Of a stretch of 64,000 nucleotides of DNA, positions 1 to 64,000 are shown in pieces. Position 1 is the first letter of the stretch. Every line of letters starts with the position of its first letter. Source of the DNA: Brachyhypopomus gauderio. Lineage: Eukaryota; Chordata; Actinopteri; Gymnotiformes; Hypopomidae. The notes beneath the pieces are model-generated. The model made no database searches. It worked only from the letters and a program-made list of their open reading frames with translations, and had not been told where the DNA came from. The stretch spans positions 1-64,000 of the forward strand of contig NW_027507056.1 of the NCBI RefSeq assembly GCF_052324685.1, given 5' to 3'. The position numbers and the translations under genes were made by a program.

Positions 1-58
1 TAGGTAGCGCGTCAGTCTCATAATCTGAAGGTCGTGAGTTCGACCCTCACACGGGGCA
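1..58 (+). tRNA. tRNA-Met-CAT: tRNA-Met(CAU), elongator, cut by window edge (unit 1)
   Basis: Only bases 16-73 of the gene lie in the window, from the D loop to the discriminator A. The CAU anticodon loop and the T arm match the full copies, and a T5 stop run for RNA polymerase III follows at 67-71. The missing first 15 bases are an edge effect, not a defect. Confidence 0.95.
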
Positions 59-641
59 GCAGAAGCTTTTTGAAAAGATTGACGAGCCCCCAAAAGATGC
101 TCAAACGCTCTTTCCTTATTCACTCGCATGCTGAGCACACCCCCTACCTGAAAATAGTATTGGCACATGACTCTTACAGGTCATCCCTAGTTGATTCAAG
201 CTGTGCTTTTTCTTTTGTAAATTCGCGTGTACACAGCAAGTTGTGTTGCATCCAATTCAATTCTCTCCACTGACCGTTCAGTCAATACCTTGATGGCGTC
301 TGTATTGACACCTCTACTGAGACATCAAGCTGCCTCTTTGGAGCATGTTTGCTCCCAGATCAAACTGCAGTGTCGTGGAGCCAACACAGAATAATGGACC
401 ACGTCGGACACTTTTCACTTTTGATTCTTTTTGATTCACTTTTGATGACACGCTTTTGAATACCTGATCACCTGGAATTGGTACCAGCTTGAAGTTAATA
501 GTGAGTAGACTTATGGAGATTCATTTATTTGAATTTTCTTCTCAAGCCATTTGCAACTCAGAAGCAATGACACTTGTGCACTCATCATTGAGCTTGAGGA
601 AGTCCAAGGAATTGATCTCTATGTTACTCTCGCTCCGCCGA
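59..641. other. Met-Ser spacer (unit 1 shown)
   Basis: 583 bp without a recognisable gene. It starts with the tRNA-Met stop run. Around 409-455 it holds a short run of imperfect copies of CACTTTTGATTC, and it ends in copy A of the direct repeat flanking tRNA-Ser. Three linked variants here separate two unit types: gtgtgcac/gtgtacac, gtttgctcc/gttcgctcc and tggagcc/tggtgcc. Confidence 0.8.
67..71 (+). terminator. Pol III stop run of tRNA-Met
   Basis: TTTTT starting 9 bases past the tRNA-Met 3' end, in the context AGCTTTTTGAAA. Present at the same distance in every unit. Five T in a row on the non-template strand is a sufficient vertebrate RNA polymerase III stop. Confidence 0.85.
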
Positions 642-723
642 GCTGCGATGGCCGAGAGGTTAAGGCGTTGGACTTGAAATCCAATGGGGTTTCCCCGCGC
701 AGGTTCGACTCCTGCTTGCAGCG
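642..723 (+). tRNA. tRNA-Ser-TGA: tRNA-Ser(UGA) (unit 1, reference copy)
   Basis: An 82 nt class II tRNA. Acceptor GCTGCGA pairs TTGCAGC. The anticodon loop CTTGAAA gives TGA, reading UCA codons. A long variable arm has the stem GGGG/CCCC, as expected for tRNA-Ser. The T arm contains the B box GGTTCGACTCC, and the discriminator is G. The A box region is TGGCCGAGAGG. No T4 run lies close behind; the first is 56 bases downstream at 779-782, after a hairpin at 745-768. The primary transcript should therefore have a trailer of about 55-60 nt, longer than its neighbours'. Confidence 0.98.
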
Positions 724-744
724 TGAGTGTCTTGTTGGGCGTGT

Positions 745-782
745 GGAAGAGAGAGTGTGCTCTCTTCCTGCTAGCCAGTTTT
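745..782 (+). terminator. Hairpin and pol III stop run of tRNA-Ser
   Basis: In unit 1, GGAAGAGAG (745-753) pairs perfectly with CTCTCTTCC (760-768) around the loop AGTGTG. The first T4 run follows at 779-782. Most other units have one more A in the left arm, which becomes a bulge. No T4 occurs between the gene and this point. Confidence 0.65.
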
Positions 783-876
783 AAATATGCTTCTCATGCC
801 ATTTGCAACTTTGTGCTGCCAAACTTTAGCAGTCCTAACTGATCCTGAAATAGTCCCAGGAATTGAGTTACAAATG

Positions 877-931
877 GCTGCTTCGTCGTTACAATGTGTT
901 GGCATGGAAATGCAGTGGGGTCTCTTGCAGC
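877..931 (+). pseudogene. Decayed tRNA-Ser relic, one per unit (unit 1 shown)
   Basis: The 55 bases begin GCTGC and end TTGCAGC, like the acceptor ends of the real tRNA-Ser. Between them is gttggcatggaaatgcagtg then GGGGTCTC, resembling the gene's gttggacttgaaatccaatg then GGGGTTTC. Everything from the variable arm to the T arm is missing, including the B box, so transcription is not expected. The upstream flank (789-876) also matches the real gene's upstream flank. Starts in units 1-32: 877, 2851, 4826, 6803, 8780, 10754, 12730, 14706, 16683, 18657, 20633, 22607, 24581, 26558, 28535, 30512, 32489, 34466, 36442, 38418, 40395, 42371, 44347, 46323, 48300, 50277, 52253, 54229, 57409, 59385, 61360, 63338. 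The relic call is inference; chance similarity within an old duplication is the alternative. Confidence 0.5.
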
Positions 932-1116
932 TTAGAGGATTAACTTGCCTCTCTAATGTGATTTGTGATGAGACCTTATGCCACCAGTGGGGAGAGCTTG
1001 CACTCACAGGTGCTTCATCCAAAGATCTTCATGCAACATAGCGATGTCTTGTTTCAGGTAAAAGAAAAAGTGCCACATTCTTTCATGGCCGGTCACTGGT
1101 TGCTCCGCCTTGCGCT

Positions 1117-1120
1117 AAAA
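1117..1120 (-). terminator. Pol III stop run of tRNA-Asp
   Basis: Plus-strand AAAA, read as TTTT on the tRNA-Asp strand, 7-10 bases past its 3' end. The same distance holds in all units. Confidence 0.82.
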
Positions 1121-1126
1121 GAGGGT

Positions 1127-1198
1127 CTCCCCGTCGGGGAATCGAACCCCGGTCTTCCGCGTGACAGGCGGAGATACTATCCACTATACTAACGAGGA
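1127..1198 (-). tRNA. tRNA-Asp-GTC: tRNA-Asp(GUC) (unit 1, reference copy)
   Basis: A 72 nt gene on the minus strand. Acceptor TCCTCGT pairs ACGGGGA, with discriminator G. The anticodon stem TCCGC/GCGGA encloses CTGTCAC, anticodon GTC, reading GAC and GAU. The A box is TAGTATAGTGG and the B box GGTTCGATTCC. On the minus strand the stop run TTTT lies 7-10 bases past the 3' end (plus-strand AAAA at 1117-1120). It is the only minus-strand gene of the unit, so it converges on tRNA-Ser and diverges from the next tRNA-Met. Confidence 0.98.
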
Positions 1199-1957
1199 CA
1201 CGTGCTGTGTCTCGCAGTGATGCTGAGTCAGGTGACGTGCACTTGTCCCCTTGATTTTAAAGTACTCTGAATCATTGTGCCTGCAAGGAGGTGGTAAAAA
1301 GAACACATTGTGGTGATATTGACTCACTGTTGCCACTCCTCTTTTACCATCGTCAGTTTGTGGACTTATGATAGGAAAACTCAAAGAATCTTGGTGACCT
1401 ACAGGTTTGATTCATCTGCCTTCCTAGTTAAGTCATGCGAACCATTTCCTGCAAAATTGGCTTTAGCTACATTGGCAATTCATTTTGTCTTCGTATTCCA
1501 GTGCATTGTACCGAACTGCAATATCCATCTTAGATCAACTGAGATTTTGCATTTCTCTCTTTCCCACATGCAAGTTCTGAATTTCTTGGCACACATTACT
1601 GCTTTGCATCTACTAAAAGCACTCCAGAGAAAGCTTCACTTCATACCTTCATGAGGTAGGTGTCGTTTGTACTTGTATTTTGGTGGTATTTTTGTTTTTT
1701 TTTGTTTGTGTGCGTTGTTTGTTTACTCTTGGAACATCCTGTGATTGGTTAGGGTAGGATTAGAGTTTAATTACGTTGGCCTCAGATTCTGGTTAATTCC
1801 AGGCTTCTTGTGCTAACCTTGTTGTTTGTTAGCTGTTGTTGCAGTAATTAGTTGCTGCAGGTGCACTTGCCGCCATGCTCCAAGGAGTGAATTGGGGGCG
1901 GATACATTTTTTCTCCAGCTTTGTTAGTTCTTCCTCAGCCTCGCTTCTTCTTTCCTA
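1199..1957. other. Asp-Met spacer (unit 1 shown)
   Basis: 759 bp between diverging tRNA-Asp and the next tRNA-Met. No gene is recognised. A 95-codon open frame recurs per unit but is unlike any family I know. A T tract (1695-1703, nine T here) within GT-rich sequence varies in length between units. Just before tRNA-Met, TTCCTCAGCCTCGCT (1931-1945) echoes TTTCCTAGCCTCGTT (1951-1965), which includes the gene start. Confidence 0.8.
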
Positions 1958-2030
1958 GCCTCGTTAGCGCAGTAGGTAGCGCGTCAGTCTCATAATCTGA
2001 AGGTCGTGAGTTCGACCCTCACACGGGGCA
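1958..2030 (+). tRNA. tRNA-Met-CAT: tRNA-Met(CAU), elongator type (unit 2, reference copy)
   Basis: A 73 nt gene with acceptor GCCTCGT pairing ACGGGGC, an anticodon loop reading CTCATAA (anticodon CAT), T arm GTGAG-TTCGACC-CTCAC, and discriminator A with no encoded CCA. The body matches the vertebrate elongator tRNA-Met as remembered. It differs from the initiator, which starts AGCAGAG and has an AUCGAAA-type T loop. The A box lies at TAGCGCAGTAGG and the B box at GAGTTCGACCC. Transcription should end at the T5 run 9-13 bases past the 3' end (2039-2043 here), so the trailer is short. In every unit it is the first gene, followed by tRNA-Ser on the same strand. Confidence 0.98.
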
Positions 2031-2612
2031 GCAGAAGCTTTTTGAAAAGATTGACGAGCCCCCAAAAGATGCTCAAACGCTCTTTCCTTATTCACTCGCA
2101 TGCTGAGCACACCCCCTACCTGAAAATAGTATTGGCACATGACTCTTACAGGTCATCCCTAGTTGATTCAAGCTGTGCTTTTTCTTTTGTAAATTCGCGT
2201 GTGCACAGCAAGTTGTGTTGCATCCAATTCAATTCTCTCCACTGACCGTTCAGTCAATACCTTGATGGCGTCTGTATTGACACCTCTACTGAGACATCAA
2301 GCTGCCTCTTTGGAGCATGTTTGCTCCCAGATCAAACTGCAGTGTCGTGGAGCCAACACAGAATAATGGACCACGTCGGACACTTTTCACTTTTGATTCT
2401 TTTGATTCACTTTTGATGACACGCTTTTGAATACCTGATCACCTGGAATTGGTACCAGCTTGAAGTTAATAGTGAGTAGACTTATGGAGATTCATTTATT
2501 TGAATTTTCTTCTCAAGCCATTTGCAACTCAGAAGCAATGACACTTGTGCACTCATCATTGAGCTTGAGGAAGTCCAAGGAATTGATCTCTATGTTACTC
2601 TCGCTCCGCCGA

Positions 2613-2694
2613 GCTGCGATGGCCGAGAGGTTAAGGCGTTGGACTTGAAATCCAATGGGGTTTCCCCGCGCAGGTTCGACTCCTGCTTGCAGCG
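2613..2694 (+). tRNA. tRNA-Ser-TGA: tRNA-Ser(UGA) (unit 2)
   Basis: Identical to the unit 1 gene at 642-723. Downstream, this unit has one extra C in the hairpin region, and the TTTT stop run begins 58 bases past the gene. Confidence 0.97.
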
Positions 2695-3099
2695 TGAGTG
2701 TCTTGTTGGGCGTGTGGAAAGAGAGAGTGTGCTCTCTTCCCTGCTAGCCAGTTTTAAATATGCTTCTCATGCCATTTGCAACTTTGTGCTGCCAAACTTT
2801 AGCAGTCCTAACTGATCCTGAAAATAGTCCCAGGAATTGAGTTACAAATGGCTGCTTCGTCGTTACAATGTGTTGGCATGGAAATGCAGTGGGGTCTCTT
2901 GCAGCTTAGAGGATTAACTTGCCTCTCTAATGTGATTTGTGATGAGACCTTATGCCACCAGTGGGGAGAGCTTGCACTCACAGGTGCTTCATCCAAAGAT
3001 CTTCATGCAACATAGCGATGTCTTGTTTCAGGTAAAAGAAAAAGTGCCACATCTTTCATGGCCGGTCACTGGTTGCTCCGCCTTGCGCTAAAAGAGGGT

Positions 3100-3171
3100 C
3101 TCCCCGTCGGGGAATCGAACCCCGGTCTTCCGCGTGACAGGCGGAGATACTATCCACTATACTAACGAGGA
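3100..3171 (-). tRNA. tRNA-Asp-GTC: tRNA-Asp(GUC) (unit 2)
   Basis: Same gene as at 1127-1198. Just 5' of it the plus strand reads gacacctgctgtggc, a variant shared with units 3, 7 and 8. Confidence 0.97.
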
Positions 3172-3933
3172 CACCTGCTGTGGCTCGCAGTGATGCTGAG
3201 TCAGGTGACGTGCACTTGTCCCCTTGATTTTAAAGTACTCTGAATCATTGTGCCTGCAAGGAGGTGGTAAAAAGAACACATTGTGGTGATATTGACTCAC
3301 TGTTGCCACTCCTCTTTTACCATCGTCAGTTTGTGGACTTATGATAGGAAAAACTCAAAGAATCTTGGTGACCTACAGGTTTGATTCATCTGCCTTCCTA
3401 GTTAAGTCATGCGAACCATTTGCTGCAAAATTGGCTTTAGCTACATTGGCAATTCATTTTGTCTTTGTATTCCAGTGCATTGTACCGAACTGCAATATCC
3501 ATCTTAGATCAACTGAGATTTTGCATTTCTCTCTTTCCCACATGCAAGTTCTGAATTTCTTGGCACACATTACTGCTTTGCATCTACTAAAAGCACTCCA
3601 GAGAAAGCTTCACTTCATACCTTCATGAGGTAGGTGTCGTTTGTACTTGTATTTTGGTGGTATTTTTGTTTTTTTTTTGTTTGTGTGCGTTGTTTGTTTA
3701 CTCTTGGAACATCCTGTGATTGGTTAGGGTAGGATTAGAGTTTAATTACGTTGGCCTCAGATTCTGGTTAATTCCAGGCTTCTTGTGCTAACCTTGTTGT
3801 TTGTTAGCTGTTGTTGGCAGTAATTAGTTGCTGCAGGTGCACTTGCCGCCATGCTCCAAGGAGTGAATTGGGGGCGGATACATTTTTTCTCCAGCTTTGT
3901 TAGTTCTTCCTCAGCCTCGCTTCTTCTTTCCTA

Positions 3934-4006
3934 GCCTCGTTAGCGCAGTAGGTAGCGCGTCAGTCTCATAATCTGAAGGTCGTGAGTTCGACCCTCACAC
4001 GGGGCA
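3934..4006 (+). tRNA. tRNA-Met-CAT: tRNA-Met(CAU) (unit 3)
   Basis: No change noticed against 1958-2030. Next tRNA-Met starts 1,977 bp on. Confidence 0.97.
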
Positions 4007-4589
4007 GCAGAAGCTTTTTGAAAAGATTGACGAGCCCCCAAAAGATGCTCAAACGCTCTTTCCTTATTCACTCGCATGCTGAGCACACCCCCTACCTGAA
4101 AATAGTATTGGCACATGACTCTTACAGGTCATCCCTAGTTGATTCAAGCTGTGCTTTTTCTTTTGTAAATTCGCGTGTGCACAGCAAGTTGTGTTGCATC
4201 CAATTCAATTCTCTCCACTGACCGTTCAGTCAATACCTTGATGGCGTCTGTATTGACACCTCTACTGAGACATCAAGCTGCCTCTTTGGAGCATGTTTGC
4301 TCCCAGATCAAACTGCAGTGTCGTGGAGCCAACACAGAATAATGGACCACGTCGGACACTTTTCACTTTTGATTCTTTTTGATTCACTTTTGATGACACG
4401 CTTTTGAATACCTGATCACCTGGAATTGGTACCAGCTTGAAGTTAATAGTGAGTAGACTTATGGAGATTCATTTATTTGAATTTTCTTCTCAAGCCATTT
4501 GCAACTCAGAAGCAATGACACTTGTGCACTCATCATTGAGCTTGAGGAAGTCCAAGGAATTGATCTCTATGTTACTCTCGCTCCGCCGA

Positions 4590-4671
4590 GCTGCGATGGC
4601 CGAGAGGTTAAGGCGTTGGACTTGAAATCCAATGGGGTTTCCCCGCGCAGGTTCGACTCCTGCTTGCAGCG
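4590..4671 (+). tRNA. tRNA-Ser-TGA: tRNA-Ser(UGA) (unit 3)
   Basis: Matches 642-723. Stop run TTTT at 4728-4731, one base further away than in unit 1, the spacing seen in most units. Confidence 0.97.
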
Positions 4672-5075
4672 TGAGTGTCTTGTTGGGCGTGTGGAAAGAG
4701 AGAGTGTGCTCTCTTCCTGCTAGCCAGTTTTAAATATGCTTCTCATGCCATTTGCAACTTTGTGCTGCCAAACTTTAGCAGTCCTAACTGATCCTGAAAT
4801 AGTCCCAGGAATTGAGTTACAAATGGCTGCTTCGTCGTTACAATGTGTTGGCATGGAAATGCAGTGGGGTCTCTTGCAGCTTAGAGGATTAACTTGCCTC
4901 TCTAATGTGATTTGTGATGAGACCTTATGCCACCAGTGGGGAGAGCTTGCACTCACAGGTGCTTCATCCAAAGATCTTCATGCAACATAGCGATGTCTTG
5001 TTTCAGGTAAAAGAAAAAGTGCCACATTCTTTCATGGCCGGTCACTGGTTGCTCCGCCTTGCGCTAAAAGAGGGT

Positions 5076-5147
5076 CTCCCCGTCGGGGAATCGAACCCCG
5101 GTCTTCCGCGTGACAGGCGGAGATACTATCCACTATACTAACGAGGA
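5076..5147 (-). tRNA. tRNA-Asp-GTC: tRNA-Asp(GUC) (unit 3)
   Basis: Matches the reference. Its 5' flank has the cctgctgtggc variant, as in units 2, 7 and 8. Confidence 0.97.
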
Positions 5148-5910
5148 CACCTGCTGTGGCTCGCAGTGATGCTGAGTCAGGTGACGTGCACTTGTCCCCT
5201 TGATTTTAAAGTACTCTGAATCATTGTGCCTGCAAGGAGGTGGTAAAAAGAACACATTGTGGTGATATTGACTCACTGTTGCCACTCCTCTTTTACCATC
5301 GTCAGTTTGTGGACTTATGATAGGAAAAACTCAAAGAATCTTGGTGACCTACAGGTTTGATTCATCTGCCTTCCTAGTTAAGTCATGCGAACCATTTGCT
5401 GCAAAATTGGCTTTAGCTACATTGGCAATTCATTTTGTCTTTGTATTCCAGTGCATTGTACCGAACTGCAATATCCATCTTAGATCAACTGAGATTTTGC
5501 ATTTCTCTCTTTCCCACATGCAAGTTCTGAATTTCTTGGCACACATTACTGCTTTGCATCTACTAAAAGCACTCCAGAGAAAGCTTCACTTCATACCTTC
5601 ATGAGGTAGGTGTCGTTTGTACTTGTATTTTGGTGGTATTTTTGTTTTTTTTTTTGTTTGTGTGCGTTGTTTGTCTACTCTTGGAACATCCTGTGATTGG
5701 TTAGGGTAGGATTAGAGTTTAATTACGTTGGCCTCAGATTCTGGTTAATTCCAGGCTTCTTGTGCTAACCTTGTTGTTTGTTAGCTGTTGTTGGCAGTAA
5801 TTAGTTGCTGCAGGTGCACTTGCCGCCATGCTCCAAGGAGTGAATTGGGGGCGGATACATTTTTTCTCCAGCTTTGTTAGTTCTTCCTCAGCCTCGCTTC
5901 TTCTTTCCTA

Positions 5911-5983
5911 GCCTCGTTAGCGCAGTAGGTAGCGCGTCAGTCTCATAATCTGAAGGTCGTGAGTTCGACCCTCACACGGGGCA
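5911..5983 (+). tRNA. tRNA-Met-CAT: tRNA-Met(CAU) (unit 4)
   Basis: Matches the reference. Unit length 1,977 bp. Confidence 0.97.
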
Positions 5984-6566
5984 GCAGAAGCTTTTTGAAA
6001 AGATTGACGAGCCCCCAAAAGATGCTCAAACGCTCTTTCCTTATTCACTCGCATGCTGAGCACACCCCCTACCTGAAAATAGTATTGGCACATGACTCTT
6101 ACAGGTCATCCCTAGTTGATTCAAGCTGTGCTTTTTCTTTTGTAAATTCGCGTGTACACAGCAAGTTGTGTTGCATCCAATTCAATTCTCTCCACTGACC
6201 GTTCAGTCAATATCTTGATGGCGTCTGTATTGACACCTCTACTGAGACATCAAGCTGCCTCTTTGGAGCATGTTCGCTCCCAGATCAAACTGCAGTGTCG
6301 TGGTGCCAACACAGAATAATGGACCACGTCGGACACTTTTCACTTTTGATTCTTTTTGATTCACTTTTGATGACACGCTTTTGAATACCTGATCACCTGG
6401 AATTGGTACCAGCTTGAAGTTAATAGTGAGTAGACTTATGGAGATTCATTTATTTGAATTTTCTTCTCAAGCCATTTGCAACTCAGAAGCAATGACACTT
6501 GTGCACTCATCATTGAGCTTGAGGAAGTCCAAGGAATTGATCTCTATGTTACTCTCGCTCCGCCGA

Positions 6567-6648
6567 GCTGCGATGGCCGAGAGGTTAAGGCGTTGGACTT
6601 GAAATCCAATGGGGTTTCCCCGCGCAGGTTCGACTCCTGCTTGCAGTG
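6567..6648 (+). tRNA. tRNA-Ser-TGA: tRNA-Ser(UGA), variant C81T (unit 4)
   Basis: One change: C81T in the last acceptor pair (6647), turning G1-C81 into a G-U wobble. The change lies in a CpG. The fold is otherwise intact and the gene could still work. Confidence 0.94.
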
Positions 6649-7052
6649 TGAGTGTCTTGTTGGGCGTGTGGAAAGAGAGAGTGTGCTCTCTTCCTGCTAG
6701 CCAGTTTTAAATATGCTTCTCATGCCATTTGCAACTTTGTGCTGCCAAACTTTAGCAGTCCTAACTGATCCTGAAATAGTCCCAGGAATTGAGTTACAAA
6801 TGGCTGCTTCGTCGTTACAATGTGTTGGCATGGAAATGCAGTGGGGTCTCTTGCAGCGTAGAGGATTAACTTGCCTCTCTAATGTGATTTGTGATGAGAC
6901 CTTATGCCACCAGTGGGGAGAGCTCGCACTCACAGGTGCTTCATCCAAAGATCTTCATGCAACATAGCGATGTCTTGTTTCAGGTAAAAGAAAAAGTGCC
7001 ACATTCTTTCATGGCCGGTCACTGGTTGCTCCGCCTTGCGCTAAAAGAGGGT

Positions 7053-7124
7053 CTCCCCGTCGGGGAATCGAACCCCGGTCTTCCGCGTGACAGGCGGAGA
7101 TACTATCCACTATACTAACGAGGA
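7053..7124 (-). tRNA. tRNA-Asp-GTC: tRNA-Asp(GUC) (unit 4)
   Basis: Matches the reference. The spacer beyond it carries the caagtttgatt and catgcaaacc variants, seen again in units 22, 25 and 31. Confidence 0.97.
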
Positions 7125-7887
7125 CACGTGCTGTGTCTCGCAGTGATGCTGAGTCAGGTGACGTGCACTTGTCCCCTTGATTTTAAAGTACTCTGAATCA
7201 TTGTGCCTGCAAGGAGGTGGTAAAAAGAACACATTGTGGTGATATTGACTCACTGTTGCCACTCCTCTTTTACCATCGTCAGTTTGTGGACTTATGATAG
7301 GAAAAACTCAAAGAATCTTGGTGACCTACAAGTTTGATTCATCTGCCTTCCTAGTTAAGTCATGCAAACCATTTGCTGCAAAATTGGCTTTAGCTACATT
7401 GGCAATTCATTTTGTCTTCGTATTCCAGTGCATTGTACCGAACTGCAATATCCATCTTAGATCAACTGAGATTTTGCATTTCTCTCTTTCCCACATGCAA
7501 GTTCTGAATTTCTTGGCACACATTACTGCTTTGCATCTACTAAAAGCACTCCAGAGAAAGCTTCACTTCATACCTTCATGAGGTAGGTGTCGTTTGTACT
7601 TGTATTTTGGTGGTATTTTTGTTTTTTTTTTTGTTTGTGTGCGTTGTTTGTCTACTCTTGGAACATCCTGTGATTGGTTAGGGTAGGATTAGAGTTTAAT
7701 TACGTTGGCCTCAGATTCTGGTTAATTCCAGGCTTCTTGTGCTAACCTTGTTGTTTGTTAGCTGTTGTTGGCAGTAATTAGTTGCTGCAGGTGCACTTGC
7801 CGCCATGCTCCAAGGAGTGAATTGGGGGCGGATACATTTTTTCTCCAGCTTTGTTAGTTCTTCCTCAGCCTCGCTTCTTCTTTCCTA

Positions 7888-7960
7888 GCCTCGTTAGCGC
7901 AGTAGGTAGCGCGTCAGTCTCATAATCTGAAGGTCGTGAGTTCGACCCTCACACGGGGCA
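7888..7960 (+). tRNA. tRNA-Met-CAT: tRNA-Met(CAU) (unit 5)
   Basis: Matches the reference. Unit length 1,974 bp because of the 3 bp loss in the Asp-Met spacer. Confidence 0.97.
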
Positions 7961-8543
7961 GCAGAAGCTTTTTGAAAAGATTGACGAGCCCCCAAAAGAT
8001 GCTCAAACGCTCTTTCCTTATTCACTCGCATGCTGAGCACACCCCCTACCTGAAAATAGTATTGGCACATGACTCTTACAGGTCATCCCTAGTTGATTCA
8101 AGCTGTGCTTTTTCTTTTGTAAATTCGCGTGTACACAGCAAGTTGTGTTGCATCCAATTCAATTCTCTCCACTGACCGTTCAGTCAATATCTTGATGGCG
8201 TCTGTATTGACACCTCTACTGAGACATCAAGCTGCCTCTTTGGAGCATGTTCGCTCCCAGATCAAACTGCAGTGTCGTGGTGCCAACACAGAATAATGGA
8301 CCACGTCGGACACTTTTCACTTTTGATTCTTTTTGATTCACTTTTGATGACACGCTTTTGAATACCTGATCACCTGGAATTGGTACCAGCTTGAAGTTAA
8401 TAGTGAGTAGACTTATGGAGATTCATTTATTTGAATTTTCTTCTCAAGCCATTTGCAACTCAGAAGCAATGACACTTGTGCACTCATCATTGAGCTTGAG
8501 GAAGTCCAAGGAATTGATCTCTATGTTACTCTCGCTCCGCCGA

Positions 8544-8625
8544 GCTGCGATGGCCGAAAGGTTAAGGCGTTGGACTTGAAATCCAATGGGGTTTCCCCGC
8601 GCAGGTTCGACTCCTGCTTGCAGCG
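8544..8625 (+). tRNA. tRNA-Ser-TGA: tRNA-Ser(UGA), variant G15A (unit 5)
   Basis: G15A in the D loop (8558), also within the A box. The position stays a purine, so folding should survive. The same change is found only in unit 9 (16447-16528), marking those units as recent copies of each other. Confidence 0.94.
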
Positions 8626-9029
8626 TGAGTGTCTTGTTGGGCGTGTGGAAAGAGAGAGTGTGCTCTCTTCCTGCTAGCCAGTTTTAAATATGCTTCTCAT
8701 GCCATTTGCAACTTTGTGCTGCCAAACTTTAGCAGTCCTAACTGATCCTGAAATAGTCCCAGGAATTGAGTTACAAATGGCTGCTTCGTCGTTACAATGT
8801 GTTGGCATGGAAATGCAGTGGGGTCTCTTGCAGCGTAGAGGATTAACTTGCCTCTCTAATGTGATTTGTGATGAGACCTTATGCCACCAGTGGGGAGAGC
8901 TCGCACTCACAGGTGCTTCATCCAAAGATCTTCATGCAACATAGCGATGTCTTGTTTCAGGTAAAAGAAAAAGTGCCACATTCTTTCATGGCCGGTCACT
9001 GGTTGCTCCGCCTTGCGCTAAAAGAGGGT

Positions 9030-9101
9030 CTCCCCGTCGGGGAATCGAACCCCGGTCTTCCGCGTGACAGGCGGAGATACTATCCACTATACTAACGAGG
9101 A
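9030..9101 (-). tRNA. tRNA-Asp-GTC: tRNA-Asp(GUC) (unit 5)
   Basis: Matches the reference. The spacer beyond has ctaagcttg in place of ctaaccttg, shared only with unit 9. Confidence 0.97.
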
Positions 9102-9861
9102 CACGTGCTGTGTCTCGCAGTGATGCTGAGTCAGGTGACGTGCACTTGTCCCCTTGATTTTAAAGTACTCTGAATCATTGTGCCTGCAAGGAGGTGGTAA
9201 AAAGAACACATTGTGGTGATATTGACTCACTGTTGCCACTCCTCTTTTACCATCGTCAGTTTGTGGACTTATGATAGGAAAAACTCAAAGAATCTTGGTG
9301 ACCTACAGGTTTGATTCATCTGCCTTCCTAGTTAAGTCATGCGAACCATTTCCTGCAAAATTGGCTTTAGCTACATTGGCAATTCATTTTGTCTTCGTAT
9401 TCCAGTGCATTGTACCGAACTGCAATATCCATCTTAGATCAACTGAGATTTTGCATTTCTCTCTTTCCCACATGCAAGTTCTGAATTTCTTGGCACACAT
9501 TACTGCTTTGCATCTACTAAAAGCACTCCAGAGAAAGCTTCACTTCATACCTTCATGAGGTAGGTGTCGTTTGTACTTGTATTTTGGTGGTATTTTTGTT
9601 TTTTTTTTGTTTGTGTGCGTTGTTTGTCTACTCTTGGAACATCCTGTGATTGGTTAGGGTAGGATTAGTTTAATTACGTTGGCCTCAGATTCTGGTTAAT
9701 TCCAGGCTTCTTGTGCTAAGCTTGTTGTTTGTTAGCTGTTGTTGGCAGTAATTAGTTGCTGCAGGTGCACTTGCCGCCATGCTCCAAGGAGTGAATTGGG
9801 GGCGGATACATTTTTTCTCCAGCTTTGTTAGTTCTTCCTCAGCCTCGCTTCTTCTTTCCTA

Positions 9862-9934
9862 GCCTCGTTAGCGCAGTAGGTAGCGCGTCAGTCTCATAAT
9901 CTGAAGGTCGTGAGTTCGACCCTCACACGGGGCA
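9862..9934 (+). tRNA. tRNA-Met-CAT: tRNA-Met(CAU) (unit 6)
   Basis: Matches the reference. Unit length 1,976 bp. Confidence 0.97.
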
Positions 9935-10517
9935 GCAGAAGCTTTTTGAAAAGATTGACGAGCCCCCAAAAGATGCTCAAACGCTCTTTCCTTATTCACT
10001 CGCATGCTGAGCACACCCCCTACCTGAAAATAGTATTGGCACATGACTCTTACAGGTCATCCCTAGTTGATTCAAGCTGTGCTTTTTCTTTTGTAAATTC
10101 GCGTGTACACAGCAAGTTGTGTTGCATCCAATTCAATTCTCTCCACTGACCGTTCAGTCAATACCTTGATGGCGTCTGTATTGACACCTCTACTGAGACA
10201 TCAAGCTGCCTCTTTGGAGCATGTTTGCTCCCAGATCAAACTGCAGTGTCGTGGAGCCAACACAGAATAATGGACCACGTCGGACACTTTTCACTTTTGA
10301 TTCTTTTTGATTCACTTTTGATGACACGCTTTTGAATACCTGATCACCTGGAATTGGTACCAGCTTGAAGTTAATAGTGAGTAGACTTATCGAGATTCAT
10401 TTATTTGAATTTTCTTCTCAAGCCATTTGCAACTCAGAAGCAATGACACTTGTGCACTCATCATTGAGCTTGAGGAAGTCCAAGGAATTGATCTCTATGT
10501 TACTCTCGCTCCGCCGA

Positions 10518-10599
10518 GCTGCGATGGCCGAGAGGTTAAGGCGTTGGACTTGAAATCCAATGGGGTTTCCCCGCGCAGGTTCGACTCCTGCTTGCAGCG
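10518..10599 (+). tRNA. tRNA-Ser-TGA: tRNA-Ser(UGA) (unit 6)
   Basis: Matches the reference. The leader has ttatcgagatt instead of ttatggagatt, shared only with unit 10. Confidence 0.97.
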
Positions 10600-11003
10600 T
10601 GAGTGTCTTGTTGGGCGTGTGGAAAGAGAGAGTGTGCTCTCTTCCTGCTAGCCAGTTTTAAATATGCTTCTCATGCCATTTGCAACTTTGTGCTGCCAAA
10701 CTTTAGCAGTCCTAACTGATCCTGAAATAGTCCCAGGAATTGAGTTACAAATGGCTGCTTCGTCGTTACAATGTGTTGGCATGGAAATGCAGTGGGGTCT
10801 CTTGCAGCTTAGAGGATTAACTTGCCTCTCTAATGTGATTTGTGATGAGACCTTATGCCACCAGTGGGGAGAGCTTGCACTCACAGGTGCTTCATCCAAA
10901 GATCTTCATGCAACATAGCGATGTCTTGTTTCAGGTAAAAGAAAAAGTGCCACATTCTTTCATGGCCGGTCACTGGTTGCTCCGCCTTGCGCTAAAAGAG
11001 GGT

Positions 11004-11075
11004 CTCCCCGTCGGGGAATCGAACCCCGGTCTTCCGCGTGACAGGCGGAGATACTATCCACTATACTAACGAGGA
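11004..11075 (-). tRNA. tRNA-Asp-GTC: tRNA-Asp(GUC) (unit 6)
   Basis: Matches the reference copy at 1127-1198. Confidence 0.97.
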
Positions 11076-11837
11076 CACGTGCTGTGTCTCGCAGTGATGC
11101 TGAGTCAGGTGACGTGCACTTGTCCCCTTGATTTTAAAGTACTCTGAATCATTGTGCCTGCAAGGAGGTGGTAAAAAGAACACATTGTGGTGATATTGAC
11201 TCACTGTTGCCACTCCTCTTTTACCATCGTCAGTTTGTGGACTTATGATAGGAAAAACTCAAAGAATCTTGGTGACCTACAGGTTTGATTCATCTGCCTT
11301 CCTAGTTAAGTCATGCGAACCATTTCCTGCAAAATTGGCTTTAGCTACATTGGCAATTCATTTTGTCTTCGTATTCCAGTGCATTGTACCGAACTGCAAT
11401 ATCCATCTTAGATCAACTGAGATTTTGCATTTCTCTCTTTCCCACATGCAAGTTCTGAATTTCTTGGCACACATTACTGCTTTGCATCTACTAAAAGCAC
11501 TCCAGAGAAAGCTTCACTTCATACCTTCATGAGGTAGGTGTCGTTTGTACTTGTATTTTGGTGGTATTTTTGTTTTTTTTTTGTTTGTGTGCGTTGTTTG
11601 TTTACTCTTGGAACATCCTGTGATTGGTTAGGGTAGGATTAGAGTTTAATTACGTTGGCCTCAGATTCTGGTTAATTCCAGGCTTCTTGTGCTAACCTTG
11701 TTGTTTGTTAGCTGTTGTTGGCAGTAATTAGTTGCTGCAGGTGCACTTGCCGCCATGCTCCAAGGAGTGAATTGGGGGCGGATACATTTTTTCTCCAGCT
11801 TTGTTAGTTCTTCCTCAGCCTCGCTTCTTCTTTCCTA

Positions 11838-11910
11838 GCCTCGTTAGCGCAGTAGGTAGCGCGTCAGTCTCATAATCTGAAGGTCGTGAGTTCGACCCTC
11901 ACACGGGGCA
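11838..11910 (+). tRNA. tRNA-Met-CAT: tRNA-Met(CAU) (unit 7)
   Basis: Matches the reference. Unit length 1,976 bp. Confidence 0.97.
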
Positions 11911-12493
11911 GCAGAAGCTTTTTGAAAAGATTGACGAGCCCCCAAAAGATGCTCAAACGCTCTTTCCTTATTCACTCGCATGCTGAGCACACCCCCTACC
12001 TGAAAATAGTATTGGCACATGACTCTTACAGGTCATCCCTAGTTGATTCAAGCTGTGCTTTTTCTTTTGTAAATTCGCGTGTGCACAGCAAGTTGTGTTG
12101 CATCCAATTCAATTCTCTCCACTGACCGTTCAGTCAATACCTTGATGGCGTCTGTATTGACACCTCTACTGAGACATCAAGCTGCCTCTTTGGAGCATGT
12201 TTGCTCCCAGATCAAACTGCAGTGTCGTGGAGCCAACACAGAATAATGGACCACGTCGGACACTTTTCACTTTTGATTCTTTTTGATTCACTTTTGATGA
12301 CACGCTTTTGAATACCTGATCACCTGGAATTGGTACCAGCTTGAAGTTAATAGTGAGTAGACTTATGGAGATTCATTTATTTGAATTTTCTTCTCAAGCC
12401 ATTTGCAACTCAGAAGCAATGACACTTGTGCACTCATCATTGAGCTTGAGGAAGTCCAAGGAATTGATCTCTATGTTACTCTCGCTCCGCCGA

Positions 12494-12575
12494 GCTGCGA
12501 TGGCCGAGAGGTTAAGGCGTTGGACTTGAAATCCAATGGGGTTTCCCCGCGCAGGTTCGACTCCTGCTTGCAGCG
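12494..12575 (+). tRNA. tRNA-Ser-TGA: tRNA-Ser(UGA) (unit 7)
   Basis: Matches the reference copy at 642-723. Confidence 0.97.
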
Positions 12576-12979
12576 TGAGTGTCTTGTTGGGCGTGTGGAA
12601 AGAGAGAGTGTGCTCTCTTCCTGCTAGCCAGTTTTAAATATGCTTCTCATGCCATTTGCAACTTTGTGCTGCCAAACTTTAGCAGTCCTAACTGATCCTG
12701 AAATAGTCCCAGGAATTGAGTTACAAATGGCTGCTTCGTCGTTACAATGTGTTGGCATGGAAATGCAGTGGGGTCTCTTGCAGCTTAGAGGATTAACTTG
12801 CCTCTCTAATGTGATTTGTGATGAGACCTTATGCCACCAGTGGGGAGAGCTTGCACTCACAGGTGCTTCATCCAAAGATCTTCATGCAACATAGCGATGT
12901 CTTGTTTCAGGTAAAAGAAAAAGTGCCACATTCTTTCATGGCCGGTCACTGGTTGCTCCGCCTTGCGCTAAAAGAGGGT

Positions 12980-13051
12980 CTCCCCGTCGGGGAATCGAAC
13001 CCCGGTCTTCCGCGTGACAGGCGGAGATACTATCCACTATACTAACGAGGA
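12980..13051 (-). tRNA. tRNA-Asp-GTC: tRNA-Asp(GUC) (unit 7)
   Basis: Matches the reference. Its 5' flank is the cctgctgtggc type. Confidence 0.97.
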
Positions 13052-13813
13052 CACCTGCTGTGGCTCGCAGTGATGCTGAGTCAGGTGACGTGCACTTGTC
13101 CCCTTGATTTTAAAGTACTCTGAATCATTGTGCCTGCAAGGAGGTGGTAAAAAGAACACATTGTGGTGATATTGACTCACTGTTGCCACTCCTCTTTTAC
13201 CATCGTCAGTTTGTGGACTTATGATAGGAAAAACTCAAAGAATCTTGGTGACCTACAGGTTTGATTCATCTGCCTTCCTAGTTAAGTCATGCGAACCATT
13301 TGCTGCAAAATTGGCTTTAGCTACATTGGCAATTCATTTTGTCTTTGTATTCCAGTGCATTGTACCGAACTGCAATATCCATCTTAGATCAACTGAGATT
13401 TTGCATTTCTCTCTTTCCCACATGCAAGTTCTGAATTTCTTGGCACACATTACTGCTTTGCATCTACTAAAAGCACTCCAGAGAAAGCTTCACTTCATAC
13501 CTTCATGAGGTAGGTGTCGTTTGTACTTGTATTTTGGTGGTATTTTTGTTTTTTTTTTGTTTGTGTGCGTTGTTTGTTTACTCTTGGAACATCCTGTGAT
13601 TGGTTAGGGTAGGATTAGAGTTTAATTACGTTGGCCTCAGATTCTGGTTAATTCCAGGCTTCTTGTGCTAACCTTGTTGTTTGTTAGCTGTTGTTGGCAG
13701 TAATTAGTTGCTGCAGGTGCACTTGCCGCCATGCTCCAAGGAGTGAATTGGGGGCGGATACATTTTTTCTCCAGCTTTGTTAGTTCTTCCTCAGCCTCGC
13801 TTCTTCTTTCCTA

Positions 13814-13886
13814 GCCTCGTTAGCGCAGTAGGTAGCGCGTCAGTCTCATAATCTGAAGGTCGTGAGTTCGACCCTCACACGGGGCA
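13814..13886 (+). tRNA. tRNA-Met-CAT: tRNA-Met(CAU) (unit 8)
   Basis: Matches the reference. Unit length 1,977 bp. Confidence 0.97.
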
Positions 13887-14469
13887 GCAGAAGCTTTTTG
13901 AAAAGATTGACGAGCCCCCAAAAGATGCTCAAACGCTCTTTCCTTATTCACTCGCATGCTGAGCACACCCCCTACCTGAAAATAGTATTGGCACATGACT
14001 CTTACAGGTCATCCCTAGTTGATTCAAGCTGTGCTTTTTCTTTTGTAAATTCGCGTGTGCACAGCAAGTTGTGTTGCATCCAATTCAATTCTCTCCACTG
14101 ACCGTTCAGTCAATACCTTGATGGCGTCTGTATTGACACCTCTACTGAGACATCAAGCTGCCTCTTTGGAGCATGTTTGCTCCCAGATCAAACTGCAGTG
14201 TCGTGGAGCCAACACAGAATAATGGACCACGTCGGACACTTTTCACTTTTGATTCTTTTTGATTCACTTTTGATGACACGCTTTTGAATACCTGATCACC
14301 TGGAATTGGTACCAGCTTGAAGTTAATAGTGAGTAGACTTATGGAGATTCATTTATTTGAATTTTCTTCTCAAGCCATTTGCAACTCAGAAGCAATGACA
14401 CTTGTGCACTCATCATTGAGCTTGAGGAAGTCCAAGGAATTGATCTCTATGTTACTCTCGCTCCGCCGA

Positions 14470-14551
14470 GCTGCGATGGCCGAGAGGTTAAGGCGTTGGA
14501 CTTGAAATCCAATGGGGTTTCCCCGCGCAGGTTCGACTCCTGCTTGCAGCG
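14470..14551 (+). tRNA. tRNA-Ser-TGA: tRNA-Ser(UGA) (unit 8)
   Basis: Matches the reference copy. Confidence 0.97.
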
Positions 14552-14955
14552 TGAGTGTCTTGTTGGGCGTGTGGAAAGAGAGAGTGTGCTCTCTTCCTGC
14601 TAGCCAGTTTTAAATATGCTTCTCATGCCATTTGCAACTTTGTGCTGCCAAACTTTAGCAGTCCTAACTGATCCTGAAATAGTCCCAGGAATTGAGTTAC
14701 AAATGGCTGCTTCGTCGTTACAATGTGTTGGCATGGAAATGCAGTGGGGTCTCTTGCAGCTTAGAGGATTAACTTGCCTCTCTAATGTGATTTGTGATGA
14801 GACCTTATGCCACCAGTGGGGAGAGCTTGCACTCACAGGTGCTTCATCCAAAGATCTTCATGCAACATAGCGATGTCTTGTTTCAGGTAAAAGAAAAAGT
14901 GCCACATTCTTTCATGGCCGGTCACTGGTTGCTCCGCCTTGCGCTAAAAGAGGGT

Positions 14956-15027
14956 CTCCCCGTCGGGGAATCGAACCCCGGTCTTCCGCGTGACAGGCGG
15001 AGATACTATCCACTATACTAACGAGGA
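14956..15027 (-). tRNA. tRNA-Asp-GTC: tRNA-Asp(GUC) (unit 8)
   Basis: Matches the reference. Its 5' flank is the cctgctgtggc type. Confidence 0.97.
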
Positions 15028-15790
15028 CACCTGCTGTGGCTCGCAGTGATGCTGAGTCAGGTGACGTGCACTTGTCCCCTTGATTTTAAAGTACTCTGAA
15101 TCATTGTGCCTGCAAGGAGGTGGTAAAAAGAACACATTGTGGTGATATTGACTCACTGTTGCCACTCCTCTTTTACCATCGTCAGTTTGTGGACTTATGA
15201 TAGGAAAAACTCAAAGAATCTTGGTGACCTACAGGTTTGATTCATCTGCCTTCCTAGTTAAGTCATGCGAACCATTTGCTGCAAAATTGGCTTTAGCTAC
15301 ATTGGCAATTCATTTTGTCTTTGTATTCCAGTGCATTGTACCGAACTGCAATATCCATCTTAGATCAACTGAGATTTTGCATTTCTCTCTTTCCCACATG
15401 CAAGTTCTGAATTTCTTGGCACACATTACTGCTTTGCATCTACTAAAAGCACTCCAGAGAAAGCTTCACTTCATACCTTCATGAGGTAGGTGTCGTTTGT
15501 ACTTGTATTTTGGTGGTATTTTTGTTTTTTTTTTTGTTTGTGTGCGTTGTTTGTCTACTCTTGGAACATCCTGTGATTGGTTAGGGTAGGATTAGAGTTT
15601 AATTACGTTGGCCTCAGATTCTGGTTAATTCCAGGCTTCTTGTGCTAACCTTGTTGTTTGTTAGCTGTTGTTGGCAGTAATTAGTTGCTGCAGGTGCACT
15701 TGCCGCCATGCTCCAAGGAGTGAATTGGGGGCGGATACATTTTTTCTCCAGCTTTGTTAGTTCTTCCTCAGCCTCGCTTCTTCTTTCCTA

Positions 15791-15863
15791 GCCTCGTTAG
15801 CGCAGTAGGTAGCGCGTCAGTCTCATAATCTGAAGGTCGTGAGTTCGACCCTCACACGGGGCA
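15791..15863 (+). tRNA. tRNA-Met-CAT: tRNA-Met(CAU) (unit 9)
   Basis: Matches the reference. Unit length 1,974 bp (3 bp loss, as in unit 5). Confidence 0.97.
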
Positions 15864-16446
15864 GCAGAAGCTTTTTGAAAAGATTGACGAGCCCCCAAAA
15901 GATGCTCAAACGCTCTTTCCTTATTCACTCGCATGCTGAGCACACCCCCTACCTGAAAATAGTATTGGCACATGACTCTTACAGGTCATCCCTAGTTGAT
16001 TCAAGCTGTGCTTTTTCTTTTGTAAATTCGCGTGTACACAGCAAGTTGTGTTGCATCCAATTCAATTCTCTCCACTGACCGTTCAGTCAATATCTTGATG
16101 GCGTCTGTATTGACACCTCTACTGAGACATCAAGCTGCCTCTTTGGAGCATGTTCGCTCCCAGATCAAACTGCAGTGTCGTGGTGCCAACACAGAATAAT
16201 GGACCACGTCGGACACTTTTCACTTTTGATTCTTTTTGATTCACTTTTGATGACACGCTTTTGAATACCTGATCACCTGGAATTGGTACCAGCTTGAAGT
16301 TAATAGTGAGTAGACTTATGGAGATTCATTTATTTGAATTTTCTTCTCAAGCCATTTGCAACTCAGAAGCAATGACACTTGTGCACTCATCATTGAGCTT
16401 GAGGAAGTCCAAGGAATTGATCTCTATGTTACTCTCGCTCCGCCGA

Positions 16447-16528
16447 GCTGCGATGGCCGAAAGGTTAAGGCGTTGGACTTGAAATCCAATGGGGTTTCCC
16501 CGCGCAGGTTCGACTCCTGCTTGCAGCG
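16447..16528 (+). tRNA. tRNA-Ser-TGA: tRNA-Ser(UGA), variant G15A (unit 9)
   Basis: Carries the same D-loop G15A (16461) as unit 5; otherwise as the reference. Confidence 0.94.
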
Positions 16529-16932
16529 TGAGTGTCTTGTTGGGCGTGTGGAAAGAGAGAGTGTGCTCTCTTCCTGCTAGCCAGTTTTAAATATGCTTCT
16601 CATGCCATTTGCAACTTTGTGCTGCCAAACTTTAGCAGTCCTAACTGATCCTGAAATAGTCCCAGGAATTGAGTTACAAATGGCTGCTTCGTCGTTACAA
16701 TGTGTTGGCATGGAAATGCAGTGGGGTCTCTTGCAGCGTAGAGGATTAACTTGCCTCTCTAATGTGATTTGTGATGAGACCTTATGCCACCAGTGGGGAG
16801 AGCTCGCACTCACAGGTGCTTCATCCAAAGATCTTCATGCAACATAGCGATGTCTTGTTTCAGGTAAAAGAAAAAGTGCCACATTCTTTCATGGCCGGTC
16901 ACTGGTTGCTCCGCCTTGCGCTAAAAGAGGGT

Positions 16933-17004
16933 CTCCCCGTCGGGGAATCGAACCCCGGTCTTCCGCGTGACAGGCGGAGATACTATCCACTATACTAACG
17001 AGGA
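16933..17004 (-). tRNA. tRNA-Asp-GTC: tRNA-Asp(GUC) (unit 9)
   Basis: Matches the reference. Followed by the ctaagcttg spacer variant shared with unit 5. Confidence 0.97.
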
Positions 17005-17764
17005 CACGTGCTGTGTCTCGCAGTGATGCTGAGTCAGGTGACGTGCACTTGTCCCCTTGATTTTAAAGTACTCTGAATCATTGTGCCTGCAAGGAGGTGG
17101 TAAAAAGAACACATTGTGGTGATATTGACTCACTGTTGCCACTCCTCTTTTACCATCGTCAGTTTGTGGACTTATGATAGGAAAAACTCAAAGAATCTTG
17201 GTGACCTACAGGTTTGATTCATCTGCCTTCCTAGTTAAGTCATGCGAACCATTTCCTGCAAAATTGGCTTTAGCTACATTGGCAATTCATTTTGTCTTCG
17301 TATTCCAGTGCATTGTACCGAACTGCAATATCCATCTTAGATCAACTGAGATTTTGCATTTCTCTCTTTCCCACATGCAAGTTCTGAATTTCTTGGCACA
17401 CATTACTGCTTTGCATCTACTAAAAGCACTCCAGAGAAAGCTTCACTTCATACCTTCATGAGGTAGGTGTCGTTTGTACTTGTATTTTGGTGGTATTTTT
17501 GTTTTTTTTTTGTTTGTGTGCGTTGTTTGTCTACTCTTGGAACATCCTGTGATTGGTTAGGGTAGGATTAGTTTAATTACGTTGGCCTCAGATTCTGGTT
17601 AATTCCAGGCTTCTTGTGCTAAGCTTGTTGTTTGTTAGCTGTTGTTGGCAGTAATTAGTTGCTGCAGGTGCACTTGCCGCCATGCTCCAAGGAGTGAATT
17701 GGGGGCGGATACATTTTTTCTCCAGCTTTGTTAGTTCTTCCTCAGCCTCGCTTCTTCTTTCCTA

Positions 17765-17837
17765 GCCTCGTTAGCGCAGTAGGTAGCGCGTCAGTCTCAT
17801 AATCTGAAGGTCGTGAGTTCGACCCTCACACGGGGCA
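17765..17837 (+). tRNA. tRNA-Met-CAT: tRNA-Met(CAU) (unit 10)
   Basis: Matches the reference. Unit length 1,976 bp. Confidence 0.97.
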
Positions 17838-18420
17838 GCAGAAGCTTTTTGAAAAGATTGACGAGCCCCCAAAAGATGCTCAAACGCTCTTTCCTTATTC
17901 ACTCGCATGCTGAGCACACCCCCTACCTGAAAATAGTATTGGCACATGACTCTTACAGGTCATCCCTAGTTGATTCAAGCTGTGCTTTTTCTTTTGTAAA
18001 TTCGCGTGTACACAGCAAGTTGTGTTGCATCCAATTCAATTCTCTCCACTGACCGTTCAGTCAATACCTTGATGGCGTCTGTATTGACACCTCTACTGAG
18101 ACATCAAGCTGCCTCTTTGGAGCATGTTTGCTCCCAGATCAAACTGCAGTGTCGTGGAGCCAACACAGAATAATGGACCACGTCGGACACTTTTCACTTT
18201 TGATTCTTTTTGATTCACTTTTGATGACACGCTTTTGAATACCTGATCACCTGGAATTGGTACCAGCTTGAAGTTAATAGTGAGTAGACTTATCGAGATT
18301 CATTTATTTGAATTTTCTTCTCAAGCCATTTGCAACTCAGAAGCAATGACACTTGTGCACTCATCATTGAGCTTGAGGAAGTCCAAGGAATTGATCTCTA
18401 TGTTACTCTCGCTCCGCCGA

Positions 18421-18502
18421 GCTGCGATGGCCGAGAGGTTAAGGCGTTGGACTTGAAATCCAATGGGGTTTCCCCGCGCAGGTTCGACTCCTGCTTGCAG
18501 CG
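18421..18502 (+). tRNA. tRNA-Ser-TGA: tRNA-Ser(UGA) (unit 10)
   Basis: Matches the reference. The leader has the ttatcgagatt variant of unit 6. Confidence 0.97.
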
Positions 18503-18906
18503 TGAGTGTCTTGTTGGGCGTGTGGAAAGAGAGAGTGTGCTCTCTTCCTGCTAGCCAGTTTTAAATATGCTTCTCATGCCATTTGCAACTTTGTGCTGCC
18601 AAACTTTAGCAGTCCTAACTGATCCTGAAATAGTCCCAGGAATTGAGTTACAAATGGCTGCTTCGTCGTTACAATGTGTTGGCATGGAAATGCAGTGGGG
18701 TCTCTTGCAGCTTAGAGGATTAACTTGCCTCTCTAATGTGATTTGTGATGAGACCTTATGCCACCAGTGGGGAGAGCTTGCACTCACAGGTGCTTCATCC
18801 AAAGATCTTCATGCAACATAGCGATGTCTTGTTTCAGGTAAAAGAAAAAGTGCCACATTCTTTCATGGCCGGTCACTGGTTGCTCCGCCTTGCGCTAAAA
18901 GAGGGT

Positions 18907-18978
18907 CTCCCCGTCGGGGAATCGAACCCCGGTCTTCCGCGTGACAGGCGGAGATACTATCCACTATACTAACGAGGA
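18907..18978 (-). tRNA. tRNA-Asp-GTC: tRNA-Asp(GUC) (unit 10)
   Basis: Matches the reference copy. Confidence 0.97.
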
Positions 18979-19740
18979 CACGTGCTGTGTCTCGCAGTGA
19001 TGCTGAGTCAGGTGACGTGCACTTGTCCCCTTGATTTTAAAGTACTCTGAATCATTGTGCCTGCAAGGAGGTGGTAAAAAGAACACATTGTGGTGATATT
19101 GACTCACTGTTGCCACTCCTCTTTTACCATCGTCAGTTTGTGGACTTATGATAGGAAAAACTCAAAGAATCTTGGTGACCTACAGGTTTGATTCATCTGC
19201 CTTCCTAGTTAAGTCATGCGAACCATTTCCTGCAAAATTGGCTTTAGCTACATTGGCAATTCATTTTGTCTTCGTATTCCAGTGCATTGTACCGAACTGC
19301 AATATCCATCTTAGATCAACTGAGATTTTGCATTTCTCTCTTTCCCACATGCAAGTTCTGAATTTCTTGGCACACATTACTGCTTTGCATCTACTAAAAG
19401 CACTCCAGAGAAAGCTTCACTTCATACCTTCATGAGGTAGGTGTCGTTTGTACTTGTATTTTGGTGGTATTTTTGTTTTTTTTTTGTTTGTGTGCGTTGT
19501 TTGTTTACTCTTGGAACATCCTGTGATTGGTTAGGGTAGGATTAGAGTTTAATTACGTTGGCCTCAGATTCTGGTTAATTCCAGGCTTCTTGTGCTAACC
19601 TTGTTGTTTGTTAGCTGTTGTTGGCAGTAATTAGTTGCTGCAGGTGCACTTGCCGCCATGCTCCAAGGAGTGAATTGGGGGCGGATACATTTTTTCTCCA
19701 GCTTTGTTAGTTCTTCCTCAGCCTCGCTTCTTCTTTCCTA

Positions 19741-19813
19741 GCCTCGTTAGCGCAGTAGGTAGCGCGTCAGTCTCATAATCTGAAGGTCGTGAGTTCGACC
19801 CTCACACGGGGCA
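19741..19813 (+). tRNA. tRNA-Met-CAT: tRNA-Met(CAU) (unit 11)
   Basis: Matches the reference. Unit length 1,974 bp. Confidence 0.97.
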
Positions 19814-20396
19814 GCAGAAGCTTTTTGAAAAGATTGACGAGCCCCCAAAAGATGCTCAAACGCTCTTTCCTTATTCACTCGCATGCTGAGCACACCCCCT
19901 ACCTGAAAATAGTATTGGCACATGACTCTTACAGGTCATCCCTAGTTGATTCAAGCTGTGCTTTTTCTTTTGTAAATTCGCGTGTGCACAGCAAGTTGTG
20001 TTGCATCCAATTCAATTCTCTCCACTGACCGTTCAGTCAATACCTTGATGGCGTCTGTATTGACACCTCTACTGAGACATCAAGCTGCCTCTTTGGAGCA
20101 TGTTTGCTCCCAGATCAAACTGCAGTGTCGTGGAGCCAACACAGAATAATGGACCACGTCGGACACTTTTCACTTTTGATTCTTTTTGATTCACTTTTGA
20201 TGACACGCTTTTGAATACCTGATCACCTGGAATTGGTACCAGCTTGAAGTTAATAGTGAGTAGACTTATGGAGATTCATTTATTTGAATTTTCTTCTCAA
20301 GCCATTTGCATCTCAGAAGCAATGACACTTGTGCACTCATCATTGAGCTTGAGGAAGTCCAAGGAATTGATCTCTATGTTACTCTCGCTCCGCCGA

Positions 20397-20478
20397 GCTG
20401 CGATGGCCGAGAGGTTAAGGCGTTGGACTTGAAATCCAATGGGGTTTCCCCGCGCAGGTTCGACTCCTGCTTGCAGCG
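20397..20478 (+). tRNA. tRNA-Ser-TGA: tRNA-Ser(UGA) (unit 11)
   Basis: Matches the reference. The leader has a private gcatctcag for gcaactcag. Confidence 0.97.
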
Positions 20479-20882
20479 TGAGTGTCTTGTTGGGCGTGTG
20501 GAAAGAGAGAGTGTGCTCTCTTCCTGCTAGCCAGTTTTAAATATGCTTCTCATGCCATTTGCAACTTTGTGCTGCCAAACTTTAGCAGTCCTAACTGATC
20601 CTGAAATAGTCCCAGGAATTGAGTTACAAATGGCTGCTTCGTCGTTACAATGTGTTGGCATGGAAATGCAGTGGGGTCTCTTGCAGCTTAGAGGATTAAC
20701 TTGCCTCTCTAATGTGATTTGTGATGAGACCTTATGCCACCAGTGGGGAGAGCTTGCACTCACAGGTGCTTCATCCAAAGATCTTCATGCAACATAGCGA
20801 TGTCTTGTTTCAGGTAAAAGAAAAAGTGCCACATTCTTTCATGGCCGGTCACTGGTTGCTCCGCCTTGCGCTAAAAGAGGGT

Positions 20883-20954
20883 CTCCCCGTCGGGGAATCG
20901 AACCCCGGTCTTCCGCGTGACAGGCGGAGATACTATCCACTATACTAACGAGGA
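20883..20954 (-). tRNA. tRNA-Asp-GTC: tRNA-Asp(GUC) (unit 11)
   Basis: Matches the reference. Its 5' flank is catgctgtggc, shared with unit 12 only. Confidence 0.97.
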
Positions 20955-21714
20955 CACATGCTGTGGCTCGCAGTGATGCTGAGTCAGGTGACGTGCACTT
21001 GTCCCCTTGATTTTAAAGTACTCTGAATCATTGTGCCTGCAAGGAGGTGGTAAAAAGAACACATTGTGGTGATATTGACTCACTGTTGCCACTCCTCTTT
21101 TACCATCGTCAGTTTGTGGACTTATGATAGGAAAAACTCAAAGAATCTTGGTGACCTACAGGTTTGATTCATCTGCCTTCCTAGTTAAGTCATGCGAACC
21201 ATTTCCTGCAAAATTGGCTTTAGCTACATTGGCAATTCATTTTGTCTTCGTATTCCAGTGCATTGTACCGAACTGCAATATCCATCTTAGATCAACTGAG
21301 ATTTTGCATTTCTCTCTTTCCCACATGCAAGTTCTGAATTTCTTGGCACACATTACTGCTTTGCATCTACTAAAAGCACTCCAGAGAAAGCTTCACTTCA
21401 TACCTTCATGAGGTAGGTGTCGTTTGTACTTGTATTTTGGTGGTATTTTTGTTTTTTTTTTGTTTGTGTGCGTTGTTTGTCTACTCTTGGAACATCCTGT
21501 GATTGGTTAGGGTAGGATTAGTTTAATTACGTTGGCCTCAGATTCTGGTTAATTCCAGGCTTCTTGTGCTAACCTTGTTGTTTGTTAGCTGTTGTTGGCA
21601 GTAATTAGTTGCTGCAGGTGCACTTGCCGCCATGCTCCAAGGAGTGAATTGGGGGCGGATACATTTTTTCTCCAGCTTTGTTAGTTCTTCCTCAGCCTCG
21701 CTTCTTCTTTCCTA

Positions 21715-21787
21715 GCCTCGTTAGCGCAGTAGGTAGCGCGTCAGTCTCATAATCTGAAGGTCGTGAGTTCGACCCTCACACGGGGCA
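21715..21787 (+). tRNA. tRNA-Met-CAT: tRNA-Met(CAU) (unit 12)
   Basis: Matches the reference. Unit length 1,974 bp. Confidence 0.97.
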
Positions 21788-22370
21788 GCAGAAGCTTTTT
21801 GAAAAGATTGACGAGCCCCCAAAAGATGCTCAAACGCTCTTTCCTTATTCACTCGCATGCTGAGCACACCCCCTACCTGAAAATAGTATTGGCACATGAC
21901 TCTTACAGGTCATCCCTAGTTGATTCAAGCTGTGCTTTTTCTTTTGTAAATTCGCGTGTGCACAGCAAGTTGTGTTGCATCCAATTCAATTCTCTCCACT
22001 GACCGTTCAGTCAATACCTTGATGGCGTCTGTATTGACACCTCTACTGAGACATCAAGCTGCCTCTTTGGAGCATGTTTGCTCCCAGATCAAACTGCAGT
22101 GTCGTGGAGCCAACACAGAATAATGGACCACGTCGGACACTTTTCACTTTTGATTCTTTTTGATTCACTTTTGATGACACGCTTTTGAATACCTGATCAC
22201 CTGGAATTGGTACCAGCTTGAAGTTAATAGTGAGTAGACTTATGGAGATTCATTTATTTGAATTTTCTTCTCAAGCCATTTGCAACTCAGAAGCAATGAC
22301 ACTTGTGCACTCATCATTGAGCTTGAGGAAGTCCAAGGAATTGATCTCTATGTTACTCTCGCTCCGCCGA

Positions 22371-22452
22371 GCTGCGATGGCCGAGAGGTTAAGGCGTTGG
22401 ACTTGAAATCCAATGGGGTTTCCCCGCGCAGGTTCGACTCCTGCTTGCAGCG
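22371..22452 (+). tRNA. tRNA-Ser-TGA: tRNA-Ser(UGA) (unit 12)
   Basis: Matches the reference copy. Confidence 0.97.
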
Positions 22453-22856
22453 TGAGTGTCTTGTTGGGCGTGTGGAAAGAGAGAGTGTGCTCTCTTCCTG
22501 CTAGCCAGTTTTAAATATGCTTCTCATGCCATTTGCAACTTTGTGCTGCCAAACTTTAGCAGTCCTAACTGATCCTGAAATAGTCCCAGGAATTGAGTTA
22601 CAAATGGCTGCTTCGTCGTTACAATGTGTTGGCATGGAAATGCAGTGGGGTCTCTTGCAGCTTAGAGGATTAACTTGCCTCTCTAATGTGATTTGTGATG
22701 AGACCTTATGCCACCAGTGGGGAGAGCTTGCACTCACAGGTGCTTCATCCAAAGATCTTCATGCAACATAGCGATGTCTTGTTTCAGGTAAAAGAAAAAG
22801 TGCCACATTCTTTCATGGCCGGTCACTGGTTGCTCCGCCTTGCGCTAAAAGAGGGT

Positions 22857-22928
22857 CTCCCCGTCGGGGAATCGAACCCCGGTCTTCCGCGTGACAGGCG
22901 GAGATACTATCCACTATACTAACGAGGA
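22857..22928 (-). tRNA. tRNA-Asp-GTC: tRNA-Asp(GUC) (unit 12)
   Basis: Matches the reference. Its 5' flank is catgctgtggc, as in unit 11. Confidence 0.97.
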
Positions 22929-23688
22929 CACATGCTGTGGCTCGCAGTGATGCTGAGTCAGGTGACGTGCACTTGTCCCCTTGATTTTAAAGTACTCTGA
23001 ATCATTGTGCCTGCAAGGAGGTGGTAAAAAGAACACATTGTGGTGATATTGACTCACTGTTGCCACTCCTCTTTTACCATCGTCAGTTTGTGGACTTATG
23101 ATAGGAAAAACTCAAAGAATCTTGGTGACCTACAGGTTTGATTCATCTGCCTTCCTAGTTAAGTCATGCGAACCATTTCCTGCAAAATTGGCTTTAGCTA
23201 CATTGGCAATTCATTTTGTCTTCGTATTCCAGTGCATTGTACCGAACTGCAATATCCATCTTAGATCAACTGAGATTTTGCATTTCTCTCTTTCCCACAT
23301 GCAAGTTCTGAATTTCTTGGCACACATTACTGCTTTGCATCTACTAAAAGCACTCCAGAGAAAGCTTCACTTCATACCTTCATGAGGTAGGTGTCGTTTG
23401 TACTTGTATTTTGGTGGTATTTTTGTTTTTTTTTTGTTTGTGTGCGTTGTTTGTCTACTCTTGGAACATCCTGTGATTGGTTAGGGTAGGATTAGTTTAA
23501 TTACGTTGGCCTCAGATTCTGGTTAATTCCAGGCTTCTTGTGCTAACCTTGTTGTTTGTTAGCTGTTGTTGGCAGTAATTAGTTGCTGCAGGTGCACTTG
23601 CCGCCATGCTCCAAGGAGTGAATTGGGGGCGGATACATTTTTTCTCCAGCTTTGTTAGTTCTTCCTCAGCCTCGCTTCTTCTTTCCTA

Positions 23689-23761
23689 GCCTCGTTAGCG
23701 CAGTAGGTAGCGCGTCAGTCTCATAATCTGAAGGTCGTGAGTTCGACCCTCACACGGGGCA
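23689..23761 (+). tRNA. tRNA-Met-CAT: tRNA-Met(CAU) (unit 13)
   Basis: Matches the reference. Unit length 1,977 bp. Confidence 0.97.
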
Positions 23762-24344
23762 GCAGAAGCTTTTTGAAAAGATTGACGAGCCCCCAAAAGA
23801 TGCTCAAACGCTCTTTCCTTATTCACTCGCATGCTGAGCACACCCCCTACCTGAAAATAGTATTGGCACATGACTCTTACAGGTCATCCCTAGTTGATTC
23901 AAGCTGTGCTTTTTCTTTTGTAAATTCGCGTGTGCACAGCAAGTTGTGTTGCATCCAATTCAATTCTCTCCACTGACCGTTCAGTCAATACCTTGATGGC
24001 GTCTGTATTGACACCTCTACTGAGACATCAAGCTGCCTCTTTGGAGCATGTTTGCTCCCAGATCAAACTGCAGTGTCGTGGAGCCAACACAGAATAATGG
24101 ACCACGTCGGACACTTTTCACTTTTGATTCTTTTTGATTCACTTTTGATGACACGCTTTTGAATACCTGATCACCTGGAATTGGTACCAGCTTGAAGTTA
24201 ATAGTGAGTAGACTTATGGAGATTCATTTATTTGAATTTTCTTCTCAAGCCATTTGCAACTCAGAAGCAATGACACTTGTGCACTCATCATTGAGCTTGA
24301 GGAAGTCCAAGGAATTGATCTCTATGTTACTCTCGCTCCGCCGA

Positions 24345-24426
24345 GCTGCGATGGCCGAGAGGTTAAGGCGTTGGACTTGAAATCCAATGGGGTTTCCCCG
24401 CGCAGGTTCGACTCCTGCTTGCAGCG
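24345..24426 (+). tRNA. tRNA-Ser-TGA: tRNA-Ser(UGA) (unit 13)
   Basis: Matches the reference copy. Confidence 0.97.
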
Positions 24427-24830
24427 TGAGTGTCTTGTTGGGCGTGTGGAAAGAGAGAGTGTGCTCTCTTCCTGCTAGCCAGTTTTAAATATGCTTCTCA
24501 TGCCATTTGCAACTTTGTGCTGCCAAACTTTAGCAGTCCTAACTGATCCTGAAATAGTCCCAGGAATTGAGTTACAAATGGCTGCTTCGTCGTTACAATG
24601 TGTTGGCATGGAAATGCAGTGGGGTCTCTTGCAGCTTAGAGGATTAACTTGCCTCTCTAATGTGATTTGTGATGAGACCTTATGCCACCAGTGGGGAGAG
24701 CTTGCACTCACAGGTGCTTCATCCAAAGATCTTCATGCAACATAGCGATGTCTTGTTTCAGGTAAAAGAAAAAGTGCCACATTCTTTCATGGCCGGTCAC
24801 TGGTTGCTCCGCCTTGCGCTAAAAGAGGGT

Positions 24831-24902
24831 CTCCCCGTCGGGGAATCGAACCCCGGTCTTCCGCGTGACAGGCGGAGATACTATCCACTATACTAACGAG
24901 GA
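24831..24902 (-). tRNA. tRNA-Asp-GTC: tRNA-Asp(GUC) (unit 13)
   Basis: Matches the reference. First unit with the catacgttcatg spacer variant, which runs through unit 16. Confidence 0.97.
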
Positions 24903-25665
24903 CACGTGCTGTGTCTCGCAGTGATGCTGAGTCAGGTGACGTGCACTTGTCCCCTTGATTTTAAAGTACTCTGAATCATTGTGCCTGCAAGGAGGTGGTA
25001 AAAAGAACACATTGTGGTGATATTGACTCACTGTTGCCACTCCTCTTTTACCATCGTCAGTTTGTGGACTTATGATAGGAAAAACTCAAAGAATCTTGGT
25101 GACCTACAGGTTTGATTCATCTGCCTTCCTAGTTAAGTCATGCGAACCATTTCCTGCAAAATTGGCTTTAGCTACATTGGCAATTCATTTTGTCTTCGTA
25201 TTCCAGTGCATTGTACCGAACTGCAATATCCATCTTAGATCAACTGAGATTTTGCATTTCTCTCTTTCCCACATGCAAGTTCTGAATTTCTTGGCACACA
25301 TTACTGCTTTGCATCTACTAAAAGCACTCCAGAGAAAGCTTCACTTCATACGTTCATGAGGTAGGTGTCGTTTGTACTTGTATTTTGGTGGTATTTTTGT
25401 TTTTTTTTTTGTTTGTGTGCGTTGTTTGTCTACTCTTGGAACATCCTGTGATTGGTTAGGGTAGGATTAGAGTTTAATTACGTTGGCCTCAGATTCTGGT
25501 TAATTCCAGGCTTCTTGTGCTAACCTTGTTGTTTGTTAGCTGTTGTTGGCAGTAATTAGTTGCTGCAGGTGCACTTGCCGCCATGCTCCAAGGAGTGAAT
25601 TGGGGGCGGATACATTTTTTCTCCAGCTTTGTTAGTTCTTCCTCAGCCTCGCTTCTTCTTTCCTA

Positions 25666-25738
25666 GCCTCGTTAGCGCAGTAGGTAGCGCGTCAGTCTCA
25701 TAATCTGAAGGTCGTGAGTTCGACCCTCACACGGGGCA
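25666..25738 (+). tRNA. tRNA-Met-CAT: tRNA-Met(CAU) (unit 14)
   Basis: Matches the reference. Unit length 1,977 bp. Confidence 0.97.
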
Positions 25739-26321
25739 GCAGAAGCTTTTTGAAAAGATTGACGAGCCCCCAAAAGATGCTCAAACGCTCTTTCCTTATT
25801 CACTCGCATGCTGAGCACACCCCCTACCTGAAAATAGTATTGGCACATGACTCTTACAGGTCATCCCTAGTTGATTCAAGCTGTGCTTTTTCTTTTGTAA
25901 ATTCGCGTGTGCACAGCAAGTTGTGTTGCATCCAATTCAATTCTCTCCACTGACCGTTCAGTCAATACCTTGATGGCGTCTGTATTGACACCTCTACTGA
26001 GACATCAAGCTGCCTCTTTGGAGCATGTTTGCTCCCAGATCAAACTGCAGTGTCGTGGAGCCAACACAGAATAATGGACCACGTCGGACACTTTTCACTT
26101 TTGATTCTTTTTGATTCACTTTTGATGACACGCTTTTGAATACCTGATCACCTGGAATTGGTACCAGCTTGAAGTTAATAGTGAGTAGACTTATGGAGAT
26201 TCATTTATTTGAATTTTCTTCTCAAGCCATTTGCAACTCAGAAGCAATGACACTTGTGCACTCATCATTGAGCTTGAGGAAGTCCAAGGAATTGATCTCT
26301 ATGTTACTCTCGCTCCGCCGA

Positions 26322-26403
26322 GCTGCGATGGCCGAGAGGTTAAGGCGTTGGACTTGAAATCCAATGGGGTTTCCCCGCGCAGGTTCGACTCCTGCTTGCA
26401 GCG
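26322..26403 (+). tRNA. tRNA-Ser-TGA: tRNA-Ser(UGA) (unit 14)
   Basis: Matches the reference copy. Confidence 0.97.
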
Positions 26404-26807
26404 TGAGTGTCTTGTTGGGCGTGTGGAAAGAGAGAGTGTGCTCTCTTCCTGCTAGCCAGTTTTAAATATGCTTCTCATGCCATTTGCAACTTTGTGCTGC
26501 CAAACTTTAGCAGTCCTAACTGATCCTGAAATAGTCCCAGGAATTGAGTTACAAATGGCTGCTTCGTCGTTACAATGTGTTGGCATGGAAATGCAGTGGG
26601 GTCTCTTGCAGCTTAGAGGATTAACTTGCCTCTCTAATGTGATTTGTGATGAGACCTTATGCCACCAGTGGGGAGAGCTTGCACTCACAGGTGCTTCATC
26701 CAAAGATCTTCATGCAACATAGCGATGTCTTGTTTCAGGTAAAAGAAAAAGTGCCACATTCTTTCATGGCCGGTCACTGGTTGCTCCGCCTTGCGCTAAA
26801 AGAGGGT

Positions 26808-26879
26808 CTCCCCGTCGGGGAATCGAACCCCGGTCTTCCGCGTGACAGGCGGAGATACTATCCACTATACTAACGAGGA
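26808..26879 (-). tRNA. tRNA-Asp-GTC: tRNA-Asp(GUC) (unit 14)
   Basis: Matches the reference copy. Confidence 0.97.
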
Positions 26880-27642
26880 CACGTGCTGTGTCTCGCAGTG
26901 ATGCTGAGTCAGGTGACGTGCACTTGTCCCCTTGATTTTAAAGTACTCTGAATCATTGTGCCTGCAAGGAGGTGGTAAAAAGAACACATTGTGGTGATAT
27001 TGACTCACTGTTGCCACTCCTCTTTTACCATCGTCAGTTTGTGGACTTATGATAGGAAAAACTCAAAGAATCTTGGTGACCTACAGGTTTGATTCATCTG
27101 CCTTCCTAGTTAAGTCATGCGAACCATTTCCTGCAAAATTGGCTTTAGCTACATTGGCAATTCATTTTGTCTTCGTATTCCAGTGCATTGTACCGAACTG
27201 CAATATCCATCTTAGATCAACTGAGATTTTGCATTTCTCTCTTTCCCACATGCAAGTTCTGAATTTCTTGGCACACATTACTGCTTTGCATCTACTAAAA
27301 GCACTCCAGAGAAAGCTTCACTTCATACGTTCATGAGGTAGGTGTCGTTTGTACTTGTATTTTGGTGGTATTTTTGTTTTTTTTTTTGTTTGTGTGCGTT
27401 GTTTGTCTACTCTTGGAACATCCTGTGATTGGTTAGGGTAGGATTAGAGTTTAATTACGTTGGCCTCAGATTCTGGTTAATTCCAGGCTTCTTGTGCTAA
27501 CCTTGTTGTTTGTTAGCTGTTGTTGGCAGTAATTAGTTGCTGCAGGTGCACTTGCCGCCATGCTCCAAGGAGTGAATTGGGGGCGGATACATTTTTTCTC
27601 CAGCTTTGTTAGTTCTTCCTCAGCCTCGCTTCTTCTTTCCTA

Positions 27643-27715
27643 GCCTCGTTAGCGCAGTAGGTAGCGCGTCAGTCTCATAATCTGAAGGTCGTGAGTTCGA
27701 CCCTCACACGGGGCA
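27643..27715 (+). tRNA. tRNA-Met-CAT: tRNA-Met(CAU) (unit 15)
   Basis: Matches the reference. Unit length 1,977 bp; units 14 and 15 show no difference I could spot. Confidence 0.97.
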
Positions 27716-28298
27716 GCAGAAGCTTTTTGAAAAGATTGACGAGCCCCCAAAAGATGCTCAAACGCTCTTTCCTTATTCACTCGCATGCTGAGCACACCCC
27801 CTACCTGAAAATAGTATTGGCACATGACTCTTACAGGTCATCCCTAGTTGATTCAAGCTGTGCTTTTTCTTTTGTAAATTCGCGTGTGCACAGCAAGTTG
27901 TGTTGCATCCAATTCAATTCTCTCCACTGACCGTTCAGTCAATACCTTGATGGCGTCTGTATTGACACCTCTACTGAGACATCAAGCTGCCTCTTTGGAG
28001 CATGTTTGCTCCCAGATCAAACTGCAGTGTCGTGGAGCCAACACAGAATAATGGACCACGTCGGACACTTTTCACTTTTGATTCTTTTTGATTCACTTTT
28101 GATGACACGCTTTTGAATACCTGATCACCTGGAATTGGTACCAGCTTGAAGTTAATAGTGAGTAGACTTATGGAGATTCATTTATTTGAATTTTCTTCTC
28201 AAGCCATTTGCAACTCAGAAGCAATGACACTTGTGCACTCATCATTGAGCTTGAGGAAGTCCAAGGAATTGATCTCTATGTTACTCTCGCTCCGCCGA

Positions 28299-28380
28299 GC
28301 TGCGATGGCCGAGAGGTTAAGGCGTTGGACTTGAAATCCAATGGGGTTTCCCCGCGCAGGTTCGACTCCTGCTTGCAGCG
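28299..28380 (+). tRNA. tRNA-Ser-TGA: tRNA-Ser(UGA) (unit 15)
   Basis: Matches the reference copy. Confidence 0.97.
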
Positions 28381-28784
28381 TGAGTGTCTTGTTGGGCGTG
28401 TGGAAAGAGAGAGTGTGCTCTCTTCCTGCTAGCCAGTTTTAAATATGCTTCTCATGCCATTTGCAACTTTGTGCTGCCAAACTTTAGCAGTCCTAACTGA
28501 TCCTGAAATAGTCCCAGGAATTGAGTTACAAATGGCTGCTTCGTCGTTACAATGTGTTGGCATGGAAATGCAGTGGGGTCTCTTGCAGCTTAGAGGATTA
28601 ACTTGCCTCTCTAATGTGATTTGTGATGAGACCTTATGCCACCAGTGGGGAGAGCTTGCACTCACAGGTGCTTCATCCAAAGATCTTCATGCAACATAGC
28701 GATGTCTTGTTTCAGGTAAAAGAAAAAGTGCCACATTCTTTCATGGCCGGTCACTGGTTGCTCCGCCTTGCGCTAAAAGAGGGT

Positions 28785-28856
28785 CTCCCCGTCGGGGAAT
28801 CGAACCCCGGTCTTCCGCGTGACAGGCGGAGATACTATCCACTATACTAACGAGGA
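28785..28856 (-). tRNA. tRNA-Asp-GTC: tRNA-Asp(GUC) (unit 15)
   Basis: Matches the reference copy. Confidence 0.97.
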
Positions 28857-29619
28857 CACGTGCTGTGTCTCGCAGTGATGCTGAGTCAGGTGACGTGCAC
28901 TTGTCCCCTTGATTTTAAAGTACTCTGAATCATTGTGCCTGCAAGGAGGTGGTAAAAAGAACACATTGTGGTGATATTGACTCACTGTTGCCACTCCTCT
29001 TTTACCATCGTCAGTTTGTGGACTTATGATAGGAAAAACTCAAAGAATCTTGGTGACCTACAGGTTTGATTCATCTGCCTTCCTAGTTAAGTCATGCGAA
29101 CCATTTCCTGCAAAATTGGCTTTAGCTACATTGGCAATTCATTTTGTCTTCGTATTCCAGTGCATTGTACCGAACTGCAATATCCATCTTAGATCAACTG
29201 AGATTTTGCATTTCTCTCTTTCCCACATGCAAGTTCTGAATTTCTTGGCACACATTACTGCTTTGCATCTACTAAAAGCACTCCAGAGAAAGCTTCACTT
29301 CATACGTTCATGAGGTAGGTGTCGTTTGTACTTGTATTTTGGTGGTATTTTTGTTTTTTTTTTTGTTTGTGTGCGTTGTTTGTCTACTCTTGGAACATCC
29401 TGTGATTGGTTAGGGTAGGATTAGAGTTTAATTACGTTGGCCTCAGATTCTGGTTAATTCCAGGCTTCTTGTGCTAACCTTGTTGTTTGTTAGCTGTTGT
29501 TGGCAGTAATTAGTTGCTGCAGGTGCACTTGCCGCCATGCTCCAAGGAGTGAATTGGGGGCGGATACATTTTTTCTCCAGCTTTGTTAGTTCTTCCTCAG
29601 CCTCGCTTCTTCTTTCCTA

Positions 29620-29692
29620 GCCTCGTTAGCGCAGTAGGTAGCGCGTCAGTCTCATAATCTGAAGGTCGTGAGTTCGACCCTCACACGGGGCA
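29620..29692 (+). tRNA. tRNA-Met-CAT: tRNA-Met(CAU) (unit 16)
   Basis: Matches the reference. Unit length 1,977 bp. The spacer after it switches to the gttcgctccc/cgtggtgcc type that dominates the rest of the array. Confidence 0.97.
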
Positions 29693-30275
29693 GCAGAAGC
29701 TTTTTGAAAAGATTGACGAGCCCCCAAAAGATGCTCAAACGCTCTTTCCTTATTCACTCGCATGCTGAGCACACCCCCTACCTGAAAATAGTATTGGCAC
29801 ATGACTCTTACAGGTCATCCCTAGTTGATTCAAGCTGTGCTTTTTCTTTTGTAAATTCGCGTGTACACAGCAAGTTGTGTTGCATCCAATTCAATTCTCT
29901 CCACTGACCGTTCAGTCAATACCTTGATGGCGTCTGTATTGACACCTCTACTGAGACATCAAGCTGCCTCTTTGGAGCATGTTCGCTCCCAGATCAAACT
30001 GCAGTGTCGTGGTGCCAACACAGAATAATGGACCACGTCGGACACTTTTCACTTTTGATTCTTTTTGATTCACTTTTGATGACACGCTTTTGAATACCTG
30101 ATCACCTGGAATTGGTACCAGCTTGAAGTTAATAGTGAGTAGACTTATGGAGATTCATTTATTTGAATTTTCTTCTCAAGCCATTTGCAACTCAGAAGCA
30201 ATGACACTTGTGCACTCATCATTGAGCTTGAGGAAGTCCAAGGAATTGATCTCTATGTTACTCTCGCTCCGCCGA

Positions 30276-30357
30276 GCTGCGATGGCCGAGAGGTTAAGGC
30301 GTTGGACTTGAAATCCAATGGGGTTTCCCCGCGCAGGTTCGACTCCTGCTTGCAGCG
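30276..30357 (+). tRNA. tRNA-Ser-TGA: tRNA-Ser(UGA) (unit 16)
   Basis: Matches the reference copy. Confidence 0.97.
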
Positions 30358-30761
30358 TGAGTGTCTTGTTGGGCGTGTGGAAAGAGAGAGTGTGCTCTCT
30401 TCCTGCTAGCCAGTTTTAAATATGCTTCTCATGCCATTTGCAACTTTGTGCTGCCAAACTTTAGCAGTCCTAACTGATCCTGAAATAGTCCCAGGAATTG
30501 AGTTACAAATGGCTGCTTCGTCGTTACAATGTGTTGGCATGGAAATGCAGTGGGGTCTCTTGCAGCTTAGAGGATTAACTTGCCTCTCTAATGTGATTTG
30601 TGATGAGACCTTATGCCACCAGTGGGGAGAGCTTGCACTCACAGGTGCTTCATCCAAAGATCTTCATGCAACATAGCGATGTCTTGTTTCAGGTAAAAGA
30701 AAAAGTGCCACATTCTTTCATGGCCGGTCACTGGTTGCTCCGCCTTGCGCTAAAAGAGGGT

Positions 30762-30833
30762 CTCCCCGTCGGGGAATCGAACCCCGGTCTTCCGCGTGAC
30801 AGGCGGAGATACTATCCACTATACTAACGAGGA
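30762..30833 (-). tRNA. tRNA-Asp-GTC: tRNA-Asp(GUC) (unit 16)
   Basis: Matches the reference copy. Confidence 0.97.
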
Positions 30834-31596
30834 CACGTGCTGTGTCTCGCAGTGATGCTGAGTCAGGTGACGTGCACTTGTCCCCTTGATTTTAAAGTAC
30901 TCTGAATCATTGTGCCTGCAAGGAGGTGGTAAAAAGAACACATTGTGGTGATATTGACTCACTGTTGCCACTCCTCTTTTACCATCGTCAGTTTGTGGAC
31001 TTATGATAGGAAAAACTCAAAGAATCTTGGTGACCTACAGGTTTGATTCATCTGCCTTCCTAGTTAAGTCATGCGAACCATTTCCTGCAAAATTGGCTTT
31101 AGCTACATTGGCAATTCATTTTGTCTTCGTATTCCAGTGCATTGTACCGAACTGCAATATCCATCTTAGATCAACTGAGATTTTGCATTTCTCTCTTTCC
31201 CACATGCAAGTTCTGAATTTCTTGGCACACATTACTGCTTTGCATCTACTAAAAGCACTCCAGAGAAAGCTTCACTTCATACGTTCATGAGGTAGGTGTC
31301 GTTTGTACTTGTATTTTGGTGGTATTTTTGTTTTTTTTTTTGTTTGTGTGCGTTGTTTGTCTACTCTTGGAACATCCTGTGATTGGTTAGGGTAGGATTA
31401 GAGTTTAATTACGTTGGCCTCAGATTCTGGTTAATTCCAGGCTTCTTGTGCTAACCTTGTTGTTTGTTAGCTGTTGTTGGCAGTAATTAGTTGCTGCAGG
31501 TGCACTTGCCGCCATGCTCCAAGGAGTGAATTGGGGGCGGATACATTTTTTCTCCAGCTTTGTTAGTTCTTCCTCAGCCTCGCTTCTTCTTTCCTA

Positions 31597-31669
31597 GCCT
31601 CGTTAGCGCAGTAGGTAGCGCGTCAGTCTCATAATCTGAAGGTCGTGAGTTCGACCCTCACACGGGGCA
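31597..31669 (+). tRNA. tRNA-Met-CAT: tRNA-Met(CAU) (unit 17)
   Basis: Matches the reference. Unit length 1,977 bp. Confidence 0.97.
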
Positions 31670-32252
31670 GCAGAAGCTTTTTGAAAAGATTGACGAGCCC
31701 CCAAAAGATGCTCAAACGCTCTTTCCTTATTCACTCGCATGCTGAGCACACCCCCTACCTGAAAATAGTATTGGCACATGACTCTTACAGGTCATCCCTA
31801 GTTGATTCAAGCTGTGCTTTTTCTTTTGTAAATTCGCGTGTACACAGCAAGTTGTGTTGCATCCAATTCAATTCTCTCCACTGACCGTTCAGTCAATACC
31901 TTGATGGCGTCTGTATTGACACCTCTACTGAGACATCAAGCTGCCTCTTTGGAGCATGTTCGCTCCCAGATCAAACTGCAGTGTCGTGGTGCCAACACAG
32001 AATAATGGACCACGTCGGACACTTTTCACTTTTGATTCTTTTTGATTCACTTTTGATGACACGCTTTTGAATACCTGATCACCTGGAATTGGTACCAGCT
32101 TGAAGTTAATAGTGAGTAGACTTATGGAGATTCATTTATTTGAATTTTCTTCTCAAGCCATTTGCAACTCAGAAGCAATGACACTTGTGCACTCATCATT
32201 GAGCTTGAGGAAGTCCAAGGAATTGATCTCTATGTTACTCTCGCTCCGCCGA

Positions 32253-32334
32253 GCTGCGATGGCCGAGAGGTTAAGGCGTTGGACTTGAAATCCAATGGGG
32301 TTTCCCCGCGCAGGTTCGACTCCTGCTTGCAGCG
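32253..32334 (+). tRNA. tRNA-Ser-TGA: tRNA-Ser(UGA) (unit 17)
   Basis: Matches the reference. The relic downstream has a private gcagattag. Confidence 0.97.
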
Positions 32335-32738
32335 TGAGTGTCTTGTTGGGCGTGTGGAAAGAGAGAGTGTGCTCTCTTCCTGCTAGCCAGTTTTAAATAT
32401 GCTTCTCATGCCATTTGCAACTTTGTGCTGCCAAACTTTAGCAGTCCTAACTGATCCTGAAATAGTCCCAGGAATTGAGTTACAAATGGCTGCTTCGTCG
32501 TTACAATGTGTTGGCATGGAAATGCAGTGGGGTCTCTTGCAGATTAGAGGATTAACTTGCCTCTCTAATGTGATTTGTGATGAGACCTTATGCCACCAGT
32601 GGGGAGAGCTTGCACTCACAGGTGCTTCATCCAAAGATCTTCATGCAACATAGCGATGTCTTGTTTCAGGTAAAAGAAAAAGTGCCACATTCTTTCATGG
32701 CCGGTCACTGGTTGCTCCGCCTTGCGCTAAAAGAGGGT

Positions 32739-32810
32739 CTCCCCGTCGGGGAATCGAACCCCGGTCTTCCGCGTGACAGGCGGAGATACTATCCACTATA
32801 CTAACGAGGA
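32739..32810 (-). tRNA. tRNA-Asp-GTC: tRNA-Asp(GUC) (unit 17)
   Basis: Matches the reference copy. Confidence 0.97.
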
Positions 32811-33573
32811 CACGTGCTGTGTCTCGCAGTGATGCTGAGTCAGGTGACGTGCACTTGTCCCCTTGATTTTAAAGTACTCTGAATCATTGTGCCTGCAAGG
32901 AGGTGGTAAAAAGAACACATTGTGGTGATATTGACTCACTGTTGCCACTCCTCTTTTACCATCGTCAGTTTGTGGACTTATGATAGGAAAAACTCAAAGA
33001 ATCTTGGTGACCTACAGGTTTGATTCATCTGCCTTCCTAGTTAAGTCATGCGAACCATTTCCTGCAAAATTGGCTTTAGCTACATTGGCAATTCATTTTG
33101 TCTTCGTATTCCAGTGCATTGTACCGAACTGCAATATCCATCTTAGATCAACTGAGATTTTGCATTTCTCTCTTTCCCACATGCAAGTTCTGAATTTCTT
33201 GGCACACATTACTGCTTTGCATCTACTAAAAGCACTCCAGAGAAAGCTTCACTTCATACCTTCATGAGGTAGGTGTCGTTTGTACTTGTATTTTGGTGGT
33301 ATTTTTGTTTTTTTTTTTGTTTGTGTGCGTTGTTTGTCTACTCTTGGAACATCCTGTGATTGGTTAGGGTAGGATTAGAGTTTAATTACGTTGGCCTCAG
33401 ATTCTGGTTAATTCCAGGCTTCTTGTGCTAACCTTGTTGTTTGTTAGCTGTTGTTGGCAGTAATTAGTTGCTGCAGGTGCACTTGCCGCCATGCTCCAAG
33501 GAGTGAATTGGGGGCGGATACATTTTTTCTCCAGCTTTGTTAGTTCTTCCTCAGCCTCGCTTCTTCTTTCCTA

Positions 33574-33646
33574 GCCTCGTTAGCGCAGTAGGTAGCGCGT
33601 CAGTCTCATAATCTGAAGGTCGTGAGTTCGACCCTCACACGGGGCA
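33574..33646 (+). tRNA. tRNA-Met-CAT: tRNA-Met(CAU) (unit 18)
   Basis: Matches the reference. Unit length 1,976 bp. Confidence 0.97.
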
Positions 33647-34229
33647 GCAGAAGCTTTTTGAAAAGATTGACGAGCCCCCAAAAGATGCTCAAACGCTCTT
33701 TCCTTATTCACTCGCATGCTGAGCACACCCCCTACCTGAAAATAGTATTGGCACATGACTCTTACAGGTCATCCCTAGTTGATTCAAGCTGTGCTTTTTC
33801 TTTTGTAAATTCGCGTGTACACAGCAAGTTGTGTTGCATCCAATTCAATTCTCTCCACTGACCGTTCAGTCAATACCTTGATGGCGTCTGTATTGACACC
33901 TCTACTGAGACATCAAGCTGCCTCTTTGGAGCATGTTCGCTCCCAGATCAAACTGCAGTGTCGTGGTGCCAACACAGAATAATGGACCACGTCGGACACT
34001 TTTCACTTTTGATTCTTTTTGATTCACTTTTGATGACACGCTTTTGAATACCTGATCACCTGGAATTGGTACCAGCTTGAAGTTAATAGTGAGTAGACTT
34101 ATGGAGATTCATTTATTTGAATTTTCTTCTCAAGCCATTTGCAACTCAGAAGCAATGACACTTGTGCACTCATCATTGAGCTTGAGGAAGTCCAAGGAAT
34201 TGATCTCTATGTTACTCTCGCTCCGCCGA

Positions 34230-34311
34230 GCTGCGATGGCCGAGAGGTTAAGGCGTTGGACTTGAAATCCAATGGGGTTTCCCCGCGCAGGTTCGACTCC
34301 TGCTTGCAGCG
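34230..34311 (+). tRNA. tRNA-Ser-TGA: tRNA-Ser(UGA) (unit 18)
   Basis: Matches the reference copy. Confidence 0.97.
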
Positions 34312-34715
34312 TGAGTGTCTTGTTGGGCGTGTGGAAAGAGAGAGTGTGCTCTCTTCCTGCTAGCCAGTTTTAAATATGCTTCTCATGCCATTTGCAACTT
34401 TGTGCTGCCAAACTTTAGCAGTCCTAACTGATCCTGAAATAGTCCCAGGAATTGAGTTACAAATGGCTGCTTCGTCGTTACAATGTGTTGGCATGGAAAT
34501 GCAGTGGGGTCTCTTGCAGCTTAGAGGATTAACTTGCCTCTCTAATGTGATTTGTGATGAGACCTTATGCCACCAGTGGGGAGAGCTTGCACTCACAGGT
34601 GCTTCATCCAAAGATCTTCATGCAACATAGTGATGTCTTGTTTCAGGTAAAAGAAAAAGTGCCACATTCTTTCATGGCCGGTCACTGGTTGCTCCGCCTT
34701 GCGCTAAAAGAGGGT

Positions 34716-34787
34716 CTCCCCGTCGGGGAATCGAACCCCGGTCTTCTGCGTGACAGGCGGAGATACTATCCACTATACTAACGAGGA
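34716..34787 (-). tRNA. tRNA-Asp-GTC: tRNA-Asp(GUC), anticodon-stem variant G41A (unit 18)
   Basis: G41A (plus-strand T at 34747) replaces the C29-G41 pair in the middle of the anticodon stem with a C-A mismatch. Both promoter boxes and the TTTT stop are unchanged, so it may be transcribed, but the tRNA would be weaker. The change is at a CpG and recurs in units 21 and 23. Confidence 0.9.
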
Positions 34788-35549
34788 CACATGCTGTGTC
34801 TCGCAGTGATGCTGAGTCAGGTGACGTGCACTTGTCCCCTTGATTTTAAAGTACTCTGAATCATTGTGCCTGCAAGGAGGTGGTAAAAAGAACACATTGT
34901 GGTGATATTGACTCACTGTTGCCACTCCTCTTTTACCATCGTCAGTTTGTGGACTTATGATAGGAAAAACTCAAAGAATCTTGGTGACCTACAGGTTTGA
35001 TTCATCTGCCTTCCTAGTTAAGTCATGCAAACCATTTGCTGCAAAATTGGCTTTAGCTACATTGGCAATTCATTTTGTCTTTGTATTCCAGTGCATTGTA
35101 CCGAACTGCAATATCCATCTTAGATCAACTGAGATTTTGCATTTCTCTCTTTCCCACATGCAAGTTCTGAATTTCTTGGCACACATTACTGCTTTGCATC
35201 TACTAAAAGCACTCCAGAGAAAGCTTCACTTCATACCTTCATGAGGTAGGTGTCGTTTGTACTTGTATTTTGGTGGTATTTTTGTTTTTTTTTTGTTTGT
35301 GTGCGTTGTTTGTCTACTCTTGGAACATCCTGTGATTGGTTAGGGTAGGATTAGAGTTTAATTACGTTGGCCTCAGATTCTGGTTAATTCCAGGCTTCTT
35401 GTGCTAACCTTGTTGTTTGTTAGCTGTTGTTGGCAGTAATTAGTTGCTGCAGGTGCACTTGCCGCCATGCTCCAAGGAGTGAATTGGGGGCGGATACATT
35501 TTTTCTCCAGCTTTGTTAGTTCTTCCTCAGCCTCGCTTCTTCTTTCCTA

Positions 35550-35622
35550 GCCTCGTTAGCGCAGTAGGTAGCGCGTCAGTCTCATAATCTGAAGGTCGTG
35601 AGTTCGACCCTCACACGGGGCA
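35550..35622 (+). tRNA. tRNA-Met-CAT: tRNA-Met(CAU) (unit 19)
   Basis: Matches the reference. Unit length 1,976 bp. Confidence 0.97.
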
Positions 35623-36205
35623 GCAGAAGCTTTTTGAAAAGATTGACGAGCCCCCAAAAGATGCTCAAACGCTCTTTCCTTATTCACTCGCATGCTGAGC
35701 ACACCCCCTACCTGAAAATAGTATTGGCACATGACTCTTACAGGTCATCCCTAGTTGATTCAAGCTGTGCTTTTTCTTTTGTAAATTCGCGTGTACACAG
35801 CAAGTTGTGTTGCATCCAATTCAATTCTCTCCACTGACCGTTCAGTCAATACCTTGATGGCGTCTGTATTGACACCTCTACTGAGACATCAAGCTGCCTC
35901 TTTGGAGCATGTTCGCTCCCAGATCAAACTGCAGTGTCGTGGTGCCAACACAGAATAATGGACCACGTCGGACACTTTTCACTTTTGATTCTTTTTGATT
36001 CACTTTTGATGACACGCTTTTGAATACCTGATCACCTGGAATTGGTACCAGCTTGAAGTTAATAGTGAGTAGACTTATGGAGATTCATTTATTTGAATTT
36101 TCTTCTCAAGCCATTTGCAACTCAGAAGCAATGACACTTGTGCACTCATCATTGAGCTTGAGGAAGTCCAAGGAATTGATCTCTATGTTACTCTCGCTCC
36201 GCCGA

Positions 36206-36287
36206 GCTGCGATGGCCGAGAGGTTAAGGCGTTGGACTTGAAATCCAATGGGGTTTCCCCGCGCAGGTTCGACTCCTGCTTGCAGCG
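36206..36287 (+). tRNA. tRNA-Ser-TGA: tRNA-Ser(UGA) (unit 19)
   Basis: Matches the reference copy. Confidence 0.97.
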
Positions 36288-36691
36288 TGAGTGTCTTGTT
36301 GGGCGTGTGGAAAGAGAGAGTGTGCTCTCTTCCTGCTAGCCAGTTTTAAATATGCTTCTCATGCCATTTGCAACTTTGTGCTGCCAAACTTTAGCAGTCC
36401 TAACTGATCCTGAAATAGTCCCAGGAATTGAGTTACAAATGGCTGCTTCGTCGTTACAATGTGTTGGCATGGAAATGCAGTGGGGTCTCTTGCAGCTTAG
36501 AGGATTAACTTGCCTCTCTAATGTGATTTGTGATGAGACCTTATGCCACCAGTGGGGAGAGCTTGCACTCACAGGTGCTTCATCCAAAGATCTTCATGCA
36601 ACATAGTGATGTCTTGTTTCAGGTAAAAGAAAAAGTGCCACATTCTTTCATGGCCGGTCACTGGTTGCTCCGCCTTGCGCTAAAAGAGGGT

Positions 36692-36763
36692 CTCCCCGTC
36701 GGGGAATCGAACCCCGGTCTTCCGCGTGACAGGCGGAGATACTATCCACTATACTAACGAGGA
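36692..36763 (-). tRNA. tRNA-Asp-GTC: tRNA-Asp(GUC) (unit 19)
   Basis: Matches the reference. The flank has gtcttgcag for gtctcgcag, as in units 22 and 24. Confidence 0.97.
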
Positions 36764-37525
36764 CACGTGCTGTGTCTTGCAGTGATGCTGAGTCAGGTGA
36801 TGTGCACTTGTCCCCTTGATTTTAAAGTACTCTGAATCATTGTGCCTGCAAGGAGGTGGTAAAAAGAACACATTGTGGTGATATTGACTCACTGTTGCCA
36901 CTCCTCTTTTACCATCGTCAGTTTGTGGACTTATGATAGGAAAAACTCAAAGAATCTTGGTGACCTACAGGTTTGATTCATCTGCCTTCCTAGTTAAGTC
37001 ATGCGAACCATTTCCTGCAAAATTGGCTTTAGCTACATTGGCAATTCATTTTGTCTTCGTATTCCAGTGCATTGTACCGAACTGCAATATCCATCTTAGA
37101 TCAACTGAGATTTTGCATTTCTCTCTTTCCCACATGCAAGTTCTGAATTTCTTGGCACACATTACTGCTTTGCATCTACTAAAAGCACTCCAGAGAAAGC
37201 TTCACTTCATACCTTCATGAGGTAGGTGTCGTTTGTACTTGTATTTTGGTGGTATTTTTGTTTTTTTTTTGTTTGTGTGCGTTGTTTGTCTACTCTTGGA
37301 ACATCCTGTGATTGGTTAGGGTAGGATTAGAGTTTAATTACGTTGGCCTCAGATTCTGGTTAATTCCAGGCTTCTTGTGCTAACCTTGTTGTTTGTTAGC
37401 TGTTGTTGGCAGTAATTAGTTGCTGCAGGTGCACTTGCCGCCATGCTCCAAGGAGTGAATTGGGGGCGGATACATTTTTTCTCCAGCTTTGTTAGTTCTT
37501 CCTCAGCCTCGCTTCTTCTTTCCTA

Positions 37526-37598
37526 GCCTCGTTAGCGCAGTAGGTAGCGCGTCAGTCTCATAATCTGAAGGTCGTGAGTTCGACCCTCACACGGGGCA
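37526..37598 (+). tRNA. tRNA-Met-CAT: tRNA-Met(CAU) (unit 20)
   Basis: Matches the reference. Unit length 1,977 bp. Confidence 0.97.
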
Positions 37599-38181
37599 GC
37601 AGAAGCTTTTTGAAAAGATTGACGAGCCCCCAAAAGATGCTCAAACGCTCTTTCCTTATTCACTCGCATGCTGAGCACACCCCCTACCTGAAAATAGTAT
37701 TGGCACATGACTCTTACAGGTCATCCCTAGTTGATTCAAGCTGTGCTTTTTCTTTTGTAAATTCGCGTGTACACAGCAAGTTGTGTTGCATCCAATTCAA
37801 TTCTCTCCACTGACCGCTCAGTCAATACCTTGATGGCGTCTGTATTGACACCTCTACTGAGACATCAAGCTGCCTCTTTGGAGCATGTTCGCTCCCAGAT
37901 CAAACTGCAGTGTCGTGGTGCCAACACAGAATAATGGACCACGTCGGACACTTTTCACTTTTGATTCTTTTTGATTCACTTTTGATGACACGCTTTTGAA
38001 TACCTGATCACCTGGAATTGGTACCAGCTTGAAGTTAATAGTGAGTAGACTTATGGAGATTCATTTATTTGAATTTTCTTCTCAAGCCATTTGCAACTCA
38101 GAAGCAATGACACTTGTGCACTCATCATTGAGCTTGAGGAAGTCCAAGGAATTGATCTCTATGTTACTCTCGCTCCGCCGA

Positions 38182-38263
38182 GCTGCGATGGCCGAGAGGT
38201 TAAGGCGTTGGACTTGAAATCCAATGGGGTTTCCCCGCGCAGGTTCGACTCCTGCTTGCAGCG
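38182..38263 (+). tRNA. tRNA-Ser-TGA: tRNA-Ser(UGA) (unit 20)
   Basis: Matches the reference copy. Confidence 0.97.
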
Positions 38264-38667
38264 TGAGTGTCTTGTTGGGCGTGTGGAAAGAGAGAGTGTG
38301 CTCTCTTCCTGCTAGCCAGTTTTAAATATGCTTCTCATGCCATTTGCAACTTTGTGCTGCCAAACTTTAGCAGTCCTAACTGATCCTGAAATAGTCCCAG
38401 GAATTGAGTTACAAATGGCTGCTTCGTCGTTACAATGTGTTGGCATGGAAATGCAGTGGGGTCTCTTGCAGCTTAGAGGATTAACTTGCCTCTCTAATGT
38501 GATTTGTGATGAGACCTTATGCCACCAGTGGGGAGAGCTTGCACTCACAGGTGCTTCATCCAAAGATCTTCATGCAACATAGCGATGTCTTGTTTCAGGT
38601 AAAAGAAAAAGTGCCACATTCTTTCATGGCCGGTCACTGGTTGCTCCGCCTTGCGCTAAAAGAGGGT

Positions 38668-38739
38668 CTCCCCGTCGGGGAATCGAACCCCGGTCTTCCG
38701 CGTGACAGGCGGAGATACTATCCACTATACTAACGAGGA
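38668..38739 (-). tRNA. tRNA-Asp-GTC: tRNA-Asp(GUC) (unit 20)
   Basis: Matches the reference copy. Confidence 0.97.
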
Positions 38740-39502
38740 CACGTGCTGTGTCTCGCAGTGATGCTGAGTCAGGTGACGTGCACTTGTCCCCTTGATTTTA
38801 AAGTACTCTGAATCATTGTGCCTGCAAGGAGGTGGTAAAAAGAACACATTGTGGTGATATTGACTCACTGTTGCCACTCCTCTTTTACCATCGTCAGTTT
38901 GTGGACTTATGATAGGAAAAACTCAAAGAATCTTGGTGACCTACAGGTTTGATTCATCTGCCTTCCTAGTTAAGTCATGCGAACCATTTCCTGCAAAATT
39001 GGCTTTAGCTACATTGGCAATTCATTTTGTCTTCGTATTCCAGTGCATTGTACCGAACTGCAATATCCATCTTAGATCAACTGAGATTTTGCATTTCTCT
39101 CTTTCCCACATGCAAGTTCTGAATTTCTTGGCACACATTACTGCTTTGCATCTACTAAAAGCACTCCAGAGAAAGCTTCACTTCATACCTTCATGAGGTA
39201 GGTGTCGTTTGTACTTGTATTTTGGTGGTATTTTTGTTTTTTTTTTTGTTTGTGTGCGTTGTTTGTCTACTCTTGGAACATCATGTGATTGGTTAGGGTA
39301 GGATTAGAGTTTAATTACGTTGGCCTCAGATTCTGGTTAATTCCAGGCTTCTTGTGCTAACCTTGTTGTTTGTTAGCTGTTGTTGGCAGTAATTAGTTGC
39401 TGCAGGTGCACTTGCCGCCATGCTCCAAGGAGTGAATTGGGGGCGGATACATTTTTTCTCCAGCTTTGTTAGTTCTTCCTCAGCCTCGCTTCTTCTTTCC
39501 TA

Positions 39503-39575
39503 GCCTCGTTAGCGCAGTAGGTAGCGCGTCAGTCTCATAATCTGAAGGTCGTGAGTTCGACCCTCACACGGGGCA
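39503..39575 (+). tRNA. tRNA-Met-CAT: tRNA-Met(CAU) (unit 21)
   Basis: Matches the reference. Unit length 1,976 bp. Confidence 0.97.
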
Positions 39576-40158
39576 GCAGAAGCTTTTTGAAAAGATTGAC
39601 GAGCCCCCAAAAGATGCTCAAACGCTCTTTCCTTATTCACTCGCATGCTGAGCACACCCCCTACCTGAAAATAGTATTGGCACATGACTCTTACAGGTCA
39701 TCCCTAGTTGATTCAAGCTGTGCTTTTTCTTTTGTAAATTCGCGTGTACACAGCAAGTTGTGTTGCATCCAATTCAATTCTCTCCACTGACCGTTCAGTC
39801 AATACCTTGATGGCGTCTGTATTGACACCTCTACTGAGACATCAAGCTGCCTCTTTGGAGCATGTTCGCTCCCAGATCAAACTGCAGTGTCGTGGTGCCA
39901 ACACAGAATAATGGACCACGTCGGACACTTTTCACTTTTGATTCTTTTTGATTCACTTTTGATGACACGCTTTTGAATACCTGATCACCTGGAATTGGTA
40001 CCAGCTTGAAGTTAATAGTGAGTAGACTTATGGAGATTCATTTATTTGAATTTTCTTCTCAAGCCATTTGCAACTCAGAAGCAATGACACTTGTGCACTC
40101 ATCATTGAGCTTGAGGAAGTCCAAGGAATTGATCTCTATGTTACTCTCGCTCCGCCGA

Positions 40159-40240
40159 GCTGCGATGGCCGAGAGGTTAAGGCGTTGGACTTGAAATCCA
40201 ATGGGGTTTCCCCGCGCAGGTTCGACTCCTGCTTGCAGCG
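40159..40240 (+). tRNA. tRNA-Ser-TGA: tRNA-Ser(UGA) (unit 21)
   Basis: Matches the reference copy. Confidence 0.97.
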
Positions 40241-40644
40241 TGAGTGTCTTGTTGGGCGTGTGGAAAGAGAGAGTGTGCTCTCTTCCTGCTAGCCAGTTTT
40301 AAATATGCTTCTCATGCCATTTGCAACTTTGTGCTGCCAAACTTTAGCAGTCCTAACTGATCCTGAAATAGTCCCAGGAATTGAGTTACAAATGGCTGCT
40401 TCGTCGTTACAATGTGTTGGCATGGAAATGCAGTGGGGTCTCTTGCAGCTTAGAGGATTAACTTGCCTCTCTAATGTGATTTGTGATGAGACCTTATGCC
40501 ACCAGTGGGGAGAGCTTGCACTCACAGGTGCTTCATCCAAAGATCTTCATGCAACATAGTGATGTCTTGTTTCAGGTAAAAGAAAAAGTGCCACATTCTT
40601 TCATGGCCGGTCACTGGTTGCTCCGCCTTGCGCTAAAAGAGGGT

Positions 40645-40716
40645 CTCCCCGTCGGGGAATCGAACCCCGGTCTTCTGCGTGACAGGCGGAGATACTATCC
40701 ACTATACTAACGAGGA
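40645..40716 (-). tRNA. tRNA-Asp-GTC: tRNA-Asp(GUC), anticodon-stem variant G41A (unit 21)
   Basis: Same C29-A41 mismatch as unit 18 (plus-strand T at 40676). Confidence 0.9.
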
Positions 40717-41478
40717 CACATGCTGTGTCTCGCAGTGATGCTGAGTCAGGTGACGTGCACTTGTCCCCTTGATTTTAAAGTACTCTGAATCATTGTGCCT
40801 GCAAGGAGGTGGTAAAAAGAACACATTGTGGTGATATTGACTCACTGTTGCCACTCCTCTTTTACCATCGTCAGTTTGTGGACTTATGATAGGAAAAACT
40901 CAAAGAATCTTGGTGACCTACAGGTTTGATTCATCTGCCTTCCTAGTTAAGTCATGCAAACCATTTGCTGCAAAATTGGCTTTAGCTACATTGGCAATTC
41001 ATTTTGTCTTTGTATTCCAGTGCATTGTACCGAACTGCAATATCCATCTTAGATCAACTGAGATTTTGCATTTCTCTCTTTCCCACATGCAAGTTCTGAA
41101 TTTCTTGGCACACATTACTGCTTTGCATCTACTAAAAGCACTCCAGAGAAAGCTTCACTTCATACCTTCATGAGGTAGGTGTCGTTTGTACTTGTATTTT
41201 GGTGGTATTTTTGTTTTTTTTTTGTTTGTGTGCGTTGTTTGTCTACTCTTGGAACATCCTGTGATTGGTTAGGGTAGGATTAGAGTTTAATTACGTTGGC
41301 CTCAGATTCTGGTTAATTCCAGGCTTCTTGTGCTAACCTTGTTGTTTGTTAGCTGTTGTTGGCAGTAATTAGTTGCTGCAGGTGCACTTGCCGCCATGCT
41401 CCAAGGAGTGAATTGGGGGCGGATACATTTTTTCTCCAGCTTTGTTAGTTCTTCCTCAGCCTCGCTTCTTCTTTCCTA

Positions 41479-41551
41479 GCCTCGTTAGCGCAGTAGGTAG
41501 CGCGTCAGTCTCATAATCTGAAGGTCGTGAGTTCGACCCTCACACGGGGCA
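41479..41551 (+). tRNA. tRNA-Met-CAT: tRNA-Met(CAU) (unit 22)
   Basis: Matches the reference. Unit length 1,976 bp. Confidence 0.97.
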
Positions 41552-42134
41552 GCAGAAGCTTTTTGAAAAGATTGACGAGCCCCCAAAAGATGCTCAAACG
41601 CTCTTTCCTTATTCACTCGCATGCTGAGCACACCCCCTACCTGAAAATAGTATTGGCACATGACTCTTACAGGTCATCCCTAGTTGATTCAAGCTGTGCT
41701 TTTTCTTTTGTAAATTCGCGTGTACACAGCAAGTTGTGTTGCATCCAATTCAATTCTCTCCACTGACCGTTCAGTCAATACCTTGATGGCGTCTGTATTG
41801 ACACCTCTACTGAGACATCAAGCTGCCTCTTTGGAGCATGTTCGCTCCCAGATCAAACTGCAGTGTCGTGGTGCCAACACAGAATAATGGACCACGTCGG
41901 ACACTTTTCACTTTTGATTCTTTTTGATTCACTTTTGATGACACGCTTTTGAATACCTGATCACCTGGAATTGGTACCAGCTTGAAGTTAATAGTGAGTA
42001 GACTTATGGAGATTCATTTATTTGAATTTTCTTCTCAAGCCATTTGCAACTCAGAAGCAATGACACTTGTGCACTCATCATTGAGCTTGAGGAAGTCCAA
42101 GGAATTGATCTCTATGTTACTCTCGCTCCGCCGA

Positions 42135-42216
42135 GCTGCGATGGCCGAGAGGTTAAGGCGTTGGACTTGAAATCCAATGGGGTTTCCCCGCGCAGGTTCG
42201 ACTCCTGCTTGCAGCG
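42135..42216 (+). tRNA. tRNA-Ser-TGA: tRNA-Ser(UGA) (unit 22)
   Basis: Matches the reference copy. Confidence 0.97.
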
Positions 42217-42620
42217 TGAGTGTCTTGTTGGGCGTGTGGAAAGAGAGAGTGTGCTCTCTTCCTGCTAGCCAGTTTTAAATATGCTTCTCATGCCATTTGC
42301 AACTTTGTGCTGCCAAACTTTAGCAGTCCTAACTGATCCTGAAATAGTCCCAGGAATTGAGTTACAAATGGCTGCTTCGTCGTTACAATGTGTTGGCATG
42401 GAAATGCAGTGGGGTCTCTTGCAGCTTAGAGGATTAACTTGCCTCTCTAATGTGATTTGTGATGAGACCTTATGCCACCAGTGGGGAGAGCTTGCACTCA
42501 CAGGTGCTTCATCCAAAGATCTTCATGCAACATAGTGATGTCTTGTTTCAGGTAAAAGAAAAAGTGCCACATTCTTTCATGGCCGGTCACTGGTTGCTCC
42601 GCCTTGCGCTAAAAGAGGGT

Positions 42621-42692
42621 CTCCCCGTCGGGGAATCGAACCCCGGTCTTCCGCGTGACAGGCGGAGATACTATCCACTATACTAACGAGGA
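42621..42692 (-). tRNA. tRNA-Asp-GTC: tRNA-Asp(GUC) (unit 22)
   Basis: Matches the reference. The flank has gtcttgcag. Confidence 0.97.
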
Positions 42693-43454
42693 CACGTGCT
42701 GTGTCTTGCAGTGATGCTGAGTCAGGTGACGTGCACTTGTCCCCTTGATTTTAAAGTACTCTGAATCATTGTGCCTGCAAGGAGGTGGTAAAAAGAACAC
42801 ATTGTGGTGATATTGACTCACTGTTGCCACTCCTCTTTTACCATCGTCAGTTTGTGGACTTATGATAGGAAAAACTCAAAGAATCTTGGTGACCTACAAG
42901 TTTGATTCATCTGCCTTCCTAGTTAAGTCATGCAAACCATTTGCTGCAAAATTGGCTTTAGCTACATTGGCAATTCATTTTGTCTTTGTATTCCAGTGCA
43001 TTGTACCGAACTGCAATATCCATCTTAGATCAACTGAGATTTTGCATTTCTCTCTTTCCCACATGCAAGTTCTGAATTTCTTGGCACACATTACTGCTTT
43101 GCATCTACTAAAAGCACTCCAGAGAAAGCTTCACTTCATACCTTCATGAGGTAGGTGTCGTTTGTACTTGTATTTTGGTGGTATTTTTGTTTTTTTTTTG
43201 TTTGTGTGCGTTGTTTGTCTACTCTTGGAACATCCTGTGATTGGTTAGGGTAGGATTAGAGTTTAATTACGTTGGCCTCAGATTCTGGTTAATTCCAGGC
43301 TTCTTGTGCTAACCTTGTTGTTTGTTAGCTGTTGTTGGCAGTAATTAGTTGCTGCAGGTGCACTTGCCGCCATGCTCCAAGGAGTGAATTGGGGGCGGAT
43401 ACATTTTTTCTCCAGCTTTGTTAGTTCTTCCTCAGCCTCGCTTCTTCTTTCCTA

Positions 43455-43527
43455 GCCTCGTTAGCGCAGTAGGTAGCGCGTCAGTCTCATAATCTGAAGG
43501 TCGTGAGTTCGACCCTCACACGGGGCA
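43455..43527 (+). tRNA. tRNA-Met-CAT: tRNA-Met(CAU) (unit 23)
   Basis: Matches the reference. Unit length 1,976 bp. Confidence 0.97.
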
Positions 43528-44110
43528 GCAGAAGCTTTTTGAAAAGATTGACGAGCCCCCAAAAGATGCTCAAACGCTCTTTCCTTATTCACTCGCATGC
43601 TGAGCACACCCCCTACCTGAAAATAGTATTGGCACATGACTCTTACAGGTCATCCCTAGTTGATTCAAGCTGTGCTTTTTCTTTTGTAAATTCGCGTGTA
43701 CACAGCAAGTTGTGTTGCATCCAATTCAATTCTCTCCACTGACCGTTCAGTCAATACCTTGATGGCGTCTGTATTGACACCTCTACTGAGACATCAAGCT
43801 GCCTCTTTGGAGCATGTTCGCTCCCAGATCAAACTGCAGTGTCGTGGTGCCAACACAGAATAATGGACCACGTCGGACACTTTTCACTTTTGATTCTTTT
43901 TGATTCACTTTTGATGACACGCTTTTGAATACCTGATCACCTGGAATTGGTACCAGCTTGAAGTTAATAGTGAGTAGACTTATGGAGATTCATTTATTTG
44001 AATTTTCTTCTCAAGCCATTTGCAACTCAGAAGCAATGACACTTGTGCACTCATCATTGAGCTTGAGGAAGTCCAAGGAATTGATCTCTATGTTACTCTC
44101 GCTCCGCCGA

Positions 44111-44192
44111 GCTGCGATGGCCGAGAGGTTAAGGCGTTGGACTTGAAATCCAATGGGGTTTCCCCGCGCAGGTTCGACTCCTGCTTGCAGCG
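44111..44192 (+). tRNA. tRNA-Ser-TGA: tRNA-Ser(UGA) (unit 23)
   Basis: Matches the reference copy. Confidence 0.97.
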
Positions 44193-44596
44193 TGAGTGTC
44201 TTGTTGGGCGTGTGGAAAGAGAGAGTGTGCTCTCTTCCTGCTAGCCAGTTTTAAATATGCTTCTCATGCCATTTGCAACTTTGTGCTGCCAAACTTTAGC
44301 AGTCCTAACTGATCCTGAAATAGTCCCAGGAATTGAGTTACAAATGGCTGCTTCGTCGTTACAATGTGTTGGCATGGAAATGCAGTGGGGTCTCTTGCAG
44401 CTTAGAGGATTAACTTGCCTCTCTAATGTGATTTGTGATGAGACCTTATGCCACCAGTGGGGAGAGCTTGCACTCACAGGTGCTTCATCCAAAGATCTTC
44501 ATGCAACATAGTGATGTCTTGTTTCAGGTAAAAGAAAAAGTGCCACATTCTTTCATGGCCGGTCACTGGTTGCTCCGCCTTGCGCTAAAAGAGGGT

Positions 44597-44668
44597 CTCC
44601 CCGTCGGGGAATCGAACCCCGGTCTTCTGCGTGACAGGCGGAGATACTATCCACTATACTAACGAGGA
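44597..44668 (-). tRNA. tRNA-Asp-GTC: tRNA-Asp(GUC), anticodon-stem variant G41A (unit 23)
   Basis: Third copy of the C29-A41 mismatch (plus-strand T at 44628). Confidence 0.9.
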
Positions 44669-45430
44669 CACATGCTGTGTCTCGCAGTGATGCTGAGTCA
44701 GGTGACGTGCACTTGTCCCCTTGATTTTAAAGTACTCTGAATCATTGTGCCTGCAAGGAGGTGGTAAAAAGAACACATTGTGGTGATATTGACTCACTGT
44801 TGCCACTCCTCTTTTACCATCGTCAGTTTGTGGACTTATGATAGGAAAAACTCAAAGAATCTTGGTGACCTACAGGTTTGATTCATCTGCCTTCCTAGTT
44901 AAGTCATGCAAACCATTTGCTGCAAAATTGGCTTTAGCTACATTGGCAATTCATTTTGTCTTTGTATTCCAGTGCATTGTACCGAACTGCAATATCCATC
45001 TTAGATCAACTGAGATTTTGCATTTCTCTCTTTCCCACATGCAAGTTCTGAATTTCTTGGCACACATTACTGCTTTGCATCTACTAAAAGCACTCCAGAG
45101 AAAGCTTCACTTCATACCTTCATGAGGTAGGTGTCGTTTGTACTTGTATTTTGGTGGTATTTTTGTTTTTTTTTTGTTTGTGTGCGTTGTTTGTCTACTC
45201 TTGGAACATCCTGTGATTGGTTAGGGTAGGATTAGAGTTTAATTACGTTGGCCTCAGATTCTGGTTAATTCCAGGCTTCTTGTGCTAACCTTGTTGTTTG
45301 TTAGCTGTTGTTGGCAGTAATTAGTTGCTGCAGGTGCACTTGCCGCCATGCTCCAAGGAGTGAATTGGGGGCGGATACATTTTTTCTCCAGCTTTGTTAG
45401 TTCTTCCTCAGCCTCGCTTCTTCTTTCCTA

Positions 45431-45503
45431 GCCTTGTTAGCGCAGTAGGTAGCGCGTCAGTCTCATAATCTGAAGGTCCTGAGTTCGACCCTCACACGGG
45501 GCA
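45431..45503 (+). tRNA. tRNA-Met-CAT: tRNA-Met(CAU), two changes (unit 24)
   Basis: C5T (45435) gives a T-G wobble in the acceptor stem, and G49C (45479) breaks the first T-stem pair into C-C. The anticodon, the B-box core and the T5 stop are kept. This is the most altered tRNA-Met of the array and may be a weak or decaying copy. Confidence 0.88.
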
Positions 45504-46086
45504 GCAGAAGCTTTTTGAAAAGATTGACGAGCCCCCAAAAGATGCTCAAACGCTCTTTCCTTATTCACTCGCATGCTGAGCACACCCCCTACCTGAAAAT
45601 AGTATTGGCACATGACTCTTACAGGTCATCCCTAGTTGATTCAAGCTGTGCTTTTTCTTTTGTAAATTCGCGTGTACACAGCAAGTTGTGTTGCATCCAA
45701 TTCAATTCTCTCCACTGACCGTTCAGTCAATACCTTGATGGCGTCTGTATTGACACCTCTACTGAGACATCAAGCTGCCTCTTTGGAGCATGTTCGCTCC
45801 CAGATCAAACTGCAGTGTCGTGGTGCCAACACAGAATAATGGACCACGTCGGACACTTTTCACTTTTGATTCTTTTTGATTCACTTTTGATGACACGCTT
45901 TTGAATACCTGATCACCTGGAATTGGTACCAGCTTGAAGTTAATAGTGAGTAGACTTATGGAGATTCATTTATTTGAATTTTCTTCTCAAGCCATTTGCA
46001 ACTCAGAAGCAATGACACTTGTGCACTCATCATTGAGCTTGAGGAAGTCCAAGGAATTGATCTCTATGTTACTCTCGCTCCGCCGA

Positions 46087-46168
46087 GCTGCGATGGCTGA
46101 GAGGTTAAGGCGTTGGACTTGAAATCCAATGGGGTTTCCCCGCGCAGGTTCGACTCCTGCTTGCAGCG
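46087..46168 (+). tRNA. tRNA-Ser-TGA: tRNA-Ser(UGA), variant C12T (unit 24)
   Basis: C12T (46098) turns a D-stem C-G pair into a wobble and changes the A box from GGCCGAG to GGCTGAG. Otherwise as the reference. Confidence 0.93.
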
Positions 46169-46572
46169 TGAGTGTCTTGTTGGGCGTGTGGAAAGAGAGA
46201 GTGTGCTCTCTTCCTGCTAGCCAGTTTTAAATATGCTTCTCATGCCATTTGCAACTTTGTGCTGCCAAACTTTAGCAGTCCTAACTGATCCTGAAATAGT
46301 CCCAGGAATTGAGTTACAAATGGCTGCTTCGTCGTTACAATGTGTTGGCATGGAAATGCAGTGGGGTCTCTTGCAGCGTAGAGGATTAACTTGCCTCTCT
46401 AATGTGATTTGTGATGAGACCTTATGCCACCAGTGGGGAGAGCTCGCACTCACAGGTGCTTCATCCAAATATCTTCATGCAACATAGCGATGTCTTGTTT
46501 CAGGTAAAAGAAAAAGTGCCACATTCTTTCATGGCCGGTCACTGGTTGCTCCGCCTTGCGCTAAAAGAGGGT

Positions 46573-46644
46573 CTCCCCGTCGGGGAATCGAACCCCGGTC
46601 TTCCGCGTGACAGGCGGAGATACTATCCACTATACTAACGAGGA
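46573..46644 (-). tRNA. tRNA-Asp-GTC: tRNA-Asp(GUC) (unit 24)
   Basis: Matches the reference. The flank has gtcttgcag. Confidence 0.97.
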
Positions 46645-47407
46645 CACGTGCTGTGTCTTGCAGTGATGCTGAGTCAGGTGACGTGCACTTGTCCCCTTGA
46701 TTTTAAAGTACTCTGAATCATTGTGCCTGCAAGGAGGTGGTAAAAAGAACACATTGTGGTGATATTGACTCACTGTTGCCACTCCTCTTTTACCATCGTC
46801 AGTTTGTGGACTTATGATAGGAAAAACTCAAAGAATCTTGGTGACCTACAGGTTTGATTAATCTGCCTTCCTAGTTAAGTCATGCAAACCATTTGCTGCA
46901 AAATTGGCTTTAGCTACATTGGCAATTCATTTTGTCTTTGTATTCCAGTGCATTGTACCGAACTGCAATATCCATCTTAGATCAACTGAGATTTTGCATT
47001 TCTCTCTTTCCCACATGCAAGTTCTGAATTTCTTGGCACACATTACTGCTTTGCATCTACTAAAAGCACTCCAGAGAAAGCTTCACTTCATACCTTCATG
47101 AGGTAGGTGTCGTTTGTCCTTGTATTTTGGTGGTATTTTTGTTTTTTTTTTTGTTTGTGTGCGTTGTTTGTCTACTCTTGGAACATCCTGTGATTGGTTA
47201 GGGTAGGATTAGAGTTTAATTACGTTGGCCTCAGATTCTGGTTAATTCCAGGCTTCTTGTGCTAACCTTGTTGTTTGTTAGCTGTTGTTGGCAGTAATTA
47301 GTTGCTGCAGGTGCACTTGCCGCCATGCTCCAAGGAGTGAATTGGGGGCGGATACATTTTTTCTCCAGCTTTGTTAGTTCTTCCTCAGCCTCGCTTCTTT
47401 TTTCCTA

Positions 47408-47480
47408 GCCTCGTTAGCGCAGTAGGTAGCGCGTCAGTCTCATAATCTGAAGGTCGTGAGTTCGACCCTCACACGGGGCA
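47408..47480 (+). tRNA. tRNA-Met-CAT: tRNA-Met(CAU) (unit 25)
   Basis: Matches the reference. The leader has a private cttcttttttcc. Unit length 1,977 bp. Confidence 0.97.
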
Positions 47481-48063
47481 GCAGAAGCTTTTTGAAAAGA
47501 TTGACGAGCCCCCAAAAGATGCTCAAACGCTCTTTCCTTATTCACTCGCATGCTGAGCACACCCCCTACCTGAAAATAGTATTGGCACATGACTCTTACA
47601 GGTCATCCCTAGTTGATTCAAGCTGTGCTTTTTCTTTTGTAAATTCGCGTGTACACAGCAAGTTGTGTTGCATCCAATTCAATTCTCTCCACTGACCGTT
47701 CAGTCAATATCTTGATGGCGTCTGTATTGACACCTCTACTGAGACATCAAGCTGCCTCTTTGGAGCATGTTCGCTCCCAGATCAAACTGCAGTGTCGTGG
47801 TGCCAACACAGAATAATGGACCACGTCGGACACTTTTCACTTTTGATTCTTTTTGATTCACTTTTGATGACACGCTTTTGAATACCTGATCACCTGGAAT
47901 TGGTACCAGCTTGAAGTTAATAGTGAGTAGACTTATGGAGATTCATTTATTTGAATTTTCTTCTCAAGCCATTTGCAACTCAGAAGCAATGACACTTGTG
48001 CACTCATCATTGAGCTTGAGGAAGTCCAAGGAATTGATCTCTATGTTACTCTCGCTCCGCCGA

Positions 48064-48145
48064 GCTGCGATGGCCGAGAGGTTAAGGCGTTGGACTTGAA
48101 ATCCAATGGGGTTTCCCCGCGCAGGTTCGACTCCTGCTTGCAGCG
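48064..48145 (+). tRNA. tRNA-Ser-TGA: tRNA-Ser(UGA) (unit 25)
   Basis: Matches the reference copy. Confidence 0.97.
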
Positions 48146-48549
48146 TGAGTGTCTTGTTGGGCGTGTGGAAAGAGAGAGTGTGCTCTCTTCCTGCTAGCCA
48201 GTTTTAAATATGCTTCTCATGCCATTTGCAACTTTGTGCTGCCAAACTTTAGCAGTCCTAACTGATCCTGAAATAGTCCCAGGAATTGAGTTACAAATGG
48301 CTGCTTCGTCGTTACAATGTGTTGGCATGGAAATGCAGTGGGGTCTCTTGCAGCGTAGAGGATTAACTTGCCTCTCTAATGTGATTTGTGATGAGACCTT
48401 ATGCCATCAGTGGGGAGAGCTCGCACTCACAGGTGCTTCATCCAAAGATCTTCATGCAACATAGCGATGTCTTGTTTCAGGTAAAAGAAAAAGTGCCACA
48501 TTCTTTCATGGCCGGTCACTGGTTGCTCCGCCTTGCGCTAAAAGAGGGT

Positions 48550-48621
48550 CTCCCCGTCGGGGAATCGAACCCCGGTCTTCCGCGTGACAGGCGGAGATAC
48601 TATCCACTATACTAACGAGGA
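48550..48621 (-). tRNA. tRNA-Asp-GTC: tRNA-Asp(GUC) (unit 25)
   Basis: Matches the reference copy. Confidence 0.97.
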
Positions 48622-49384
48622 CACGTGCTGTGTCTCGCAGTGATGCTGAGTCAGGTGACGTGCACTTGTCCCCTTGATTTTAAAGTACTCTGAATCATTG
48701 TGCCTGCAAGGAGGTGGTAAAAAGAACACATTGTGGTGATATTGACTCACTGTTGCCACTCCTCTTTTACCATCGTCAGTTTGTGGACTTATGATAGGAA
48801 AAACTCAAAGAATCTTGGTGACCTACAAGTTTGATTCATCTGCCTTCCTAGTTAAGTCATGCAAACCATTTGCTGCAAAATTGGCTTTAGCTACATTGGC
48901 AATTCATTTTGTCTTCGTATTCCAGTGCATTGTACCGAACTGCAATATCCATCTTAGATCAACTGAGATTTTGCATTTCTCTCTTTCCCACATGCAAGTT
49001 CTGAATTTCTTGGCACACATTACTGCTTTGCATCTACTAAAAGCACTCCAGAGAAAGCTTCACTTCATACCTTCATGAGGTAGGTGTCGTTTGTACTTGT
49101 ATTTTGGTGGTATTTTTGTTTTTTTTTTTGTTTGTGTGCGTTGTTTGTCTACTCTTGGAACATCCTGTGATTGGTTAGGGTAGGATTAGAGTTTAATTAC
49201 GTTGGCCTCAGATTCTGGTTAATTCCAGGCTTCTTGTGCTAACCTTGTTGTTTGTTAGCTGTTGTTGGCAGTAATTAGTTGCTGCAGGTGCACTTGCCGC
49301 CATGCTCCAAGGAGTGAATTGGGGGCGGATACATTTTTTCTCCAGCTTTGTTAGTTCTTCCTCAGCCTCGCTTCTTCTTTCCTA

Positions 49385-49457
49385 GCCTCGTTAGCGCAGT
49401 AGGTAGCGCGTCAGTCTCATAATCTGAAGGTCGTGAGTTCGACCCTCACACGGGGCA
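49385..49457 (+). tRNA. tRNA-Met-CAT: tRNA-Met(CAU) (unit 26)
   Basis: Matches the reference. Unit length 1,976 bp. Confidence 0.97.
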
Positions 49458-50040
49458 GCAGAAGCTTTTTGAAAAGATTGACGAGCCCCCAAAAGATGCT
49501 CAAACGCTCTTTCCTTATTCACTCGCATGCTGAGCACACCCCCTACCTGAAAATAGTATTGGCACATGACTCTTACAGGTCATCCCTAGTTGATTCAAGC
49601 TGTGCTTTTTCTTTTGTAAATTCGCGTGTACACAGCAAGTTGTGTTGCATCCAATTCAATTCTCTCCACTGACCGTTCAGTCAATATCTTGATGGCGTCT
49701 GTATTGACACCTCTACTGAGACATCAAGCTGCCTCTTTGGAGCATGTTCGCTCCCAGATCAAACTGCAGTGTCGTGGTGCCAACACAGAATAATGGACCA
49801 CGTCGGACACTTTTCACTTTTGATTCTTTTTGATTCACTTTTGATGACACGCTTTTGAATACCTGATCACCTGGAATTGGTACCAGCTTGAAGTTAATAG
49901 TGAGTAGACTTATGGAGATTCATTTATTTGAATTTTCTTCTCAAGCCATTTGCAACTCAGAAGCAATGACACTTGTGCACTCATCATTGAGCTTGAGGAA
50001 GTCCAAGGAATTGATCTCTATGTTACTCTCGCTCCGCCGA

Positions 50041-50122
50041 GCTGCGATGGCCGAGAGGTTAAGGCGTTGGACTTGAAATCCAATGGGGTTTCCCCGCGCA
50101 GGTTCGACTCCTGCTTGCAGCG
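50041..50122 (+). tRNA. tRNA-Ser-TGA: tRNA-Ser(UGA) (unit 26)
   Basis: Matches the reference copy. Confidence 0.97.
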
Positions 50123-50526
50123 TGAGTGTCTTGTTGGGCGTGTGGAAAGAGAGAGTGTGCTCTCTTCCTGCTAGCCAGTTTTAAATATGCTTCTCATGCC
50201 ATTTGCAACTTTGTGCTGCCAAACTTTAGCAGTCCTAACTGATCCTGAAATAGTCCCAGGAATTGAGTTACAAATGGCTGCTTCGTCGTTACAATGTGTT
50301 GGCATGGAAATGCAGTGGGGTCTCTTGCAGCGTAGAGGATTAACTTGCCTCTCTAATGTGATTTGTGATGAGACCTTATGCCACCAGTGGGGAGAGCTCG
50401 CACTCACAGGTGCTTCATCCAAAGATCTTCATGCAACATAGCGATGTCTTGTTTCAGGTAAAAGAAAAAGTGCCACATTCTTTCATGGCCGGTCACTGGT
50501 TGCTCCGCCTTGCGCTAAAAGAGGGT

Positions 50527-50598
50527 CTCCCCGTCGGGGAATCGAACCCCGGTCTTCCGCGTGACAGGCGGAGATACTATCCACTATACTAACGAGGA
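50527..50598 (-). tRNA. tRNA-Asp-GTC: tRNA-Asp(GUC) (unit 26)
   Basis: Matches the reference. The spacer beyond has gcgttttttgtc and ctgcaagtgc, shared with units 27 and 31. Confidence 0.97.
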
Positions 50599-51360
50599 CA
50601 CGTGCTGTGTCTCGCAGTGATGCTGAGTCAGGTGACGTGCACTTGTCCCCTTGATTTTAAAGTACTCTGAATCATTGTGCCTGCAAGGAGGTGGTAAAAA
50701 GAACACATTGTGGTGATATTGACTCACTGTTGCCACTCCTCTTTTACCATCGTCAGTTTGTGGACTTATGATAGGAAAAACTCAAAGAATCTTGGTGACC
50801 TACAGGTTTGATTCATCTGCCTTCCTAGTTAAGTCATGCAAACCATTTGCTGCAAAATTGGCTTTAGCTACATTGGCAATTCATTTTGTCTTTGTATTCC
50901 AGTGCATTGTACCGAACTGCAATATCCATCTTAGATCAACTGAGATTTTGCATTTCTCTCTTTCCCACATGCAAGTTCTGAATTTCTTGGCACACATTAC
51001 TGCTTTGCATCTACTAAAAGCACTCCAGAGAAAGCTTCACTTCATACCTTCATGAGGTAGGTGTCGTTTGTACTTGTATTTTGGTGGTATTTTTGTTTTT
51101 TTTTTGTTTGTGTGCGTTTTTTGTCTACTCTTGGAACATCCTGTGATTGGTTAGGGTAGGATTAGAGTTTAATTACGTTGGCCTCAGATTCTGGTTAATT
51201 CCAGGCTTCTTGTGCTAACCTTGTTGTTTGTTAGCTGTTGTTGGCAGTAATTAGTTGCTGCAAGTGCACTTGCCGCCATGCTCCAAGGAGTGAATTGGGG
51301 GCGGATACATTTTTTCTCCAGCTTTGTTAGTTCTTCCTCAGCCTCGCTTCTTCTTTCCTA

Positions 51361-51433
51361 GCCTCGTTAGCGCAGTAGGTAGCGCGTCAGTCTCATAATC
51401 TGAAGGTCGTGAGTTCGACCCTCACACGGGGCA
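51361..51433 (+). tRNA. tRNA-Met-CAT: tRNA-Met(CAU) (unit 27)
   Basis: Matches the reference. Unit length 1,976 bp. Confidence 0.97.
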
Positions 51434-52016
51434 GCAGAAGCTTTTTGAAAAGATTGACGAGCCCCCAAAAGATGCTCAAACGCTCTTTCCTTATTCACTC
51501 GCATGCTGAGCACACCCCCTACCTGAAAATAGTATTGGCACATGACTCTTACAGGTCATCCCTAGTTGATTCAAGCTGTGCTTTTTCTTTTGTAAATTCG
51601 CGTGTACACAGCAAGTTGTGTTGCATCCAATTCAATTCTCTCCACTGACCGTTCAGTCAATATCTTGATGGCGTCTGTATTGACACCTCTACTGAGACAT
51701 CAAGCTGCCTCTTTGGAGCATGTTCGCTCCCAGATCAAACTGCAGTGTCGTGGTGCCAACACAGAATAATGGACCACGTCGGACACTTTTCACTTTTGAT
51801 TCTTTTTGATTCACTTTTGATGACACGCTTTTGAATACCTGATCACCTGGAATTGGTACCAGCTTGAAGTTAATAGTGAGTAGACTTATGGAGATTCATT
51901 TATTTGAATTTTCTTCTCAAGCCATTTGCAACTCAGAAGCAATGACACTTGTGCACTCATCATTGAGCTTGAGGAAGTCCAAGGAATTGATCTCTATGTT
52001 ACTCTCGCTCCGCCGA

Positions 52017-52098
52017 GCTGCGATGGCCGAGAGGTTAAGGCGTTGGACTTGAAATCCAATGGGGTTTCCCCGCGCAGGTTCGACTCCTGCTTGCAGCG
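52017..52098 (+). tRNA. tRNA-Ser-TGA: tRNA-Ser(UGA) (unit 27)
   Basis: Matches the reference copy. Confidence 0.97.
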
Positions 52099-52502
52099 TG
52101 AGTGTCTTGTTGGGCGTGTGGAAAGAGAGAGTGTGCTCTCTTCCTGCTAGCCAGTTTTAAATATGCTTCTCATGCCATTTGCAACTTTGTGCTGCCAAAC
52201 TTTAGCAGTCCTAACTGATCCTGAAATAGTCCCAGGAATTGAGTTACAAATGGCTGCTTCGTCGTTACAATGTGTTGGCATGGAAATGCAGTGGGGTCTC
52301 TTGCAGCGTAGAGGATTAACTTGCCTCTCTAATGTGATTTGTGATGAGACCTTATGCCACCAGTGGGGAGAGCTCGCACTCACAGGTGCTTCATCCAAAG
52401 ATCTTCATGCAACATAGCGATGTCTTGTTTCAGGTAAAAGAAAAAGTGCCACATTCTTTCATGGCCGGTCACTGGTTGCTCCGCCTTGCGCTAAAAGAGG
52501 GT

Positions 52503-52574
52503 CTCCCCGTCGGGGAATCGAACCCCGGTCTTCCGCGTGACAGGCGGAGATACTATCCACTATACTAACGAGGA
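52503..52574 (-). tRNA. tRNA-Asp-GTC: tRNA-Asp(GUC) (unit 27)
   Basis: Matches the reference. A private ggaggttataaa lies in the spacer beyond. Confidence 0.97.
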
Positions 52575-53336
52575 CACGTGCTGTGTCTCGCAGTGATGCT
52601 GAGTCAGGTGACGTGCACTTGTCCCCTTGATTTTAAAGTACTCTGAATCATTGTGCCTGCAAGGAGGTTATAAAAAGAACACATTGTGGTGATATTGACT
52701 CACTGTTGCCACTCCTCTTTTACCATCGTCAGTTTGTGGACTTATGATAGGAAAAACTCAAAGAATCTTGGTGACCTACAGGTTTGATTCATCTGCCTTC
52801 CTAGTTAAGTCATGCAAACCATTTGCTGCAAAATTGGCTTTAGCTACATTGGCAATTCATTTTGTCTTTGTATTCCAGTGCATTGTACCGAACTGCAATA
52901 TCCATCTTAGATCAACTGAGATTTTGCATTTCTCTCTTTCCCACATGCAAGTTCTGAATTTCTTGGCACACATTACTGCTTTGCATCTACTAAAAGCACT
53001 CCAGAGAAAGCTTCACTTCATACCTTCATGAGGTAGGTGTCGTTTGTACTTGTATTTTGGTGGTATTTTTGTTTTTTTTTTGTTTGTGTGCGTTTTTTGT
53101 CTACTCTTGGAACATCCTGTGATTGGTTAGGGTAGGATTAGAGTTTAATTACGTTGGCCTCAGATTCTGGTTAATTCCAGGCTTCTTGTGCTAACCTTGT
53201 TGTTTGTTAGCTGTTGTTGGCAGTAATTAGTTGCTGCAAGTGCACTTGCCGCCATGCTCCAAGGAGTGAATTGGGGGCGGATACATTTTTTCTCCAGCTT
53301 TGTTAGTTCTTCCTCAGCCTCGCTTCTTCTTTCCTA

Positions 53337-53409
53337 GCCTCGTTAGCGCAGTAGGTAGCGCGTCAGTCTCATAATCTGAAGGTCGTGAGTTCGACCCTCA
53401 CACGGGGCA
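53337..53409 (+). tRNA. tRNA-Met-CAT: tRNA-Met(CAU) (unit 28)
   Basis: Matches the reference. The next tRNA-Met is 3,180 bp on because of the insertion. Confidence 0.97.
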
Positions 53410-53992
53410 GCAGAAGCTTTTTGAAAAGATTGACGAGCCCCCAAAAGATGCTCAAACGCTCTTTCCTTATTCACTCGCATGCTGAGCACACCCCCTACCT
53501 GAAAATAGTATTGGCACATGACTCTTACAGGTCATCCCTAGTTGATTCAAGCTGTGCTTTTTCTTTTGTAAATTCGCGTGTACACAGCAAGTTGTGTTGC
53601 ATCCAATTCAATTCTCTCCACTGACCGTTCAGTCAATACCTTGATGGCGTCTGTATTGACACCTCTACTGAGACATCAAGCTGCCTCTTTGGAGCATGTT
53701 CGCTCCCAGATCAAACTGCAGTGTCGTGGAGCCAACACAGAATAATGGACCACGTCGGACACTTTTCACTTTTGATTCTTTTTGATTCACTTTTGATGAC
53801 ACGCTTTTGAATACCTGATCACCTGGAATTGGTACCAGCTTGAAGTTAATAGTGAGTAGACTTATGGAGATTCATTTATTTGAATTTTCTTCTCAAGCCA
53901 TTTGCAACTCAGAAGCAATGACACTTGTGCACTCATCATTGAGCTTGAGGAAGTCCAAGGAATTGATCTCTATGTTACTCTCGCTCCGCCGA

Positions 53993-54074
53993 GCTGCGAT
54001 GGCCGAGAGGTTAAGGCGTTGGACTTGAAATCCAATGGGGTTTCCCTGCGCAGGTTCGACTCCTGCTTGCAGCG
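53993..54074 (+). tRNA. tRNA-Ser-TGA: tRNA-Ser(UGA), variant C55T (unit 28)
   Basis: C55T (54047) in the variable arm turns the G45-C55 pair into a wobble; the change is in a CpG. The rest is unchanged. Confidence 0.94.
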
Positions 54075-54478
54075 TGAGTGTCTTGTTGGGCGTGTGGAAA
54101 GAGAGAGTGTGCTCTCTTCCTGCTAGCCAGTTTTAAATATGCTTCTCATGCCATTTGCAACTTTGTGCTGCCAAACTTTAGCAGTCCTAACTGATCCTGA
54201 AATAGTCCCAGGAATTGAGTTACAAATGGCTGCTTCGTCGTTACAATGTGTTGGCATGGAAATGCAGTGGGGTCTCTTGCAGCTTAGAGGATTAACTTGC
54301 CTCTCTAATGTGATTTGTGATGAGACCTTATGCCACCAGTGGGGAGAGCTTGCACTCACAGGTGCTTCATCCAAAGATCTTCATGCAACATAGCGATGTC
54401 TTGTTTCAGGTAAAAGAAAAAGTGCCACATTCTTTCATGGCCGGTCACTGGTTGCTCCGCCTTGCGCTAAAAGAGGGT

Positions 54479-54550
54479 CTCCCCGTCGGGGAATCGAACC
54501 CCGGTCTTCCGCGTGACAGGCGGAGATACTATCCACTATACTAACGAGGA
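54479..54550 (-). tRNA. tRNA-Asp-GTC: tRNA-Asp(GUC) (unit 28)
   Basis: Matches the reference. The inserted DNA starts 63 bp beyond its 5' end. Confidence 0.97.
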
Positions 54551-54639
54551 CACGTGCTGTGTCTCGCAGTGATGCTGAGTCAGGTGACGTGCACTTGTCC
54601 CCTTGATTTTAACCCTATTATGCAGAAGCGCCCCCTAGT

Positions 54640-54657
54640 GGGCCCGCCGGCGGGCCC
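54640..54657. repeat. 18 bp perfect GC palindrome near the insert's left end
   Basis: GGGCCCGCCGGCGGGCCC equals its own reverse complement. It sits 27 bp inside the insert end, in a subterminal position where transposons often carry inverted motifs. Confidence 0.8.
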
Positions 54658-55127
54658 AGCTCCTTTACGGCGATATAAAACATATTAAACATTAATGAAT
54701 CTCCGAACAAAAGCGCTTAAATCAAAATTTCCTATCCCATCTACATGCCTACCGAGTTTCAGCCGTCTACGTGCAGCCGATCGCGAGATATCCGGCTTTG
54801 AAGTTGACCACAAAAGTGCACCCCGCGAGGGGGTCTCCCGACATATCCGTTTACAAAACATATTTATGTTGTGAAATGTCTTAATGTTTTGTCACCTAAA
54901 AATCGTTTACTAATAAGGCTTTAATTTAAGACCTTAACAGCGTAGATCCGTTGTGGTTAAGTACCTTAAAAAGCTTGCTCACCTCACTGCAAAATTTTCC
55001 AAAATCCGCTTCCTGAATGAGACACTCCGACAAATCTGCCCCCTAAGCGTCACAGAAGCATTCTTAACGCTGATTTGACCCCTCATTACAAAGCTGCAGC
55101 GGTTCTGCTTTGATTTGAGTGGTTTTT

Positions 55128-55617
55128 ATTGGTCTAAAGTGGGGTAGTGACTTTGAATGACAGGTTTTACAACCTCTCCCACGGCGAGGTGCGAAGGGGA
55201 GGGGGGGAGGGTGAACCAATAAGCCCACAGAGACAAGCTGGCGCCTCAGAAGTGATTGAAAGCTGTTCTAACCAATAGTGTACATCCTTCCGAAGCTAAC
55301 CAGCCCTCATATGACATGATTGGTCAAGTATATTTTTAAATTGAGCCCTCGGAAACTGGCGCTTCATTTCCAATTTCGGCCGCTAGCATAGCAACATAAG
55401 CTAACCCTTTGCTAACCTAAGCTAAGCTCCCCAGAACACACTGTTCGGCGAAACTGAAGCAGCCATGGATTATTTTGTTCGTTTTTATGCGGATTGTGGA
55501 TACTTTTGAACATAAACGGATTACTTTGTGTGGAATATATGAGCAATTTTCGGAATTTTCGCCAACCCGGAAGTGAGACGGTACACCGGCTACGACGCGA
55601 TTCTACGTACTGTGAGT
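55128..55617 (+). promoter_or_regulatory. Promoter-like stretch in the insert with candidate splice donor
   Basis: Four CCAAT or ATTGG motifs (55128-55132, 55216-55220, 55272-55276, 55319-55323) are followed by an ETS-type CCGGAAGT at 55567-55574. A strong splice-donor match GTGAGT lies at 55612-55617. Together they resemble the promoter and first exon of a polymerase II gene, perhaps the element's own lost transposase or a captured host fragment. No coding exon follows within the window, so this is only suggestive. Confidence 0.35.
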
Positions 55618-56386
55618 AACAATGGATAATTTTTCATAAGCGATATTGTACAAAATATATATTCTAATACTAAACATTAACTAAGCGTTAGATTATAAAC
55701 AGTTTTAGAGCGTTTGAGTGCTGCAGCACTCTGTATCGTGTCGGATGCTACCGGAGTTGGCTACGGTAACCTAGCTTATGCTGTCGGACTATATTGGACA
55801 TAAATATGATATCATAACGTTCATATTTGGACATGAAATTTAGTCATTGGAATTTTCTGGTCTTGCTGTAATATGTGCAGCATTGTTGTTTGTCGTAGCT
55901 CCTCGGTTTCGTGTAAGGAATTTGTTGGCATGTTAGCTTAGTTGGCTAATGGTGTGTGTCGGGTGTGGCATATTTAGACATGGGTGTGGTGCACTTGACA
56001 TACCTTGGATAAAGCTGAATAACTTTTCAATGCTTGCATGGATTTGCTCCATTTTTTCTGTGTTGTTAGAAAAGACCCTAGCGAAATTTATTGTAATTTC
56101 TGATACCACATTTGAATAACTGTGAATATACATTCCAGTCATGTTCAAGTTCAAGTCAGCATTTGTGACATTCCTGGCATATTAGCATCTGCAATAGAGG
56201 CTCTAAAATAAACCAAATTATGTGAATATGATACTGAAGTGTATTAATATGTTCCCCCAACTGCCTACTTCAGTTTGAGCCATGAATGATAATTTTCCTA
56301 TATGTACAACTTGAGATATCTAGTTTTAATGTGAACTATGTCAAAAATGTTAAAAATGGCCACCAGGCGTGCGAATCTGCAGTATA
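55618..56386. other. AT-rich right part of the insert, no gene seen
   Basis: About 770 bp of AT-rich sequence with no convincing open frame. A 73-codon frame on the minus strand (55933-56154) shows no known motif. If the donor at 55612 is real, this would be intron. Confidence 0.6.
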
Positions 56387-56516
56387 TGAATCATTGTGCC
56401 TGCAAGGAGGTGGCTGCAGGTGCACTTGCCGCCATGCTCCAAGGAGTGAATTGGGGGCGGATACATTTTTTCTCCAGCTTTGTTAGTTCTTCCTCAGCCT
56501 CGCTTCTTCTTTCCTA

Positions 56517-56589
56517 GCCTCGTTAGCGCAGTAGGTAGCGCGTCAGTCTCATAATCTGAAGGTCGTGAGTTCGACCCTCACACGGGGCA
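56517..56589 (+). tRNA. tRNA-Met-CAT: tRNA-Met(CAU) (unit 29)
   Basis: Matches the reference. Only 103 bp of normal leader (56414-56516) survive upstream, so this copy shows whether far-upstream spacer matters for expression. Confidence 0.97.
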
Positions 56590-57172
56590 GCAGAAGCTTT
56601 TTGAAAAGATTGACAAGCCCCCAAAAGATGCTCAAACGCTCTTTCCTTATTCACTCGCATGCTGAGCACACCCCCTACCTGAAAATAGTATTGGCACATG
56701 ACTCTTACAGGTCATCCCTAGTTGATTCAAGCTGTGCTTTTTCTTTTGTAAATTCGCGTGTACACAGCAAGTTGTGTTGCATCCAATTCAATTCTCTCCA
56801 CTGACCGTTCAGTCAATACCTTGTTGGCGTCTGTATTGACACCTCTACTGAGACATCAAGCTGCCTCTTTGGAGCATGTTCGCTCCCAGATCAAACTGCA
56901 GTGTCGTGGTGCCAACACAGAATAATGGACCACGTCGGACACTTTTCACTTTTGATTCTTTTTGATTCACTTTTGATGACACGCTTTTGAATACCTGATC
57001 ACTTGGAATTGGTACCAGCTTGAAGTTAATAGTGAGTAGACTTATGGAGATTCATTTATTTGAATTTTCTTCTCAAGCCATTTGCAACTCAGAAGCAATG
57101 ACACTTGTGCACTCATCATTGAGCTTGAGGAAGTCCAAGGAATTGATCTCTATGTTACTCTCGCTCCGCCGA

Positions 57173-57254
57173 GCTGCGATGGCCGAGAGGTTAAGGCGTT
57201 GGACTTGAAATCCAATGGGGTTTCCCCGCGCAGGTTCGACTCCTGCTTGCAGCG
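57173..57254 (+). tRNA. tRNA-Ser-TGA: tRNA-Ser(UGA) (unit 29)
   Basis: Matches the reference copy. Confidence 0.97.
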
Positions 57255-57658
57255 TGAGTGTCTTGTTGGGCGTGTGGAAAGAGAGAGTGTGCTCTCTTCC
57301 TGCTAGCCAGTTTTAAATATGCTTCTCATGCCATTTGCAACTTTGTGCTGCCAAACTTTAGCAGTCCTAACTGATCCTGAAATAGTCCCAGGAATTGAGT
57401 TACAAATGGCTGCTTTGTCGTTACAATGTGTTGGCATGGAAATGCAGTGGGGTCTCTTGCAGCGTAGAGGATTAACTTGCCTCTCTAATGTGATTTGTGA
57501 TGAGACCTTATGCCACCAGTGGGGAGAGCTTGCACTCACAGGTGCTTCATCCAAAGATCTTCATGCAACATAGCGATGTCTTGTTTCAGGTAAAAGAAAA
57601 AGTGCCACATTCTTTCATGGCCGGTCACTGGTTGCTCCGCCTTGCGCTAAAAGAGGGT

Positions 57659-57730
57659 CTCCCCGTCGGGGAATCGAACCCCGGTCTTCCGCGTGACAGG
57701 CGGAGATACTATCCACTATACTAACGAGGA
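57659..57730 (-). tRNA. tRNA-Asp-GTC: tRNA-Asp(GUC) (unit 29)
   Basis: Matches the reference copy. Confidence 0.97.
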
Positions 57731-58492
57731 CACGTGCTGTGTCTCGCAGTGATGCTGAGTCAGGTGACGTGCACTTGTCCCCTTGATTTTAAAGTACTCT
57801 GAATCATTGTGCCTGCAAGGAGGTGGTAAAAAGAACACATTGTGGTGATATTGACTCACTGTTGCCACTCCTCTTTTACCATCATCAGTTTGTGGACTTA
57901 TGATAGGAAAAACTCAAAGAATCTTGGTGACCTACAGGTTTGATTCATCTGCCTTCCTAGTTAAGTCATGCGAACCATTTGCTGCAAAATTGGCTTTAGC
58001 TACATTGGCAATTCATTTTGTCTTCGTATTCCAGTGCATTGTACCGAACTGCAATATCCATCTTAGATCAACTGAGATTTTGCATTTCTCTCTTTCCCAC
58101 ATGCAAGTTCTGAATTTCTTGGCACACATTACTGCTTTGCATCTACTAAAAGCACTCCAGAGAAAGCTTCACTTCATACCTTCATGAGGTAGCTGTCGTT
58201 TGTACTTGTATTTTGGTGGTATTTTTGTTTTTTTTTTGTTTGTGTGCGTTGTTTGTCTACTCTTGGAACATCCTGTGATTGGTTAGGGTAGGATTAGAGT
58301 TTAATTACGTTGGCCTCAGATTCTGGTTAATTCCAGGCTTCTTGTGCTAACCTTGTTGTTTGTTAGCTGTTGTTGGCAGTAATTAGTTGCTGCAGGTGCA
58401 CTTGCCGCCATGCTCCAAGGAGTGAATTGGGGGCGGATACATTTTTTCTCCAGCTTTGTTAGTTCTTCCTCAGCCTCGCTTCTTCTTTCCTA

Positions 58493-58565
58493 GCCTCGTT
58501 AGCGCAGTAGGTAGCGCGTCAGTCTCATAATCTGAAGGTCGTGAGTTCGACCCTCACACGGGGCA
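58493..58565 (+). tRNA. tRNA-Met-CAT: tRNA-Met(CAU) (unit 30)
   Basis: Matches the reference. Unit length 1,975 bp, one T short in the tacattttt run near 60,416. Confidence 0.97.
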
Positions 58566-59148
58566 GCAGAAGCTTTTTGAAAAGATTGACGAGCCCCCAA
58601 AAGATGCTCAAACGCTCTTTCCTTATTCACTCGCATGCTGAGCACACCCCCTACCTGAAAATAGTATTGGCACATGACTCTTACAGGTCATCCCTAGTTG
58701 ATTCAAGCTGTGCTTTTTCTTTTGTAAATTCGCGTGTACACAGCAAGTTGTGTTGCATCCAATTCAATTCTCTCCACTGACCGTTCAGTCAATACCTTGA
58801 TGGCGTCTGTATTGACACCTCTACTGAGACATCAAGCTGCCTCTTTGGAGCATGTTCGCTCCCAGATCAAACTGCAGTGTCGTGGTGCCAACACAGAATA
58901 ATGGACCACGTCGGACACTTTTCACTTTTGATTCTTTTTGATTCACTTTTGATGACACGCTTTTGAATACCTGATCACCTGGAATTGGTACCAGCTTGAA
59001 GTTAATAGTGAGTAGACTTATGGAGATTCATTTATTTGAATTTTCTTCTCAAGCCATTTGCAACTCAGAAGCAATGACACTTGTGCACTCATCATTGAGC
59101 TTGAGGAAGTCCAAGGAATTGATCTCTATGTTACTCTCGCTCCGCCGA

Positions 59149-59230
59149 GCTGCGATGGCCGAGAGGTTAAGGCGTTGGACTTGAAATCCAATGGGGTTTC
59201 CCCGCGCAGGTTCGACTCCTGCTTGCAGCG
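59149..59230 (+). tRNA. tRNA-Ser-TGA: tRNA-Ser(UGA) (unit 30)
   Basis: Matches the reference copy. Confidence 0.97.
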
Positions 59231-59634
59231 TGAGTGTCTTGTTGGGCGTGTGGAAAGAGAGAGTGTGCTCTCTTCCTGCTAGCCAGTTTTAAATATGCTT
59301 CTCATGCCATTTGCAACTTTGTGCTGCCAAACTTTAGCAGTCCTAACTGATCCTGAAATAGTCCCAGGAATTGAGTTACAAATGGCTGCTTCGTCGTTAC
59401 AATGTGTTGGCATGGAAATGCAGTGGGGTCTCTTGCAGCGTAGAGGATTAACTTGCCTCTCTAATGTGATTTGTGATGAGACCTTATGCCACCAGTGGGG
59501 AGAGCTCGCACTCACAGGTGCTTCATCCAAAGATCTTCATGCAACATAGCGATGTCTTGTTTCAGGTAAAAGAAAAAGTGCCACATTCTTTCATGGCCGG
59601 TCACTGGTTGCTCCGCCTTGCGCTAAAAGAGGGT

Positions 59635-59706
59635 CTCCCCGTCGGGGAATCGAACCCCGGTCTTCCGCGTGACAGGCGGAGATACTATCCACTATACTAA
59701 CGAGGA
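59635..59706 (-). tRNA. tRNA-Asp-GTC: tRNA-Asp(GUC) (unit 30)
   Basis: Matches the reference copy. Confidence 0.97.
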
Positions 59707-60467
59707 CACGTGCTGTGTCTCGCAGTGATGCTGAGTCAGGTGACGTGCACTTGTCCCCTTGATTTTAAAGTACTCTGAATCATTGTGCCTGCAAGGAGGT
59801 GGTAAAAAGAACACATTGTGGTGATATTGACTCACTGTTGCCACTCCTCTTTTACCATCGTCAGTTTGTGGACTTATGATAGGAAAAACTCAAAGAATCT
59901 TGGTGACCTACAGGTTTGATTCATCTGCCTTCCTAGTTAAGTCATGCAAACCATTTGCTGCAAAATTGGCTTTAGCTACATTGGCAATTCATTTTGTCTT
60001 TGTATTCCAGTGCATTGTACCGAACTGCAATATCCATCTTAGATCAACTGAGATTTTGCATTTCTCTCTTTCCCACATGCAAGTTCTGAATTTCTTGGCA
60101 CACATTACTGCTTTGCATCTACTAAAAGCACTCCAGAGAAAGCTTCACTTCATACCTTCATGAGGTAGGTGTCGTTTGTACTTGTATTTTGGTGGTATTT
60201 TTGTTTTTTTTTTGTTTGTGTGCGTTGTTTGTCTACTCTTGGAACATCCTGTGATTGGTTAGGGTAGGATTAGAGTTTAATTACGTTGGCCTCAGATTCT
60301 GGTTAATTCCAGGCTTCTTGTGCTAACCTTGTTGTTTGTTAGCTGTTGTTGGCAGTAATTAGTTGCTGCAGGTGCACTTGCCGCCATGCTCCAAGGAGTG
60401 AATTGGGGGCGGATACATTTTTCTCCAGCTTTGTTAGTTCTTCCTCAGCCTCGCTTCTTCTTTCCTA

Positions 60468-60540
60468 GCCTCGTTAGCGCAGTAGGTAGCGCGTCAGTCT
60501 CATAATCTGAAGGTCGTGAGTTCGACCCTCACATGGGGCA
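60468..60540 (+). tRNA. tRNA-Met-CAT: tRNA-Met(CAU), variant C67T (unit 31)
   Basis: C67T (60534) makes the G6-C67 acceptor pair a wobble; CpG change. Likely still functional. Unit length 1,978 bp. Confidence 0.94.
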
Positions 60541-61123
60541 GCAGAAGCTTTTTGAAAAGATTGACGAGCCCCCAAAAGATGCTCAAACGCTCTTTCCTTA
60601 TTCACTCGCATGCTGAGCACACCCCCTACCTGAAAATAGTATTGGCACATGACTCTTACAGGTCATCCCTAGTTGATTCAAGCTGTGCTTTTTCTTTTGT
60701 AAATTCGCGTGTACACAGCAAGTTGTGTTGCATCCAATTCAATTCTCTCCACTGACCGTTCAGTCAATATCTTGATGGCGTCTGTATTGACACCTCTACT
60801 GAGACATCAAGCTGCCTCTTTGGAGCATGTTCGCTCCCAGATCAAACTGCAGTGTCGTGGTGCCAACACAGAATAATGGACCACGTCGGACACTTTTCAC
60901 TTTTGATTCTTTTTGATTCACTTTTGATGACACGCTTTTGAATACCTGATCACCTGGAATTGGTACCAGCTTGAAGTTAATAGTGAGTAGACTTATGGAG
61001 ATTCATTTATTTGAATTTTCTTCTCAAGCCATTTGCAACTCAGAAGCAATGACACTTGTGCACTCATCATTGAGCTTGAGGAAGTCCAAGGAATTGATCT
61101 CTATGTTACTCTCGCTCCGCCGA

Positions 61124-61205
61124 GCTGCGATGGCCGAGAGGTTAAGGCGTTGGACTTGAAATCCAATGGGGTTTCCCCGCGCAGGTTCGACTCCTGCTTG
61201 CAGCG
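61124..61205 (+). tRNA. tRNA-Ser-TGA: tRNA-Ser(UGA) (unit 31)
   Basis: Matches the reference copy. Confidence 0.97.
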
Positions 61206-61609
61206 TGAGTGTCTTGTTGGGCGTGTGGAAAGAGAGAGTGTGCTCTCTTCCTGCTAGCCAGTTTTAAATATGCTTCTCATGCCATTTGCAACTTTGTGCT
61301 GCCAAACTTTAGCAGTCCTAACTGATCCTGAAATAGTCCCAGGAATTGAGTTACAAATGGCTGCTTCGTCGTTACAATGTGTTGGCATGGAAATGCAGTG
61401 GGGTCTCTTGCAGCGTAGAGGATTAACTTGCCTCTCTAATGTGATTTGTGATGAGACCTTATGCCACCAGTGGGGAGAGCTCGCACTCACAGGTGCTTCA
61501 TCCAAAGATCTTCATGCAACATAGCGATGTCTTGTTTCAGGTAAAAGAAAAAGTGCCACATTCTTTCATGGCCGGTCACTGGTTGCTCCGCCTTGCGCTA
61601 AAAGAGGGT

Positions 61610-61681
61610 CTCCCCGTCGGGGAATCGAACCCCGGTCTTCCGCGTGACAGGCGGAGATACTATCCACTATACTAACGAGGA
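61610..61681 (-). tRNA. tRNA-Asp-GTC: tRNA-Asp(GUC) (unit 31)
   Basis: Matches the reference copy. Confidence 0.97.
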
Positions 61682-62445
61682 CACGTGCTGTGTCTCGCAG
61701 TGATGCTGAGTCAGGTGACGTGCACTTGTCCCCTTGATTTTAAAGTACTCTGAATCATTGTGCCTGCAAGGAGGTGGTAAAAAGAACACATTGTGGTGAT
61801 ATTGACTCACTGTTGCCACTCCTCTTTTACCATCGTCAGTTTGTGGACTTATGATAGGAAAAACTCAAAGAATCTTGGTGACCTACAAGTTTGATTCATC
61901 TGCCTTCCTAGTTAAGTCATGCAAACCATTTGCTGCAAAATTGGCTTTAGCTACATTGGCAATTCATTTTGTCTTCGTATTCCAGTGCATTGTACCGAAC
62001 TGCAATATCCATCTTAGATCAACTGAGATTTTGCATTTCTCTCTTTCCCACATGCAAGTTCTGAATTTCTTGGCACACATTACTGCTTTGCATCTACTAA
62101 AAGCACTCCAGAGAAAGCTTCACTTCATACCTTCATGAGGTAGGTGTCGTTTGTACTTGTATTTTGGTGGTGTTTTTGTTTTTTTTTTTTGTTTGTGTGC
62201 GTTTTTTGTCTACTCTTGGAACATCCTGTGATTGGTTAGGGTAGGATTAGAGTTTAATTACGTTGGCCTCAGATTCTGGTTAATTCCAGGCTTCTTGTGC
62301 TAACCTTGTTGTTTGTTAGCTGTTGTTGGCAGTAATTAGTTGCTGCAAGTGCACTTGCCGCCATGCTCCAAGGAGTGAATTGGGGGCGGATACATTTTTT
62401 CTCCAGCTTTGTTAGTTCTTCCTCAGCCTCGCTTCTTCTTTCCTA

Positions 62446-62518
62446 GCCTCGTTAGCGCAGTAGGTAGCGCGTCAGTCTCATAATCTGAAGGTCGTGAGTT
62501 CGACCCTCACACGGGGCA
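62446..62518 (+). tRNA. tRNA-Met-CAT: tRNA-Met(CAU) (unit 32)
   Basis: Matches the reference. The spacer after it has a private gtgtacagagc. Confidence 0.97.
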
Positions 62519-63101
62519 GCAGAAGCTTTTTGAAAAGATTGACGAGCCCCCAAAAGATGCTCAAACGCTCTTTCCTTATTCACTCGCATGCTGAGCACAC
62601 CCCCTACCTGAAAATAGTATTGGCACATGACTCTTACAGGTCATCCCTAGTTGATTCAAGCTGTGCTTTTTCTTTTGTAAATTCGCGTGTACAGAGCAAG
62701 TTGTGTTGCATCCAATTCAATTCTCTCCACTGACCGTTCAGTCAATACCTTGATGGCGTCTGTATTGACACCTCTACTGAGACATCAAGCTGCCTCTTTG
62801 GAGCATGTTCGCTCCCAGATCAAACTGCAGTGTCGTGGAGCCAACACAGAATAATGGACCACGTCGGACACTTTTCACTTTTGATTCTTTTTGATTCACT
62901 TTTGATGACACGCTTTTGAATACCTGATCACCTGGAATTGGTACCAGCTTGAAGTTAATAGTGAGTAGACTTATGGAGATTCATTTATTTGAATTTTCTT
63001 CTCAAGCCATTTGCAACTCAGAAGCAATGACACTTGTGCACTCATCATTGAGCTTGAGGAAGTCCAAGGAATTGATCTCTATGTTACTCTCGCTCCGCCG
63101 A

Positions 63102-63183
63102 GCTGCGATGGCCGAGAGGTTAAGGCGTTGGACTTGAAATCCAATGGGGTTTCCCCGCGCAGGTTCGACTCCTGCTTGCAGCG
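63102..63183 (+). tRNA. tRNA-Ser-TGA: tRNA-Ser(UGA) (unit 32)
   Basis: Matches the reference copy. Confidence 0.97.
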
Positions 63184-63587
63184 TGAGTGTCTTGTTGGGC
63201 GTGTGGAAAGAGAGAGTGTGCTCTCTTCCTGCTAGCCAGTTTTAAATATGCTTCTCATGCCATTTGCAACTTTGTGCTGCCAAACTTTAGCAGTCCTAAC
63301 TGATCCTGAAATAGTCCCAGGAATTGAGTTACAAATGGCTGCTTCGTCGTTACAATGTGTTGGCATGGAAATGCAGTGGGGTCTCTTGCAGCTTAGAGGA
63401 TTAACTTGCCTCTCTAATGTGATTTGTGATGAGACCTTATGCCACCAGTGGGGAGAGCTTGCACTCACAGGTGCTTCATCCAAAGATCTTCATGCAACAT
63501 AGCGATGTCTTGTTTCAGGTAAAAGAAAAAGTGCCACATTCTTTCATGGCCGGTCACTGGTTGCTCCGCCTTGCGCTAAAAGAGGGT

Positions 63588-63659
63588 CTCCCCGTCGGGG
63601 AATCGAACCCCGGTCTTCCGCGTGACAGGCGGAGATACTATCCACTATACTAACGAGGA
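63588..63659 (-). tRNA. tRNA-Asp-GTC: tRNA-Asp(GUC) (unit 32)
   Basis: Matches the reference; last gene in the window. Confidence 0.97.
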
Positions 63660-64000
63660 CACGTGCTGTGTCTCGCAGTGATGCTGAGTCAGGTGACGTG
63701 CACTTGTCCCCTTGATTTTAAAGTACTCTGAATCATTGTGCCTGCAAGGAGGTGGTAAAAAGAACACATTGTGGTGATATTGACTCACTGTTGCCACTCC
63801 TCTTTTACCATCGTCAGTTTGTGGACTTATGATAGGAAAAACTCAAAGAATCTTGGTGACCTACAGGTTTGATTCATCTGCCTTCCTAGTTAAGTCATGC
63901 GAACCATTTCCTGCAAAATTGGCTTTAGCTACATTGGCAATTCATTTTGTCTTCGTATTCCAGTGCATTGTACTGAACTGCAATATCCATCTTAGATCAA

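Follow-up and report, generated by a model that had tools for sequence, protein, structure and literature searches.

A subtelomeric array of hundreds of three-tRNA units in Brachyhypopomus gauderio, a possible source of tRNA for the egg or for all tissues

Introduction

What would a fish genome do with the same three unrelated tRNA genes repeated at equal dosage, unit after unit? The question is raised by a stretch of 64,000 nucleotides from Brachyhypopomus gauderio (the window), all of which is tandem array except for an insert of about 1,768 bp. Such a block of hundreds of three-tRNA units is an extreme case of a known arrangement, and it may supply tRNA to the egg or throughout the body. 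Here we describe the unit, its extent and turnover, and the uses that can be proposed for it.

Results

A regular unit with three tRNA genes

ARAGORN called 95 complete tRNA genes in the window, comprising 31 Met(CAU) and 32 Ser(UGA) on the forward strand and 32 Asp(GUC) on the reverse strand. A Met gene truncated by the window start (positions 1-58) is the 96th, which bears out the original prediction of 96 genes, three per unit. The features of the array and of one copy of each gene are as follows.

1..64000, no strand, section of the tandem array spanning 30 complete Met-to-Met units and a part unit at each edge
1958..2030, + strand, elongator tRNA-Met(CAU), first complete copy of 31 (ARAGORN; 66.8 bits to RF00005)
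2039..2043, + strand, T5 run starting 9 nt past the gene in 31/31 complete window copies, a likely Pol III terminator for Met
2613..2694, + strand, tRNA-Ser(UGA), 32 in the window (ARAGORN; 62.9 bits to RF00005; 27/32 identical)
2752..2755, + strand, first T4 run past Ser, 56-58 nt downstream in 32/32 window copies
3090..3093, − strand, T4 run starting 7 nt past the gene in 32/32 window copies, a likely Pol III terminator for Asp
3100..3171, − strand, tRNA-Asp(GUC) with a U27-A43 pair, 32 in the window (ARAGORN; 57.5 bits to RF00005; 29/32 identical)

All 96 genes, the truncated Met included, pass the gathering score of the Rfam tRNA family (RF00005), and no family besides tRNA was found among the 96 window matches at gathering. 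Within positions 1-4,200 tRNA was the only Rfam family at E-values up to 1, and the stretches L010 and L011 had no Rfam match at gathering. The order and orientation, Met +, Ser +, Asp −, stay constant across the window as had been claimed. The proposed period of about 1,976 bp likewise holds for 29 of the 30 Met-to-Met intervals (1,974-1,978 bp), the remaining one measuring 3,180 bp. Chance is not an issue for the repeat, since the 29 ordinary window units average 99.5% pairwise identity over ~1,980 alignment columns; 85 of the 95 complete genes are identical to the consensus, with 29 of the 31 complete Met copies identical. The array Met has 8 mismatches in 17 positions to the zebrafish initiator probe. 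T runs lie close behind two of the three array genes, Met and Asp, and the distance of the first T4 run from Ser leads us to expect a long trailer or another terminator for that gene.

Guests in the array

The exceptional interval can be attributed to an insert plus a deletion within one unit, and a second, larger insert lies outside the window.

53337..56516, + strand, 3,180-bp unit (unit 27) with an insert and loss of ~560 bp of spacer (consensus 1311-1869)
54613..56380, no strand, insert of ~1,768 bp immediately after TTAA, left end CCCTATTATGCAGAAG
C212:76,289-83,528, Dada-like transposon of 7,240 bp in a Met gene beyond the window

Unit 27 retains all three tRNA genes. Its insert is transposon-like, a candidate TTAA-type DNA transposon, and its longest open frame is 82 aa. 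Dada transposons make a target duplication of 6-7 bp, their insertions into tRNA genes often fall at nt 8-13, and the target of Dada-tN/tR is TGGCGC; they range from 4,666 to 10,979 bp and have a DDE transposase flanked by zinc fingers of the CCCC and CCHC types (PMC3706591, excerpt). The 7,240-bp element is flanked on both sides by (T)TGGCGC at tRNA-Met nt 8-13 and matches DUF6729 (E 5e-90), with cysteine motifs spotted by eye. By its target site it appears Dada-like.

The array lies near a telomere

The original prediction placed both window edges inside the array, which is confirmed, the left edge being also the start of the contig. The array continues rightwards on the contig that contains the window (C212, 172.5 kb) and leftwards on a 42-Mb contig (C3). 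On C212 it runs to 152,883, beyond which lie satellites and then 2.57 kb of TTAGGG repeats pointing outwards at the contig end. Over 14,080 columns the end of C3 aligns to C212:5-14,078 without a single mismatch and with 8 gaps, and alternative registers have at least 26 mismatches among the registers listed. The left boundary of the array is at C3:41,652,361, with no unit-like sequence found in the 4.6 kb before it. Joined, C3 and C212 carry a subtelomeric array of about 468 kb with a unit of 1,976 bp.

Units turn over locally

The original prediction named a single unit multiplied in assembly as its refutation; the 65 full-length units comprise 52 distinct sequences, and the array is real. 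That one or a few units were multiplied by the assembler is thus scarcely credible, although C212 begins inside the array and its 14-kb overlap with C3 was left unmerged, so that the number of units is not known exactly and may include double counts. We rejected the artefact on the distinct units and the patterned sharing among them, the two different inserts and five short units of the C212 array, and the terminal telomere. Nucleotide diversity among full-length units is 0.006. Neighbouring full-length units have 9.3 differences against 11.9 in shuffled order (lowest of 2,000 shuffles, 10.6), and multi-unit blocks recur within the array, showing that units turn over by local multi-unit exchange.

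CpG positions have roughly tenfold higher odds of variation than others and make up 16 of 46 substituted sites. The observed/expected CpG ratio is 0.43 in the spacer and 0.87-1.32 in the tRNA genes. CpG-biased substitution together with the depleted spacer CpG suggests that the array is methylated in the germ line. In early zebrafish embryos, the tRNA genes of large clusters show almost full CpG methylation (PMC11574265, excerpt).

Array-type Asp genes across the genome

The core 28-mer of the array-type Asp gene has 544 exact matches genome-wide, split 540 to 4 between the two strands; this figure is the full exact-match count, and the placing of copies applies among the matches listed. An Asp type with a C27-G43 pair was found nowhere in the genome with up to one mismatch allowed. 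As the search covered these two patterns, the array-type core and C27-G43, other divergent Asp genes escape it. Since no C27-G43 copy turned up at this threshold, array-type Asp genes are probably required in cells other than eggs as well. Against zebrafish probes, the array Asp has 1 mismatch in 15 positions to Asp-GUC-2 and 3 in 15 to GUC-1; which of the zebrafish Asp-GTC-1/-2 pair is the early member is not specified (PMC11417395, excerpt). Small RNA from stickleback brain stems from a U27 Asp gene like that of the array (PMC3637797, excerpt), so U27 Asp is not an egg marker. An egg-only role of the array Asp as an isodecoder was dropped, given this shared U27 stretch and the C27-G43 result.

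Discussion

We give an even chance to the reading in which the homogenised array of ~468 kb is a high-dosage Pol III template, most likely for oogenesis and partly serving body cells. It would work in the manner of rDNA or 5S arrays, kept methylated and closed across a large part of the germ line and then opened for the production of large tRNA stocks, for which oogenesis is the likeliest occasion. Some array-type copies at least would serve body cells as well, since no second common Asp(GUC) type turned up. Supply of the egg or early embryo appears to be the best-supported use by analogy, and it fits zebrafish, where isodecoders found in eggs and early embryos derive from repetitive regions (PMC11417395, excerpt). 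Two observations count against the template reading, namely the U27 Asp of stickleback brain and a gene diversity (0.0058) that is not below that of the spacer (0.0048).

A tentative variant, which we hold possible but do not favour, is an rDNA-like Asp supply in which nearly all functional Asp genes, and perhaps those for Ser(UGA) and elongator Met, would sit in subtelomeric arrays, an egg-type array having become the body-wide supplier with equal dosage of three unrelated tRNAs. A little more doubtful still is a housekeeping array without any egg link, which would hold, in the manner of rDNA, most of the Asp(GUC) genes and possibly those for Met and Ser(UGA), serving every tissue. The 544 exact cores (540 and 4 by strand), the lack of C27-G43 matches at up to one mismatch and the stickleback brain RNA (PMC3637797, excerpt) speak for it, but the four opposite-strand copies could suffice for the soma, Asp genes unlike both patterns would escape the count, and the CpG decay points to an array that is methylated and for the most part closed.

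The repeat could instead be a selfish or neutral satellite, spreading by unequal exchange with incidental and mostly silent tRNA genes. In favour of this, with the transposon-adjacent unit left out, variant sites are equally common in genes and outside, both at CpG (13/44 and 21/74) and elsewhere (9/183 and 49/1,675); with that unit included, non-CpG variants are in excess in genes (11/183, p 0.043), and the setting is one of subtelomeric satellites. We nevertheless consider this explanation unlikely, because 176 of the 221 tRNA genes called on C212 keep the consensus, variants inside genes reach lower frequencies than other variants (one-sided p 0.011, the sites not being independent), CpG is retained in genes and lost from the spacer, and no other common Asp type was found (C27-G43, up to one mismatch). 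A mainly structural role of the genes as a boundary or chromosome-end element would suit the subtelomeric position and recalls the human 1q23.3 tRNA repeat, a CTCF-binding element implicated in boundary function (PMC4041453, excerpt). It is very improbable here, as ordinary units have no match to a CTCF core pattern at up to one mismatch; the single window match lies inside the insert at 54613..56380, against a chance mean of 0.68, and a CTCF or boundary role was rejected.

Returning to the template for oogenesis and body cells, both borders of the array can be read, the inner edge as well as the chromosome end, together with marked unit variants and transposons that target tRNA genes. With these variants, tRNA sequencing could trace the use of individual copies in egg, embryo and body, which for the zebrafish arrays is still an unanswered question. 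If array-type genes are indeed almost the sole source of tRNA-Asp, the picture of silent arrays and active dispersed genes would fail in this species.

Comparison with known tRNA arrays

No account of this Met-Ser-Asp unit was found among the papers listed on tRNA arrays, which leaves its absence from print unproven. Searches for relatives elsewhere returned two records of a phage collection in which one short stretch (54 query bases) resembles the start of the Met gene, and one spacer 21-mer had no match in viral_contigs. The 7,240-bp element shares the tRNA target TGGCGC with Dada transposons and is a guest in the array, not the array itself.

The Xenopus laevis genome contains a 3.18-kb tandem high-copy repeat with eight tRNA genes per unit, the same multi-tRNA tandem design as here, with three genes and another composition in our case. 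The Arabidopsis SYY cluster is much smaller, and Entamoeba arrays have short spacers and hold nearly all tRNA genes. The SYY cluster consists of tandem Ser and Tyr tRNA genes, highly methylated and in most tissues silent but used in particular cells (PMC12308677, excerpt), and in Entamoeba, a distant protist, tRNA genes likewise stand in tandem arrays (PMC2888827, excerpt). The human 1q23.3 repeat is also a tRNA-bearing tandem of variable copy number, but its unit differs, being 7.3 kb, GC-rich and CTCF-binding with 9-43 units per allele (PMC4041453, excerpt). On blue catfish chromosome 14, tRNA tandem arrays lie near the chromosome end, as they do here (PMC10071708, excerpt).

Zebrafish clusters, on the long arm of chromosome 4 and at other sites, are likewise high-copy mixed tRNA repeats in a teleost (PMC11417395, PMC11574265, PMC11075544, excerpts), and they are CpG-methylated (PMC11574265, PMC11075544, excerpts). 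Unlike them, the present array has one regular three-gene unit, is subtelomeric and has Asp facing Met and Ser; adjacent tRNA pairs in Danio are nearly all parallel, K-N, K-S and R-T being the commonest (PMC2888827, excerpt). Some zebrafish tRNAs have an array isodecoder distinct from a somatic one in the same genome, a distinction not strictly required of arrays of this kind. The parallel originally drawn with frog and zebrafish arrays holds (PMC11417395, PMC11500080, PMC2888827, excerpts). As in the multi-gene arrays of Xenopus and zebrafish, a multi-tRNA unit recurs head to tail in many copies, the tRNA folds pass RF00005 (96/96) with T runs at +9 (Met), +7 (Asp) and +56 to +58 (Ser), and the units are homogenised by turnover, with a diversity of 0.006 and a similarity of neighbours beyond that in any of 2,000 shuffles.

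Gene content and periodicity

The window carries 95 complete tRNA genes in ARAGORN calls (31 Met(CAU) and 32 Ser(UGA) on the plus strand, 32 Asp(GUC) on the minus strand) and a 96th, a Met gene cut by the window start. All 96 pass the Rfam tRNA gathering score, in agreement with the original prediction of 96 tRNA genes in 64 kb. The predicted period of about 1,976 bp holds in 29 of 30 Met-to-Met intervals (1,974-1,978 bp) and breaks down in one, which measures 3,180 bp. The latter unit (unit 27) retains its three tRNA genes, lacks about 560 bp of the usual spacer and carries about 1,768 bp inserted directly after a TTAA (window 54,613-56,380). The insert has CCCTAT at its left end with a CTCF-core-like motif, CCACTAGGGGGCGC, close by; its right end seems truncated.

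Its sequence marks the array Met gene as an elongator: it is mismatched to a zebrafish initiator probe at 8 of 17 positions and is nearly identical to the vertebrate elongator. A T5 run begins 9 nt past the Met gene (31/31 window copies) and a T4 run 7 nt past the Asp gene (32/32), while the nearest T4 3' of the Ser gene lies 56-58 nt away (32/32). The Ser trailer (window 2,695-2,755, and likewise the unit consensus) is without a close T run and features a hairpin-like stretch, GGAAAGAGAG...CTCTCTTCC.

Extent of the array and the chromosome end

The window occupies the opening 64 kb of the 172,500-bp contig C212, in an assembly of 796.5 Mb and 840 contigs, about 20 of which are chromosome-sized (C20 still measures 14.9 Mb, C22 4.2 Mb). 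ARAGORN calls on C212 number 74 for Ser, 74 for Asp and 73 for Met, the Met calls including a transposon-broken copy, with the Met gene cut at position 1 coming on top. The array stops at C212:152,883, adjoining a 36-bp (TTAGGG)6 tract. Beyond it (152,885-172,500, L009-L011) lie several GC-rich satellite families, among them a 240-bp repeat in 17 copies and a 172-bp repeat in 8, and the final 2.57 kb of the contig consists of GGGTTA telomere repeats. We read this terminus as a chromosome end and, since the array stops at a TTAGGG tract with satellites and telomere following, a former chromosome end may be preserved at its border. The start of C20 (1-600, L017) resembles a satellite of this flank at 75-91% over short stretches.

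An exact spacer 24-mer has 360 genome copies, in one direction throughout and 68 of them on C212, a total in which, as in that of the Asp core below, a large share has no assigned place and overlap or haplotypes may count twice. The matches listed all fall on C3:41,667,230-41,937,838, near the end of this 41,981,624-bp contig. Over its final 14,078 bases, C3 matches C212:5-14,078 without a single mismatch, the alignment containing 8 gaps; the other registers shown have at least 26 mismatches. From this mismatch-free end overlap we conclude that C212 probably carries C3 on as far as the telomere; a very similar picture would be expected from a second haplotype of that chromosome end. With C212 taken as the continuation of C3, the array spans about 329 kb on C3, the middle of which is known solely from listed pattern places, and 139 kb on C212, about 468 kb with inserts included. 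Its inner boundary lies at C3:41,652,361, and unit-like sequence was not found in the 4.6 kb before it. From there, a truncated inverted unit, an interrupted Dada-like copy and the forward array follow in order.

Dada-like transposon copies
C212:76,289-83,528 (L002), Dada-like DNA transposon of 7,240 bp, 12 kb past the window, inside the A box of a Met gene
C3, about 41,654,485-41,665,327, second, interrupted Dada-like copy at the inner edge of the array

The 7,240-bp element is flanked on both sides by TTGGCGC, which covers tRNA positions 7-13; an ordinary array gene has TTAGCGC there. The element's protein matches DUF6729 (E 5e-90), which we infer to belong to Dada. PMC8869645 gives TGGCGC at nt 8-13 as the target of Dada-tN and Dada-tR, describes insertion with target replacement for other Dada lineages and surveys Dada elements in ray-finned fish. 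We call the element Dada-like.

Unit turnover

The 65 full-length units represent 52 distinct sequences, with a mean difference of 11.9 over 1,981 columns. Adjacent listed units differ by 9.3, below the lowest of 2,000 shuffled orders (10.6); two four-unit runs recur three or four places on, showing 2 differences or fewer per unit, and, inside the window, units 8-9 are identical to units 4-5. Differences arranged in this way are what local multi-unit exchange would leave behind, and they speak against one unit having been multiplied by the assembler. Five short units share one common spacer deletion.

Short units (five, 1,660-1,661 bp)
C212:121,060-124,380
C212:126,357-129,677
C212:137,578-139,237

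Steps of about 1,660 bp also occur on C3:41,763,010-41,852,129, among the Asp-core matches listed.

Gene integrity and CpG decay

Consensus-identical genes number 85 of 95 in the window and, on C212, 60 of 73 for Met, 59 of 74 for Ser and 57 of 74 for Asp. The observed/expected CpG ratio is 0.43 in the spacer and 0.87-1.32 in the genes (Ser bounds one base off). Across 29 units of the window, unit 27 not among them, CpG positions account for 16 of 46 substituted sites, roughly tenfold higher odds than other sites. We then compared 64 C212 units, excluding short units, unit 27, the edges and the transposon-adjacent unit, the last because its Met start is partly transposon. At CpG sites, variation is as frequent in genes (13/44) as outside (21/74); for non-CpG sites the counts are 9/183 and 49/1,675, and including the transposon-adjacent unit produces an excess in genes (11/183, p 0.043). 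Overall pi of 0.0058 in genes versus 0.0048 in spacer speaks against strong constraint; restricted to CpG sites, pi amounts to 0.019 inside genes and 0.049 outside them. Variants in genes occur in fewer units than variants elsewhere (one-sided p 0.011, or 0.026 at CpG sites and 0.071 at the remaining sites taken separately; sites not independent). In our reading, the array would be germline-methylated much of the time and its copies would mutate freely, with turnover and some selection keeping the consensus.

Isodecoders and comparison with known arrays

The core 28-mer of the array-type Asp gene (U27-A43 pair) has 544 genome copies, 540 on one strand and 4 on the opposite one. Those placed in the array are the copies on C212 and the C3 matches listed; as the first match listed is C3:41,666,491, neither C1 and C2 nor other parts of C3 would contain the core, if the matches are given in contig order. 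The alternative C27-G43 type was not found in the genome, either exactly over 52 bases or with up to 1 mismatch over 28, using a query whose C27 comes from the zebrafish Asp-GUC-1 probe and which otherwise follows the human sequence. Together, the 544 array-type copies and the failure to find the C27-G43 type disfavour simple egg-only use: the array-type Asp would have to work in the body as well, provided that the body is not supplied by the four opposite-strand copies or by genes of more divergent sequence.

The array Asp has 1 mismatch in 15 to the zebrafish Asp-GUC-2 probe; a stickleback small RNA is separated from this Asp gene by a single substitution and a gap of 4 nt. Together with the TTAGGG ends, the number of chromosome-sized contigs (about 20) and the Dada-like element, these likenesses suggest that the sequence comes from a ray-finned fish. 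The array Ser differs at 3 of 25 positions from the probe for the late-expressed zebrafish Ser-UGA-19, as given in PMC11574265. The same paper reports that zebrafish chromosomes 4, 8 and 3 carry large tRNA clusters with near-complete CpG methylation, tRNA levels are not predicted by copy number, and most predicted tRNA genes look inactive in early embryos. In Xenopus, oocyte-specific arrayed tRNA genes become active at zygotic genome activation (PMC11500080); chromosome-end-proximal tandem tRNA arrays are mentioned in blue catfish (PMC10071708), and 87% of stickleback and 65% of zebrafish tRNA genes are clustered (PMC2888827). Given these clusters and arrays in zebrafish, Xenopus, blue catfish and stickleback, the tandem tRNA array described here is of an already known kind.
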